Part shown: one piece after another, positions 1-64,000 of the stretch
How positions within the stretch are numbered: position 1 is the first letter of the stretch
Layout of the letters: every line of letters begins with the position of its first letter
Source: Rhizophagus irregularis
Taxonomy: Eukaryota; Glomeromycota; Glomeromycetes; Glomerales; Glomeraceae
Reading direction: 5' to 3'
DNA length: 64,000 bases
NCBI RefSeq assembly: GCF_026210795.1
Contig: NC_089441.1
Location: forward strand, 2,170,001 to 2,234,000
The notes under the pieces: model-generated
Seen by the model: the letters and a program-made list of their open reading frames with translations, nothing else
Told to the model about the DNA's origin: nothing
Database searches by the model: none
Program-made: the position numbers and the translations under genes

Positions 1-683
1 ACAATACTGTGGTTGCGTTGTTTGATATATTATGACTATATCATATAAATATGGATTTTTTTATATAAAGTTTTTAAAGTATTATTTTTTTCATTTTTAT
101 AATATTGATGTTGAAAATGCGGCTGCAATACTTATAATTGCATAGTTAATTTGACGCATTTAATTTTGATTTATCCCGTGTTAATCAACTAATGTTTCTG
201 AAAAGTCTCTGAAAAAATTCGAAATGACATAAATTAATTAAATAATCTCCGAAATTTATTTACTAACGAATGAAATTCGTAAAATAATGTGTTTTTAGAT
301 ATATTTATGCTAAAGTATATTTCATGTAAATATTATGAATTGTAAATTAGGTTGTTAAGGCTGTACGATTAAATAATCAAATGATTTATTTAGATTTATG
401 TTCATTATTACATTATGTCTCAAATATAGATAATGAACACTATAGTTAAATGATAATTATAGAAATATAAGATAATTAATGTATATTAAAAAAGTACTCT
501 TTTTATCTTAAATCATTAAACGCTTAATGCTAATAATTAATAACATTAAAAGAAAACGCTTCATATTATTCAAAAAAAAAGTTAACAAATAAATATTGTT
601 TTTTTCGTAATTTTGTTACTTAAAACCTTCTTTTGAAATAAAAATTCATTAAGTATTTTAATTTCCGTTACACTCTAACATTT
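1..683. other. AT-rich intergenic DNA
   Basis: I see no open frame, splice-consistent exon or repeat I can support here. The sequence is A/T-rich with short poly-T and poly-A runs. The 3' end of the minus-strand gene at 684-1167 points into it, so part may be its 3' untranslated region. Confidence 0.5.
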
Positions 684-1167
684 TTAAGTTATTTTGTAAC
701 AAAAAAAATATGTATAATACTTCAGTTGTTGACAACGTCCAAATTTTCTCAATAAAGGTTCATCTCTCTCTTGGGAGATGGCAAAATTATTTTCAACAAA
801 CATATAATAGGTAGAATTTTGTTGGTTAAATGTGCTTTCAAAAATTGGAATATGCACTGTGTAGTTATCACTTCCAATGGTACATAGTTTAGAATCTCCC
901 GAAAACGTTTGTCGTAATAGATCTGGGTTATATTTATCACCATTTAGTTCATTCGCAGTAGGTAACTTCACTGGAATGGCAAATTTGATCGTAATTTCTT
1001 TGATTGAAGGATCAATAACTTCAATTACAGGACAATTAAATTCAGCATCTACGGATAAAAAAAAAAAATATTATTTATATATATATATGTAAAGAAAGAA
1101 AAGAGATTAAAGGCTTACTCTGATCATTTAATCTTGTTAAAGGTTTGAATAAAAATGTAATATTCAT
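684..1167 (-). CDS. Two-exon hypothetical protein (137 aa model)
   Basis: Function not recognised. Exon 1 runs 1167-1119 from an ATG at 1167, followed by a GTAAGC donor; exon 2 runs 1048-684 after an acceptor ending CCGTAG. The 70-nt intron (1049-1118) joins the exons in frame and the summed length is a multiple of three, giving about 137 residues. The protein is hydrophilic and rich in N, D, T and F, with motifs such as VIEVIDPSIKE and DKYNPDLLRQTFSGD, and has no obvious membrane segment or catalytic motif. An in-frame stretch continues upstream of the ATG for about 17 codons (CDS may start earlier through another exon). The last 12 residues look less coding-like, so the true end might be a donor before them. 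It may be a fragment of a larger gene. Confidence 0.4.
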
Positions 1168-1950
1168 CCGAAAAAAGGAGCGTAGCAAATTTAAATATTC
1201 TATGTAGTACACTATTTACTAACTACGAGATCGTGACAGTTTTTGAATTTTTATATGGGAAATCTTAACGTGTTCCAGGAGGTATACGCTACTTATCCTG
1301 TTTCCCCCTCTTACGTCACACACTGATTTATTTGTTTATGCTTCGATGATCAAATAAACTATACACATTTTTTTTATATGCGCAGTCCAATATATTGTTG
1401 ACACGTGCTCTCACATGATAATGTTCACGAATAACATCAAGCAATATAATATCTGATCCTTTGAGAACTCGTTATTACTTTTATTCCATATAACTATGTA
1501 TTTCAATTTCAATACGAGTACAACAATACGGTAGATGTAGAATAACTAATAATCGGACATTCACTTATCTCATTCCACATATTCTTCAAATCGACACTCT
1601 GTCCTTGATGAGAATTATAGCATCGTATTTATTTTGTATTGCTTTACAAAAAAATAAGAGGTAAAATAAATTGTGTCAAATACCAAAGATATCTAAGGGT
1701 ATGGTACGTTTCATGCACCCTTCAGATATAATCCGTCCTTAACACACCATCTAACAACCGTAACCAACAACCCTCGTTATTATTTGTGCACAGTAAAGTA
1801 TCTAATTTTATGATCATTGTATTCACCGTACTTTATTTCCCTTTAACTTGCAAAGTTTTCTATGTCTCTATAATGTAATACAATGTCAATAGTGAAACTA
1901 ACATAAGTCTAGAGTTGGATTTCACATTACACTAATATATTACTTACGAA

Positions 1951-2175
1951 ATGAATCGTTCAGAAAAATACACTACCTTCGCAGGACAGGTAGCAGTAGA
2001 ACAAGCTCTTCTCTGATTTGGGTTCGTATCAGAAAAATAGGATTTGGAGACATGGACCCAAATGAATGGGAACCTCCAATTGCTTGAGAAGAGGCGCACT
2101 CCTGATGATGATGATGATGAAGACGAGGACTGTCGCTGTTATGCCTATTATATGAGTCATGTAATTCATCTCTAA
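1951..2175 (+). CDS. Small two-exon acidic protein (57 aa)
   Basis: Not a family I recognise. Exon 1 (1951-1989) begins with ATG and encodes 13 residues; a 51-nt intron (1990-2040, CAG/GTAGCA donor, AAATAG acceptor) leads to exon 2 (2041-2175), in phase 0. The product is about 57 residues: a basic start, a TWTQMNGNLQLLEKRRTP stretch, a run of five Asp coded by GAT repeats followed by EDED, and a Cys/Tyr-rich tail. Unspliced, the frame stops after 21 codons. The donor is not the strongest type, so the model is tentative. Downstream lies decayed coding DNA on the opposite strand. Confidence 0.35.
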
Positions 2176-2580
2176 TCTAGAAAGAACATTTCGTCCTACA
2201 AATAGAATTTCATTGCTTTTCTTGCCGCCTTGTGTTAAGAGGGAAATCGTTACTTAATAGGAGAATAATCAGGAACAAAAAATTCTTGGTAAGCATGGAG
2301 CTCCGTAAATATCTCGTAATACCTTTGTAAAGACAATGTTATTAATTATTTATTTTTTAGCGAAACCACCAAAGGTGCAATTCATGTGTTACCTGTCTAC
2401 CCTAAATCCGTTTTATAATGTACACGCTCTTTCTGTTAACAATCCAGGAATGTAGCTCTCCCGTTCAATCACTTAATTATAATAATATACAAAAAAAAGT
2501 ATCTACTGATCAGCAAGGCGTTCTCGGTAAAGTACCATAGTAAAGTAGTAAATAGTGAAATGATTGTTATTGTTTTTTTC

Positions 2581-2760
2581 CTACATTTCGGAGGAAATGT
2601 GTTCTGTACATTGCTTCTCAATGCCCTCCAGGCGTTTGATTCTCTTCTGACAATCCTGAAATCGGGGACTGGTCTCTACCTCACTAGTGGATTATTGCTG
2701 TCCGCAGTTTACAAAATGGGCAATAAACGAAAGATGCTCACATTCCCGTATTATTTCCTC
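2581..2760 (-). pseudogene. Decayed coiled-coil exon
   Basis: The minus strand reads about 59 codons in one frame, interrupted once by TAA near the middle. The downstream half has the motif CQKRIKRLEGIEKQCTEHIS, which looks like a charged coiled coil; the upstream half reads RECEHLSFIAHFVNCG. A hydrophobic 78-codon plus-strand frame covers the same DNA and is best seen as its antisense shadow. Either a short intron spans the TAA or the piece is a relic; its parent gene is unknown. Confidence 0.3.
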
Positions 2761-3036
2761 TCATTTATTGACGATGTTAACTCTTGTACTATATAACAAT
2801 CATGGACTTAACATTTGGTCTTCATTTTGTGTAATTACTAACTATTTACGAGTATATAAAAATAAACGTTATATCTTATTTGATCCACATCTTTCCTATT
2901 CGTTCGTCTGTTTGATGTTATTTTATAACCGTTACTAAGAAAGTAATGTCCCTTCGGACTGAAATACAACAAGATTCCTATTGTTAACGATCAATATTAT
3001 CTCCAAAGAGTTTACTAACTAAAACAATCATTATAG

Positions 3037-3343
3037 TACTCTCGTTGAACAGCGTCCATGCATAAAAAATTCTTTGACTCTCCTGTTCAATAAAGGTATA
3101 CAGTATTGATAAATATTGTAACAAGTTGAAAGAATAGAAAGAAAAAGAATTGAAGAACAACATAAAAAGAACAAAGAGTTGCAAAAGAGGCGTTATCACA
3201 CACAATTCAGTTCATATTCGAAATCTATTGTTTATCTATCCCAAATCCCAATGGATAAAAAGAAATCGAGGGAATTATTAACTAGAACAAATAGCTTGAT
3301 CCTCGTTGTCATTTTTCATTTCTTAAAAATACAAAAGAGATGA
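3037..3343 (+). pseudogene. Two candidate exons of a basic coiled-coil protein
   Basis: An acceptor with a good branch site (CTAAC followed by TTATAG) precedes exon A (3037-3095). A short 42-nt intron (3096-3137) leads in phase to exon B, which stays open until TGA at 3341-3343. The spliced peptide includes VEQRPCIKNSLTLLFNK followed by a strongly charged helix (KRIEEQHKKNKELQKRRYH). No start codon or upstream exon could be assigned, and the last 20 codons may be intronic. I treat this as part of an unidentified, perhaps broken, gene. Confidence 0.28.
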
Positions 3344-4009
3344 TTTAGGAAAAAGTAAATGGGATCAATGCAATTTACTCATCTTGTACTAGTTCTAAAC
3401 GAACTTTTAACTAGCGATGGACAATCAACGTGTTCCCGAGAACATCGAGAACATAACAATAAAATTTTTAATAACGGTGTAGTTGTATTATTAATATATA
3501 GGTATTGCACTTAAAAGTCGCAAAACGAATAATAATCTATTTTTTTTTTCATTAAATAGCCGCGTGACTGTGAATTACTATTGGTGCATTAGATAAGGAC
3601 CTATACCCTTTTCGTATTAGGTTACCCATTTTTTGTAACGACGCAATCTAATCTTGTAATAAGTCGACACATTGTCTTCTACTTAGTAGAAATTATGCGT
3701 ACAAAAATGCTATACGTTTAAGAATCTCAGAAGACAACTTAAATATTATGCTTGTCTCAAAAAAAGTAGAAATCGAAGAGTAAATGTAGATAACAATAAG
3801 AATAATACACGGAATTTATTGGTTCTCATGAAGGATATACAACAGAGATAGTGAGGTAGTTGAGTATGTTAAGTATGTTAAGATATTATTTATTCGAAAG
3901 AAATTTACTATTTTCTATCGTTACCATTATACTCACGCTATTTCTTATATATACAGTATTTGTTAGTTAAGTATCATAGCTTGAAACCACACCAAGATAT
4001 GCTATATGA
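3344..4009. other. Intergenic, nothing recognised
   Basis: A/T-rich sequence without a frame of more than about 30 codons on either strand that I would defend, and no clear repeat. Confidence 0.45.
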
Positions 4010-4452
4010 TTATTTATACAAACTACCCGTGTTGAACCTTGATATGAAAATATCGGATAAGCTTAGTTGCCTTCCTCTACTCTGTTGCTTGAATAACGGG
4101 GAAATGTCTTGGTTGTTGGTGACGATATTCCATTTGCTTATACTTGGTATATTGCTCTTTTTTACTTGGGGAACATTGGTAAGAAATGTACAAACTTTCA
4201 GGAGTGTAGAACTATTACTGCATGAGGTTTCATGTTGTCAGCAAATGGCCATATCATTTCGAATTTTATAAACTGATCACTACTGAAAACTTTAACACTA
4301 GGACATATGTTACTCGCAGAGAAAGCAGCAGAGAAAGCAGCAATTTCCGTTTCTAACTGTTTAAGAACAACCGTTCAACGAATGCTAGACATATCTAACG
4401 TTGCATAACAACTTGTTTGAAAAAGAGTATTAGCTATGCATTCTTGTATCAT
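4010..4452 (-). pseudogene. Broken gene fragment, two coding segments
   Basis: From an ATG at 4452 the minus strand reads 25 codons, meets one TGA, and continues in the same frame with a clearly coding-like stretch (LETEIAAFSAAFSAS, then VKVFSSDQFIKFEMIWPFAD). A second segment in another frame ends at TAA 4010 and contains NNQDISPLFKQQSRGRQLSL. A GT donor just after the codon for the last Ala of KPHA and an AG near 4190 would join the two in phase. The gene family is unknown. A 103-codon hydrophobic plus-strand frame over the same DNA starts with TTG only and is likely antisense. Confidence 0.33.
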
Positions 4453-4870
4453 AGATTAATGTGTACAAAATATATTTCGAATTAAACACAATCATTGATA
4501 TAATACTATCAAAGCTAACAAAGTACAAAAGTAATTGACAAATGTTCGTCCACAATTTTGCCATGAGAACACGCAATTAAACAAACGACAAGAAATACCT
4601 GGAGGGCATTATCCCCCAAATTTCTCTCTACTATCAAATCTGTTAATTTTTTTTTCCCTCAGCTGTTCATTCAATTTTAATGCCATCTTGAAATATATGT
4701 TTAAATCATAAAACTAATTCTTCACGCATTCGTTTATGGAAGTTAATTTTGTCTTTATATTTATTAGCGTAATTCCTTATCTAGTCAATATATGTATCGT
4801 TTCTTAGTTTTCTTTTTTCTCTTTCCCATGGTGGCGTTACAGTTGTTGCTTGCTTCAACGTCTGCCTTAC

Positions 4871-5233
4871 TTGGTAACGCAACAACTTCACCTGTTCACT
4901 TGCTTCTTTAATAACCTTTGCGGCTTTACTACTTCGCTGAGAAGATTTTCTGATATTTGTCTACTACAGCGTCACCTGATTTGGCGAAGGAGTCTTCCAT
5001 TCTTTTTCTTCTCTCCCTTTTTTATGAAATTTTTCTTCTTTCTTATCTACTTGCATGGGAGTTAATTCTTTCTTCTCATTTTCTTTTCTTGAAACCGGCA
5101 GTTGATTTATTTTCGATTCTTTATCTTCTAATTGTTTTACCAAAGCTAAATCTATATAATTAAAGAATTGTGATATTTTGAATAACCGTACAAATAAAAT
5201 TACAATTGTAGGCGTCCCTACATCGTCCGTGAT
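4871..5233 (-). CDS. Partial gene: Lys/Glu-rich protein, two exons
   Basis: Upstream exon 5233-4976 opens after an AATAG acceptor and encodes a hydrophobic patch followed by a highly charged region (KKEEKFHKKGREEKEW). It ends at a CAG/GTGACG donor. A 39-nt intron (4937-4975) ending CTTCTCAG keeps phase 0 and removes two stops. Exon 4936-4871 encodes 22 residues (SSKAAKVIKEASEQVKLL) and ends at a strong CAA/GTAAGG donor. The next exon could be the one beginning at 4356 (phase 0), which would link this to the fragment at 4010-4452. No start codon was found. The 39-nt intron is at the lower limit for fungi. The protein may be nuclear or cytoskeletal by composition, but that is a guess. Confidence 0.35.
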
Positions 5234-6136
5234 CTATTGTGTAATATGTGTAATATGTAATCGCGTAATCCTACATATGACTTTGAATAATAGTGAATCG
5301 CGTCCTCCAAATTATAATTATAACAGTTCTCAGAATTGTCAGACAAGAAATGCAGTCTGAAAAGAAGTTTTGTATAATATTATAATATAATAAACCATTA
5401 TTTCGATTTTTTTTAACAGGATTAAATAATGTGAATATTGTTGGCCCATGTGCCACTTTATAATCGGTTAATACCCGATACGGCCATATCTAGTTAAAAA
5501 TTAAAAATTTCTAATTCTTAATAAAAAACAATCGTCATCATACTTGTATCCGTCTCTATTTTCAAGTTGTTCATGAATAGAATTTATTTCACTTAACGAT
5601 TGATCTGTTTCACCAACATTTCACCAACTAATCCAAATTCTTGGACTCGCATTATTTGAGAAAGATGTTCCACACGCGTTTCTAAAGAGCATCATTATGT
5701 GTTAATAGGCAAGTTATGTGTAATCCTTGGTTAAAGGTTTTAAAAAATATCATTAGTAACATCAATAATGTTCTGTATTATATTAGTGGAAAGTTTTTAG
5801 TTTCGTATCTTTGTTGACGTTTGGTTAAACAGTGACAAGATTTTTTTTAAAAAAAAATGCTTGCTCTGAACGCGTTACCTTACATAGATCGCGTGACCGC
5901 GTGAGGATATGATCGTAAGATGATCGTATTATATTATGCAAATCAAACCAATCAGATTTCGGGATCGAATGTGATTTTTTTAGTTTGCACAACTTCGAAC
6001 GAAAAAAAGGGGATACTTTTTTGATTATAGAAGTAAAAACCAGCACAATATATATATGGTGATTTTATGTGACTGTATCCTTAGATATATTTACGTGATT
6101 TTAATTATACAAACTGGAAACATCTACCACGCTACC
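5234..6136. other. Intergenic with weak coding hints
   Basis: A short plus-strand frame from ATG 5278 (27 codons, Asn-rich) and a possible acceptor TTTTTAACAG near 5419 followed by 13 open codons are visible, but I cannot join them. A CG-rich patch at 5888-5915 contains two CGCGTGA copies and may be part of the promoter of the finger gene that follows. Confidence 0.35.
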
Positions 6137-7099
6137 ATGTCTGAAAGTACTAATCCAATGCCATTTGTCTGCAAATGGTTAGATGCTCATTCAAAATCAC
6201 AATATTTCGAAACTGTGAAGGAACTCAGAAAACACGTCGCTAAATACGACATTAATTCTTGCAATAAATCTCCTCCAGGCAATCTTATTTACATATGTCC
6301 GTGCGGAAGGTTACAAGAAATCTCATAATAATAATATTATGTTAGAAGGTATAAAAAATTTGTCAAGTATTTTTTGGCTTTGCGATACTGTAAAAATTAA
6401 TAATAGGCTATTACCGTATCTTACAGAACATTTACGTAAGCACATTCATTAAGGTTGACTCAAAAAACTATTTTATCCGTTACATTACATTGTGGGTATT
6501 GGAACGACCATATTAACTTTTTTCTTTAATATTTAGTGTCCAATTTGTAGCTATACCCGATTTGATACTCCTGATACTCCTGTTGCACTAAGTCAACACT
6601 TGATTAACAACCATAAGGACTTTACAGGTGATAGTGAAATAGAAAATTGAATTCAGGTATTCTTATCATAATTCTTTCCTCTATTTAAAATGTAACATGT
6701 TTACCCTAACTGGCCTAACATATTTTCTTTTCTTGTTAAAAAAAGATAGCGGTGAAGTCTATCGTGATGTTCTCGTCAAAGGAACGTTAATTAGAATGCC
6801 GCCAATACGGTTTAAGAAAGGTAGCTGGACACAAAGAACTCTTTGTCTATAAGTTATGACCAGAGAGAAGAAGGTTTGAAATTATATTTTAAAGGGGTAG
6901 ATGCTATTTCGACGTTGATGGAGGAAAGGATAAAGGAAGATTTTGCCAATTATGATCCTAATAACTATGATAATTTACCTGAAGCGCCAAAAGATCATTT
7001 AACCGAGGAAGAGAGGATAAACTTCTTTGGGAAACAACTTGTGATGTATATAAAGGGACAGATGCTGTCATGATGTTAAGTAAAGCTCGCGAAATGTAA
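6137..7099 (+). pseudogene. Decayed C2H2 zinc-finger gene
   Basis: Several coding pieces lie in order on the plus strand. ATG 6137 starts a 63-codon piece with finger-like spacing (FVCKWL, KELRKHV) and a YICPCG end. From 6339 a second frame ends in a typical finger helix, LTEHLRKHIH. A third piece at about 6538-6620 (CPIC then SQHLINNHKDF) is a good C2H2 finger after a TTTAATATTTAG acceptor; a GTGATAG donor then joins in phase to 6747 onward (GEVYRDVLVKGTLIRMPP). The frame changes near 6822, continues as EEGLKLYFKGVDAIS and changes again before the end. C2H2 fingers usually bind nucleic acid. With at least two frame changes and unsolved splices near 6310 and 6440, it is probably broken. Confidence 0.42.
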
Positions 7100-7261
7100 G
7101 GAATGAGAATTTGAGCATGAAATCTGTTATTAATTAGATTCTTTACAGCAAATATTTTATTTCTTATAAATATACTTCTCAAATTTAAATCAGAGATTAG
7201 AAATAATAAAATATTTTTATTTGTTTGGGTTTATTTATTTTATAAATATTAAATAATTATG

Positions 7262-7996
7262 TCATTTGTTAAATTCCATATACACAATATGCGCATAATC
7301 ATATGCTTCAGTAAAATCTCTCGACTGATTAACAGTTTGTAAAAGTTCAAGAGCATCTTGTAAATTTTGGTTTAATCTTGATATAGCTGATGTGATTTTA
7401 AGGGACTATAACGAAAATCTACAGCCGAACAGCAATATAGTTCTTTTCCAAAATTATATTCTCATTTGCACTGTAACAGTGTTGTATGGAGTCGATTGAC
7501 TAATAAAATCGCAGTTTATGGGATGGCAATGAGACATATTAATTCATTAATGTATTATAAGTGTGTCCGTAACGCTCAAGTCCATAGAGGACATCATACA
7601 TCTTACCAATAATATGGCAGATATCATTTGTCGCATTAACAACTTTTACGCCTGGGCATGGATCTACAATTATAAAAGTTTAAATTAACATATCCAAGTA
7701 TCTTTACTAGATCAAGATATACTCACTAGTTTTTATTTCTATAGACAACGATTAAGGATCTCTTATTGGAAATTAAATTTTGCCATGTTGGCTCATCAAT
7801 ATTTGGTTCTTGAAAAACTGATATCATGATATAATATCTTCAGGATCGACTAGGAGGTTTTTTTTTTTTCAAAGCAAACTCCGTTATTGTTCTCAAGAAA
7901 CGTTGTCATGATTTGGTTAAAGGAAAATACTTTGTAATAAAGGAGATAATACTCACCAAATTGTCTTCTTGGCGCAGTACAAAGCCGCCATTATTA
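7262..7996 (-). pseudogene. Decayed multi-exon gene, family unknown
   Basis: Minus-strand pieces in order: a short exon ending FVLRQEDNL before a GTGAGT donor (~7960); FQEPNIDEPTWQNLISNKRS (~7790); DPCPGVKVVNATNDICHIIG and following (7670-7540); NMSHCHPINCDFISQST in another frame; GKELYCCSAVDFRYSPLK; and a C-terminal stretch ISRLNQNLQDALELLQTVNQ ending at TGA 7262. At least three frame changes separate them, so it is a relic. The Cys/His content suggests metal binding in one part. The LINE that follows may have landed beside or in it. Confidence 0.4.
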
Positions 7997-8289
7997 AAAA
8001 ATTTTTAATAATCTAAAAATCGAATGTAAGTAGATTTGTGGATTTGAAGCTGTAGATAAAGCGGCGAAAAAAAATTGTACAATGAAATTCGACATCAATA
8101 ATCTGGTATATCGAGTCTGATATATAAACAATTTATTATCGTTATAGTCTCAATTCTGTCATATCGAGGTTTAAGATTTGAGTTCATGTTTTATTTTTAT
8201 TTTATTCAAAGATTATGGTTAAATAAATGTTTGTTGGATTGGATACTGCTTGGATTGTGGGTATGTCTTGGTCGCATCAATTGAAGTGT

Positions 8290-8450
8290 TCACAACGGCT
8301 GAAACTTTCTTTAAAAACAGCTTCCGGATGATCAGCATTAGGCACATAACAATGTCCTAGTTTTCTGAAAATAGGAATTAAAAGTTTAATAACTTCTCCA
8401 CAGGACTGTAAGTATTCATTTGTTTCATTATCTTTGTCGCAAAAAAAAAA
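8290..8450 (-). pseudogene. LINE C-terminal zinc-finger region
   Basis: The minus strand encodes CFFCDKDNETNEYLQSC with one base too many in a T run. This Cys-Cys-Cys arrangement just after RNase H is usual for fungal LINE ORF2 tails. It is followed by KLGHCYVPNADHPEAVFKES and a stop. Confidence 0.5.
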
Positions 8451-8784
8451 CACTCATTTGGAAAGGCCTTATAATAAACCTGGGAAATTAAGATTAAGGA
8501 TATCAAATGTCGGTAAATTGTTGCTAGAAGTTTTCATTTTCCAACTATTGAATTTACTCAATTTCAGACTCGTCGGACGGTCAAACTGATTGTATAACAT
8601 CCATATCTGGGTATATTTCCAATCGATAACGTTATTTAAATTGAAATCTTTGATGATCTTTAATGATTTGTGAGATAAATGGTGTTCGAAACGTATGTAA
8701 TTTAATGGTTTTTGAGAGTTTTTCTTATGTTTCTATTAATAGTAAACTGATTCTTTGTTGAATTATAGGGTGCAGAGATGCATG

Positions 8785-9215
8785 TATAGGCCTTTTTTAT
8801 TGATTGACGTGCATGGAGTAATAAGCGAACCTTCTTTAGCAAGTAAATCAGCCGTCTCGTTTTGTTCAATTCCTGAATGTGCTTGCACCTTTACCAGCGA
8901 AACTTAAACGTAATTGTTCGATAATGTGTTTGATGGCTTGCCAGGTCAAAAAATTATTAATTTCTGAAATCGACGTTTGTGTGATTATAAAGAATTGAAA
9001 GTATGAATATAGACGGTACTATTTCGTATCAAAATACGGCAAAAGATCAAAATATGGCAAAAGATTCGGCGCGAGTTGAACTAACCCAATGCTCAAGCGA
9101 ACCATTGTGTGAAAGATTGATATCAGTCAGAGAAGATAATATCCGGCCGAATCCCATTTGGCTCATGTTCTGATCCAGATCTTTGGTAAGTGAACCATCT
9201 GAAAAGAAATGTAAT
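8785..9215 (-). pseudogene. LINE RNase H domain
   Basis: Three catalytic landmarks of RNase H appear in order on the minus strand: FFSDGSLTKD (first Asp), SSTRAESFA (Glu) and AHSGIEQNETADLLAKEG (His and last Asp). Frame changes separate them. The domain removes the RNA strand during element copying. Confidence 0.72.
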
Positions 9216-10551
9216 TCTGTATAAGAGGATATTTTATTAACGTATTCATAAAATTGTTGATGACTAAGGAGGTTGGTAATAAGATTTATTAATTAATCAA
9301 CGATTGTGTGAAGTGATCTGGTCTATAAGAGATTGGTCATTGACAGATTGTGTTGGTATAATCGGTTCTTGAATGTGTTTGTTGTTTTGCCATTGTAAGC
9401 TAATTCTCTATTCTTGATGTGTGGTGTACTTAATATACGAGATCTGTTGGTTCTATATCTTATGTTAGGTAAAGGTTTCATCTTGATGGAAAAGGATTTA
9501 GCTAACGGGACAGAAATTACACATTGAGGGCTGTATAATACGAATTATGAAGTTTGCAACCTGGGCACGGTATTAATTTTGTGTCTCTTGATTTGGGTGT
9601 CAGGTTGTGTTGAATCGGTGTATTATGGTCGTTTATATAATGTTCGATGTATCCCATAGCCCATAGGAGTATGATTTGGATAATTTGTTTTGGATAAAAT
9701 TCTGCCATAAACAATGTCAAGTAATGATTTCGGACCAAAAAGCTAGCCAGGTATTAAAATTTCTACATGTGTAAGGATATTCAGATGTTGGTCATTTGAC
9801 TCGTGGATTTTGTATAATAGGTGTGTCAATTGTGAAATTAAGTCGTAAGGATGACGATTGAGGATAATGTTATCTAGTAAAAAATTTGTACCAGTCAGGT
9901 TGTCTACCTTTTTTAGATCGTAAAGGTTGTTTAATTTCTTTTCATTTTAATAAAAAATGTCCATTAACAGGAATGATTTGGTCTAAAAACATGATGCCTC
10001 AGTTTTTCAATTGATATAAGAAAAATTTTTTTGGGTCAGTAAGAAAATTGCATAAATGATTTGACTACCTTTAGTATTAAAAGCAAAATTAAATGAAAAG
10101 ATACGAATAATATTGAAAAATACACATTAAAGATTCTATTCTATTAAAATTTTTAACGGGGGAAGAAAAAAAGATAAGTTAATTGAATATCGGGGGACCA
10201 TAATTTAAATTGTGACGATAAAATAAGGAATTTAATAATATTTGAGAATTGCATTACGCGTTAAATAATGAAGCCTGAGCTCGTATTTGGTAATCAAAAA
10301 TGTTGATATTAGGGTAAATTTGATGATGTAACATTGAATTATAAAAATTTTTGGGTAAAGATAAGGATGAACGAAAAACAGAACGTAATATGACATAAAT
10401 ATTCTATTTGTGGGAAAGGACTTTGTTAATCACGTAAATTACTTAATACATTTTCTTTTTTAAACAATAAATAAATATGAGAGCATTCGTTTGATCTTAT
10501 TAATCGTATATTGATGAGAATTGTCTACATTAATATATACTCCTATATCGA

Positions 10552-11480
10552 TTAAATCTTGTCTGAAACGAAAGGATGTGTTGTATGTGTCAATAATTGT
10601 TTGTCGTTAGTTAAAAGTTTGGTGTTAGCTAGGTTGTAAAAATCGTCAGCTATTTCTAAATGGGCGGTTAAATTGTCTAAAGAATTTGAGAACCAGGTAG
10701 TATCGTCTAGGTAACCAAGAAGTTTAGTGTTGACAGTTAGTGTATGAGAGTCTAATGGGTCGTAGATGTTTTTTGGCATTGTTGCAGTCATTGTGTATCC
10801 TCCATAATTTGTATTATTAATACCTTCGAACATAGGGTCGTAGTATATTACCCATAATAATGGTGAGATTGTATGATTCCTATTTCCATATCGTAAGGAA
10901 GGTTCTGATAAAGAATCTTGTAGAATAATTTAATTTTTCTGATTAGAAAAAAGATTAATAAGAAAATTTGTGATGCTATTAGGATGCATATTCTAATATT
11001 CTATGTAGTGCACGTTTGAGAAGGGGTATATCCACTCTATCATACGCCTTACTTAAATCCTGTAGTAGGATATAAAGTGGTTGTTTATGGGATTTTTGAT
11101 GTTCGATAATTGTTTGTATAGATAAAATAATTTCTCCAGTAGATGAACCTTGTACTTCTGCTTGGTTGTTATTGGTTGTTGCTCAGGTAAAAATTAAGTC
11201 TCGCATTTATATTTTAACAAGGAGCTTTCTGTAACAATCTAGTAAAATGATTGGACGAGTATGTTTAATGTCAAAATTCCACCAGGTCGGTTTCGGGATG
11301 GCTAATTTGAATTGTTTAGGTAGGTGGTTATTAGTAATAATGTGGTTGAATAAGTTAAGGACAATTGGTAAGAAATTTGATGGTAAATGTTTGATAATTT
11401 CATAGCTGATGTTGGATGGACCAGCGGCGCTTGTTTGTTGGTATATCTTTGATATTATTAATTAGTTCGTCCAGAGTAAT
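10552..11480 (-). pseudogene. LINE reverse transcriptase
   Basis: Minus-strand motifs in order: a region reading AAGPSNISYEIIKHLPS, then LLQDLSKAYDRVDIPLLKRA (motif A, catalytic Asp), SPLLWVIYYDPMFEGI (motif B region) and LLGYLDDTTWFSNSLDN (motif C with the DD pair). The stretch 10833-10552 is the longest open part (93 codons). The catalytic residues are still present but the frame is broken upstream, so it is not functional. Confidence 0.78.
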
Positions 11481-11620
11481 ACTTAGTCCTAATCGAGAAC
11501 TTTCTCTTTCTGGTATATTAGTCTTTTGTTCGTAAATTGACGTCCATGGTTCATGTAACGGTTTCTGTTAATCGTATTTTGATTTCGATTCAGTATCTAA
11601 ACCTGTATTTTTTAAATGGT

Positions 11621-12677
11621 TTATTGTTTTTCGATTTCATCTTTGTCAATAGTGAAAATGAGTTCTCCATTAACTTCTTCATATATGTCTAAAGTAATTT
11701 TTTTAGATTTTCTGTCCAGTAGTGAATTTAACAATTTCGTTTGATTAGTTTTCAAATTATCTTCTCTCGCCTGAATAGATTGTTTTATTTTATTAATTTT
11801 GAAACGTTCTTTTTCAGATTCTAATTTGACTTGCAACACAGTTTTCAAATACGATTATTCAAATTGATTGAAAAGGAATTAGTGATACGTCTAAGATGTT
11901 TAAGATTTTGTAGTTCCAAAAATTTTCTCTGTTATCGTACATTAGAGAATCTAGCATGTGGGTAACAATGTTCAGTTTGATTGTTGTTTCTATAAATGAG
12001 AAATTTTGCTCGTTTTATTGCTGAAATTATAGATTGTTGTATGTTTTCGAATTCTTTAGTTCCTGGTCTATGTTGGTATTACGTTCGTTATATTCAATAA
12101 CTAGAAAATTGCAGAAATCTGTCCAATTTTTTTCATTGGTTTGTTTGTAATTGATTTTTAGATTATGTCTCAATTTGTTAATATTATTATTAACTTCAGA
12201 GTAAATTTTGTTTTTGGTATTAGTTTTTGTGTCGATATAATTTGATCGGAGGAATAGTTTGGTGTCGAAGTGTTTGCGAATAAAGTTAAATGTATAAATT
12301 TTGTGAAACATAAAGTATATCATGTTGTAAATTATATCATGTTGATATATGATAGGTGATTTTGGGTGTTGGACCATGTGAAAGATATTGAAGGATTGTA
12401 TTTTCGGACTGTACTGTATCTATCATTTTGTGTTGTTTGAGTAAAGATAATGTGAATTTGTCGTATTTGGTATGCAATGGTTGATTGTTATTTGACATAG
12501 AAGGTTCGTTAGGTATTTGTGTGTGATAGGGTTATAATTAAAGTCTTCCATAACAATAAAATGATGATTGACTGAATTATTGTAAATATATAAGGCCATG
12601 ACGTGAAGTTGAATTCTTTTAAAAAAAATGTGATTCGACCAGGGATAATAATGATTACCATTACCACTTTTGTCCAT
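11621..12677 (-). pseudogene. LINE endonuclease and linker region
   Basis: The frame 12677-12423 contains HHFIVMEDFNYNP, which matches the GDFN motif of APE-type LINE endonucleases with a changed first residue. Frames at 12377-12027 and 11848-11621 are the hydrophilic linker (WTDFCNFLVIEYN; EKERFKINKIKQSIQ) between endonuclease and reverse transcriptase. Confidence 0.5.
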
Positions 12678-12951
12678 ACTAGGGTTATTAACTTATTAAT
12701 GATAAAAGAATTTTTGTTTTGTTAGTGAGTGTAGATAAGCTGATAAGGTGATTGAGTGTATTTATCGTGTTCATTATTTTTGTAGTCTATTAGATTGGTT
12801 TCACATGCATGAAAAAGGTGTCAATTGTTTCAACCATGAATTCTATAATTTCGGACATTTTTGATGTAAGAGAACCTCAGAGTTATGTGTAGAAAAATTA
12901 ATAAACGGGAATTCATGTAAAGGGGAGGAGAAATCTATCAAATCTTGTACA

Positions 12952-13113
12952 CAGTGAAATTCGATATAATGGAACCATCCGTTCCATTAGTAAAATTTAT
13001 CAAAAATCCGTTATATCGAGGGTAAATTAATTATAGATTATGATAATCCGTTCCAGACATATATCAAGACTTTACTTATGTTCCGTTCTATCAAGGTTCC
13101 GGTAGTTGTACTG
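12952..13113. mobile_element. Diverged pogo-like MITE inside the LINE
   Basis: The left end CAGTGAAATTCGATATAATG and the right end (reverse CAGTACAACTACCGGAACCT, TTGATAGAACGGAAC) are imperfect inverted repeats, both with GTTCCRTT/GATATA-like words repeated inside. The length is 162 bp. It resembles the element at 16078-16272 in its CAGT start and TATAACG-like subterminal repeats, but is older. The TA duplication is not intact. Confidence 0.45.
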
Positions 13114-13299
13114 TCATTATGAAAATTGTAAGTAAAATTTCGACGTGTATATTAAATCTTGATTGGATTGTTAATCAAAAGGGAGTATCAAATAGTGTCA
13201 GGAAAAATTTCTTTTTGACCAAAAGAAATAGATGAATCATTGGTTGTTATTGCCCCAAAAGGTTCCTGAAAAACCTCTTTGTTGTCTGTTACCGTTTGA

Positions 13300-15640
13300 G
13301 GGTGTATATAAGTCTTCGTTCATATTGTCATCGTTGTCAGAATTGTAGTTAAACGGGCGCGAAGGTGTATTGCCATGTATGATAAATCTGTTGAGTTGGG
13401 ATTGGTGTATTTCTATCTGTCAGTTATGATTATAGAACTTTCATATATTTCTGTATTGACGTTCTGTTTATCTATATTAGTATCGTTGACGTTAGATTAG
13501 TTAATATATTCTTGATTCGGAGTCGCGTGAATTGAGATGACAAGTGTCGTTAGATGAAGTTGAACCAATTTCGTCTTGAATACTAAAGATTTGATGTTGG
13601 TTTTGATGATGATTATAGTGATTGTAGTCTATTTTGTTTATTAATTTCTTTAATGACTGAATAGATAGTGTTTTGATTATTATTCATTTCAGGTATGATA
13701 GCAATACTTTCATCAATATCAGATATCGTGAATTTTCTTCTCGATAGTAATTTTCTGGAAGCTTTCTTGAACTATTTTCATTCCTTCTTTAAGTTTATTA
13801 ATTTCTTCCTGTTGCTTCTGAGTTGTGGTTCTGAGATTTTTGATTTCATTTTTTAATTGTCCGTTATCCTGCGTTTGAGCATTATATGAAGTTAGGGTTG
13901 AATGAGTATGTGATTATCGAATCTGGTTAGATTATTTTCATATTTGTATCTAGGATTCGTTCTATATTGTGATTAATATTGTTGTTAACTGGTGGTTTGT
14001 TGTAATAAGTTGCACGTCCAAAAGGAAATACGTTGTCGTGAGCGTTATTTGTTCGTTTGAGTGATGGTGTTGAATTTTCATTTCTATTGTAAATTTTTTA
14101 AATGCATTTGTAATGGACAACCTCTGCTTTCATGTTAGGATTCCTACACGTTTGACATAGCAATGTGTTGTTTTTATTTTATTTCTAAAAGGTTGGTTAC
14201 CACGGTCATTTACAATAATAGTAATTGTACAATAAAGGCATAAATAAACTATCTAATTTAAAATGATCCCTCCCATTCGAGACTCGCCCTTCGTCCTTCG
14301 ATAAGAAACACTAGAAAAAATAGAGGCTACGCTATTAGTCTAAATAAAAAAGACAACTTAGCTAGTAGAGAGGCGAACAAATAACCAAAAAGGACAAACT
14401 AAACTAGAAGTCCGTATCATCAAATGGTACTATACGTAAATACTGTCAGGTATAGAATAATCATTCTTATAGAGGTCCATAAAATAAAAGGGATACTAAA
14501 AGAAAAAAAAATTGGCTAATCATGTACCGGAGTAGGCGGATAAATGACGGTAACCACCGATTCGGCGCAGAAATGTAGGAATTATCTGACATTGTCGATA
14601 TCGGGAGGAGGCGTTCGACGTAAATATACGTTCGGATCGTTGATATATCTTGGTCCTGTTTGGAAACATAATATTTGTTTTGAGCGTTAGCTTTCAATGA
14701 GACGTCTTCCACTATCATAATGGAACAATTTTGGAGGTAGTGTTTTCTATTATTCAGCGCTCGAGTATATCCATAGTTATAACGAGGTATATTACTGACG
14801 TCGAAACGACGTCTGACTTTGAGTCGAAGAGTAAGTATCACGGTAGTAGCGTGGGTCGCCCGAAATACCAGGTGGTAAAGGGGGAAGCTTTTTCTTCTTT
14901 TTATTGCGCTTCTTGACTCTCCGTAACCAGTTTTTCTGGCGTCGTTTGAATTTTGAGCGTTCATTGTTTGTGATGAGTCAATACTCTACGGGCTAGGTAA
15001 TTTGTTATATACTTTGACGGCGTAAGATAGTGCAGGTTTTTGCGTTTTGATCTCTTGAGAAGAGGTTCTAAGTCCATAACTGAAGTATTAGGCCTGTGAG
15101 ATGATACGTATACTTATTTCTTTCCACGAATTGATCGAATTTTTTATCTGCAGGGAGGATGCGTAGGAAAAAATTTCTATTTTAATGCTCCGTATATCTT
15201 TTTCAAAAAATTGTTAAGCTTCTTTATAAGACATGAACTCAACGTAGAATATATTAAGTCTTGGTGTAACATTTTGACCCGTTTGTTTGTCAAAATAAGG
15301 TTGTTTCTATTAATATAATCCTTTTAACTTGTCCGTATTGTGAAAAAAGTTGTTTTATTTCGTTGTCTAAGATGTGTTTTGAATATGGATCGTAAGTTAA
15401 TTTTGTTTAAATATATGGTTACTTGTTCTTCTATGGTTTTTTCATCATAGTTGTAAAATTGTGCATTGAGTTTTTTTGTCATATGCCGATATGATTGCGT
15501 CTCTTTGTTCTTTATTCATAAAACCGATTTTAAGTAATTACCTACGCGCATGGAGAAACTGCCTGAAACTTTAGTATTGATGGATGCACGATACAAAGTG
15601 CAGGAGAACTCTACTTAAGTTGTAATATTTTTTATAATAA
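13300..15640 (-). pseudogene. LINE ORF1 (RRM plus basic/Pro-rich and Cys regions)
   Basis: From 15640 downward: NTKVSGSFSMRVGNYLKS, then MNKEQRDAIISAYDKKTQ, then an RRM-like unit (DNEIKQLFSQYGQVKRIIL and FYVEFMSYKEAQQFFEKD) at about 15480-15190. A Lys/Pro-rich segment (RNKKKKKLPPLPPG) lies near 14900 and a short Cys motif (LLCQTCRNPNMKAEV) near 14150. LINE ORF1 proteins bind the element RNA. The 165-codon open frame at 14964-14467 is largely another frame of this region rather than a protein. Confidence 0.5.
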
Positions 15641-15768
15641 CGCAAGGTATTATTTCATTTTTTTTATTATAAACGAACCATGTGATCACGTTAATTGGCA
15701 CCATCTGTTAATTTCTTTAGAAACATAAAAGCGGCAACCAAATAGAAAGGGTAAGTGCATCCACCGCG

Positions 15769-15822
15769 ATGTCGGACAAAATCCCGAAATCCATTTTCCC
15801 GACAGGACGTTTGCCCGACACT
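15769..15822. repeat. Solitary MULE-type terminal repeat
   Basis: GTCGGACAAAATCCCGAAAT, then CCATTTTCCCGACAGGACGT closely matches the left terminal repeat of the MULE at 30086 (GTCGGAC, ATCCATTTTCC, GACGTA). No partner was found nearby, so it is a lone or truncated end. Confidence 0.4.
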
Positions 15823-16077
15823 GTTGGGTTAGAATGATTATAATGATTCCTAGACACGTTACTTTAAGTTATACCCGGATTCCTGTAGTTTAAAGCGACA
15901 GATTAAGAGATAATCAGATAATCAATAAAAAAACTTTTAATGTTTGGACAAATTTGTGCTAAAAAATGTGTTACGTATAGATGATACTACGTACTTATAT
16001 CGGGATAAACCGATAAACTGACACAAAAAAATGGACGTATCGCCTAACATTTATGATTTATGATCCGCAACATACTA

Positions 16078-16272
16078 CAGTCAAAGCTCGTTATAGTGAA
16101 CTTTCCGTTCCACTATGTAATTTTTTCCCTTTTTTTCACTATAACGAGATTTATTAAGAAAATTCACTATATCGAGAGAAATTAATTATAAGGAAAAAAA
16201 TCAATAGGTCACTATAACGCGATTTTACTTAATGTTCACTATAACGAGATTCACTATAACGAGCTTTGACTG
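16078..16272. mobile_element. 195-bp Tc1/mariner (pogo-like) MITE
   Basis: The two ends are perfect inverted repeats of 23 bp beginning CAGTCAAAGCTCGTTATAGT, flanked on both sides by TA, the target duplication of Tc1/mariner elements. The word CACTATAACGAG recurs several times inside, on both strands. No coding capacity. The perfect ends suggest a fairly recent insertion. Confidence 0.85.
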
Positions 16273-16598
16273 TATATTCTACATCACGTCTAATGAAAAA
16301 ATAATTATAAGGCATTTTTGTGGCGGTGGTGTTTAGAGAACTGCAAATTCTTTCTTAGAACGCAGTCAGGAATAAAAACCTTTTCTCCTCTTCGTTAGCA
16401 GTAATTACCAACTACCAAGAGGCTACCCCATGATAGATATTTTTAATCTTAAAAATGATTAACAATTGAATTAGAAAGATTAATTATAATAATTTTGCTA
16501 TTCCTCCGCCCGTAAAATTTTCCTGATCATCAAGAATTTTTTGCATCCGTTCATCAGGAAGTTTTGGGCGGGCGTATAATGTGTTGAACGACGCCATG

Positions 16599-16630
16599 TG
16601 TTGCTCAACGCCAAAAAGTGTTGAGCAACA
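16599..16630. repeat. Perfect 11-bp hairpin in a GTTG/CAAC-rich patch
   Basis: TGTTGCTCAAC and GTTGAGCAACA flank a 10-nt loop. Around it (16580-16720) the words GTTG and CAAC recur in both directions, like subterminal repeats of a DNA transposon. It lies 3' of the seven-exon gene. Confidence 0.55.
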
Positions 16631-16858
16631 AACCCTTTGTAAACTGACGCCATTTAAAAACGTGTAAAACAACACAAATTTAAGCGTAGAGCAACACATA
16701 CAGTAAAACAACGGTAGCCATCAACAGTAAAAAAATCGTTAATTTAACACATAAATAGTTGAACAAATGCGCATAATTAGTTGAAAACCACATTTATTTA
16801 CTAACTAAATTAAGCAATACTAAAATTATTTAATTGGAATAAATCATTAACGTTGAAA

Positions 16859-18485
16859 TTAAAGATTATTCGTCTTCGTCCAAAGGTAAAGTGGTGTCGG
16901 CGAATATTCTGCGGATTCGTCAGCATTGTCACCATTCGAATCCTGAATATAAAGATATTTTAAACATTAGTAATTAACTTTAAAATTATCATATAAATTT
17001 ATTCAGTATTCACCATTTCCGTGCCAGTCCACGTATCCACAACGTCTGTATCGATTTTCGCGGAAAGATGATTGATATCAAATATAGTTTCAAGAACTGA
17101 TTGAACCCACACTCCGTTTGAAGCTGTACGTTCTTTTTCGGACGTAAAAACGGATTTAATAATGAGTGTTAAATATGTATCTGCATCTTCATTCTCGGCA
17201 TCACTTGATTTGTAAAGATCCTCATAAACTTTTTGCGTATTTGGATGCTGTTTTCATTCTTTCATCTGGTGTTTCGTAAAGTTATCTCTAAATGGTTTGA
17301 TTCGGTTTATACCGAATATGGACCATAGACCATTCTTAACACGTCTAACATAGTAACCTCTTTTTGAACGGATTGCGCCAAGCAGCTAATTGGTTTACTA
17401 GATTAGTACATCTTTGTTAACTAATACAATCATATGATACAAATTGAAACATTACTCACAGCAGTCTTAATTTTTTTATCCCACAACTTGTCAAATGTCA
17501 AACCCTTTACTTCAGATTTCTGGAGAATACTAACACATTGTTCATCGGCGTCCAATTTTTCTTTAATACGTGTTTTCATTTGTTCTTCGGTCACTTGCTT
17601 ATGCTCATGAAATATTTCATAAGCAAGCTTTCTGACCACGTCCTGTAAAACAAGTAATTAATTACAAGCGAATATAAATAATGTAGAAATAATAATAACC
17701 AATTTATATTTACTTGATAAAAGTCACTATCTTTTTTTGGTTTATCCCGACCTTTGATTTTCCCGGGTTCACGATCCTTTAGCAACGTTAAAATGTCTGA
17801 TATTAGAGTATTCTGCTCATTTATTTTCTTGTCAAATTTATCCTCAAATTTTTCTTGTTTATCCATAATATTCTTGATTCTCGACGAATTGCTCTGAGCA
17901 ATTTTGATTAATTTTAATAATTCTTGTGTATAATTAGCTAATAAAGTAGAATAACATACTGTATTAATAAATACGAGATAAATACTGAACTACTGGTGTA
18001 AATTAAGTCTTACATTCAACGGGATCCTTGGGTACCGTTGTTGACGTTGATGCCATTGTCGACGTTGACTCCGTTGTCGATGTTGACGCTGACACCTAAT
18101 GAAAATACACGATGAATACATTAAAATAATAAAAATAAATGATAACAATAAAAATATAACTTGCCGTTGATTGAATCGTTGGTTGAGTTGTTGTTTTATT
18201 GCTATATACATTAATGATACTACTCGGATTTTTACTAAGTGTTTGCAAATAGGTATCATCATTGGTGAACTTTTGGATCTTAGTTTTCTTATTAGATTTA
18301 TCAAATAATCCATCGTCAGTATCAGTTGAACGGTCTTGTTTTTTTTGAGTCTAAAGGAGTATATAACGAGAGTTAACAGACATGAAAATAAATATGATTT
18401 ACAAACAATATATAATTACTTTTTCACCCTTGGTCGATTTTGGTTTTGGACGTCTCAGGTTATTATAGTTAACCGGATCACTCAT
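16859..18485 (-). pseudogene. Seven-exon gene of unknown family, one in-frame TGA
   Basis: Exons (minus strand): 18485-18420, 18350-18161, 18088-18014, 17937-17714, 17642-17460, 17385-17014, 16942-16859. All six introns are GT-AG, 66-135 nt, and phases agree at every junction, giving about 397 codons from ATG to TAA. The protein has a basic start (RRPKPKSTKGEK), a Ser/Thr-rich linker (STSTTESTSTMASTSTT), a coiled coil (IMDKQEKFEDKFDKKINEQN), a compact Lys/Glu-rich domain (VRKLAYEIFHEHKQVTEEQM, then IRSKRGYYVRRVKNGLWSI) and an acidic tail. One TGA (17256-17254) interrupts exon 6 after HQMKE; TGG would read Trp there. The last exon also reads well in a second frame (LPLDEDE), hinting at a small slip. 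No family recognised; possibly DNA-binding. Confidence 0.6.
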
Positions 18486-18840
18486 TTTCAAAGCAATTTG
18501 GGAGGAAAAAATAAAAGATTTTGATGTTTCTTGACTCTTTTATTATTTTTTTACGCCATAATATGAAGTTTAATCAATTCGTTAATTTATTTTAAGAGTG
18601 ATTGATTAAATTAACCAGTTGATCAATTTGATTTGAAAATATCTTTGATCAATTGGGCTTTCTCCTGATATTGTTAAAAAGTGTTAACTGTTAAAGTGTA
18701 AAGTAATTAAAAAACTTATATAAACTTACATCATTAGTATATGGAGAAATCACCGCTTTATATAAAGTTATAAACCTACCCAAGCAACTCATATCATACA
18801 TTTTATACATTTTATTCTATTTTAAAATTAACGTTGAAAA

Positions 18841-18969
18841 ATGACAAGCTATACGTGTTCAACTTGTGGAAGAAATTTTAGTCGTCGTTCATCACTACGA
18901 AATCATGTAAAGACTCATGATGATGAAGTTGATAGAATTTTACGAGAAATTTTTGAAGAATTTGAATGA
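18841..18969 (+). CDS. Small C2H2 zinc-finger protein
   Basis: ATG 18841 to TGA 18967-18969 encodes 42 residues. Residues 4-26 form a classical C2H2 finger (YTCSTCGRNFSRRSSLRNH, then VKTH), followed by an acidic helix (DDEVDRILREIFEEFE). The adjacent DNA to about 19130 continues in another frame as ELNDDELSLSDYFHKL, so the original protein was probably longer and has lost frame at about 18969. It may still be expressed as a one-finger protein. Single C2H2 fingers of this form are common in large Rhizophagus families; a role in DNA binding is inferred. Confidence 0.5.
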   Translation: MTSYTCSTCGRNFSRRSSLRNHVKTHDDEVDRILREIFEEFE

Positions 18970-20076
18970 AGGGATGGCCCATGACCGACTGGTAGAGCTG
19001 AACGATGATGAACTTTCTTTATCTGATTACTTTCATAAATTAATAGCCATTCTAAATCTGGAAAATTTTCTTCAAGAAAGGTCTTATAGAATGATGTTTG
19101 GGTCTTATCTTACAATTAAATGGATTATGATTATCATTCAAAACAACAAAAGCATCTACCTTGTATTCCTTTTTGTTCGAAATATATGTTCATCGATTTG
19201 CTCTTTGATATTTCGTTTGTAACATATAATACTGCTCTCTTTGATGTATCTGTTATCGTATAATTAGACTGCCTTAGTGTAACATCGGTTGGCTTAATAC
19301 TACATATCACGTAAACTCAATTAGCGTTAAGGCATCTACTTGTGTTATTCTTAGAAGTGGGATCATTGGATTGAGATGTTTCTAAGCCACTAGCTCCTGC
19401 ATTTTTCAATGCGACTATTGATAAAACATAAATACCTGTAGATGAGCTAGTAGCTACCTTCCTTTTTATTAATTTCTTTCCGTTCAGGACTACCACCTTC
19501 ATCAGAGTCTTTAACCAAAATTGTTAAAATACGATTTTCTTATTAAATGACACACATTCTTTGTAGAACTAGGGTCAAATCGATAATGAAATGTGTAAAA
19601 TCAGTAGAAGGCTGTTCCTGCCAAAAATCACTATCGGTCCTCAAATATTCACATTTTCAGTGTATTTTAGAACAAGTTTTGGGCAATATCCAGTCTCTGA
19701 TTGAAAATCCTCATTATCACTATTATAGATTTCCACCTTTCAAAGAATTATAGAGTAACAATCTTTATCTGAGAACTTAACATTTTTTCACAATATTTTG
19801 CTGATGAAGACATCTATCACAAATTCCTTAGAGTTTTCTTCGATTTTTCGATAAAGACGACAAGTACGCTTAATTTCCTTCATGAATGTTGTAAAGATTG
19901 TCCATAATTAACTAGGTATTTATAATTCAATATTCATCGATCAACTGGAAAATATTTTCTCAAACATGTTGATGCGTTTAGAGATGAATGATTGTTTTCG
20001 TACTATGTGAAATCAGAAATGGAATACTTTCTTGCACATGGGTCTCTTTTACAAAGGTGCAAGTCGTTAACACGTA
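18970..20076. other. Finger-gene remnant, then non-coding DNA
   Basis: To about 19130 the plus strand holds the out-of-frame continuation of the C2H2 gene. Beyond that I see only short frames on either strand; a minus-strand stretch near 19500-19440 (DSDEGGSPERKEINKKEG) could be an exon but has no convincing splice partners. Confidence 0.35.
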
Positions 20077-20446
20077 CAGTCAGTCCTCTATGTACCGATA
20101 CTGTTGTTTTGGGAAAATATATCGGTATATCAAATTATCCTTGTCATTAGTGAATCATAATACGGGCCAAAATCCAATTCTTGCCAGCATTATGCAAACT
20201 AATATATTAAAAAGTCATGTGATTTAAATGGAACCTTTATGTTAACTCTGGCCAAATTTAGTGTTGGCCCGAATTAATACCAGTGTAACCTTACATCTTA
20301 CTATGTATTACTGTAATTATAGAAAAGTATCGGTACATGTTACATCGTGAAACTATATAAAATATCAGTACAATGAGGGGACAGAAAATTTATCGGTACA
20401 GGCAATTTATCGGTACATAGGATATCGGTACATAGAGGTCTGACTG
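20077..20446. mobile_element. 370-bp pogo-like MITE
   Basis: Ends are inverted repeats matching at 23 of 24 positions (CAGTCAGWCCTCTATGTACC, then GATA), each flanked by TA. The word ATCGGTACA(T) recurs many times near the right end. No transposase remains. Structure and TA target sites place it with Tc1/mariner (pogo-type) elements; sequence differs from the 16078 element apart from the CAGTCA start. Confidence 0.8.
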
Positions 20447-21671
20447 TAATTGTCAAATTCGCAACGTTTCCAGTCCCTTGGAACAACTAGTTGGAATCTA
20501 AGGACAGTCATTAATTGAAGCAATACCCTCTCATTGTTTAATATTTATTACTAATAGTCCATTCACAATAGAGATAATTTTCTTTACAGGTATAATTTCT
20601 CAGATAATCTCTGGGAGATCAATTTAAACAATCAACAATTTTTTTATTTACATTGCGCTATATTTATCAAAATTTTTACTACGCATTGTTTTATTCACAT
20701 AATCAAAGAAGTGTATATTGATATTGATATTTTTAAACTGATTTAAAATAATCAATTAATGAGTTTAGACCAGTTTAAATAATCCGTTATGAAAATTCAT
20801 ATGATCATTAAATGTTTCAAACAGCTCAACTTATTGGTTGACTAAAATACCTATATTAGTGTACCATATACCCATAAATTTGGTGTATTCCCCTCTTAAA
20901 GCAAAGTATATAGTACCCCTAAGGTGATATATATATCATAAAGTAAGTTAAACAGAATAACAGAATAATTGTACTAAGATTTCCGTTGTTTAAAGATATA
21001 TCATGTTTAAAGGAGTTACATCACTGGCTTTGAAATTTTGAATATTATTTAGGAATATAAAAAGATCAAAGATTTCTTGGCATTGGCGTTTCAATGATTT
21101 TAAATTTTAATTAAAGTATAATTAATGATGTGATTTATATAAACGATTTTTTTAATGCAAAAGAACTACTATATTGATAAAATACCAAACTTGTAACTAA
21201 AGAAATTCAATCAAGTTAATATATATATAAAGCCAAGACGTTTAATATCAAAATTTCGTTCCTGAACCATTTTTTAGAGTACAAGCATCACATTGACAAA
21301 ATTTCGAAATTTCGAAATTTCGATTTTCATAATTTTGTCCCAACGGCATTTATAGTATGTTGATCATCATGTGATATCATATTAAATGCTCTTTTCGAAC
21401 ATTTGATTGATAAACCAATAAAATTTAATGCTATTTATTACTGGTTGTTTATAATCCAAACAGCTAGATTCAGTCAGCGGGCGTTACTTTTCTCTGTTTT
21501 TTAGCTGCATGAGGAGAGCTAGTATTTCTTATTGAAATTTCATTTCGTAATATGTTCGTTTAATGTGGCGCAAAACACTGTAAATCCGATGAAGAATTTA
21601 TTAATAAAAACGATTTTTTTTTTTTAAAAAAAAAAATATTTAATTGATAAAATCATTTTTTTCTATAATTT
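20447..21671. other. Gene-poor AT-rich DNA
   Basis: No exon or repeat family recognised, apart from short direct copies such as ATTTCGAAATTTCG near 21300. Confidence 0.4.
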
Positions 21672-21888
21672 TTTTTTCCGGATATTTTGACGGATTATTC
21701 AATACCCGTTAAAATAACCGGTCAGAACGACTTTTTTTGATTCTCTTAAAAAAAAAATATTTTTTTTTTTTAAAAAAAAAATTTAACCAATAAAATCAAA
21801 AAAAAAAAATCAAAAAAAAAAAAAAAGACGTTCGGCCGGATTACTTTAATGGATATGGGATAATCGTCAAAAAAAATATTCGGCCGAA
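21672..21888. repeat. Large inverted repeat (fold-back element)
   Basis: The left arm (about 21672-21745: CCGGATATTTTGACGGATTA, AATACCCGTTAAAATAACCG) pairs imperfectly with the right arm (about 21815-21888, reverse strand GGCCGAATATTTTTTTTGAC, CCATTAAAGTAATCCGGCC). The spacer is T-run/A-run sequence. The arms carry CCGG and CGGCCG words unlike the surrounding AT-rich DNA. It could be an old fold-back MITE. Confidence 0.6.
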
Positions 21889-23211
21889 ATTGGTTTCTTT
21901 TTTTGTAAAAGTATCATTTTTTATTTAAGGGCCATGACATTTGTTACGTAATATTTTAGGGTATTTGAATGTCTTACAATATATCAGTGTAACATAAGAT
22001 TATATATATTTATATATGTGGGGGTATCTGGTATAGCAATATACTTATAATAATAAATGGATATTACGTAATAAATGTCAATATATCTGCATTTCTTATA
22101 GGGTAACAAAATTGTAATTGTAATATCATATCGTTACGTAATTATATATTATATATTTTTTTTGTGTAATTTAAATAATGAAATAATGAAATCTTATTTG
22201 TAGGTCTATAAGATACTAAATTTAAAATAAAAACAAAGTAATAAGAATCACATTAATGTTTTAGTGCTGCGGATAAAGAATTCTGTGCATACAATAAACC
22301 CATCGTTGATCATATTCGTCATATTCGTACAACCAATTATTGTAATAGAGATATTTGAATTTAAGCGCGTATTTTAATACTTGCGTATTCCTTAAATTTT
22401 ATATAAACTTTTTTAGAACTCTATTCCTTTCAGTTATTTCCTTATTTTGACTTTTTTTTTTCAATCATTTCCAACTGGCTGAATAAAAGAAATATTTGAT
22501 ATATTAAATAAATGGAAACAATTATTTTTTGTACAAACAAACTAAAGCCGATGGAAGGATAAATTTTATATTCACCAAATTAGGATACATATGAACTAAT
22601 TATACTAATTATAAATTTAATTATCTAATAATATATATTACTTCTATAAATACAGCGGTATATTAATTTAAACTTTTCCGTAAAGTCAAATCATGATTCG
22701 TTATTGTATAACTTTTATTCATTGAAATTAATATGGCTTTTATTTTATCTTATAATTATCAAATTTTATATTTGGTTTAATCTTTCGGATATCGCTCTTA
22801 TAGTCTTACAAATATGTAATAATTATTTCCTTTTTGTTATAATTATCAAATTTTTATATTCTTTCACGATTCTTTCACGTATCATTCTTACATACTTTTA
22901 TTTAAATAGTGTGTATTATCAATCATGAGTACATAATGAAAGAAATATCAATGTATTTAGGAAGTATTCCTCGGACTTCGGTTATTTATTGTACGCATGA
23001 AAATACATACGTAAGTATTATAAATTCAAAGTATGTGTTGAATCGTTATTTGGCGCAATTCAATACGTGAATATGTTCTCTAAAAGTATAAAAACGATTA
23101 GATTTATTTTCACCTCGCCAAAAAGTTCCAAAAAAAAATAAAAAATAAAAAAAAATAATAATATATATATATATATAACGATTATAATTCCTTTAAAATT
23201 AAAATAAAATT
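21889..23211. other. Intergenic; one possible exon near 22262
   Basis: A TTTTAG acceptor at 22262 is followed by 32 open codons (ADKEFCAYNKPIVDHIRHIR) to TGA 22357-22359, which could be a terminal exon, but no upstream exon was found. The stretch 22700-22930 is hydrophobic by AT composition only. The last 60 bp before 23212 hold a TA repeat and poly-A run just upstream of the HMG gene. Confidence 0.3.
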
Positions 23212-23601
23212 ATGAAATCAATTCGATTTGTCCCATACACTATTGAAAAAAGCAAGAGAAAAGCCGGTGTATTTATATTTTACAGAAACGAGATGTTGAA
23301 AGAATACGGACCTATTAGAATTCAGATGACGGCTTTTAGTAAGATGATGTCAGAGAAGTGGAACGCTTTATCAGAAAACGAAAAGGAACTATGGCGCCAA
23401 AAGCATGCTTTAAGTCAATATCCAGCAGAACAAATCCCCATCGAAAACGAATATGAAGAACCCGCTCCCATCATTATAATTCAAAATCCATGTCAAATAT
23501 GTGGATACCTTACTACTACATTTCAATGGATTTGTAATTTATGTTTTTTAAATTATTTAAATAATTTATCAGCGGAGTATTATCAATATTACAATTTATA
23601 G
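23212..23601 (+). CDS. HMG-box (MATA-type) protein with C-terminal CxxC pair
   Basis: A clean single-exon frame of 129 residues from ATG 23212 to TAG. Residues about 16-68 form an HMG box of the MATA/SOX type: KRKAGVFIFYRNEMLKEYG, the helix AFSKMMSEKWNALSENEKEL and WRQK. Such boxes bend DNA and act in transcription; in fungi they include mating-type regulators, and Rhizophagus has a large family of them. After a Glu/Pro linker, residues 94-111 carry CQIC and CNLC ten residues apart, a possible zinc ribbon, followed by a Tyr/Asn-rich tail. A TA repeat and A-rich tract lie just upstream. No intron is needed. Whether this copy has a mating role cannot be told from sequence. Confidence 0.85.
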   Translation: MKSIRFVPYTIEKSKRKAGVFIFYRNEMLKEYGPIRIQMTAFSKMMSEKWNALSENEKELWRQKHALSQYPAEQIPIENEYEEPAPIIIIQNPCQICGYLTTTFQWICNLCFLNYLNNLSAEYYQYYNL

Positions 23602-24926
23602 ATAGTTTACTTTTCATTTTTTTTTATACTTATAAGATGAAATTTTTTTTTTATTAGATATCAATTTTTTTTTCTCTTCGCGTAAATTTGTATTAATAAG
23701 ATAAATATAGTTTAGTTACAACTTACAAATCGATTAATAAAATTTTTATTTATTACTTACTTAACGATACATAGATTTTTAGAATGTTCATCGTGATATA
23801 ACGATAATTTTGTTAATAATTAATGTGGCTGAAAGTGTCATGTGATAAAATAACCGGAAATAATCAATTGTGACATTGAATTGTTTTTTCTAACTCAAAT
23901 AATCTTAATTATATTTCATCATTACGTATTGGCTTCCATAATTAGTTAAAAGTTCTTCAATAGGAGTTACTTGATGAGATGATAATCCTTATCTATACTT
24001 AATCCATATATAACCAAGCAAGGAGCTAATGATTGAAAAGTTTCTGTAATACAAATATTGAAAGTTACATTGTAATACAAACGAATAAACATTGCACAAT
24101 TATAAAGCATTAATTATAAACGAGATAAAACTTCGAACCTAATTTTTTATGACATGACATGTATTACTTTTCAGTAACATTATTTTCCAAAACTTTATAT
24201 AAAATAAAGTGAATATTTTACATTATTTACGTTATAATCTTTAAATATAAAATTATTATATATATATTTTTGTTCCTTAAAGAAATTTTTCTGGATTTTT
24301 TTTTTAAAAAATAATCTTAAGTTCTAACTTTGCATGATATAAGACCCAAAATAGTTTAGAAAAAGCTTTAGCCACTGCTGATATATACCATTTTAAGTTA
24401 GTATTAAAATTATAATATACCTGATTTGCTGATTTTTGAGATCATTTCTTAATTCGGACATAATGGAAAGTAATATGTAACATTGATAGGTAATACAAAA
24501 TTTTTTCTTTTGTTTAAAAATTTTTACCTTTTATAGAAAAGATTATCTATTATCAATCAGTTTTTATATATATTTTATCATTTTCGTTTGTAACATATTA
24601 AACATTTTTAAATTTTTTTTATAAATTATTATTTGAAATAATAAAATTTTATAACCTTTATTATTAAATAAGTTATAGGATTAGTCTTGAACTGGCGGAA
24701 TTTCAATTATTTGAAAGGAAAAAAGTTCTTTATTATAGAAATAGGTTTCTGAATAATGAAATGGTTTTAAACTTTGTTTAGAAAAAACGAAATTGGATGT
24801 GAAATTTTGTCTTCAGTTATTACTCATTAGGCTGCCTGAATATTAAGTAGCTACCCCATTTTTTGCTGACGTTGAGCAGTGCGCCAGTGCCATGTGGTGT
24901 GGTTACATCCTGTTTTCTATTTCAGC
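23602..24926. other. Intergenic, no gene seen
   Basis: AT-rich with T runs; no defensible exon on either strand. Confidence 0.45.
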
Positions 24927-25015
24927 GCATGGACAGTTGAGATAAATAAAATATTGATGTTCAATGCATGGACAATTGAGGTAAATAAAAAAAAATATTG
25001 AAGTTGATGTTCATG
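24927..25015. repeat. Two-copy tandem repeat (~40-50 bp unit)
   Basis: GCATGGACAGTTGAGATAAA at 24927 is repeated as GCATGGACAATTGAGGTAAA at 24966; both are followed by TAAAATATTGA and GATGTTCA. The second copy is longer by an A run. Confidence 0.7.
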
Positions 25016-26135
25016 ACGACATAATAATTTTATTCCTTATTTGATCTTAGTGAAGCTGAAGAGGTAACATGAGTTGCGATGTTATAGTGTTATATCATTA
25101 GGACACGTAATTTTAGACGAGTCGACTGACGGACCCTCCGTAAGTTTAACCGTATATTTTATACGTTTATAAACCGTTAGGATTGGGTAATATGGACGCC
25201 TGTTTATGTTAGTGAGTGAATATAAAATTTAATTTAAAATATTTTATATATCAAATTAATTTTTTTTAAGGATCTTTTAATAATATATATCTCACCTTAA
25301 GATACTGAACCATGGACCTTAAGTAATACTTTTTCGCGGTTATAACCACTACGATATTCAAGTTTTGATTCAAAACGTATGTTTTTTTGACTTATAAGTT
25401 GAGTGGATTGAATGTGTATTAAAAAAAAAATCAAATATCAATTATATCATTGAACGCTCGTGGAAGTTCCTTAAAATTCCGTTATACGAATTGTTACAAA
25501 CGGTTTCCAATGGACGTACATGTAAATTAACCGTTAATGGACAAATCTAATTGGACATTTACGTCAATTTTAAGTAAATTTTGGAATTTTGACCAGGGAT
25601 GATCTCTTGGAAATTTGGTGATGCAGGACATTGCAGGTTGATTACACTTTACTAATTCCATCGGTAGAATTAGTCAATTAGTATTAATCTTTATTTATAA
25701 ATATAGAGGAGAGATTTTAGTTTAGTTAAAAAAAAAAGAAAGAAAATTTATTATGTATTGGCTTTAACCGTTTTTAGAATTATCTTTAGACAATTTATTT
25801 TTTATCAACAATCTAACCATCATATCAATTTTCATACCAAAAATTCTAATCATGAAAGATCGTATATATATTAATAAATTTTTATATGATTTAATGCACC
25901 TCAATGCAATCATATTCATTACTAAAATACAGTATGAAAAATTTTCCATAGTTGTAACACATATTTTATAGTAAAAATTAAATTCGGATAACTAATTCTT
26001 CACTTCATCAATAAGAATCACATTTAAAGGTCTTTCGGATGAATTCTTTATTCAATAAAATTACTCGTAGTTATAATAACTGAACGAAATTTGTCGTGTT
26101 TATATTAATGTCTTCACTATATTTTCGTTCGTCCA
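25016..26135. other. Intergenic with one possible micro-exon
   Basis: A 23-nt segment (ACGAGTCGACTGACGGACCC) between a TTTTAG acceptor and a GTAAGT donor near 25115-25138 looks like a small exon, but neighbouring exons cannot be fixed. Otherwise AT-rich without frames. Confidence 0.3.
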
Positions 26136-26334
26136 CCCTATAAAAAATTTTTATCCGAATATTTCCATTATTTCTCCGTATCTTCCGTAAAAATTCCGTG
26201 AAAATGATACATTCACGGATATCCGTGTTAACGAGATGAAAATTTCCATGATTTGAGGTTATTAATTCCATGAAAATGATACATTCACGGAAAAAGCATG
26301 GAAAGATAAAACACGGAACAGATTTTTTACAGGG
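26136..26334. mobile_element. 199-bp MITE of the CCCTATAAAAAATTT family
   Basis: The left end CCCTATAAAAAATTTTTATC and the reverse of the right end (CCCTGTAAAAAATCTGTTCC) are imperfect inverted repeats. CCA flanks both sides as a 3-bp target duplication. Words such as ATTCACGGA and TCCGTGAA recur inside, making a fold-back. Related elements lie at 30644, 30866, 31085 and 48285. Confidence 0.7.
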
Positions 26335-26381
26335 CCAAACTGTCTACGGCTCATACTACTAAGAATAGAATAAAATGACCA

Positions 26382-26552
26382 TCACTCCATCAGTTTATAC
26401 GAGGCATAAAGTGTCAGGAATAAATTAACCTTACTGTCGATGATCTTTGCAACATAGGATAAAGGAAGAGGTGCACATTCGTCTGTTGGTTCTAGAAATT
26501 CGTTAAGGGATAATTTAATGATTTTAAAAAATATATTCCTTTCTTCGATCAT
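26382..26552 (-). CDS. Short ORF, 56 aa, unknown
   Basis: ATG at 26552 to TGA at 26382. It encodes a plausible globular fragment (LSLNEFLEPTDECAPLPLSY, VAKIID) with higher GC than its surroundings, ending in a hydrophobic helix. There are stops just upstream of the ATG. It could be a remnant of a longer gene; the last 20 residues may lie past a donor (AAG/GTTAAT near 26425). No family recognised. Confidence 0.3.
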   Translation of the reverse strand: MIEERNIFFKIIKLSLNEFLEPTDECAPLPLSYVAKIIDSKVNLFLTLYASYKLME

Positions 26553-26734
26553 TTTTACTGATGGAACCCATTAATTCTACAGATTAAGACATTTGTAAAT
26601 TCACGATGCCTAATTAATTCCTCGGAAATTTTATACAAAAAAGATAGTCGATATTTGCAGTTGTTTCAAATTGTCACAAACCAAGTAATCAGTTTAGGCT
26701 CGTTATGGTCGTATCAAGTTTACTTTCGAAATGA

Positions 26735-27065
26735 AAGACCGGAATACACAACTTCGACTTCCTGAACCTAAAAAAAAAAGATAATCAAAACGTTAGTAAC
26801 GTTTCGCTAAAAATAAAAAAATAAATAAAAAAAAAACAAAAAAAAATAAAGAATAAAAAAAAATCGAAGTTTACCTTCGAAATTGAGTTCTTCGGCTTCC
26901 TGGACCTACAAAAAAAAGATAAAACGAACGTTAGTTACTTTCGAAATCGAGTCCGCCAAAAAAAAAATAATAAAAAAAATAAAATAAAGAAGTTGGTTCT
27001 AATCCTGTTTCCTCTAAAGAACCTGATGAATAATCCAGAAGCATTTTTTCCACATCTCTTTGGCC
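26735..27065 (-). pseudogene. Duplicated micro-exons of an unknown gene
   Basis: On the minus strand a coding-like segment (GQRDVEKMLLDYSSGSLEET, near 27060-26995) is followed by short exon-like blocks, each preceded by a T-run acceptor: GTCCAGGAAGCCGAAGAACT at about 26907 and GTTCAGGAAGTCGAAGTTGT at about 26768, each ending in a TTTCGAA word with GTAAAC/GTAACT. The blocks look like a tandemly copied exon with its introns. Reading frames across them cannot be fixed. Confidence 0.3.
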
Positions 27066-28742
27066 GTTCTGCATCAGTTATTAAGATCGTCTGATTAGTT
27101 TGATTAAATTTATTAAATTGTCCGATAAAGATTATACATCCCATTAAGAATTAATAATAATATTTTTCACAAGAAAAAAGTTTATTCCCTTTCCTACGGA
27201 AAAAAATCGCCCAATTGAATTGTTCTGTAATCAACCGTTCTAAAGAAAAACAAATACGGTAATGATAAATTTTTAAATTAAGACTTACATAAAAATCGTC
27301 TAACTGAAAATTATTTTTTAAGGAAACATGTAGTTATACTAAACATCATTAGAATCGAGAGTTTGGCGAAAATTCGGGATAGAGATGGATTTAACATCAA
27401 GGAACTGGAATTCATCAAATTTTTATTGCGCATATTCCACGTTCTCAACGCTCCAAGTAATGTCAATAATATGACTTTAACATTAAATTTATGCAAAATC
27501 CGCGGTAATTAAAATCACCTAACATTAGGTCAAAATAATATATTATTAATAAGTGCAATTATGACTTCGATATATTAACTGAAGTGTTTCATTACTAACT
27601 GGACAATGTCCAACGGAAGCGTACATGAGTGAATTCCACATATATCCTAATTCGTTGTTTGCGTACGTTACTTCCTATGTGATTTTGAAAGAATATTTTT
27701 AAAATAAATTATAAAAATTCAACGAGTTACGACCTGACTATAAATTATAAAAGAGTTGGTAAAAAAGTTCTCAAAATGAACTTCATACCATGTTAAAAAG
27801 AGAAAAATTACATTAAATAGAAAAGAGAATTAATACTAGATTACCTGAAAAAAATAATCAATTATATAAATTATATAAAATTATGAAAAAAATTATATAG
27901 TAATATTTTTGAAAAATGTCAAAATATATAAAACACACCGTTTTGTTTCATCAAATCGCTGCGCCACAGAGATTGAAATTTGTGTCCAAAATCCAAAATT
28001 TAAGATTTTTTTTGATTTATAAAATTGGAAAATCGAATATTAGAATCTGAGAATTCATTGTATTTTGATTATTTGTTCCCATTTTTTTTTTTTTTTTTTA
28101 AAAAAAAAATCGATCCCATCATAGTTAAAATGTTATGTTATATGCGTTCATGACGTTCTATCTTTGGTTATATTTATTGGGGATAAAATGTTCAACAATG
28201 ATCAGATATTTTGATAACTTTTTTAAGCAAAATAAAAAGGAATAATTTACCTAAATTTGTTCACATTGATGATTTTTTTTTCTTTGATGAGGCATCTGAC
28301 CTGGTGACTTGAATTTTTTTTTTAAAAAAAAAAAATTTAAATTTTATCTGTGCAGTTAAAAACGCCATATGCATGAAAACTTCTGATATATAAATTTTAT
28401 TTATTTTTTTTTATAATAAAGAATAAAAAAAAATATTATTAGTAATCTGAATAATTTTTATTATTTGGAATCTGCTAGAATCAAAAAAAAAAATTCTCAT
28501 AACATCTTTATTTGTTTGTTACAAAAATTTATAAAATCATGAGAAAGATATTTTTATCATGTTTCACATATGCTTTTATATCATTATGATTTATAATTCA
28601 TCGTTATAAAAGTATAAAAAAAACAATTTTTTTTATCCGAATTTTTATTCCTTTTACAGAATTTCATTACCTGAAAAAATTGTCATTTAAATATGCATTT
28701 GATGATCCTATTGTTCTTACATTTTCAATTAATCCTTTTTAG
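27066..28742. other. Gene-poor AT-rich DNA
   Basis: No supported exon. Long T-run/A-run blocks occur at about 28083-28110 and 28312-28335, like those at 21600-21800. Confidence 0.4.
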
Positions 28743-28859
28743 AAGTCCGGAACAAACTTATGGACGCTCTTTACCATCGCTTGTTAAAACGCGAAAAAGG
28801 AAATTTCATACACGTGACTTTTGGCCGGCATTATGCAAATATTTAGCAGATCACGTAGG
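28743..28859 (+). CDS. Isolated internal exon, basic protein
   Basis: A TTTTTAG acceptor and a GTAG/GTAAAT donor bound a 117-nt block open in one frame, encoding SPEQTYGRSLPSLVKTRKRK followed by FHTRDFWPALCKYLADHV. GC content is clearly above its flanks. No upstream or downstream exon could be joined; a large MULE insertion lies 1.2 kb further on and may have split the gene. Family unknown. Confidence 0.4.
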
Positions 28860-30085
28860 TAAATTTTGTTGATAATGCTGGTGTACCACTCTGTATATTG
28901 CCAAGATCTACAAGAAAAAAATAAAGTTCAAATGATAAGCAAATGTGTGTCACAGAAATATATTATTACATTTTACTTTATTTTATTTTTTTAATTTTTA
29001 TTTATTTTGTTTTTTTTTCTAAGATAATCAAAAAAATTTATGGCATATTCAAACCCACAGCTGCAGAACGCATTCAAAATCAATACTGCATACAATAAGT
29101 TATATAAGTTATATAATTTTGGAATAGTAAAAAATTCTACAAAGAGATAAAGTTAATTGATAATCAATTTAATTAATGAAATTTATAATCGGATAAGAGT
29201 TTTCTAAAAAGATTTCTTAGTATTGGCGTTTCAATGACTTTATTAAAGGTATAATTAATGATGTAATCTGCGATTAGTATTGATTAAACAGATTTTACTG
29301 ATGAGAACATGAGATATCGCAGTTTTTTTTTTCATATATAAATGGTCGAAATTTTTTCTTCAAAAAAGTTAAAAACATATGATAATAAAATAAGCAATAA
29401 TTAAGTTTATTAAATATGAGAAAAATTTTATAAGCATACAATCTCCATCTATGAATTTCCTCAACTTTTTACGTCCAATATTTCAAACTTTGAGATCCGG
29501 ACGTCGTAGTCGTCGTATCAGAATAACAGAGGTTTAATTTCCTCAATCTTGCTCACGTGAATATAAAAAGTTTTTTTGTGAGTTTTATTAATATTTTGGT
29601 CTTTAAAGGTTATTAAAACCAATATACTGACTTGTTTGTAATTCTAAAGTTCTTCCTAGTAAACTCGGTGGAATAAAGAGCTTAAAGGACTTGACTATTG
29701 ACTGTTTACTCTGAAATTTTATCAGTGTATTCTTCATGGTCGAATATAACTATCATAGACCATATATGTATACTATTATTGTATGCACCGTACAAAAAAT
29801 GAGATCAGTTTCCGATATGCTCGTCATATCGAATGCCAATGCTATAGTGCCAATAGTGGTGCCGCAAGTATCGCAAATATGGAATATTTTTTTTTAAGAA
29901 TTTTATTTATTTATGTATTTTCTTTTTTATGCCTTTTATGAATTTAAAAATAAACGTTTATTACGTTACTTGTTTTTTATGTTTTTTAACATTTATATAA
30001 TAAATAAATAAATTATGAGGTTACGTAATAAATTTCTGTATAATGCAAAAATTTAGGTTCATATTTATTTTTTTCATTGTCGGAC
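28860..30085. other. Intergenic with short ORFs only
   Basis: Two short plus-strand frames start with ATG: 29040-29150 (36 aa) and 29451-29537 (28 aa, Arg-rich: QTLRSGRRSRRIRITEV). Neither has other support. The rest is AT-rich. Confidence 0.3.
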
Positions 30086-30643
30086 CGATTTCCGACATCC
30101 ATTTTCCAGACGTAACCTTTTCCTGATGATAATGATTTTCCCGCAGATGATAAATATCCCGAAAGACAAAATTCCGAAATAACATTTTCCTGAAATCAAA
30201 TTACGAAAAAAAAATACTTGATTTAACTGTGAAAAAAATGAAAATAAAAATAAAATTACTTGAAAATTTTTTTTTGATATATAAATAATTAATAAAAAAA
30301 AAAATTAAATTTTATGCTTTTTGCGTAATATTTTTCTTAAAATTTTTTTTTATTAAATAAATGAAAGAATGATTTTATTGTTTTATTTTATCACGTAATT
30401 TATCTTATTGAGACTATCATTAAAATATCTTTAATGCTTTTTTATACATAGCATAATTAAAACACTCAAATTAAACAAATTAAACAGGCGAAAGGAATCA
30501 TATTTACTATAAATTTAATAAAGTATTACAAGTAAAAACTTACAAATTGAAAAAAAATTAAAGAGAAATAGTATGCGCATAATCTAAAAGGAAATAATCA
30601 TCACAACTATTGAAAATGCGATTTTCAGGTATTGTCACGAAGA

Positions 30644-30750
30644 CTATAAAAAATTTTTCGGAAAAATGATCACGTGTCTGAGTTTCCTGGGAATAAAAAA
30701 TTAGAAAAATGATCATTTATCGGAGTTTTTCCAGAATTTTTTTTATAAGG
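30644..30750. mobile_element. MITE copy 1 in the MULE array
   Basis: Begins CTATAAAAAATTTTTCGGAA and ends with the inverted counterpart TTCCAGAATTTTTTTTATAA. Both arms contain ATGATCA. About 107 bp; the terminal CCC has been lost on the left. Confidence 0.6.
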
Positions 30751-30865
30751 TAGAACGTTTTCGATTTGTAGTTTTGTTTGGCACTACTCCTTGCGCATTT
30801 CATCAATGATAGAATACAAAATGATCTCCCAATTACAGTACTCCACCGTTGGTGCCACCCTTCAA

Positions 30866-30972
30866 CCCTAATAAAAATTTTTTTTGGAAAAATGATCACG
30901 TCTGAGTTTCTTCGGAATAAAAACTAGAAAAATGATCATTTATCGGAGTTTTTCCAGAATTTTTTTATAGGG
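30866..30972. mobile_element. MITE copy 2 in the MULE array
   Basis: Starts CCCTAATAAAAATTTTTTTT and ends AGAATTTTTTTATAGGG; 107 bp, the same length as the element at 48285-48391. Confidence 0.7.
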
Positions 30973-31084
30973 ACTGAATGTTTTCGATTTGCAGTTCTGT
31001 TTGGCAATGCTTCCTTGCGCATTTCATCAATGATAGAATACAGTCCCCCAATTACAGTACTCCACCGTTGGTGCCACCCTTCAA

Positions 31085-31193
31085 CCCTAATAAAAAATTT
31101 TTTGGAAAAAATGATCACATGTCTGAGTTTCTTCGGAATAAAAACTAGAAAAATGATCATTTATCAGAGTTTTTCCAGAATTTTTTTATAGGG
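31085..31193. mobile_element. MITE copy 3 in the MULE array
   Basis: Starts CCCTAATAAAAAATTTTTTG and ends CAGAATTTTTTTATAGGG; 109 bp. Close in sequence to copy 2, so it was probably copied as part of the tandem unit rather than inserted again. Confidence 0.7.
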
Positions 31194-31299
31194 AGAATGT
31201 TTTCAATTTGTAGTTCTGTTTGTCTGTTTGGTAATGCTTCCTTATGCATTTCGTCAATGATAGAATACAGTCTCTCAATTACAGTACTCCACCGTTGGT

Positions 31300-31888
31300 G
31301 CCACCCTTCGACCATGATATTATTTTGAGTTCTGGGATATTCATTTTCAATAAGTTCATATACTGACCAGAGTTCTGGTGGAAATTGTGTGGATTCCGAA
31401 TAACAGTTCCACTTCTAGGCATCTGGCGCCTAATTTTACCATGAACGTACTAGTTTTCCTCAAAGTATTGGACAAGTTGAGTTGCATTTGAAGCCATTAG
31501 AGGTTTAATTTGATCAAATGCATGTGAAAATCTCAGAGGCATATTTATATTTCTAACACGTGATATTTGTCTGCGCAATGCTTCACGGTTTGGCATATAG
31601 GAATAAGATTCTTGAAGCATGTTAATTACAGCATTTTGTATTATTTGAGACCTTTACCATATTAACTTTTCTAGTTACATCTACTCTATTTGCTTCTAGC
31701 GCATGATTACGTTCACTGGATTTTGCCAATATATCCAGAATTGTTACAGCTCTTCCGTTACATTTTAGTTTTTTTCTATATTTACAACACCAATAATGTT
31801 TCTCGTTGCGATTTCTGTCTTTTACTAATACAATAATCTTTGGATTACTTTGCGTAGAATTAACTAAGTCACAAACTACACGGTTCAT
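31300..31888 (-). pseudogene. FLYWCH finger / MULE transposase remnant
   Basis: From ATG 31888: a FLYWCH-type finger with HYWCCKYRKKLKCNGRAVT and a later NHALEA (the C, C, H, H pattern of FLYWCH), then ESYSYMPNREALRRQISRVR and following. A stop follows QYFEEN. The frame picks up elsewhere as ELWSVYELIENEYPRTQNN and VEGWHQRWSTVI, which match the end of FLYWCH-MULE transposases. The central DDE domain of several hundred residues is absent. FLYWCH domains serve DNA or protein binding by the transposase. Confidence 0.65.
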
Positions 31889-32593
31889 TTTGGTTTTAAA
31901 TAAAAAATAGACAAATGTAGTCCTCCAAAAAATTTGTGAAATCAAAAAGAGGATTAAAAAAAGATCAAATAACAAAAACCAATTAAAATTTTTCGTTATA
32001 CTCCTTTTTTTTTAAACAATTCTTAAGTTGAAAGATTGTCATTATTGCCGTTCCTGAAATCTAAGCCCTATGCTGATCATGAATTATTCTTGATCGATGT
32101 TACTAATAAAGAAATTCTTTATGGAATTTTACGGCTAAAAGTTCCATGAAATTTTATTACAAATTATTTTAAGGTTTAGGAATATCATCAAATTTATTTA
32201 TCAATTTGAAATATTGTAAATGAAATTAATAACATTAACGAGATTTTAATTTATATTTAAAAAGTATTAAATATTAATAATAAATGGTCAACAATTACTA
32301 CTTTCTAAATAGAAGATTATTTTTGCCGAGTTTATTTTGTATATCTATTAGTTGTAAAGAATTTGTATAGTTATATAAAACAATTTAAAATTTGCGATTT
32401 ATAGTATTATTGTTAAATACTATATACCCAACCAAAGTTACATTTTTTCGTTTTGAGAGTTTAATTACTTTGTAATATATAGAGAGGTATTATTTGAGAA
32501 CACTATGACGGTTGTGTGGTGATAACTGTTACGGTAAAAGAAATCTGGAAATGGGAAAAGGTTACGTCGAGAAAAATGGATGTCGAGAAATCG

Positions 32594-33192
32594 TGATTTT
32601 ATTGATAAAAAAATATTAGTCTTCTACAATTAAATATTGTAAAAACAAATCGGTACAATTCGTAGCCGATAAAAATTTTTTTTTTTATTAATTTTTTTTA
32701 TTAAGTTACAATTTCATTAAAAGTAATATACAATACAAAACCATATACAAAAAATTACAAATAAAAAAAGAAAAACCGACGCCCTGCACTACCGTAAGTG
32801 ATCAATTACTCATATGGTTATGATACCCGATTTCACGGTCACAATTTATTTGCTGATCTTTTAATTATTTTTAAATACCTAAGCGCAAGTGCGCAACTGG
32901 CTAAAATGATTTTCCGTTTGCCGAACAGTTCTCTTGGTAGAAACAATTTCGTATTTTAAAATTAACAAAATTAACTTTTTAAGGAATTATTCTGAAGAAT
33001 GATCAATTATTATTGAATATTCTGGAAATATTCTTGAAGTTGAAGCCGGCTCTAGTGCTAAAATCATTTAATATACTAAGATACCCTAACGTAATGTTTC
33101 ACATTTAATATTCTGATAAAAAAATGATGCTTTATTAATTATTTTAATTCTTTTCTTGGTGTTGTAATTATTGATAAATCATTATATATTAG
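32594..33192. other. Intergenic, nothing recognised
   Basis: AT-rich stretch between the MULE and the lectin-like exons; T run at 32680-32700. Confidence 0.4.
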
Positions 33193-33869
33193 GTTGGTGC
33201 ACAACTCTGGTTTTTTGATGGTAACTTTATTGTCAATAGAAAATCTGGTCCCGTGATCGACGTTTACGAGGGTAAAGCAATAATTTAATTAATCAAATTC
33301 GATTTCTAAAATTTTCTAATTCTAAATCCCATTTTTCTTTTTTTAAATTAAGAAAAAAACCAAAATGGTAGTAAATATCATTCATCAGTTTTATAACTCG
33401 CCTTATCCAATATTTTAATTCCTGTTCATTTACATTTGGAACGACTAAATAAAAAAAAATTAGAATACTTAATCCCTTGAGTAAAAGCCTTGTTATTTTT
33501 TGCGTATTTTCGACATTAGATAATCTAAATGTTATGTTAGTTGAGGTCATTTTATAAATTAACTTATCTAGCCATATAGAAAACTTTAGGTGCACTAATT
33601 ATTTTTTGAAGTTTACGTTCGAAATTCCTTTAAAGTCTTCAAGTTTTTGATAATACAAAACTTTTATAATTTACGATTCTTTTTCATAATTTTTAATCCA
33701 ATTTCGAATAATTAAATAACTTTAATTTATAAAATTTTTCTTGCGAATTTAATATATTCCAGTTATCACAGCACCATGTCCATCTACTGTATATTTTAAT
33801 GAGACTCCCGAAGATCGTCTCGCTCGACAATCACCTTACCGACAGGATCATTTCATCACAGGGTTATAA
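33193..33869 (+). pseudogene. Partial gene, ricin-B-lectin-like exon plus terminal exon
   Basis: Exon 33193-33271 lies between an ATATTAG acceptor and a GAG-G/GTAAAG donor and encodes GAQLWFFDGNFIVNRKSGPV followed by IDVYE. The QLWFFDGNFIVN pattern matches the repeats of ricin-type beta-trefoil domains, which often bind sugars. A 491-nt intron leads in phase to exon 33763-33869 (TVYFNETPEDRLARQSPYRQ) ending at TAA. The start of the gene is not visible in the 600 bp between it and the MULE, so the insertion may have removed it. A 100-codon minus-strand frame lies inside the intron and has no other support. I infer a truncated lectin-like gene. Confidence 0.4.
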
Positions 33870-35004
33870 ATGCTATATAAATAACATTTTCTAATAAAAA
33901 GATTATTAATTTTTTATTACTCGATATTATTTCATGATAAACACTAAATACAATTATTTAATTAATTTAATTATAACGTATAATTTCATATTACATATGG
34001 TGTGGATAAAGAATGATCTTTAAATTACAGTAAAGAAATAAAATTCAGGTGAAATGATTTTCGGCGAACTCTCGTCGGTAAGTTGACTATTGGTGAAATA
34101 ATAGGACCCCGAGCAATATACTTACAGCTCTCCGCAAGGTTTAAATAAGCAAATTCAACATGTGATCTTTATAAAAATTTTTTAGTACGAAAAATCACAA
34201 TAATAATAATATACGTTGATAATTTTCATTTTATCAATTACTTCGCGATATACATTTTAATATTTCATCATTTTTTCAATAATGTCATCCCAATCAAAAT
34301 ATTCATCTTCCCTATTAGCTTTATATATTACCGTCAATTAAAACTTTTGTTTCTGAAATATAATAAATGTTACGATTTATATAGTTGACGATGATCTCAT
34401 TAAGAATTTTCATAATTAAATATTGCCCAATTTATCCAAAAAATAATCGTAACATATGACTTATTGAAAATCCCGTCAAAATTAAGCAAATAAAAAATAT
34501 GACATTAGCAGCACTGCGTATACTCCCTGCAATATTTATTGTCCACATAATATCCCAGGGTACTAGTATCAACCTAACCTTTCTTAAGCAAGATATCTTT
34601 TCTCTAACTTAAGACAATCGTATTCTATGAATGAGTAGCAGCAGATCATTTTTGTGACAGTATAACAAACATTCTAATTGTTATATACTTAATTCAACAT
34701 AAGTTACGTAATATGATTATTATAAAATTTTAAATAATATAATTACTCAAATGCTTAAAACTAGGAAATCATGAGCAAAATTCAATGACTAAATGACGAA
34801 ATAATGTACGCTTTATTAACGGGATACAATTTAGTGTACGATCATGAGCTCGCGCGCGTCAGATGCTGATCGACATAATGAGTTCCCATTATAGACTTCT
34901 TTTTTTTTTAGTTTCGGAAAAACCTAAATTAGTTTAGTTTGCTAAGCCTATTACTTATTAAAGCTAGCCTATTTCTTATGTTAGATATTTACAATGAAAT
35001 GGAT
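33870..35004. other. Intergenic upstream of the F-box array
   Basis: No exon supported. GAGCTCGCGCGCG near 34847 is an unusual CG-rich island in AT-rich DNA. Confidence 0.4.
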
Positions 35005-35014
35005 GTAACACAGT
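35005..35014 (+). promoter_or_regulatory. Shared upstream box of the F-box family (copy 1)
   Basis: GTAACACAGT, 84-93 bp before the ATG at 35098. It is followed by AACGGCGTAAACATAAAAAT, which may hold the TATA-like element. Confidence 0.5.
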
Positions 35015-35097
35015 ACTAGTAAACGGCGTAAACATAAAAATGCAGAATAAAAAAAATTTTAAACGCCCTATTTTTTTTCTTTTATAAAATATCAATA

Positions 35098-36519
35098 ATG
35101 CCTTGTCAACTTCCTGCTGATTGTCTTAACGAAATTTTTGAATACTTAGAGAAAGATAAGGTTACTTTACATTCATGCTTATTAGTTAATCGTCTTTGGT
35201 GTGAGGTTTCTGTTAGAATCTTATGGAGAAATATTTGGATTGTTAATCCTGTTGACTATGGACATCGATTAAAAGTTGGATTATCGATTCTCAGTACACT
35301 GATCGCTTGTCTTCCTAATAAATCAAAAATTCATTTATATGAAAAAGGAATTCTTAATTCAAATGATATCTCAAAAACAACTCCATTATTTGATTATGCA
35401 TCATTTTGTAAAGTTCTTTCAATTCATGGAATTGGTCGAATAATTGTCGATGTTTTTAAAAATCATAAATATTTAGCAAAAGAAATAATCAAAATGTTTA
35501 TGACAAAATTTTCTTTAAAAAAATTATCTTATTATACTAATTCAAATACTGTCAATTTATCATTTATACGTTATCCTGGGGCAAAAGATTGTTTAAGAAA
35601 TCTTTCAAAATTTAGTTGTAATTCTAATGTTAAACCCGCATTTTTTTATAAATTATCACAAATATGTCATAATATTCAATCATTAACTATAGAATTTAAA
35701 AGTGTGGTTTCAAATGGATTAAAGGATTTAATTTCTTCACAAAATAGTTTAAAATATTTATCATTATCACAAACGTATGGTGTTGCTGATTGGACGGATA
35801 TTATACCTTCATTATCAAAACATTCGAGTACTTTAATTAAATTAAAAATATATGGGAGTGAATATTATAGGAACAGACCATTATCATTTGTTACTAGATT
35901 TACAAATTTACAAGAACTTGTTTTATCATTTCGTTATAAATATTATTTTGATGAACTTAATAATAATTTACAATCTGTTACTTTTCCACATTTAAAGATC
36001 TTAAAATTTCCATATGCATATCCAGATGATGATATATTAATTAAATTTTTAGAAAATAATGGAAAAAATTTAATAGAAATTTATATTAATAGTAGTGATT
36101 CATTAAATTTATCTATAGCTAAATTTTGTCCAAATTTAAAATCATTATATACCTTATTTAAATTTGATAAAATAGAAACATTAAAAATAATTCTTAATGA
36201 TTGTCAACAATTAGAAAGTATTGAAACTCAATATATTTATGATTTTTTAAGTGAAAAAGAACTTTTGGAAACTTTGGCAAAATATTCACCAAAAAATTTT
36301 TATAGATTAAAATTAATTAATTATTCAGATTCAAAATTAGTTCCGAAAGATTTAGAAGAATTTTTTTCTAATTGGAAAAATCGTGTACCATTAAAATCAT
36401 TTTCTTTTATTATTAGAAGATGGAATAATAGTTTAGAAAGTAAAGAAGGAAATATGAAAGTGATTGAAAAATATAAAAAGCTCGGTATTATAAAAAAATT
36501 TGAAACTATTTTATATTAA
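35098..36519 (+). CDS. F-box/LRR protein, copy 1
   Basis: Intact single-exon gene, 473 residues, ATG at 35098. Residues 1-46 are an F-box (LPADCLNEIFEYLEKDKVTL, then LVNRLWCEVSVRILWRNIW), the part that in known F-box proteins docks to Skp1 in an SCF ubiquitin ligase. The rest is leucine-rich with irregular LRR-like repeats (SLKYLSLSQ, LIKLKIYG, NLQELVLSF, HLKILKFP, NLIEIYIN) that would select the target. No membrane segment. The central and C-terminal parts are almost the same as copy 6, while residues 47-75 (NPVDYGHRLKVGLSIL) are like copies 4 and 5. AT-rich codon use, as in the other copies. The target is unknown. Confidence 0.92.
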   Translation: MPCQLPADCLNEIFEYLEKDKVTLHSCLLVNRLWCEVSVRILWRNIWIVNPVDYGHRLKVGLSILSTLIACLPNKSKIHLYEKGILNSNDISKTTPLFDYASFCKVLSIHGIGRIIVDVFKNHKYLAKEIIKMFMTKFSLKKLSYYTNSNTVNLSFIRYPGAKDCLRNLSKFSCNSNVKPAFFYKLSQICHNIQSLTIEFKSVVSNGLKDLISSQNSLKYLSLSQTYGVADWTDIIPSLSKHSSTLIKLKIYGSEYYRNRPLSFVTRFTNLQELVLSFRYKYYFDELNNNLQSVTFPHLKILKFPYAYPDDDILIKFLENNGKNLIEIYINSSDSLNLSIAKFCPNLKSLYTLFKFDKIETLKIILNDCQQLESIETQYIYDFLSEKELLETLAKYSPKNFYRLKLINYSDSKLVPKDLEEFFSNWKNRVPLKSFSFIIRRWNNSLESKEGNMKVIEKYKKLGIIKKFETILY

Positions 36520-36940
36520 TACATTGTATTTAATTATTTATTATTATGAATAAAGTTGTATATTGCATAATTATTATTAGCGAGTTTTCGAACGCTAGGA
36601 AAATTACGAATCTTAGTTTCATTGTCTTCATAGCACATAAAGTCTTTATTAAAATAAAAAGTAATTCGTTCCTATTAAACGCTCATTTTTTTAAAAAAAA
36701 TTGCTGTCGTAATAATAATCGTTAATCTATTCGCGCAATATTGACTTATTTATTTATTTATTAATTCGAATGATAGAATTCTTATTGTAAGTACATCAGA
36801 GATATATCGTAATTATTGTGTGTAAAAATAAAAATAACATTTCTCAATATTACGCCTACACCTAATTCGCTATTAACATTTCGATTTACTATTTTTTATT
36901 TTTCAATGTCTGGATCCCAAACTGCACCCGATTAATTAGC
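36520..36940. other. Intergenic
   Basis: AT-rich spacer after F-box copy 1; AATAAA at 36549 could serve as its poly(A) signal. Confidence 0.4.
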
Positions 36941-37103
36941 ATGAGCAAGTTGTACATTAACAATCCCCAACTGGTTTCGACTAGCATCACGCTCTCCAGT
37001 TATATTATTGGTAAGTCTTCGTCGCCATTCATTTTATTCTTTTATTTGCTCGAATCAAAAAAAAATATCTTTAGCGAAGGAATTCGGGATCGATTATAAA
37101 TAA
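36941..37103 (+). CDS. Spliced micro-ORF, 32 aa
   Basis: ATG 36941 opens a 70-nt exon (NPQLVSTSITLSSYII) that ends at a perfect GTAAGT donor (37011). A 64-nt intron with a T-rich middle ends in ATCTTTAG, and exon 2 (37075-37103) continues in phase (KEFGIDYK) to TAA. The peptide has one short hydrophobic stretch. It has no recognised relative and could also be a fragment of a larger gene. It lies between two F-box genes on the same strand. Confidence 0.4.
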
Positions 37104-37618
37104 CATAAATAAATTATAAAATGACAACCAATCTATTAATCACCAGTTTAATTCTCATGGCAAATTTTTCGAAAAATGAAAAATATGCTTATTAACGTTA
37201 AATTCGATAATATAATATGACTAAACCTTATGAAATTGAATTCCATACCTTTTAACTAGCGTAAAATGTACAATATCTTTTCAATTTAGAATGATTGGGT
37301 GCCTTTTATAATACCTTTATTTTATTAATTTAGTCAAAAATATAGAATTATTTTAATGATAACTTGAAAATTAACCTTTAACCCTAATGTGGATGTGTAA
37401 AATTAAACATTTTTTACCAGAATTAATACTAATATAAACAATTTATCTTTACAAAATAATATGCAAAGAAAGTAATCACCAGTTTTTATCCCGACCTTAA
37501 TTCTCGCACATCGTAATAAATCAAGGTCCAATAATATGACAGATTCTGCTGCAACTTAATAATTAATATTTACACAATAAGAACTAATATGGCATTCAAG
37601 TTTTTTCACGTGTACAAA

Positions 37619-37640
37619 ATCAATAATATAGTAATGATCA
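37619..37640 (+). promoter_or_regulatory. Second conserved upstream block (copy 2)
   Basis: ATCAATAATATAGTAATGAT, then CA. Near-identical blocks occur upstream of F-box copy 3 (40435) and, on the minus strand, copy 4 (47437-47415), 120-190 bp before each ATG. Confidence 0.45.
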
Positions 37641-37722
37641 AATGAAATGTAACAATAGGGGTGCTCAATGTTTAAATGGTTAGACCTTAGCATGTGTAAC
37701 GTGGCTTTAATCGCCAAGCCCC

Positions 37723-37744
37723 GTAACACCGTGAAAATATAAAG
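37723..37744 (+). promoter_or_regulatory. Shared upstream box and TATA-like element (copy 2)
   Basis: GTAACACCGT at 37723-37732 followed by TATAAAG at 37738-37744 and then CGCCGAC; the ATG is at 37808. Confidence 0.55.
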
Positions 37745-37807
37745 CGCCGACTCCCGACTTGTACTTTTTTTTTCCTCCTTTTCTTTACCAATTACAAAAA
37801 TATTAAA

Positions 37808-39250
37808 ATGCCTTGTCAACTTCCTGCTGATTGCCTTAATGAAATTTTTGAGTATTTAGAGAAAGATAAAGTCTCTTTATATTCATGTTCATTAGTTAAT
37901 CGTCTTTGGTGTGAAATTTCTGTTAGAATTTTATGGAGGAATATTTGGATTACTAAATCCATTACTCATGGACGACGTCGATTGAAAGTAAACCCATCAA
38001 TTATTAATACATTGATTACTTGTCTTCCTAATGATTCAAAAATCCACTTGTTTGAGAAAAAAATTCTTAATTCAACTCAAATCTCAAAAACTCCATTATT
38101 TGATTATGCATCATTTTGTAAAGTTCTTTCGATTAATGATATTGGTCAAATGATAGTTGATGTTTTTAAAAATCATAAATATTTAGCAAAAGAAATAATG
38201 AAAATGTTTATGACAAAAACTTCTTTAAAGAAATTATCCTATTATACAGATCCAAACACTATAAATTTGTCATTTCTGCGTTATCCTGGAGCAAAAGATT
38301 ATTTATCAAATCTTTCAAAATTAAGTTGTAGTTCTGATATTAAAACCAAATTTTTTTATATGTTATCCCAAATGTGTTGTAATATTCAATCATTAACTAT
38401 AGAATTTAAAGATATAGTTTCAAATGATTTAAAAATTTTAATTTCTTCACAAAATAATTTAAAATATTTATCTTTATCACGAACAAGAACATATAATACA
38501 ATAAATTGGACAGATATTATACCTTCATTAGCAGAACATTCAAAAAGTTTAACTAGGTTAAAAGTTCATTGGAGAAAATATGATTATTGGAATAGAACAG
38601 AACAACTATCATTTATTACTACATTCACCAATTTACAAGAACTTGTCTTATCATTTCATCATAAAGATTGTTTTGTTGGATTTAATAAGTTACAATATAT
38701 TACTTTTTCACAATTACAAATTTTAAAGTTTCCATATGAATATCCAGAAGATGATGTGTTAATTAAGTTATTGGAAAATAGTGGAAAAAATTTAAAAGAA
38801 TTTTACATTAATAGTAGTAGTAATTTAATATTATTAACCGTAGCTGAATTTTGTCCAAATCTGAAATCATTATATGCCCTATTTAATTATGATAAAATAG
38901 AAACATTAAAAGCGATACTTAATAATTGTCAACAATTAGAAAGTATTGAAACTCGGTATTATTTCAGTTTGTTAAGTGAAAGAGAGCTTTTGGGGACTTT
39001 AGCAAAATATTCACCAAAGGATTTTTATAGATTAAAATTAACTAATTATTCAGATTCACATTTAGTCCCAGGAGATTTAGAAGAATTTTTTACTAATTGG
39101 AAAAATCGTGTTCCGCAAAGACCGTTTTCTTTTATTAATAAAGGATTGTTTGGTTTAGAGAATAGAGAAGGGAATATGAGAGTGATCGAAAAATATAAAA
39201 AACTTGGTATCATTAAGAAATTTGAAACTATTTTAATTACTTTGTATTAA
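37808..39250 (+). CDS. F-box/LRR protein, copy 2
   Basis: Intact, 480 residues, one exon. The F-box at residues 1-46 differs from copy 1 only at a few places (SLYSCSLVNRLWCEISVRIL). Residues 48-60 are the second type, KSITHGRRRLKVN, shared with copies 3 and 6. The centre carries the variant RTRTYNTINWTDIIP, RLKVHWRKYDYWN and LSFHHKDCFVG, shared with copy 4. LRR-like repeats fill the rest and the end reads YKKLGIIKKFETILITLY. It lies 1.3 kb after copy 1 in the same direction. An SCF adaptor role is inferred from the family. Confidence 0.92.
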   Translation: MPCQLPADCLNEIFEYLEKDKVSLYSCSLVNRLWCEISVRILWRNIWITKSITHGRRRLKVNPSIINTLITCLPNDSKIHLFEKKILNSTQISKTPLFDYASFCKVLSINDIGQMIVDVFKNHKYLAKEIMKMFMTKTSLKKLSYYTDPNTINLSFLRYPGAKDYLSNLSKLSCSSDIKTKFFYMLSQMCCNIQSLTIEFKDIVSNDLKILISSQNNLKYLSLSRTRTYNTINWTDIIPSLAEHSKSLTRLKVHWRKYDYWNRTEQLSFITTFTNLQELVLSFHHKDCFVGFNKLQYITFSQLQILKFPYEYPEDDVLIKLLENSGKNLKEFYINSSSNLILLTVAEFCPNLKSLYALFNYDKIETLKAILNNCQQLESIETRYYFSLLSERELLGTLAKYSPKDFYRLKLTNYSDSHLVPGDLEEFFTNWKNRVPQRPFSFINKGLFGLENREGNMRVIEKYKKLGIIKKFETILITLY

Positions 39251-39751
39251 ATGTATTGTATATAATTATTAAATTGTTATTTACTTAGAAAATAAAGTTA
39301 CATTTTATACAATTATTATTATCAAACTAACGCCACTACCAATTTACTTATTGATACTTATATGATCGCTAAGGTACTAGTTTCAAAGAAAGACAAATCT
39401 CAACAAATAAATCTTATTAAAAAATATAATTCGTCCGTCATTGTCCTTATAATTAATATTAAATTTGTTTCATTTTGTGAACACCTTCAGTTATTATTAC
39501 TAATCAATCGAGATATCACTCCTGTTATTGAAAGTTATTAAAATTGTTAATCTTTGGTGTGATAAAATTATGGTGAAAATTTCCATAAATATTCGTTAAG
39601 ATTCTCGGTTGTCAATAATTTCGAATAAGGCAATAATTCATTTTTGTCATATTATTTCTGTTTGTTAATCATGTGGGAACCATTCAAATCCCCACGATCA
39701 AAATCCTGAAAATTCAAATCCTGAAGCTTAATTATTTCTGTCACTCATTTC
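39251..39751. other. Intergenic with weak F-box relic
   Basis: AATAAAG just after copy 2 may be a poly(A) signal. Near 39555 the words GTTAATCTTTGGTGTGAT recall the F-box codons for VNRLWCE, suggesting a plus-strand relic too decayed to delimit. Confidence 0.3.
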
Positions 39752-39884
39752 CTAACTCCATAAAATTGGAATTATCGTCTCACACCAAAGTCTGTTAACC
39801 ATTAGACATGAAAAGAGAGATTTTGAATCGTCTTTGTAATTCTTTAAATAATAAGAACAGAACATATTTATTAAGTTTAGACAT
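39752..39884 (-). pseudogene. Relic F-box N-terminus of a different clade
   Basis: From ATG 39884 the minus strand reads MSKLNKYVLFLLFKELQ, then after a one-base shift DDSKSLFSCLMVNRLWCE, then TIIPILWS and a stop. This is the start of the other common Rhizophagus F-box type (MSKL... SCLLVNR.WCE..IPILW), not of the neighbouring MPCQLP type. No LRR part follows. It is antisense to the array. Confidence 0.6.
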
Positions 39885-40064
39885 TTTTTTTTTTTGCAAC
39901 ATTCAAACATTCATTATCCCAACACATTATCTTTTTTATTATAATTTCGCAAAAAAAATGTCTCGTTTTTATTACATAATTAATGATTTTCATTAATATA
40001 TAAATATTATTATTGATACGTATTTATTGAAACAATTATGATTATTATAATATTTTGCGATAAT

Positions 40065-40253
40065 ATGCCGGGATCTTCGGGATTTCGTAGTACAGAAGAG
40101 CATTTAGTTCTTTATTTTGAACGTTTAGATGATGGTTTTCCCTAACATACACAGATTAAGCCGGTTCGTCAAAATAAACCTGGTTATACTAATTTTCCAA
40201 TGGATCCGACGTGGATTCCATATAATGACGGTAAAAGACATGGGTCCGGATGA
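40065..40253 (+). pseudogene. Short broken ORF of unknown family
   Basis: ATG 40065 starts PGSSGFRSTEEHLVLYFERL and continues for 62 codons to TGA 40251, with one TAA (40143-40145). The second half reads PGYTNFPMDPTWIPYND. The segment CCCTAACATACACAG across the TAA looks like an intron end (branch site plus acceptor), but no donor lies at a workable distance. It is a remnant or an exon with an unseen partner. Confidence 0.35.
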
Positions 40254-40434
40254 TTACAAATGATTACAAATCAAAAATGTTGATCAACCGGATCCCGGTT
40301 CACCAGCTGAGGTAGGAGCGAAACTTAGTATAATAATAAGATTTGAATCAGTGCATATAAAGCTAACATAACGCAGTGTAACATAATTAATAATTACACG
40401 ACTAATTGAGTGTTCATTTTTTATGCCAAACAAT

Positions 40435-40457
40435 ATCAATAATATAGAAATGATCTG
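40435..40457 (+). promoter_or_regulatory. Second conserved upstream block (copy 3)
   Basis: ATCAATAATATAGAAATGAT, then CTG; see the matching block at 37619. Confidence 0.45.
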
Positions 40458-40499
40458 CGTTATATGAGAGTTTGTGTAATTTTCTCAATGAAAATGTTT

Positions 40500-40531
40500 G
40501 TAACACGGTTGCAGATGGCGCAAGTATAAAT
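40500..40531 (+). promoter_or_regulatory. Shared upstream box and TATA box (copy 3)
   Basis: GTAACACGGT (40500-40509) then GATGGCGCAAG and TATAAAT (40525-40531) followed by GCCGATT; the ATG is 46 bp further on. Best example of the shared promoter. Confidence 0.6.
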
Positions 40532-40576
40532 GCCGATTCAAATTTTTTTTTTTTTTTCAGTTAAAAAATCTCAATA

Positions 40577-42010
40577 ATGCCTTTTCAACTTCCTGCTGAT
40601 TGTCTTAATGAAATTTTCGAATATTTAGAGAAAGATAAAGCCTCTTTATATTCATGCTTATTAGTAAATCGTCTTTGGTGTGAAATTTCTGTTAGAATTT
40701 TGTGGAGAGATATTTGGACAACCAAACCCGTTACCCATGGACGACGTCGATTGAAAGTTAATCCAACAATTCTTAATACATTTATCACTTGTCTTCCTAA
40801 TAATTCAAAAACCCACTTGCTTAAGAAAGGAATTCTTAATTCGACACAAATATCAAAAACTCCATTATTTGATTATGCATCATTTTGCAAAGTTCTTTCA
40901 ATTAATGAGGTTGGTCAAACGATCATTGATATCTTTAAAAATCAAAAATATTTAGCAAAAGAAATAATGAAAATGTTTATGGCAAAAACTTCTTTAAAGA
41001 AATTATCCTATTACTCTGATCCAAACACTATAAATTTATCATTTCTGCGTTATCCTGGAGCAAAAGATTATTTAACAAAACTTTCAAAATTAAGCTGCAG
41101 TTCTAGTATTAAATCCAAATTTTTTTATAAATTATCTCAAATAAGTTGTAATATTCAATCATTATCTATAGAATTTAAAGATATAATTTCAGATGATTTA
41201 AAAATTTTAATTTCTTCACAAAATAATTTAAAATATTTATCGTTGATACAATATAATAATACTGATTGGAGAGATATTATACCTTCATTAGTAAAACATT
41301 CGAATACTTTAATTAAATTAAAATTATTTTTGAGGAAATTTTGTAGAATTGGACAATTATCATTTATTACTAAATTGACAAATTTACAAGAACTTGTTTT
41401 ATTATTTCGTTATAATTATCATTTTGATGAAATTAATAGTAAATTACAATATATCACTTTTCCACACTTACAAGTTTTAAAATTTCCATGCGCATATCCA
41501 GATCATGATATGTTAATTAAGTTCTTAGAAAACAATGGGAAAAATTTAAAAGAATTTTATATTTTTAGTAGTGATGATTCATTAAATTTAGCCATAGCCA
41601 AATTTTGTCCAAACCTTATATCATTATATACTTTATTTAGAAATGATAAAATAGAAACATTTAAAGTAATTCTTAATAGTTGTCAACAATTGGAATCCTT
41701 TGAAACTCATTGTAATTACGAATTATTAAGTGAAAAAGAACTTTTAGGAGCCCTGGCAAAATATTCACCAAAAAATTTTTATAGATTAAAGTTATCGTTA
41801 GCTAATTATCTATTAGATTCAAGATTAGTTTCAGAAGATTTAGAAGATTTTCCTACTAATTGGAAGAATCGGGTACCACAAAAATCGTTTTCGTTTATTA
41901 TTAGAGGATGTACACGCAGTTCAGAGACTAAAGAGAAATATATGTCAATGGTTGAAAAATATAAAAAGCTTGGTATCAATATTAGATTTGATTTTAGTTG
42001 TTATAACTAA
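40577..42010 (+). CDS. F-box/LRR protein, copy 3
   Basis: Intact, 477 residues, one exon, ATG 40577 after a T-run. The second residue pair is PF instead of PC (MPFQLPADCL). The F-box is otherwise conserved (ILWRDIW). The adjacent segment is the KPVTHGRRRLKVNP type. The centre is its own variant (LIQYNNTDWRDIIPSL, LKLFLRKFCRIGQL), so this copy is the most distinct in the middle of the array. The C-terminus differs from the others (NIRFDFSCYN). LRR-like repeats continue throughout. Same strand as copies 1 and 2. Confidence 0.92.
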   Translation: MPFQLPADCLNEIFEYLEKDKASLYSCLLVNRLWCEISVRILWRDIWTTKPVTHGRRRLKVNPTILNTFITCLPNNSKTHLLKKGILNSTQISKTPLFDYASFCKVLSINEVGQTIIDIFKNQKYLAKEIMKMFMAKTSLKKLSYYSDPNTINLSFLRYPGAKDYLTKLSKLSCSSSIKSKFFYKLSQISCNIQSLSIEFKDIISDDLKILISSQNNLKYLSLIQYNNTDWRDIIPSLVKHSNTLIKLKLFLRKFCRIGQLSFITKLTNLQELVLLFRYNYHFDEINSKLQYITFPHLQVLKFPCAYPDHDMLIKFLENNGKNLKEFYIFSSDDSLNLAIAKFCPNLISLYTLFRNDKIETFKVILNSCQQLESFETHCNYELLSEKELLGALAKYSPKNFYRLKLSLANYLLDSRLVSEDLEDFPTNWKNRVPQKSFSFIIRGCTRSSETKEKYMSMVEKYKKLGINIRFDFSCYN

Positions 42011-43079
42011 GTTACTTAGATGGGAGAAAAAATTTTATATTATTATTAACCAATAACATTATATACGGAAAATCGGATGTTTAAGGACTTTTAAATATAA
42101 TCAATTAATCGTAGAAATTTCATATTAAGTCATTAGTTTATGAGAATTTTGAGTAAATTTCGGGTTTTTATATACTTAGATTATTTTTTTTTGTTTGGTT
42201 CATATAACGTCAGTTATATAAAGTAAAAGTAATTCTTTTTGGGAGAATCGGCATTTTTTTTTCTTTCTAGAGGTTCTTTATTTTTTTTTAGTAGCTACTA
42301 TAGGAAATTTCCCCGATTTGTATATTTTTTTTTTATTTGGTTATTAAATTTATTAAATTTCAACTTTCTTTACTTTTTTTAAAATGATTTATAATGAGAT
42401 TCAGGATCCAAAATTTGTGCACGGACTTAAGCTTCTTGATGGTTGCCGCAATTTCAATTTTTTTTTTGTAGTATTAACCCTGTTGATTTTCTTTCTATTT
42501 TTTAATATTTAGATCCCTTAACTTCCATTTATCATTACTTCAATTTTAGATTATTTTAAAGATTTGATTTAATCAATTATAGGAATGTTCATAAAAGTTT
42601 TATTGAATGCTTTTAGGCCTTTAATATTATGCATTTATTAAAATAAAAAAAAAATTGAATATTTCAAAAAAAAAAATCGAATAATTTATACTCGAAAAAA
42701 AATTGAATATTTCAAAAAAAAGAAAAAAAAATTTGAATATTTCATATTCGAAAAAAAAATCAAATAAAAAAAAAATAGTATGTCTTGATCACTTGAAAAC
42801 GTTAACGTTGAAAAGACTGGCAAGGTGTAGTACTGACAAGATTATATTAAAGTTCATATTGAGCGTTAAAAATCATGGTGAAAGCCATTGATTGATCATC
42901 GCGGCCAGCCGTGATGATAATCAGAATATTACTAACTTACTGTATACAATTCTTAGAAGTAAACGTATCAATAATTAACTAAAAATTTCCGTATTTCAAT
43001 TAAGAAAAATCATAGACACCATAGACGACTGTTAGGAACTGTACTACGCGTCTACGCCAAAATAATTTGAATCTAAAAT
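42011..43079. other. Intergenic, poly-A/T rich
   Basis: A-run blocks at 42640-42775 containing repeated ATTGAATATTTC words. A 40-codon frame at 42770-42891 (LARCSTDKIILKFILSVKNH) is weak. An 11-bp hairpin with one mismatch (ATCATCGCGGC/GCCGTGATGAT) lies at 42896-42919. Confidence 0.35.
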
Positions 43080-44047
43080 TTAGATTTCACAAGTTGTACG
43101 GCAATGTTCTTCGTGTAATATACTCCACCATTCGATATTATTGGTAAGCAAGGCTAGAAAAAGCAAAAGAATTGCTACTATAAAACCCCAAATGCTAAAC
43201 CAGGCGTGAAGGAACTCATTACCTTCTACATCGTGTTCTTTTATTAGGTGGTTTATATATGCCAAAGCACTGTTGATTGACCATATAGAGCAGATTATTG
43301 TGAGATATTGGCTCCTACAATAATATCCAATTGGGGGTGTGTAGATCGCTAAAAATACTGTTAACCAGGGATATACTATGGATACAAAGGCAACTAGTGT
43401 AACACTAAAAAGTTTATGTTTTCTGTAGCTTTCACTTCCCGGTTTCATAATTATTTGTATATCTTGCAACTCAAATTCACAATTAGGGTCTTTAACTACT
43501 AGGGTCCCCGATATTACTCTCTTGAGGATTGCTGGAATTGTCCAGGATAATAATAATGGTATAAATGGCCAATCTTCACAATTATTTATTCCTGTCGTCC
43601 TGGATATTGCCGCGATTATACCGACTAATATGTAATATGTTGACACCAATGATGACATTCTGTCTAGCACAGATGCTCTTGCCGTACATCGGTTAATATA
43701 TTTCACTATATTGCTAAATTCATTCCGTTCTTTATCCACTGACATAGCGTAAACTCCGACAGGTCTGTGTTTAAGTTGTTGCAGCTGTTGATTTCGTTGT
43801 CCTGTGCTACTAAAATATTTTGACGAAAGCCAGTAAATACAGAGCTTTACTTCGTCTTTTCCTACGTTACAGGAATAAAGCAATCCCGTAAATGGACAGC
43901 CAAGGCATCGCAACACCCATGCCAACTTTTCCGCAAACTTCTCTTTTGGTGATGCTCCCATAATTGCAATAGCCGGTAAGCAACCCAACACATATTGGGT
44001 ATAGGATTTAAGAATTTACTTATGATATGTATAGCTTTTGATTCCAT
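43080..44047 (-). pseudogene. Five-helix membrane protein, copy 1 (one frameshift)
   Basis: Paralogue of the intact gene at 58955-59929. ATG 44047 starts ESKAIHIISKFLNPIP; one base is missing near 43997, after which the next frame carries LGCLPAIAIMGASPKEKFAE to the stop at 43080. Total length would match the 324 residues of the intact copy. Conserved motifs: KLAWVLRCLGCPFTG, YSCNVGKDE, RCTARASVLDRMSSLVS, WPFIPLLLSWTIPAI, then helices near the C-terminus and NNIEWWSILHEEHC. Apart from the shift there is no other break, so a sequencing error or a recent mutation are both possible. It lies 1.75 kb downstream of F-box copy 4 on the same strand. Function unknown. Confidence 0.7.
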
Positions 44048-44606
44048 GTATGCAAGAAGTTTTAATCAATCAAAGTAAAAGACCCTATGTATATGCACAT
44101 TAAAAATGACATATTTTGTAAATGCTTGTTCGTAAACTTTAAAAACATTTAAAAAAAAATTATACCTACAGTGTACTTAAAAAAATACGTTTAAAAATCA
44201 CTAAATACAAATTTTAGGCATTTTATATTGTTTTCGAAGACGAACAATATTAAAAATTTCATTGTTAAACTACAGAGATTATCCAAGATTATCCAGACCC
44301 TTGAAAGTAAAAATGACCACTTTGTTGTAAATCGGAATCTTCGCGCAATCGGGATTGTCAATTCATATTTAAAAAAAAACCAAAAATATCAAAGATCGGC
44401 ATTATGATTCGACATTTGAAATTCTTTTAAGCTTACACAAAATGGATTGTGCTATCATCTGATTTGCGTGCACTAAGTAGTTATAGTAAGATATGTAATT
44501 GTAATAAATTAATGTTTCATATTTATACTATTTTCGTAGAATTTCTAACGATTAATCCTCTTCTGGATTAGTTTTTTTGATGCGATTATTAGTTACTGGT
44601 TATTCA

Positions 44607-44696
44607 CAGTGATATGCATTGGAAGACCGATTCTTCCAATTCCAAGCTTTCCAATTCCAATAAAAGGTTATTGGAAGCTTCCAATGCACATCGCTG
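44607..44696. mobile_element. 90-bp hAT-like MITE
   Basis: Ends CAGTGATATGCATTGGAAG and, reversed, CAGCGATGTGCATTGGAAG are imperfect inverted repeats of the CAGNGNTG type. GGTTATT flanks both sides (44598-44604 and 44697-44703), close to the 8-bp duplication of hAT elements. The inside is a set of TTCCAAT/ATTGGAA words. Confidence 0.7.
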
Positions 44697-44719
44697 GGTT
44701 ATTGTATACTACTAGTATG

Positions 44720-44857
44720 CGGAATTGACTATTTTGGTTGACGATGCTTTAGCTGCTACAGCCGTTAGGCCGGCTAAATTCTATCCGGTATCCGGAATTG
44801 ACTATTTTGGTTGACGATGCTTTAGCTACTAGTCAGCCAGCTAAATTCTGTCCGGTA
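44720..44857. repeat. Two-copy 73-bp tandem repeat
   Basis: CGGAATTGACTATTTTGGTT starts at 44720 and again at 44793; both copies run through GACGATGCTTTAGCT and end TAAATTCT(A/G)TCCGGTA. The copies are about 90 percent alike by eye. Confidence 0.8.
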
Positions 44858-44976
44858 ACATAAAATTATCTAAATATTTCTCTTTTTACTTCAACAGGAA
44901 ATTTAGGTCAAATGCTATTCATGATATTTTATTTGTTCAACAAATTAAGAATAAAATTATATGTGACAGCTGACGT

Positions 44977-45037
44977 GCATCAGATGTACAGTAGATTGAT
45001 ACCTTGACACGCGTGACGCGTCACTGTCATCTGACGC
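44977..45037. repeat. Imperfect hairpin with CG-rich loop
   Basis: GCATCAGATGTACAGT (44977-44992) pairs with ACTGTCATCTGACGC (45023-45037); the loop contains the palindrome GTGACGCGTCAC. Confidence 0.5.
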
Positions 45038-45797
45038 AAATCGAAAACATACTGCTGTATAATTATAGTATAATGTGTCATAGTACTCCGCAAATTTCTG
45101 AGGGTTGATCATGTCTATAACTCGAATTTTTTATTACGAATAGAATGTGTTTAAAAGTTTGTATAGTAATAAGATTTATTAAATACGTAATATATCGATA
45201 TGGGCAAAATAAGATTCTATAATAATAAAATCAATACGTGAAAGAGAAGGTTACTATGCATGGGTACTGTGGTTATAATATCAGCTGCCGACTATGCCAT
45301 TTAATTTTCGCGGCCTAGTTAGCTACATTTTTCATCCACTAAATATTTACTGTAATTACGAATCAAATTAAGAATTAAATCGATAAAAAATGGTAATTAA
45401 GGTTTTAACAAAAGAATTATGAAATAACTATTTTATTGAAAATCCATAAAATGCGCCGACAACTTGCTGGATTGTCGGATTTGTCGGGTTGTTGGCAAAT
45501 AAAAAAACTCTTTGGATTTTGATGACGCTGTCCCTTATATTACAAGTTTCGTGATTATCGTAATCGTTTTAACAGTTAACGGGTAGTTAACGTATAAATA
45601 CCGTAAATATTACTAGATTTGACAAAAGTGCACAATACAAAGTATTTAACGACGTTAGCTTCAACAATTGTATAATAATGATTTTAAAGTAATTATTTCA
45701 TAATATTTAAAATATAACGATTTGATTTATTTCTATATATATATTTTTTTAAATAAATAAATACAAAATATAAATTAATTATATATAATATAAAACC
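45038..45797. other. Intergenic, nothing recognised
   Basis: AT-rich DNA downstream of minus-strand F-box copy 4; its transcript end should lie near 45720-45797. Confidence 0.4.
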
Positions 45798-47231
45798 CTA
45801 TTTCAGTTCAAATTTTTTAATAATACCTAACTCTCTGTATTTTTTAATTATGCCCATATTTTCTTCTTTTGCCCCAAAACTATTCATACACCCTCTAAAA
45901 ACAAGAGAAATCGATCTCTGTGATACACGATTTTCCCAATTAATAAAAAATTCCTCCAAATCTTCTGGAACTAATTGTGAATATGAATAATAACGTACTT
46001 TTAATTTATGAAAATTTTTTGGTGAATATTTTGCTAAAGTTCCTAAAAGTTCCTTTTCACTTAACAAACCATAATAATATTGAGTATCGATACTTTCTAA
46101 TTGTTGACAATTATTAAGAACTGTTTTCAATGATTCTATTTTATCAAACCTAAATAAAGTAGATAGGAATTTTAAGTTTGGACAAAATTCAGCTATTGCT
46201 GATATTGTATTACTACAATTAATATAAAATTCTTTCAAATTTTTCCCATTATTTTCTAAGAATTTGGACAATACATAATCTTCTGGATATTCGTATAGAA
46301 ATTTTAAAATTTGCAATTGTGGAAATGTAATATCTAGTAACTTACTATTAAGCCCAGCAAAACAATCTTTATGATGAAATGATAAAATAAGTTCTTGTAA
46401 ATTGGTAAATGTAGTAATAAATGATAGTTGCTCTGTTTTATTCCAATAATTATATTTTCTCCAATGAACTTTTAATCTAATTAAACTATTTGAATGTTTT
46501 GCTAATGAAGGTATAATATCTGCCCAATCTGCCGTACTATGCGTTCTTGTTCGTGATAAAGATAAATGCTTTAAATTATTTTGTGAAGAAATTAAATTTT
46601 TTAAATCACTTGAAATTGTACCATTAAATTCTATAGTTAATGATTGAATATTACAACAAATTTGAGATAACTTATAAAAAAATGCAGATTTAACATTAGA
46701 ATTACAGCTTAGTTTTGAAAGATTTGTTAAACAACCTTTTGCTCCAGGATAACGTAAGAATGATAAATTTATGGTCTTTGAACTAGTGTAATAAGATAAT
46801 TTCTTCAAAGAAACTGTCTCCATAAACATTTTCATTATTTCTTTTGCCAGATATTTTTGATTTTTAAAAACATCAATAATCATTTGACCAATCATATGAA
46901 TTGAAAGAACTTTGCAAAATGATGCATAATTAAATAATGGAGTTTTTGAGATATGAGTTGAGTTAAGAATTCCTTTCTCAAGTAAATGGGTTTTCGATTT
47001 ATTAGGAAGACAAGCTATTAATGTATTAAGAATTGAAGTTCCTACTTTTAATCGACGACTATAATCAACATAATCAACGGGGTTAATAATCCAAATATTT
47101 CTCCACAAAATTCTAACGGTAACCTCACACCAAAGACGATTAACTAACAAGCAAGAATGTAAAGTGGCTTTATCTTTTTCTAAATGTTCAAAAATTTCGT
47201 TAAGACAATCAGCAGGAAGTTGACGAGGCAT
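45798..47231 (-). CDS. F-box/LRR protein, copy 4 (minus strand)
   Basis: Intact, 477 residues, one exon, ATG at 47231. It is the only copy on the minus strand. The F-box has small changes (MPRQLPADCLNEIFEHLEKD, EVTVRILWRNIW). Residues 47-65 are the NPVDY...RRLKVGTSIL type of copies 1 and 5, but the centre (RTRTHSTADWADIIPSL, RLKVHWRKYNYWNKTEQL, LSFHHKDCFAGL) is nearly identical to copy 2. That makes it a mosaic. The end is short (YRELGIIKKFELK). An SCF substrate-receptor role is inferred. Confidence 0.92.
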   Translation of the reverse strand: MPRQLPADCLNEIFEHLEKDKATLHSCLLVNRLWCEVTVRILWRNIWIINPVDYVDYSRRLKVGTSILNTLIACLPNKSKTHLLEKGILNSTHISKTPLFNYASFCKVLSIHMIGQMIIDVFKNQKYLAKEIMKMFMETVSLKKLSYYTSSKTINLSFLRYPGAKGCLTNLSKLSCNSNVKSAFFYKLSQICCNIQSLTIEFNGTISSDLKNLISSQNNLKHLSLSRTRTHSTADWADIIPSLAKHSNSLIRLKVHWRKYNYWNKTEQLSFITTFTNLQELILSFHHKDCFAGLNSKLLDITFPQLQILKFLYEYPEDYVLSKFLENNGKNLKEFYINCSNTISAIAEFCPNLKFLSTLFRFDKIESLKTVLNNCQQLESIDTQYYYGLLSEKELLGTLAKYSPKNFHKLKVRYYSYSQLVPEDLEEFFINWENRVSQRSISLVFRGCMNSFGAKEENMGIIKKYRELGIIKKFELK

Positions 47232-47292
47232 TTTTTTTTTTAATATTTTGTAATTGAAGAAGAAAAAAAAAAAGTTGGCACTTTGTGTTTGT

Positions 47293-47302
47293 ACCGTGTT
47301 AC
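47293..47302 (-). promoter_or_regulatory. Shared upstream box (copy 4)
   Basis: Read on the minus strand this is GTAACACGGT, 62-71 bp before the ATG, preceded by AATTTTCACAATGAAAA as in copy 3 and followed by AAACACAAAGTGCCAAC. Confidence 0.55.
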
Positions 47303-47414
47303 AAAAATTTTTTCATTGTGAAAATTATGCGTCATGTTACACAGACTAATAATTAAAAGCCAACCATTTAACGTTAAACACTATGCATTTAACTAACCCC
47401 TTGTTGATACATTA

Positions 47415-47437
47415 CAGATCATTACCAAATTGTTGAT
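47415..47437 (-). promoter_or_regulatory. Second conserved upstream block (copy 4)
   Basis: Minus-strand ATCAACAATTTGGTAATGAT, then CTG; a diverged match to the blocks at 37619 and 40435. Confidence 0.4.
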
Positions 47438-48284
47438 ATTGTACATCTATAATTAAATGTATTACAAGCAAAAAAAAAAAAATTAGTCATAATGTATGAT
47501 TGTCACGTCGTTACCTCTGTATTATGTTACCTTGTAGCACTTTAAAAAAATTTTATATACCGTGACATCTGCTACATGATTGGCAAAACTAATATCAAGG
47601 TTACAAATTCCTGCATTTATGGAAAAAATATGGGATTATAGAAAAACCATTTTTTAGAGATTATTGACCTTGATGAGTTTAGGTGTTATGCACCATACGT
47701 AGGGCTAATAGTAAACGAGTGCCGATCTCTTCTTATCTACAGTATTTGTATAATTGCTCGAATCCTGCATAAGTTGTTTATATAATAATTGCTTACTATA
47801 TAATAATATAATTTCTGAAACTAGTTTCATTCAATATCGGAAGTTTTAGAATTTCATCAAAGCAGTATTTTCGTTAAAAAGAAATACAAAAATATCGTGT
47901 AAAAACGTGTAAAGAGATTCAGACATCTGATCGGTCGTTCAATGATTTCTACTATGCCCGATCAGTTAAATTAATCGAATTTTGGTTTATCGGGCTTATT
48001 TTGTGTGCTCATAATTAATTCATGTGATCACCCATGTAGCGCATTATTTTGCCGAATTATAATAAATTGGCGAAGAGCGGTTCTCCGAGCTAATTATAGA
48101 TTTCCGGGAGGCGGTACACAGTTTCTTTACTTTACGCACAAAAAATAAAAATTGTAAAAAAAAATACGTATTTTTATCTTTATTTACAGCATTAGTAGTC
48201 ATACTTTTTTCTTTTTCCTCGAATCAGTCGTTATCAAATATTTATTGTATAACGTATATTAATTAATATAAACTATAAATCAAT
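47438..48284. other. Intergenic, part of a copied block
   Basis: Short matches to 58180-58530 occur in order (GAGTGCCG, ATAAG after CTGCA, TTTAGAATTTCA-like, GCGAAGAGCGGT with CTCC), showing that the upstream DNA of the membrane-protein gene was duplicated too. Confidence 0.45.
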
Positions 48285-48391
48285 CCCTATAAAAAAATTT
48301 TATCCGTTGATTTTTGCAAAAACTCCGTGAATATGACACATTTACGGAAATAACATGGAATAAAAAACGCGGAATAAATTTTTTTATAGGG
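48285..48391. mobile_element. 107-bp MITE of the CCCTATAAAAAAATTT family
   Basis: Ends CCCTATAAAAAAATTTTATC and, reversed, CCCTATAAAAAAATTTATTC; AAT on both sides is a 3-bp target duplication. Internal ACTCCGTGAATATGAC and TTTACGGAAATAAC echo the 26136 element. Confidence 0.75.
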
Positions 48392-48631
48392 AATAAATCT
48401 ACGCAATATCATTTTTATTTACGCGCATACAAAAAATGTGTGCAAAAAAAATGAAGCTTTTATTATATAAAGATCCGTTTTAAGGCTTCTACCCTTTCTT
48501 TATTCTTTGATATCCAATCTTCTACTAAGTATATAATCATTTTTCACTCAATCATAGCTATTATTATAACCAAAATAATTAACTCATAATAACAGTCTCT
48601 ATTTATTTTGATTTTTGCTTCTCTTCCACAA

Positions 48632-49430
48632 ATGCCGACAATACTTAAATTATTAAATCCCATTCCTCAATATGTATTGGGATTATCCGCTATCGCAATA
48701 GTGGGAGAAACCCGAGAGAGAAGTTTGGAGAAAAATTGGCATGGCTATTTCGATGTCTTGCCTACCAATTTACGGATTATTTTATTCCTATAACGTTGGG
48801 AGCAGCAAGGCAGATCAATGTTTATATTGGCTTTCATCAAATTAATTGAAACCCGAAAGTCATTCTTCAGTTCGTTACAGATCAGTCGGAATTCATATCA
48901 AGGTAACGAGTCAAAATGAACTTCAATAATGTATAAATATAGGAATAAGACGATACACAGCAAGCACTTCTAGAAAGATTGTCATCATTAGTATCAGCAT
49001 ATTACATATTCGTTGGTGTAATAGCAGGAATATCTAGGATGTCAGAACCACTTACTATCTGTGAGATTGGCATACATACCATTACTATTATTGTCTTGGA
49101 CAATTTCAGTAATTTACATTGTAGTTTGATAAATCTAATTGTTAAAAATCCTAAAAGATATCTGGAAAACTTAAGACCAATAAATACTCTTACGATCAAC
49201 ACACTCCCAGTTGGATATTTTTGTCGGAGCGAATATATTACAGTAATATGTTCTATATATGGTCATTCAATAGTTTTTTTTTTTGAAAGGAGAAAGAGTC
49301 GTATTTGGTTATTGTATCTTACATGTTTGGTTTTCCGTTTGCGGTGTTGTAGACTTGTAGTAGCATTATTAATATTGCATTGCTAACAAATAACAGAGAA
49401 TTGTAGGTGAGAATTTTCGGACCATCTTGT
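48632..49430 (+). pseudogene. Five-helix membrane protein, copy 2 (pseudogene)
   Basis: Clear relic of the family intact at 58955. It reads LKLLNPIPQYVLG and AIAIVGET, then loses frame; later SSLVSAYYIFVGVIAGISRM is recognisable, followed by CEIGIHT, KNPKRYLENLRPI and PVGYFCRSEYITVICSIY in shifting frames. I count at least five frame changes or deletions, including loss of the segment between the third and fourth helices. The upstream DNA still resembles that of the intact copy (TATATAATCATTTT before the start, CTTCTCTTCCA near the ATG). Not likely to make a protein. Confidence 0.8.
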
Positions 49431-50198
49431 GAAAGAATGCTCATAAAAGAATTTGCAATTCATCTAGTTTATCTTGCCTATCTCTTAAATAGATAAATTT
49501 GAGCATCTTGTGGTTAACCTCTTTAAGTTGGCTACGGACTGTCTACCTTTTTTAGTCTTTCGATATGCCTATCCACGTTTTAAAAAATGGAAAAATAGAA
49601 TATGTAAATTTCATGGAGAAACTGTTAATTTTCACGGCTGCCGTGAAAATATATATTCTTCATATCACGATTCCGACCATAAATAAAGCTTTTTAATATA
49701 CCGTTTATCTAACATTGACGCTTTTTATCCACCTTTTTAAAAAACATCATCCGTGAGAAAAAAAATCATGGATTATTGTAATTATTTAATATTTACTATA
49801 GTTACTGTATGTATAAAATAATGATACACTTGTAGTTTTATTAATATTATAACTTGTTATTAGCTCTACTAGCTATTACAGATATTGTTACCACCGGTTT
49901 TTGACGTTCAGTAGGTAGTAACAGAAAAAAATATAAGGATCGGTTAATAAATGACAGGGTAATATAACGATATATGGCAAGCGATAAGGTAAAAGTGTAT
50001 ACGAATAAACGATAATGAACGATAATAAATGATGTGATCGATTGAGGGTAGTCGGATTGTGTATAAAAACGATTAGTAATGCGATGTATACGAAAATTTA
50101 ACAAGTGATAATAAAAGACAATGATAATAAACGATAATAAACGACAAGGAACAATAATAAACAGTGTGTCAAATATGATAAAACGTATATAAGTAATT
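49431..50198. other. Intergenic with short repeats
   Basis: A near-perfect palindrome TTTTCACGGCTGCCGTGAAA lies at 49629-49649. From 50010 to 50160 the words GATAATAAACGA and AATAATAAAC recur as an imperfect microsatellite. No gene seen. Confidence 0.45.
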
Positions 50199-50525
50199 CA
50201 AAATGTGATATTACTGCCTCTATCGGCGCTTCTGTAATATCCGGATATCTAATTTTTAACTTTATAAAATTACACGAACTTAAAACTAACTATTCCAACT
50301 GCACCTCCACCAACGGTCCTTTTTATATCGTTAAAAATCTGATGCGAATCTGTCTCTCGAACAGATTTGCCACCCGGCTCCCGGCGATTTGGTATATTTG
50401 TCTATTAAGCCACCTTTATTCAGCCACTTTCCCACCGCTAAGCTTCCGTTTTTTATCTAATCACTAAATAACTAAAAATAGCTCTATGTAACTTAACTAA
50501 AAATAAATAAAAAATATCCCGTGAC
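50199..50525 (-). mobile_element. Possible solo LTR (fossil)
   Basis: Read on the minus strand it starts TGTCACGGGATATTTTT and ends AATATCACA, with a TATAAAAAGG promoter-like word and an AATAAAGG word inside, as in LTRs of fungal retrotransposons. It is much richer in GC than its flanks. No target duplication and no internal region were seen, so the call and its ends are tentative. If it is one, it is an old fossil. Confidence 0.35.
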
Positions 50526-51837
50526 AGTATTCAATTTTTCATGTAAAGGTCGTCGTTCAAGTGTTATATAAACACAATTAATTGTTTGTCTTAAATTTAC
50601 AGAAACTTGTTTTATGAAAAAAAATTTTCAAAGAAACTCAATTATTATGATATATCAACCAAGTTCTTAGTAGAAGATAATGGAATCGTATATTCATGAA
50701 ATAGGAATGAAATTTTGACCACCAGCTATTAGAAAAAAAACTTGTAGTTAAAATAGCAAAAAAAATATATATATTGTTACTAACTGAAGAATAATTTTAT
50801 GTCTAAAGACAATTTATAAAACTTTTAACGTGAAAGAGTTGTGAGGAGATACCGTATACAGCATTTATATTCTAAGATTTAATATCAAACCTACACGACT
50901 TTGATGGAAATCAGACGGAAAATTTTATTATTCTTAACGTTAGGTTTATAGAAAAATAACCCTTTATTAGTCAACAACTATTAGTGCAATTAGTTAGATT
51001 GCGAGATATGACATATTAATAATATAACTAAAGTGTCATAAGTAAAAAAATAATTAATAAAATTAGATGATCATTTATCGAAATTTTTTTTATAGGGATG
51101 TGCAAATAAAAATTAAATAAAAATTCTATTATCGGTAATTTACTATTATATATATTACTTTTAATATTCCTTAAAAATGATCGTTCATGATTATAAATTT
51201 GAGGATTTTCCATTATAATAATCTATTAACGTGTTATTAGCGTGTTTATAATATTCTTTTTTAAAAAAAATACTAGAAATTAAAAATTTAGAAATTTTAA
51301 CATTCATAAAATGGCAATAGGATTTTCATATGTAATAATTTCAACTTACAGCATAATTGCGTCTTACAACTTTAATTTGGCATATTTGCAGTTTTGAGCC
51401 GCAATCCGAACTCAACGGTCTATTCGTCACGGGGTATTCGGAAAACATTGGTTTCACTTAGGATTTTCGTCCATAATGGTTCCATGTAGATTGATATAAT
51501 GCGAGCAAAAAAATAACCGAATAATAAAAAGCATTACCTTTTATTGAACATTACTTTATAAATTAATAATTTTATTTCACATTATTACATTTTTTTTATA
51601 GAATATTTTTACTACAGTATATTTGAGGATTGAGCACTAGCAACATAATCGATCAAACCGCTTGATAATATGTTAGTTTGTTTGCTATTTATAAAGTTAA
51701 GAAAGCATAACAGGATAACAGGAGGAAGATTATTACTGCAAATCAATTTTAGTAACACAAATTAACACCATTTAAACGCAAACACATTAATTTGTACATT
51801 TGTGGCAAATAGATGAATATTTATTAGTCATTTGTTT
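50526..51837. other. Intergenic, with one ~0.3-kb repeat unit
   Basis: At 50690-50990 the words ACTAACTGAAGAATAATTTT, AGGAGATACCGTATACAGCA, ATATCAAACC and CGTTAGGTTTATAGAAAA match the unit at 60430-60750. The end of a CCCTATA-type MITE (TTTTTTTTATAGGG) lies at 51085-51098 without its partner. No gene. Confidence 0.5.
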
Positions 51838-51847
51838 GTAGCACAAT
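51838..51847 (+). promoter_or_regulatory. Shared upstream box (copy 5, diverged)
   Basis: GTAGCACAAT, 87-96 bp before the ATG, followed by ATGGCGTAAACATAATTATG as in copy 1. Confidence 0.4.
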
Positions 51848-51933
51848 TGTAAATGGCGTAATGGCGTAAACATAATTATGCCCAACTCGCATTTGAATAA
51901 AATTTGGACACTTTTTCTTTTTTGCTAATTAAA

Positions 51934-53346
51934 ATGACCTGTCAACTTCCTGCTGATTGTCTTAAAGAAATTTTGGAGTATTTAGAGAAAGATAAAGCCT
52001 CTTTACATTCATGCTTATTAGTTAATCGTCTTTGGTGTGAAATATCTGTTAGAATTTTATGGAGGAATATTTGGACTATTAATCCTGTTGGTTATGAACA
52101 TCGAATGAAAATGGGAACATCAATTCTTAATATGCTAATTACTTGCCTTCCTAATAAATCAAAAAAATATTTACATGAGAAGGGAATCCTTAATTCAACT
52201 CAAATCTCAAGAACTTCATTATTTGACTATGCATCATTTTGCAAAGTTCTTTCAGTTCATGGAATTATTCGAATGATTGCTGATATCTTTAAAAATCAAA
52301 AACACCTTGAAGAAGAAATAATGAAGATGTTTATGAAGAAAAGTTCTTTAAAAAAATTAACTTATTATACTAATAATTCCAATACTATAAATTTATCATT
52401 TTTACATTATCATAAAGCAAAAGATTGTTTAACAAAACTTTCAAAATTAAGTTGTAATTCCAATGTTAAATTCTCATTTTTTCATAAATTATCTCAAATA
52501 TGTTTCAATATTCAATCATTAACAATAGAATTTAAGAAACCAATTTCAAATGATTTAAAAGATTTAATTTCTTCACAAAATCATTTAAAATATTTATCAT
52601 TAAGATTAAAATATGATATTACAGATATGAAAACAGATATTATATCTTCATTAACAAACCATTCAAATACCTTAATTAAATTAAAATTAGATTATTATCA
52701 GAATGGACCATTATCATTTATTACTAGTTTCATAAATTTACAAGAACTTATTTTAACATTTCGTAATAGAGATTATTTTCATGAACTTAGTGATAATTTA
52801 CAGCATGTTATTTTGCCACAATTACAAATTTTAAAATTTTCATGTGCGTATCCAGAAAGTGATATATTAATTAAATTCTTAGAAAAGAATGGAAAAAATT
52901 TAAAAGAATTTTATATTAGTTGTGAAGGTTCTAATGATTCAATAAATTTAGCTGTAGCTAAATTTTGTCAAAATCTGAATTCATTGTCTATTTTATTTGA
53001 TAGGATAGAAACATTAAATTTAATTCTTAAAAATTGTCAACAATTGGAAAGTATTGGGACTCGACATGATAACAACCTTTTAAATGAAAAAGATCTTTTG
53101 AATTCTTTGGCAAAATATTCACCAAAAAATTTTTATAAGTTAAAGTTATTTTATAATTCAAATTCAAAATTAACTCCAGAAGATTTAGAGGAATTTTTTA
53201 TTAATTGGAAAAATCGTGTACCACAAAGACCGTTTTCTTTTATTTTTAGAGGATGTAAAAATAGTTTAGAAGCTAAAGAAGGAAATATGGAAGTGATAGA
53301 AAAATATAAAAAGCTTGGGATTATTTTTAAATTTTTGAAACTATAA
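51934..53346 (+). CDS. F-box/LRR protein, copy 5
   Basis: Intact, 470 residues from ATG 51934; the in-frame TTG at 51904 is not used as a start in eukaryotes and the other copies begin at MPCQLP, here MTCQLPADCLKEILEYLE. Residues 47-65 are NPVGYEHRMKMGTSIL, the same type as copies 1 and 4. The centre (LRLKYDITDMKTDIISSL) is unlike the rest, and RYPGAK, invariant elsewhere, reads HYHKAK. It is the most diverged member but has no break. A truncated end (IFKFLKL) replaces the usual KFETIL. Confidence 0.92.
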   Translation: MTCQLPADCLKEILEYLEKDKASLHSCLLVNRLWCEISVRILWRNIWTINPVGYEHRMKMGTSILNMLITCLPNKSKKYLHEKGILNSTQISRTSLFDYASFCKVLSVHGIIRMIADIFKNQKHLEEEIMKMFMKKSSLKKLTYYTNNSNTINLSFLHYHKAKDCLTKLSKLSCNSNVKFSFFHKLSQICFNIQSLTIEFKKPISNDLKDLISSQNHLKYLSLRLKYDITDMKTDIISSLTNHSNTLIKLKLDYYQNGPLSFITSFINLQELILTFRNRDYFHELSDNLQHVILPQLQILKFSCAYPESDILIKFLEKNGKNLKEFYISCEGSNDSINLAVAKFCQNLNSLSILFDRIETLNLILKNCQQLESIGTRHDNNLLNEKDLLNSLAKYSPKNFYKLKLFYNSNSKLTPEDLEEFFINWKNRVPQRPFSFIFRGCKNSLEAKEGNMEVIEKYKKLGIIFKFLKL

Positions 53347-54227
53347 TTCCTTGATTATTAAGGTATAAGCTATTAATAGTTGTAAACATCGATGACAGTA
53401 TATATTTAATATAAGTATAAAACGAACAGTATATTATCATAAAACTATGTATATATGTGAATGAGAGGGAAGAACAATTTAGTACTTTGGTTGAATAGTC
53501 GGTAGCCTGATAGTATACTATTCTAGGAGAAGAGGGTAGTACGTATGAACTTATGGTATAATTTCCTTTATTATACTGCAGTACCCAGAAATTTTATAGA
53601 ATGTACAATACTATTTGAAAATTCCATACTTAGTTCGTTTTGTTTAATAATAAAGTTCAATAAGTAACTTATAACAAAAAGTATATACAATAATAATTGG
53701 ATCATTCAATTATTGAATTCAATGAATTTCTTTATTAATTAAATTTCTAGCCATTGTACCATGTGTATCTTGCAAATTGAAGTGAAGTTTAATACTGAAA
53801 GGTAAAATAATAAGATTATAAGGATACTAATTTTTACCGTAGATTATATCACCTGATTAATTTTTTTTTGCTTTTATCAGAATAACGGATAACCTATTTT
53901 CAGTTGCTGGTGGTTCCGGTCTCTGTCTCTATTATAAAAATAAAAAAATAACCTTTTTTTGATATTCTTTATCCTTCAACGTTCTTTAACATTCTTAATG
54001 TCTTTTAACGTTCTTTAACGCCATTGCTTTTCTTATGAGACTTTTGATGGTAAGCTTTTTTTTTATAATATTTGTTTTTTTTTATTTGCCATTGTTTCTT
54101 AATTACTCATTTTCTTTTTTGTAGATTTTTCATCAGTACCCTAGTAAATGAAGTTTCAAGTTTTTCGGAATTTCAGACGTCTAGTTTCTATACAGTAACT
54201 GTCTAGTTTTTTTTCTTTTCATTTTTC
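53347..54227. other. Intergenic
   Basis: No gene. CGTTCTTTAACATTCTTAAT and neighbouring copies of CTTTAACGTT at 53978-54022 form a small imperfect repeat. Confidence 0.4.
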
Positions 54228-54470
54228 ATTTGGGTTTCTTCTTTGAATTTCTGGTTTCATTGGTTTCTTTTGGATTTTTTTCTCAGATCATTTTTTTGGA
54301 TTTCAGGGTTTCATTGGGTTTCTTTCGGGTTTCTTCCTTGAGTCTTTCTTGGATTTTTTTGGGTTTCTTTGGGTTTCTTTTCGGGTTTCTTTTTTGGGTT
54401 TCTTTGATTCCTTCTCTGGGTTTCTTTTTTGGGTTTCTTTTTTGGGTTTTTTCTTGTGCTCCTTTTCTTT
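54228..54470 (+). repeat. Imperfect GGGTTTCTTT minisatellite
   Basis: GGGTTTCTTT and close variants (GGATTTC, CGGGTTTC) recur at least twelve times with irregular spacing. Open frames on both strands here reflect the repeat, not protein genes. Confidence 0.8.
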
Positions 54471-55374
54471 TGATTGAGATTTTTCATTTTCTTTATACTT
54501 TGACTTTGTGATTTCATTTTTACTTTATATTTGATTTTGATTTTATTTCGATTTTGGTTATTCATTTATCTTCTCATTTATTTTATCTTTGTTTTGGTTC
54601 ATTCTAATCTTGTATATTTTTATTTCTGGTTTCATTTAATCTTATTTTGATCTCATTTAATTTTATCTTTGGTTCATTCCATTTTTGACTTCGGTGGTGG
54701 TCATCAAGAGTCTGTAAAATCACAACCATAATATGATGTAACGAGATTATAGATTTAACAATAAATGTCTTTTAGGTTATAATAAAAATTAGTAATAATT
54801 AAAACTATATATAAATTATTTTTTATATACTTAAACTAAAAATTTTTTCATATAAAATTTTTTAATTTTTTATACGTGAGATTTATTATGGGTGAAATCA
54901 CCTGATTTTAATAAATTTATATATGGGTGAAATCACTTGGGTGATTTCGCACGGAGAGCAAATTAGCAACAGTCTTGTATTTATATAATCATAATGTATT
55001 ATGATGTAATATTAATGAAGTTAAAGTGTGAATATTGATACTCGGTAGTTTTTAAAGATTAAAATGTTGATGTTACAAAATTATCGTTTTTAAATAATTA
55101 TTTAAATAATCTAAATTAAATCATTATCGTCATCTTCAGAACGATGGCATCATATTAGGTATACTGTATTAGTAAAAAGGATTAAATATTATGATATCGC
55201 AGATGAAATAAAAACAAAATACTAGAAAACGGAAACTATTATTAAGTTCGAAGTGCTGTTAAGGTTTTATAGTTGTACGTCGTTACGTGTCGGACGGATA
55301 TCCGGACTTCGGACTAATAAAATGAAGGAATGAATATTAATATGATTTAAATACACAAAAAAAAATTGAAAATT
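54471..55374. other. Intergenic with a small inverted repeat
   Basis: GGGTGAAATCACCTGATTTT (54889) and GGGTGAAATCAC followed by GTGATTTCGC (54928-54953) form direct and inverted copies, perhaps one end of a MITE. GGACGGATATCCGG near 55292 is a short palindrome. No gene. Confidence 0.4.
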
Positions 55375-55745
55375 TTGCAACAACGAAACATACATCAAGA
55401 AGCCTAAACCCGTTAATTGAATCCTGATCCCATTTTCTTAAAAAAAAGTAAGAAGAAAGTTTTAAAATTTAATAAATTTAAATGATACAAAAATCGGAAA
55501 CTGTTATCATGCGAAATTCGTCTCTTAAAAAAAATGGATGATTTCAATTCCGCGCTACTTACAAATAATAATAAAGAACTATAATCTGAGAAATTAAACC
55601 CACCGGAACGAAAAACTAAAAAGTACGTCTAAGTCGTATAGTCAAGAATTAATATCAGAAAAACATAAAAAAAAGAACCGCTGAATCGCCTAAAAAGAAT
55701 TTTACTTACGATATTTCGCTACGAAAAAACTTAGATAACTCAATT
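55375..55745 (+). pseudogene. Long decayed coding relic, family unknown
   Basis: One plus-strand frame keeps a coding look over about 120 codons despite several stops: QQRNIHQEA, KLLSCEIRLLKKMDDFNSAL, SEKLNPPERKTKKYV and KKEPLNRLKRILLTIFRYEK. The Lys-rich composition suggests a nucleic-acid-binding or element-encoded protein, but no family is recognised. Not functional. Confidence 0.4.
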
Positions 55746-56147
55746 GTAAGGGTTGCTATACTATATTGTTTTCCCTATTATTTGTAAATTCTATATTGTG
55801 TCTAATGAATAAAACTCTGTTCTAGCTTATAATCTTCTTCAATTAATTATTAGTATTAGTTAGCTAAAAACATTTGAACGTCTTGAATGTAAATCATCAT
55901 AACGTATTATTTTGAATCATACGATTTGTATTACCATGCTTTCACCTTTAGAGTTAAGTTTATCATTTATTAAATCTAGTACAATCAATTTGTCACGCCC
56001 CTAGTATGGAATAAGGAGTGGACTGGTCTAGACCTTTCCTTCTTCGATTCAAAAAGTATGTAAACCATTGATCTACAGTAAATATCACACTCGGTAAAAT
56101 AATACTATCTATATTAGTAAATTTACAATAAAAGTGTTTGTAATAGT
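55746..56147. other. Intergenic
   Basis: AT-rich; no feature beyond the promoter region of F-box copy 6. Confidence 0.4.
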
Positions 56148-56157
56148 GTAACACGGT
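56148..56157 (+). promoter_or_regulatory. Shared upstream box (copy 6)
   Basis: GTAACACGGT, 77-86 bp before the ATG at 56234, followed by TAAGTGTAAATCGTG. Confidence 0.55.
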
Positions 56158-56233
56158 TAAGTGTAAATCGTGTTTGAATGGAACCTTTAATTTTTTTTTT
56201 CTTCTTTTTTTATTAAATCCAAAATATTCAAAA

Positions 56234-57667
56234 ATGCCTTGTCAACTTCCTGTCGATTGCCTTAATGAAATTTTCGAGTATTTAGAGAAAGATAAAGTCT
56301 CTTTATATTCATGCTTATTAGTCAATCGTCTTTGGTGTGAAGTTTCTGTTAGAATATTGTGGAGAAATATTTGGATTGGCAAGTCGATTACCTATGGTCG
56401 ACACCGATTGAAAGTAAAACCGGAAATTCTTAATACATTGATAATTTGTCTTCCTAATGATTCAAAAAATCATTTGCTTGAGAAGAGAATTCTTAATTCA
56501 ACTCAAATCTCAAAAACTCCATTATTTGACTATGTATCATTTTGCAAAGTTCTATCAATTCATGCGATTGGTCAAGTGATTATTGATGTTTTTAGAAGTC
56601 AAAAATATCTGACAAAAGAAATAATCAAGATGTTTGTGAAAAAAATTTATTCAGTGAAAAAATTATCTTATTATACAAATAATTCAAACACTGTTAATTT
56701 ATCATTTTTACGTTATCCTGGAGCAAAAGAATGTTTAACAAATCTTTCAAAATTAAGTTGTAGTACCGATGTTAAATCCGCATTTTTTTATAAATTATCT
56801 CAAATATGTTATAATATTCAATCATTAAATATGGAATTTAAAAGTGTGGTTTCAAATGGATTAAAAGATTTAATTTGTTCACAAAATAATTTAAAATATT
56901 TATCATTATCACAAACGTATGGTATTGCTGATTGGACAGATATTATACCTTCATTATCAAAACATTCGAATACTTTAATTAAATTAAAAATATATGGGTG
57001 TGAATATTATACTAGGTTCAGACCATTATTATCATTTGTTACAAGATTCACAAATTTACGAGAACTTATTTTATCATTTCGTTATAAACATAATTTTAGC
57101 GAACTTGACAACAATCTAAAATGTGTTATTTTTCCATATTTACAAATATTAAAATTTCCTCATTCATGTCCAGATGATGATATATTAATCAAATTTTTAG
57201 AAAATAATGGAAAAAATTTAGTAGAATTTTATATTAATAGTAGTGATTCATTAAATTTAGCTATAGCTAAATTTTGTCCGAATTTGAAATCATTATATAC
57301 CTTATTTAATTTTGATAAAATAGAAACATTAAAAATAATTCTTAATGATTGTCAACAATTAGAAAGTATTGAAACTAAATATATTACTGGTTTATTAAGT
57401 GAAAAAGACCTTTTGGAGACCTTGGCAAAATATTCATCAAAAAATTTTTATAAATTAAAATTAATTATTTGTTTAGATTCACACTTAGTCCCGAAAGATT
57501 TAGAAGAATTTTTTAATAATTGGAAGAATCGTGTATCATCAAAATCATTTTCCTTTATTATTAAAGGATGGAATAATAGTTTAGAAAGTAATCATGAAGG
57601 AAATATGAAGGTGTTCGAAAAATATAAACAGCTTGGTATTGTTAGTAAATTTGATATTAGTTATTAA
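56234..57667 (+). CDS. F-box/LRR protein, copy 6
   Basis: Intact, 477 residues from ATG 56234 (an in-frame TTG at 56174 is not a eukaryotic start). The F-box has V for A in LPVDCLNEIFEYLE. Residues 48-62 are KSITYGRHRLKVKPEI, the type of copies 2 and 3, whereas from SLSQTYGIADWTDIIPSL onward it is almost identical to copy 1 (LKIYGCEYYTR, FDKIETLKIILNDCQQLE). It is thus a second clear mosaic. The end reads YKQLGIVSKFDISY. The membrane-protein gene follows 1.3 kb downstream on the same strand. Confidence 0.92.
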   Translation: MPCQLPVDCLNEIFEYLEKDKVSLYSCLLVNRLWCEVSVRILWRNIWIGKSITYGRHRLKVKPEILNTLIICLPNDSKNHLLEKRILNSTQISKTPLFDYVSFCKVLSIHAIGQVIIDVFRSQKYLTKEIIKMFVKKIYSVKKLSYYTNNSNTVNLSFLRYPGAKECLTNLSKLSCSTDVKSAFFYKLSQICYNIQSLNMEFKSVVSNGLKDLICSQNNLKYLSLSQTYGIADWTDIIPSLSKHSNTLIKLKIYGCEYYTRFRPLLSFVTRFTNLRELILSFRYKHNFSELDNNLKCVIFPYLQILKFPHSCPDDDILIKFLENNGKNLVEFYINSSDSLNLAIAKFCPNLKSLYTLFNFDKIETLKIILNDCQQLESIETKYITGLLSEKDLLETLAKYSSKNFYKLKLIICLDSHLVPKDLEEFFNNWKNRVSSKSFSFIIKGWNNSLESNHEGNMKVFEKYKQLGIVSKFDISY

Positions 57668-58954
57668 ATTATTATGTATTTAAGAAATAAATTAAAGTTG
57701 TTTATTTTAAATAAAGCGAGATGAAAAATAGTTTTTGAAGCTAGCGCCGTCAATATTATGTGAAAATATTACGTACTTTTGTTATTTCTGAATTCTGATA
57801 ATAATGTATATACGCTAAGATAATTATGAAACTCATAATTGAAGATAAAAATAATCATTTCCAAACCATACACGGCGATATTATCCCTAAAGTATATAAA
57901 GCTTTTCATGAAATAATTCGTTTTCATGTCATGTTTACCTTTTTTTTAATTGAAATTAATTTTTTTTTTTTTTTACGAGATAAACGATTAATTGAAATTA
58001 AATATTTCACGTTACGTTTGTTTCAAGAATATTTTTAGAACACGTTCTAAATTGACTATTAAAGTTTAAAACCAAATACTAGTATGACGTTGCAAATGAA
58101 GCTGTTTTGTAATTGCCGTCCATAAAATTAAGTTTGCCAAGATTTATATAAAAGATACATCAATCGAGTTTCGTATAACTGAATGTATGTGTAGAACGTA
58201 GTGAGTAAATGAGTGCCGCGATCAGGGTTCTGCACTTCTGCATAAGTTACACTCGGTTCACCTAGTTTCGGAAATTTACAGAATTTCAACAATAACTACA
58301 ATAATAATGCAAAATACTGTAAGAAAAAAAAATACAAACATATTAGGAAATTCCGTCATTCAACTTTATTTTGTTTTGTTGCTCAACGTTGATCAATTCG
58401 TTAATAATGAGTTGATTGGCTAATTTTTTTTTGTGATTTCTTCAATGTTAGACGATTAAGCCATGTAATCCATGTGGCTTTATTTATTTGAATTGGTCCA
58501 ATAATTGACGAAGAGCGGTCTCCCAAGGAAGTTTCTATACTTACAGATAGTACTAAGTTTATTACATTTTTGTATTTTTTTTTTTGCATTTACGTTTACT
58601 TAATAAAAGTTAAATTTCAAATATGGTCAAAAATAATAAACTGTAGAAACCGAAATTGTTAGACAACGACGGCGGATCATACTTTCGCTTTCATTGATTT
58701 AAAGCAAAACAATAGAGCGAAATTTAATGTAAATTAGCCATTACAAATATTTTCTATGTAGTTACATGGTATAAACAATATACAAACAAAAACGTATCCA
58801 AAAAAAAAGAAATTATAAATAAGTTTTAATATAAAATGCGCTTCTACTATGCCTTCCGACCTTTTAAGCGTATAATCATTTTCATTTAATCTTGAAATAT
58901 AATAATACAATAATTACAATAATAATCTTATGTTTATTTTGCTTTTCTTCCAAA
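57668..58954. other. Intergenic, upstream block of the membrane gene
   Basis: From about 58180 on it resembles 47715-48110 (see that entry). AATAAATTAAAG after copy 6 may hold a poly(A) signal. No gene supported; a 62-codon minus-strand frame at 58589-58401 is weak. Confidence 0.45.
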
Positions 58955-59929
58955 ATGGAGATAAAAGATAGTTTATATTTAATACGTAAATTATTAAATC
59001 CTATTCCTCAATATATATTGGGATGCCTACCTGCTGTTGCAATAGTGGGTGACACCCCGAAAGAGAAGTTGACAGAAAAGTTAGCATGGGTATTACGATG
59101 TCTTGGTTGTCCATTTACAGGATTATTTTATTCCTGCAATGTGGGTAGCAATAAGACAGATCAATGTTTATTCTGGCTTCCGTCAGATTATTTTAAATGC
59201 GAAAACGACGGACAGCTATATCCAATTAAAGTCAGACCTGTCGGAATTCATGGAAAGATACTGGAACCAAATGAAAAACAACGTATATCTGCAGAGATAA
59301 AACGATGCACAGCAAGAGCTTCTGTCCTAGAAAGATTATCATCATTAGTGTCAGCATATTACATATTTGTTGGTATAATAGCAGGAATATCTAGGGTGAC
59401 AAACCAAACTAATGTCTGTGAGGATTGGCCATACATACCATTACTATTATCCTGGACAATTCCATCAATCTACAAGAGAATAATTTGGGGGCATCTAATT
59501 GTTAAAAATCCTAAGATAGAAATGGAAGATTTACAACCAATAACATTGAAAGAGATCAATGACGATGAAATTAGAAACCACAAACGTTTTACCGTTACGT
59601 TTACTGCTTTTGCATCAATACTTTTTCCCTGGATAACGGTACTCCTGGCCTATTTCACACCTCCAATTGGATATCGTTGTCGGAGTAAATACGTTTCAGT
59701 ATTGTGTGCTATTTGGTCACTAAATAGCGCTTTGGCGTATTTATGTCATTTGAAAGGAGAAAGAGGCGTATCCAATTTTTGTTTTGGGATCTTTCATATA
59801 TGGTTTTCTATTTGTGGTTTTGTAGTAGCAATGTTAATATTTTTTTTAGGCATTCTAACAAATAATAGTGAATGGTGGACGACAATTTTCGGACCATCTT
59901 GTGATATTTTGGATACTACATGCACTTAA
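58955..59929 (+). CDS. Five-helix membrane protein, intact
   Basis: 324 residues from ATG 58955 to TAA; the upstream in-frame TTG (58892) would add a hydrophobic leader but is not a eukaryotic start, and the copy at 44047 starts at the matching ATG. Residues 11-63 hold a conserved LLNPIPQYILGCLPA and a Trp/Cys-rich amphipathic part (KLAWVLRCLGCPFTG). Probable membrane helices lie at about 129-147, 159-177, 212-235, 245-264 and 278-302. Conserved Cys occur throughout (CNVG, CTARAS, GYRCRSKY, the final CDILDTTC), which suggests disulphides or metal. No transporter or receptor motif recognised. Paralogues at 43080 and 48632 are broken, so this is the best copy. Likely a fungal lineage-specific membrane protein. 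Confidence 0.85.
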   Translation: MEIKDSLYLIRKLLNPIPQYILGCLPAVAIVGDTPKEKLTEKLAWVLRCLGCPFTGLFYSCNVGSNKTDQCLFWLPSDYFKCENDGQLYPIKVRPVGIHGKILEPNEKQRISAEIKRCTARASVLERLSSLVSAYYIFVGIIAGISRVTNQTNVCEDWPYIPLLLSWTIPSIYKRIIWGHLIVKNPKIEMEDLQPITLKEINDDEIRNHKRFTVTFTAFASILFPWITVLLAYFTPPIGYRCRSKYVSVLCAIWSLNSALAYLCHLKGERGVSNFCFGIFHIWFSICGFVVAMLIFFLGILTNNSEWWTTIFGPSCDILDTTCT

Positions 59930-60429
59930 ATAATATTAATTACTAATTTAATAATGATAACAATTTGTATAAATAAAATGATGATACGCTTACATAGTTC
60001 CTTCCTAATGTTTTACTATATTTTTATTTCGGTAATTAGTTTTTACTGCGACAATCGAGTTTGTCATAAGCAACGCTCATCACCTATGATTCTGCAAAAC
60101 AGACGGAATCAATAATATAATAATAGTAGCTCAAGACACTTTATTTATAAAAATAAAATAAAATAATTAAAATAAAGACAAGAAAATTTGTGATTTTAAA
60201 ATGTCTGCATGGAGAGTAAATAAGATGTCATATAAAATATTAAAATTTAGTAGTTTTATTATAAAATTATTTTAAATTGTAAAATGTATGTTATAATCGT
60301 GAGTCATTTGTAAGTTTTAAAATATAAATTTCGGTCAACGATTATTAATGGATTATTCCACAAACTTATTTTATAAAATTTTTTCAGTTCAAGAACTCAA
60401 TTAATTTTTAGAAATAATATATTCGTAAA
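59930..60429. other. Intergenic
   Basis: AT-rich 3' flank of the membrane-protein gene; no gene or clear repeat. Confidence 0.4.
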
Positions 60430-60900
60430 TTTTTGATCGTGGTTATAACTTATAAAGGCCAAAAATATTTATCGAAAAATATATTTTACTAACTAAAGAA
60501 TAATTTTTATAAAATATATATGTATGCAATCATAAAACTTCAATGTGAAAAATATTGTGTAGAGGTAGGTATACCGTATATACAGTATTTATATACGCTA
60601 AGATTAATATCAAACTATTTATTATATATATATATATATATATGACAATTAAAATAAGTATTAAATACACGCAATAACAAAAAATTAAATTTGAATGTGA
60701 AAAACACTTATTCGTAGGTTTATAGAAAAAATAAACCTTTTTAAAGTCAATAAAACAAACATTCCAACTTAGCGAATAAATAAAGTTTAAGTTTAAATGA
60801 TTGTCATAAGAATAATCCGTTTAGGAATCTACATATAAAAGTAAAAAAATGTTTTAATTACGCAAGAATGATAAAAAAAATTAAAATATAAACACTACTA

Positions 60901-60963
60901 TCCTAGTGTCGTAATTGAACCAAGAACCTACCGATTCTGGTCATGAGGGGCGAACCACTAGGA
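60901..60963 (-). ncRNA. tRNA-like module 1
   Basis: On the minus strand 63 nt are closed by TCCTAGTG and CACTAGGA. Inside are AGTGGTTCG (A-box-like) and GGTTCTTGGTTCAATTAC (B-box-like, with a TTCAATT loop). Shorter than modules 2 and 3 by 20 nt. The T stem does not pair well, so it is a tRNA relic or SINE head rather than a tRNA gene. Confidence 0.45.
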
Positions 60964-61610
60964 CAGTTCGTGTTTATTCGACAGTTGATCTTTTTTAATT
61001 CTTTATTTACTGTATCGCAGGACTCTGTATTACCAATTTATTCAGTACAAAATACTTATTTTAAAAAAAAAAAATTATATATTACTAAATTATATATATA
61101 TTTATTTATATTTATTTTAGCCGTAATCGTATACTAACTAATCATATTTTATTTAATATTCAAAATAAGGAACCCGAAAAAAATAGTTGACAAAACCAAA
61201 ATACATTCTTTTTAATTATAAACTTTGTCAACAGAAGAAATACATAATATAATATTACTCACAATATCAATCAAAATGGTGAGACTATCCATTAAAGAAT
61301 ATAAACTTAATGCTAAAAATTTATCCAAACCAATACTGTATGTATATATGGCACGATATTATTAAAGGAATGATAAACAACAAAGTTCTTATGTTAACAT
61401 TGTTAACAAGGAATAAACAAATTAGAGTATAAATGTATAATAATTTAATATGCTACGTATAATATGAGGGAAAGGAAACTTATGTTAGAGTTCTAAGTGT
61501 ATCGTGCTAGCAATAGAATATATGTAAAATTCTAAAATATAGGTTTTATAATGTGATTATTACTAGGTTTTATTAATTAGTAGTTGTGCATTGAGGAAAA
61601 TAAATACGTT

Positions 61611-61693
61611 GTGACCTAGCGGAAATCAGTAACTGAACCCAGGACCTGCAGTATTCCGATTACTTACGTTACAAAGGATTTCATCTAGGTCAC
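61611..61693 (-). ncRNA. tRNA-like module 2
   Basis: 83 nt on the minus strand, closed by GTGACCTAG and CTAGGTCAC (9 bp, perfect). The middle has GTAAGTAATCGGA, ACTGCAGG and GGGTTCAGTTAC (B-box-like). Same length and core as module 3. Confidence 0.5.
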
Positions 61694-62445
61694 GCGGTAT
61701 TTAATCGTAAATAAATGCTTTTTTAAACCCTTTCTGATTCAGTAAAAATTTTGAATCGTATTCTAAACAATCATATTTAATTTTTATTCAATCTGCAGTT
61801 GACAGAATAAAAAAAAAATATATATTTTTCACTTCGTACTATTATTTTATAATAACGATGTTGTTTAATAACGACAAAAAATACACAAAAAAAAATTCAA
61901 AGTTCACAAATTTTCTAATAGCTAATGATGTCTCACATGATCACAATCATACTCATTTTCAACGTTTTTTTATTAATTTGAGAGGCGTAAATATGTAATG
62001 TAAACGATTTCAGTTATTTCGTAAATAATAATGTTTATAATATAAGAAGCTGAAATATTCATCAAAATATTAAGTTTTTTTTTACAAATTGCTAAAAGTA
62101 ATTATTAAAACTTTAGTATGAAAATTTTGCGTGAAGATATATTATATTTATTCATCCTACACAAAATTGATGGCAATTAGAATATTAGATGATGCATCGT
62201 ACATGCAATAACAAAAATTACAGTACGTCTGCTAAATGCGGGAAATTCTATTATACTTAAGTTGTAGGAACAAATTAACTTTTTTAATAAATAAACTTTG
62301 ACGGATTCACATTATGAAAGTCAACATTCCAACCAGAGGAAAATAAAATTTTGAACTGACTATGGTATAAGGATAGTCTACTTAAGAAATATTGGGTAGT
62401 AAACAAATTCTGTTTTCAAATTATATCACGAAAAGATCAAAGGAT

Positions 62446-62495
62446 AAACACTTCTATCCCAGTGTCGGTGCATAACTGGCCAGACCTGCAGATCT
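62446..62495 (-). ncRNA. Truncated tRNA-like module
   Basis: The plus strand reads CTATCCCAGTGTCGG, then ATAACTGGCCAGACCTGCAG, matching the 3' half of the other modules; the remainder is missing. Confidence 0.3.
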
Positions 62496-63007
62496 AATTA
62501 AACGAATTGATACAATGTTAAATAATATGCAAAAAAAAAAAGTTTATTATAATTCCTAGATTCATTAAATCGTATATTAACTAATTAATTATACTATTTA
62601 ATTTAATACTCAAAATCGTGAAATTTTGAAAAAACATAACGATTGGCAGAAAAAATTTTAATTATAAAAATTATCATTTATCGTTCGTCTCATTATATAC
62701 TGATAAAACAAGACTATTAGCTTGAAATTTGGTATAGTAGTTAAAATAGTCAAAATACATTTTATTAGCTAAAAAAAAAATTAGTGTCTAAAGTTAATTA
62801 TAAAACTTTGATATAAAGATATTTCCACACGGATTAATGTAAAAATAAAGTTTTAAGTTTGAGTGACTGTTCCATAACTAAGTGTTGGGAATAGACGAAT
62901 TTTGCGTAAAAAATAAATAAATAAATTATTGTATACCAAATATATAATTATTCTTCACACATATGATGATAGTATTTCTTAAAAAATTCAAAACTTTAAA
63001 TAGTAGC

Positions 63008-63090
63008 TGAACTTGATGTATTGTGTAACTGAACCAAGAACCTGCAGTCTCTGATTACTTACGCTATCACGTACCGGACCACCAAGTTCA
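63008..63090 (-). ncRNA. tRNA-like module 3
   Basis: 83 nt on the minus strand, closed by TGAACTTG and CAAGTTCA. It has TGGTGGTCCGG (A-box-like), GCGTAAGTAATCAGA, ACTGCAGGTTC and TTGGTTCAGTTAC (B-box-like). Confidence 0.5.
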
Positions 63091-64000
63091 ACATCTATTT
63101 AATTCGATTATATTGCTCATCAATTTCATTATATTATTGAAAAATGTAAAAAATAAGCAAAAATATATTTATAAATATATATTCATTAAATAAATACTAG
63201 CCCAATTATATTTAATTTATAAATATTTAAAATCCGTAAAATCTATAAAAAAAAACTGACAGTGCTCTTTTTTAATTATAAAATATTTATCTGTTATGTC
63301 ATAAATCGTTAATTTATATATTTGGGCCTCTCAAATTTGCATAAAAAATAAAATAAAAAAAAATAATGCGTATATAAATAATTATTGTTTGCACAAAGGA
63401 TTGCATTAAAAAAATCAAAACATAAGCCTACACGTACAGTATTTATTAACCTGTTTATTTTAATATTATGAATTAACTGTTAATAAAAAAATGAAAATTT
63501 TTATAGGTTCATTGAATACTACTCCTATTATATATACGAAAGCAATGGCTCTTTTAATTATAAACATTATGGTGTTGAATATTTAAAATATGTATTAGAC
63601 CTCTAAAATTATTTGTAGAAAATGTTGAAATTGGTATTAAACAAAATCATGATCATATGGGGCGTCATTAGCCATTAGAAAATATGAAACTCAATATACT
63701 AGTTAAACGGCCAAAAATATTCGTTAAAGAATTCGTTAACTAAAAGATTTTTAAAAGTAAATATAAAACTTTGTTTTTTTAAAAAAAATTAGTAACGCAT
63801 TTATTAATTTAGTAATATAAAAATCAATTACAAAATATTTAAACACCTAGAAAATATAATTACAATACTCTCTATAACTAAAGTGATCTAGTCTACTAAA
63901 ATTGATAAATATATAAAATACTATCCTAAATTAAGATATCCATGAAACTAAAATAAACAATTTTGTTAAAGTATGCCAAGTCTTTTTTATCGCAACGCCA

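What the first reader, a model, noticed from the sequence alone, without database searches (positions are those of the whole stretch)
35098..57667. F-box/LRR array with shuffled (mosaic) segments
Six intact paralogues can be sorted differently depending on which segment is compared. After the F-box, copies 1, 4 and 5 share an NPVxY...KxG type and copies 2, 3 and 6 a GR(R/H)RLKV type. In the centre, copies 1 and 6 share QTYG(V/I)ADWTDIIPSL and LKIYG, while copies 2 and 4 share RTRT and RLKVHWRKY.YWN. So copies 4 and 6 each join the front type of one group to the centre of the other. This suggests gene conversion or unequal crossing-over that reshuffles target-binding surfaces while keeping the F-box, similar in logic to diversifying receptor families.
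Basis: partly seen in the sequence, partly recalled or inferred. Interest (0 to 1): 0.75.

Follow-up and report, generated by a model that had tools for sequence, protein, structure and literature searches.

The report
Mosaic F-box/LRR gene cluster
Six neighbouring copies of a gene for a probable protein-degradation adaptor appear to have swapped pieces of sequence with one another, so different parts of the same gene have different family trees; this is a clear but familiar kind of gene-family evolution.

Summary
Six uninterrupted F-box/LRR paralogues (470-480 aa, 66-80% aa identity) lie exactly where stated. The front (first ~180 codons) groups copies {2,3,6} against {1,4,5}; the LRR centre groups {2,4},3 against {1,6},5. 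Each segment rejects the other's tree (AU p=0.00018 and p<1e-50). The best single breakpoint gains 73.6 lnL, against at most 18.2 in 25 single-tree simulations. Exchange between paralogues is the best explanation; third codon positions agree, clearly in the centre and weakly in the front. Copy 4's front looks like a conversion tract: its upstream flank and its centre are both of copy-2/3 type. The functional reading is only half supported. The F-box is strongly constrained (omega 0.08) and variation concentrates in loops just after each LRR strand (p=0.0002), but those loops evolve at omega 0.41, below 1, and no positively selected class was found. The F-box travels with the front tract, and breakpoints do not fall at an F-box/LRR border. 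I read it as an ordinary SCF-adaptor family with old ectopic gene conversion, comparable to plant NLR clusters such as RPP8. The host is probably an arbuscular mycorrhizal fungus (recalled, untested).

The parts
35098..36519 (+). F-box/LRR copy 1 (473 aa), front type I, centre type I
   Evidence: ORF; PF12937 E 8.9e-06; trees
37808..39250 (+). F-box/LRR copy 2 (480 aa), front type II, centre type II
   Evidence: ORF; PF12937 E 6.1e-08; trees
40577..42010 (+). F-box/LRR copy 3 (477 aa), front type II, centre nearest type II (bootstrap 72)
   Evidence: ORF; PF12937 E 1.1e-06; trees
45798..47231 (-). F-box/LRR copy 4 (477 aa), mosaic: front type I, centre type II
   Evidence: ORF; PF12937 E 1.2e-05
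46574..47231 (-). Copy 4 front tract (aa 1 to about 185-220) related to copies 1 and 5; likely gene-conversion tract
   Evidence: breakpoint within 2 lnL at gap-free nt 630-645, within 4 lnL also 540 and 660, mapped; upstream flank of type II
47232..47531 (-). Upstream flank of copy 4, similar to upstream flanks of copies 2 and 3
   Evidence: local alignment z 17.3 (copy 2) and 15.1 (copy 3) against 2.1 (copy 1), 0.5 (copy 5), 5.7 (copy 6)
51934..53346 (+). F-box/LRR copy 5 (470 aa), front type I, longest terminal branch in the centre tree
   Evidence: ORF; PF12937 E 2.7e-05, at the cut-off; trees
56234..57667 (+). F-box/LRR copy 6 (477 aa), mosaic: front type II, centre type I
   Evidence: ORF; PF12937 E 1.7e-06
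56555..56771 (+). Zone of the copy 6 breakpoint (aa 108-180; best aa 108-128)
   Evidence: profile without copy 4: best 345, within 2 lnL 315-375 and 525, within 4 lnL scattered points from 240 to 585; mapped
36140..36225 (+). Run in copy 1 matching copy 6 at 85 of 86 bases: youngest-looking exchange tract
   Evidence: GENECONV-like global p 0.0072; 85 of 86
57288..57373 (+). Same run in copy 6
39758..39883 (-). Solo degraded F-box fragment between copies 2 and 3, with a stop soon after it
   Evidence: tblastn E 1.35e-05 to 1.7e-04 from all six copies; frames

Best explanation
The array is a tandem cluster of intracellular SCF substrate adaptors: an N-terminal F-box that would dock on Skp1, a helical linker, and a solenoid of about 12-13 LRRs that would hold the substrate. 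The copies are old duplicates (pairwise NG86 dS 0.27-0.45). After duplication, probably at least two separate ectopic exchanges between paralogues joined different fronts and centres. In copy 4 a front tract of up to about 0.65 kb of copy-1/5 type replaced the native one, most simply by gene conversion. Copy 6 (or its partner copy 1) exchanged the sequence 3' of about codon 108-180. Selection keeps the F-box nearly fixed and is least strict at the loops just after each LRR strand, so exchanges move existing rim variants into new contexts. Shown: the conflict, approximate breakpoints, flank type of copy 4, constraint pattern, F-box domain, predicted LRR fold. Inferred: SCF function, substrate role of the rim, conversion as the mechanism, the number of events.
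For: Front segment (nt 0-540) rejects the centre tree, AU p=0.00018; centre (540-1170) rejects the front tree, AU p<1e-50 and 0 in 10000 resamplings. Bootstrap (200 replicates): {2,3,6}|{1,4,5} 93 in the front; {2,4} 100 and {1,6} 99 in the centre. Two segments improve AICc by 116, three by 147. Single-breakpoint lnL gain 73.6 vs at most 18.2 in 25 simulations (the simulations were scanned every 60 nt, a grid that contains the observed optimum). PHI p=0.001. Third positions alone: the centre rejects the front tree, AU p=0.0012, and the ML tree of the front's third positions is the front topology. Third-position triplet tests: copy 6 from 3 and 1 p=0.0005, from 2 and 1 p=0.0055, copy 4 from 1 and 2 p=0.024. 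Upstream flanks of 2, 3 and 4 match one another, z 14.5-17.3. Best breakpoints differ for copies 4 and 6. Fold: TIR1 and COI1 among the best Foldseek hits. Omega: F-box 0.08, linker 0.24, LRR rest 0.20, rim 0.41.
Against: Fully silent sites are thin: GENECONV-like scan on 81 silent polymorphic sites, 0 of 15 pairs significant; silent PHI p=0.012, 0.002, 0.11 and 0.074 for four window sizes. In the front, third positions do not reject the centre tree (AU p=0.206), and one of five third-position triplets was not significant (copy 4 from 5 and 2, p=0.31). Nt 0-540 does not quite reject a third topology, the one best for 360-630, in which 1 and 6 already pair (AU p=0.058), although nt 0-360 does (p=0.006). 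On all sites only 1 of 15 pairs has a globally significant run. With copies 4 and 6 left out, a breakpoint still gains 22.0 lnL without topology change, so part of the gain is rate heterogeneity. BIC accepts only one breakpoint. Copies 1, 2 and 3 also appear as 'children' among the triplets at the floor. No outgroup or second strain was available.
Confidence: 0.77

Rival explanations
1. Convergent amino-acid selection: copies 4 and 6 independently gained the same motifs under selection for similar binding partners, with a single underlying gene tree.
For: The front conflict rests mostly on codon positions 1 and 2 (lnL difference 34.2) and little on position 3 (4.4, AU p=0.206); silent-site tests are mixed.
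Against: In the centre, position 3 alone rejects the front tree (AU p=0.0012); the position-3 ML tree of the front is exactly the front topology; copies 2 and 4 share the longer form at two indel sites; copies 1 and 6 match at 85 of 86 bases in one run.
Confidence: 0.1
2. One reciprocal crossover (an inversion) between the oppositely oriented copies 4 and 6 made both mosaics at once and also placed copy 4 on the other strand.
For: Copies 4 and 6 have complementary mosaics (front I/centre II and front II/centre I) and opposite orientation. The breakpoint ranges within 4 lnL overlap at nt 540.
Against: It predicts that upstream flanks move with the fronts, but copy 4's upstream flank matches copies 2 and 3, not 1 and 5; best breakpoints differ, nt 345 vs 645, and do not overlap within 2 lnL.
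Confidence: 0.12
3. Rapid adaptive diversification of LRR surfaces, like plant NLRs, with exchange favoured by selection for new targets.
For: Post-strand loops are more variable than the rest of the LRR part (mean entropy 1.08 vs 0.65 expected, p=0.0002) and have higher omega (0.41 vs 0.20, 2dlnL 25.3; 0.56 for the 15 such codons of LRRs 3-7).
Against: Rim omega is below 1 (2dlnL 35.4 against omega=1). Strand residues are not more variable than average (0.56 vs 0.65). M2a does not beat M1a in the front, centre or tail (2dlnL 0.75, 0, 3.24); the same code found strong simulated selection (10% of sites at omega 5) in 6 of 6 cases and stayed at or under 2.02 in 6 of 6 null cases, so weaker selection could be missed.
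Confidence: 0.12

Closest known systems
F-box/LRR (FBXL-type) SCF substrate adaptors, e.g. TIR1, COI1, Skp2
   Same: N-terminal F-box-like domain, LRR solenoid; Foldseek hits 2p1q_B (TIR1) E 4.3e-07, 3ogl_B (COI1) E 8.3e-07, 4i6j_B 1.2e-05 (FBXL3, name recalled), 1fs2_A (Skp1-Skp2) 7.2e-05
   Different: 12-15% identity and query TM-scores of 0.32-0.46 in those hits, and NLRP9 ranks second; no relative among solved chains by sequence (single match E 0.56); F-box part of the model is of low confidence; substrate unknown
RPP8 NLR cluster of Arabidopsis (PMC6771003, passages read)
   Same: Paralogue cluster with intergenic conversion; the LRR part and the rest give different trees; variation concentrated at exposed LRR positions
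   Different: RPP8 is an NLR with population data and Ka:Ks 0.75-0.97 in the LRR; here the LRR omega is 0.20-0.41 by another method and only one haplotype is known
Caenorhabditis F-box families (PMC8665587, passages read)
   Same: Expanded F-box paralogues, conserved F-box and faster C-terminal part
   Different: Those C-termini are reported with dN/dS windows above 1.5 in 73 of 95 C. elegans pairs; here 0 of 15 pairs exceed 1 overall and no selected class was found; 'gene conversion' has 0 occurrences in that main text
Fbxo6/Fbxo44 gene conversion in primates (PMC3984280, passages read)
   Same: Gene conversion between F-box paralogues covering the F-box and part of the substrate domain
   Different: One pair, FBA domain instead of LRR

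Membership tests
F-box/LRR SCF adaptors | F-box domain at the N-terminus | tested here: met
   PF12937 at or above gathering score in 6 of 6 copies; copy 5 exactly at the cut-off
F-box/LRR SCF adaptors | C-terminal LRR solenoid | tested here: met
   AlphaFold2 model of copy 1 with 13 strands alternating with helices from aa 142 on, block pLDDT 59-93 there; F-box/LRR and NLR chains lead the Foldseek list. Pfam LRR models match only copies 3 and 4 and stay below their cut-offs
F-box/LRR SCF adaptors | Binding to Skp1/cullin and ubiquitylation of a substrate | not testable with these tools
   needs biochemistry
Paralogue cluster shaped by gene conversion | Significant conflict of segment trees | tested here: met
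   AU tests, simulations, PHI
Paralogue cluster shaped by gene conversion | Tract flanked on both sides by sequence of another type | tested here: inconclusive
   met for copy 4 by upstream similarity, but flanks align only in short blocks, and copies 1 and 3 also share one (z 9.4); not shown for copy 6
Paralogue cluster shaped by gene conversion | Conflict also at silent sites | tested here: inconclusive
   third positions: yes in the centre (AU p=0.0012), not significant in the front (p=0.206); fully silent sites mixed
Diversifying receptor family (NLR-like selection) | omega above 1 at binding-surface sites | tested here: not met
   rim omega 0.41, below 1; M2a vs M1a not significant in 3 of 3 segments
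Glomeromycotina (host group) | Placement by sequence comparison with named genomes | not testable with these tools
   no genome held for the window; no relatives in viral or prokaryote collections; assignment is recalled from the look of the family, AT-richness and an HMG-box ORF

The most novel reading that the evidence does not exclude
An arbuscular mycorrhizal fungus would use ectopic exchange within F-box/LRR clusters as a standing source of new SCF substrate receptors, forming an intracellular recognition repertoire (for foreign nuclei, parasites or host-derived proteins) that parallels plant NLR clusters.
Probability: 0.08. Interest if true: 0.7.

Novelty: new member of a known kind. Interest (0 to 1): 0.33.

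Why it matters
If the host is an arbuscular mycorrhizal fungus, the array gives a concrete case of paralogue exchange in a lineage whose recombination has been debated (three papers in the listing, starts of abstracts seen). It offers marked breakpoints that can be scored across strains. For function it narrows the question: the variable rim of the LRR is where substrate choice would be expected to differ between copies.

Tried and rejected
Relatives: viral contigs (74 pattern matches, 0 relatives) and genome contigs (90 pattern matches, 0 relatives) gave nothing; each scan used two short peptide patterns, and neither collection is meant for fungi. All tree work therefore rests on the six window copies without outgroup. 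The genome search 'own' found no genome held. Sequence search of solved structures found nothing useful (single match, E 0.56). ARAGORN, run with its bacterial setting, found no tRNA.

Third segment (tail, from about aa 403-409): AICc favours a breakpoint there but BIC does not, and in the tail neither KH (0.070) nor AU (0.053) rejects the centre tree. I leave it open. NG86 sliding windows gave pN/pS of 0.78-1.01 for codons 181-320, which looked like diversifying selection; a codon model with base composition and transition bias does not bear this out, so I rejected it.

A misreading mended: in the output I first took the bp-RELL column for AU; one search printed the headers, and the AU values given here come from it. 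Notebook entry 2 still holds the bp-RELL values 0.0008 and 0.225 as AU. The confidence of the best explanation was lowered from 0.78 to 0.77 because of the third topology that nt 0-540 does not quite reject.

Literature: searches (nine of ten allowed; listings capped, e.g. 25 of 760) showed no paper that by title or start of abstract describes mosaic F-box/LRR arrays in Glomeromycotina; this says only what those listings showed. PMC8778642 (0 occurrences of F-box) and PMC12062965 (0 of fungi) were of no help.
Full report
What is there. Six uninterrupted ORFs of 470-480 codons lie at 35098-57667, five on the plus and one (copy 4) on the minus strand. All carry an F-box-like domain within residues 3-48. 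Pairwise identity is 79-87% in DNA and 66-80% in protein. tblastn of all six against the window finds no further full copy, only a degraded F-box fragment at 39758-39883 on the minus strand. The AlphaFold2 model of copy 1 (six-sequence alignment, mean pLDDT 68.9) shows a solenoid of strand-helix repeats from residue 142 to the end; the F-box region is of low confidence. Foldseek's best PDB hits are F-box/LRR proteins and NLRs: TIR1 2p1q_B E 4.3e-07, NLRP9 7wbt_A 5.3e-07, COI1 3ogl_B 8.3e-07; 50 of 762 matches were shown and TM-scores are modest. The proteins begin with the F-box, with no room for a signal peptide, so I take them as intracellular (sequence reading; no predictor was run).

Is the mosaic real. 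On 1374 gap-free columns (458 codons) the PHI statistic is 0.417 against 0.490 +/- 0.008 in 1000 permutations (p=0.001), also low on codon positions 1, 2 and 3 alone (p 0.001, 0.002, 0.010). The best single breakpoint is at gap-free nt 540 (lnL gain 73.6, AICc -116). Dynamic programming over 945 segments gives the lowest AICc at 4 segments, with 5 close, and the lowest BIC at 2. In 25 simulations under the single tree the best gain was 11.5 +/- 2.6, maximum 18.2. The trees are (c1,(((c2,c3),c6),c5),c4) for nt 0-540 and (c1,(((c2,c4),c3),c5),c6) for 540-1170. Nt 0-540 rejects the centre tree (AU p=0.00018, SH 0.002) and 540-1170 rejects the front tree (AU p<1e-50, SH 0 of 10000). A third topology, best for 360-630, is not quite rejected by 0-540 (AU 0.058) but is by 0-360 (0.006) and by 540-1170 (0.0005).

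Which copies are mixed. Leaving out {1,4}, {4,5} or {4,6} makes the two trees agree; no other set of up to two copies does. In a 3SEQ-like scan of 120 ordered triplets, 18 reach the permutation floor (1/4001), among them copy 6 as child of 2 or 3 and 1, and copy 4 as child of 1 and 2, but also copies 1, 2 and 3 as children. Of five triplets tested on third positions alone, four have p below 0.05 (0.0005, 0.0055, 0.0077, 0.024) and one 0.31. Without copy 4 the best breakpoint for copy 6 is nt 345 (within 2 lnL: 315-375 and 525); without copy 6 that for copy 4 is 645 (630-645); within 4 lnL the two overlap at 540. These map to residues 108-128 (or 180) of copy 6 and 215-220 (or 185) of copy 4.

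Conversion or crossover. Similarity outside the coding sequence is confined to short blocks. In the 300 bases upstream, copies 2, 3 and 4 match each other strongly (z 14.5, 17.3, 15.1), copies 1 and 3 share one block (z 9.4), copy 6 resembles 2, 3 and 4 moderately (5.4-6.6), and copy 4 does not resemble 1 or 5 (2.1, 0.5). So copy 4 has type-II sequence upstream, type I in the front and type II in the centre: two breakpoints, as in gene conversion. A single inversion by crossover between copies 4 and 6 would carry the upstream flank along with the front, which is not seen. The promoter blocks could be held by selection, so this is good but not final evidence. Identities in the exchanged parts (86.5% for 1-4 in the front, 85.7% for 2-4 and 91.0% for 1-6 in the centre) show the main events are old; one run of 85 of 86 bases between copies 1 and 6 looks younger.

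Against. Silent evidence is thinner: 0 of 15 pairs pass a GENECONV-like scan on 81 silent sites, and silent PHI ranges from p=0.002 to 0.11 with window size. In the front, third positions prefer the front topology but do not reject the other (AU p=0.206). On all polymorphic sites only 1 of 15 pairs passes the run test. With copies 4 and 6 removed a breakpoint still gains 22.0 lnL without topology change, so some of the signal is branch-length heterogeneity, for example the closeness of copies 2 and 3 in the front (90.0% vs 82.1% in the centre). Convergence alone is unlikely but not excluded for the front.

Selection and surface. Codon-model omega, with each segment on its own tree, is 0.08 for the F-box, 0.24 for the linker, 0.20 for the LRR part other than the rim, and 0.41 for the rim, that is the up to four residues after each strand that are not in a helix (38 of 458 codons; 2dlnL 25.3 over three classes); omega=1 for the rim is rejected (2dlnL 35.4). 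M2a vs M1a: 2dlnL 0.75, 0.0 and 3.24 in front, centre and tail. A check of this home-made code on simulated data gave 32.7-61.2 in 6 of 6 runs with strong selection and at most 2.02 in 6 of 6 without. Column entropy after strands is 1.08 (44 positions) against 0.65 expected (p=0.0002), and stays higher when only polar-consensus sites are compared (1.15 vs 0.58-0.73); the strands themselves are not above average (0.56). Twelve of the 13 predicted strands were used. The rim is the most tolerant or most varied surface, but not shown to be under positive selection.

Placement among known things. The domain make-up is that of SCF adaptors of the FBXL kind. The evolutionary pattern, different trees for LRR and non-LRR parts through paralogue exchange, is described for RPP8 (PMC6771003, passages); conversion between F-box paralogues for Fbxo6/Fbxo44 (PMC3984280, passages); faster C-termini for Caenorhabditis F-box genes (PMC8665587, passages). 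In Rhizophagus irregularis, conversion between non-tandem rDNA copies has been proposed (PMC6123716, passages), and an F-box protein is listed among effector candidates in the R. clarus effector paper (PMC4746824, passages). The assignment of the window to that group of fungi is recalled; an HMG-box ORF at 23203 and AT-richness fit but do not prove it.

Verdict. The finding is real, and its recombination reading is largely right; the crossover and diversifying-receptor parts are weaker. It is a good new example of a known kind.

Noticed in passing
43080-43961 (-), 48640-49432 (+), 58955-59929 (+): A second family, membrane-like by eye and without a Pfam match above cut-off, is interleaved with the F-box genes; the middle copy is broken by frameshifts and stops. 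Two copies lie 1.3-1.8 kb downstream of an F-box copy in the same orientation (copies 4 and 6), hinting at an old two-gene duplication unit.
   Followed up: partly
39758-39883 (-): Solo F-box fragment between copies 2 and 3, a stop soon after it and no LRR part found.
   Followed up: partly
23203-23601 (+): ORF with an HMG-box (PF09011 E 3.8e-06).
   Followed up: no
30646-31319: Direct repeat of about 225 bases, roughly three units, 84-88% alike.
   Followed up: no
8001-14000: Stretch of marked positive GC skew (0.22-0.30) unlike the rest of the window.
   Followed up: no
alignment codons 161-320 of the six copies: Uncorrected synonymous differences dip (pS 0.17-0.24 vs 0.26-0.39 elsewhere) close to where replacement differences peak; not explained beyond possible composition effects or partial homogenisation.
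   Followed up: partly
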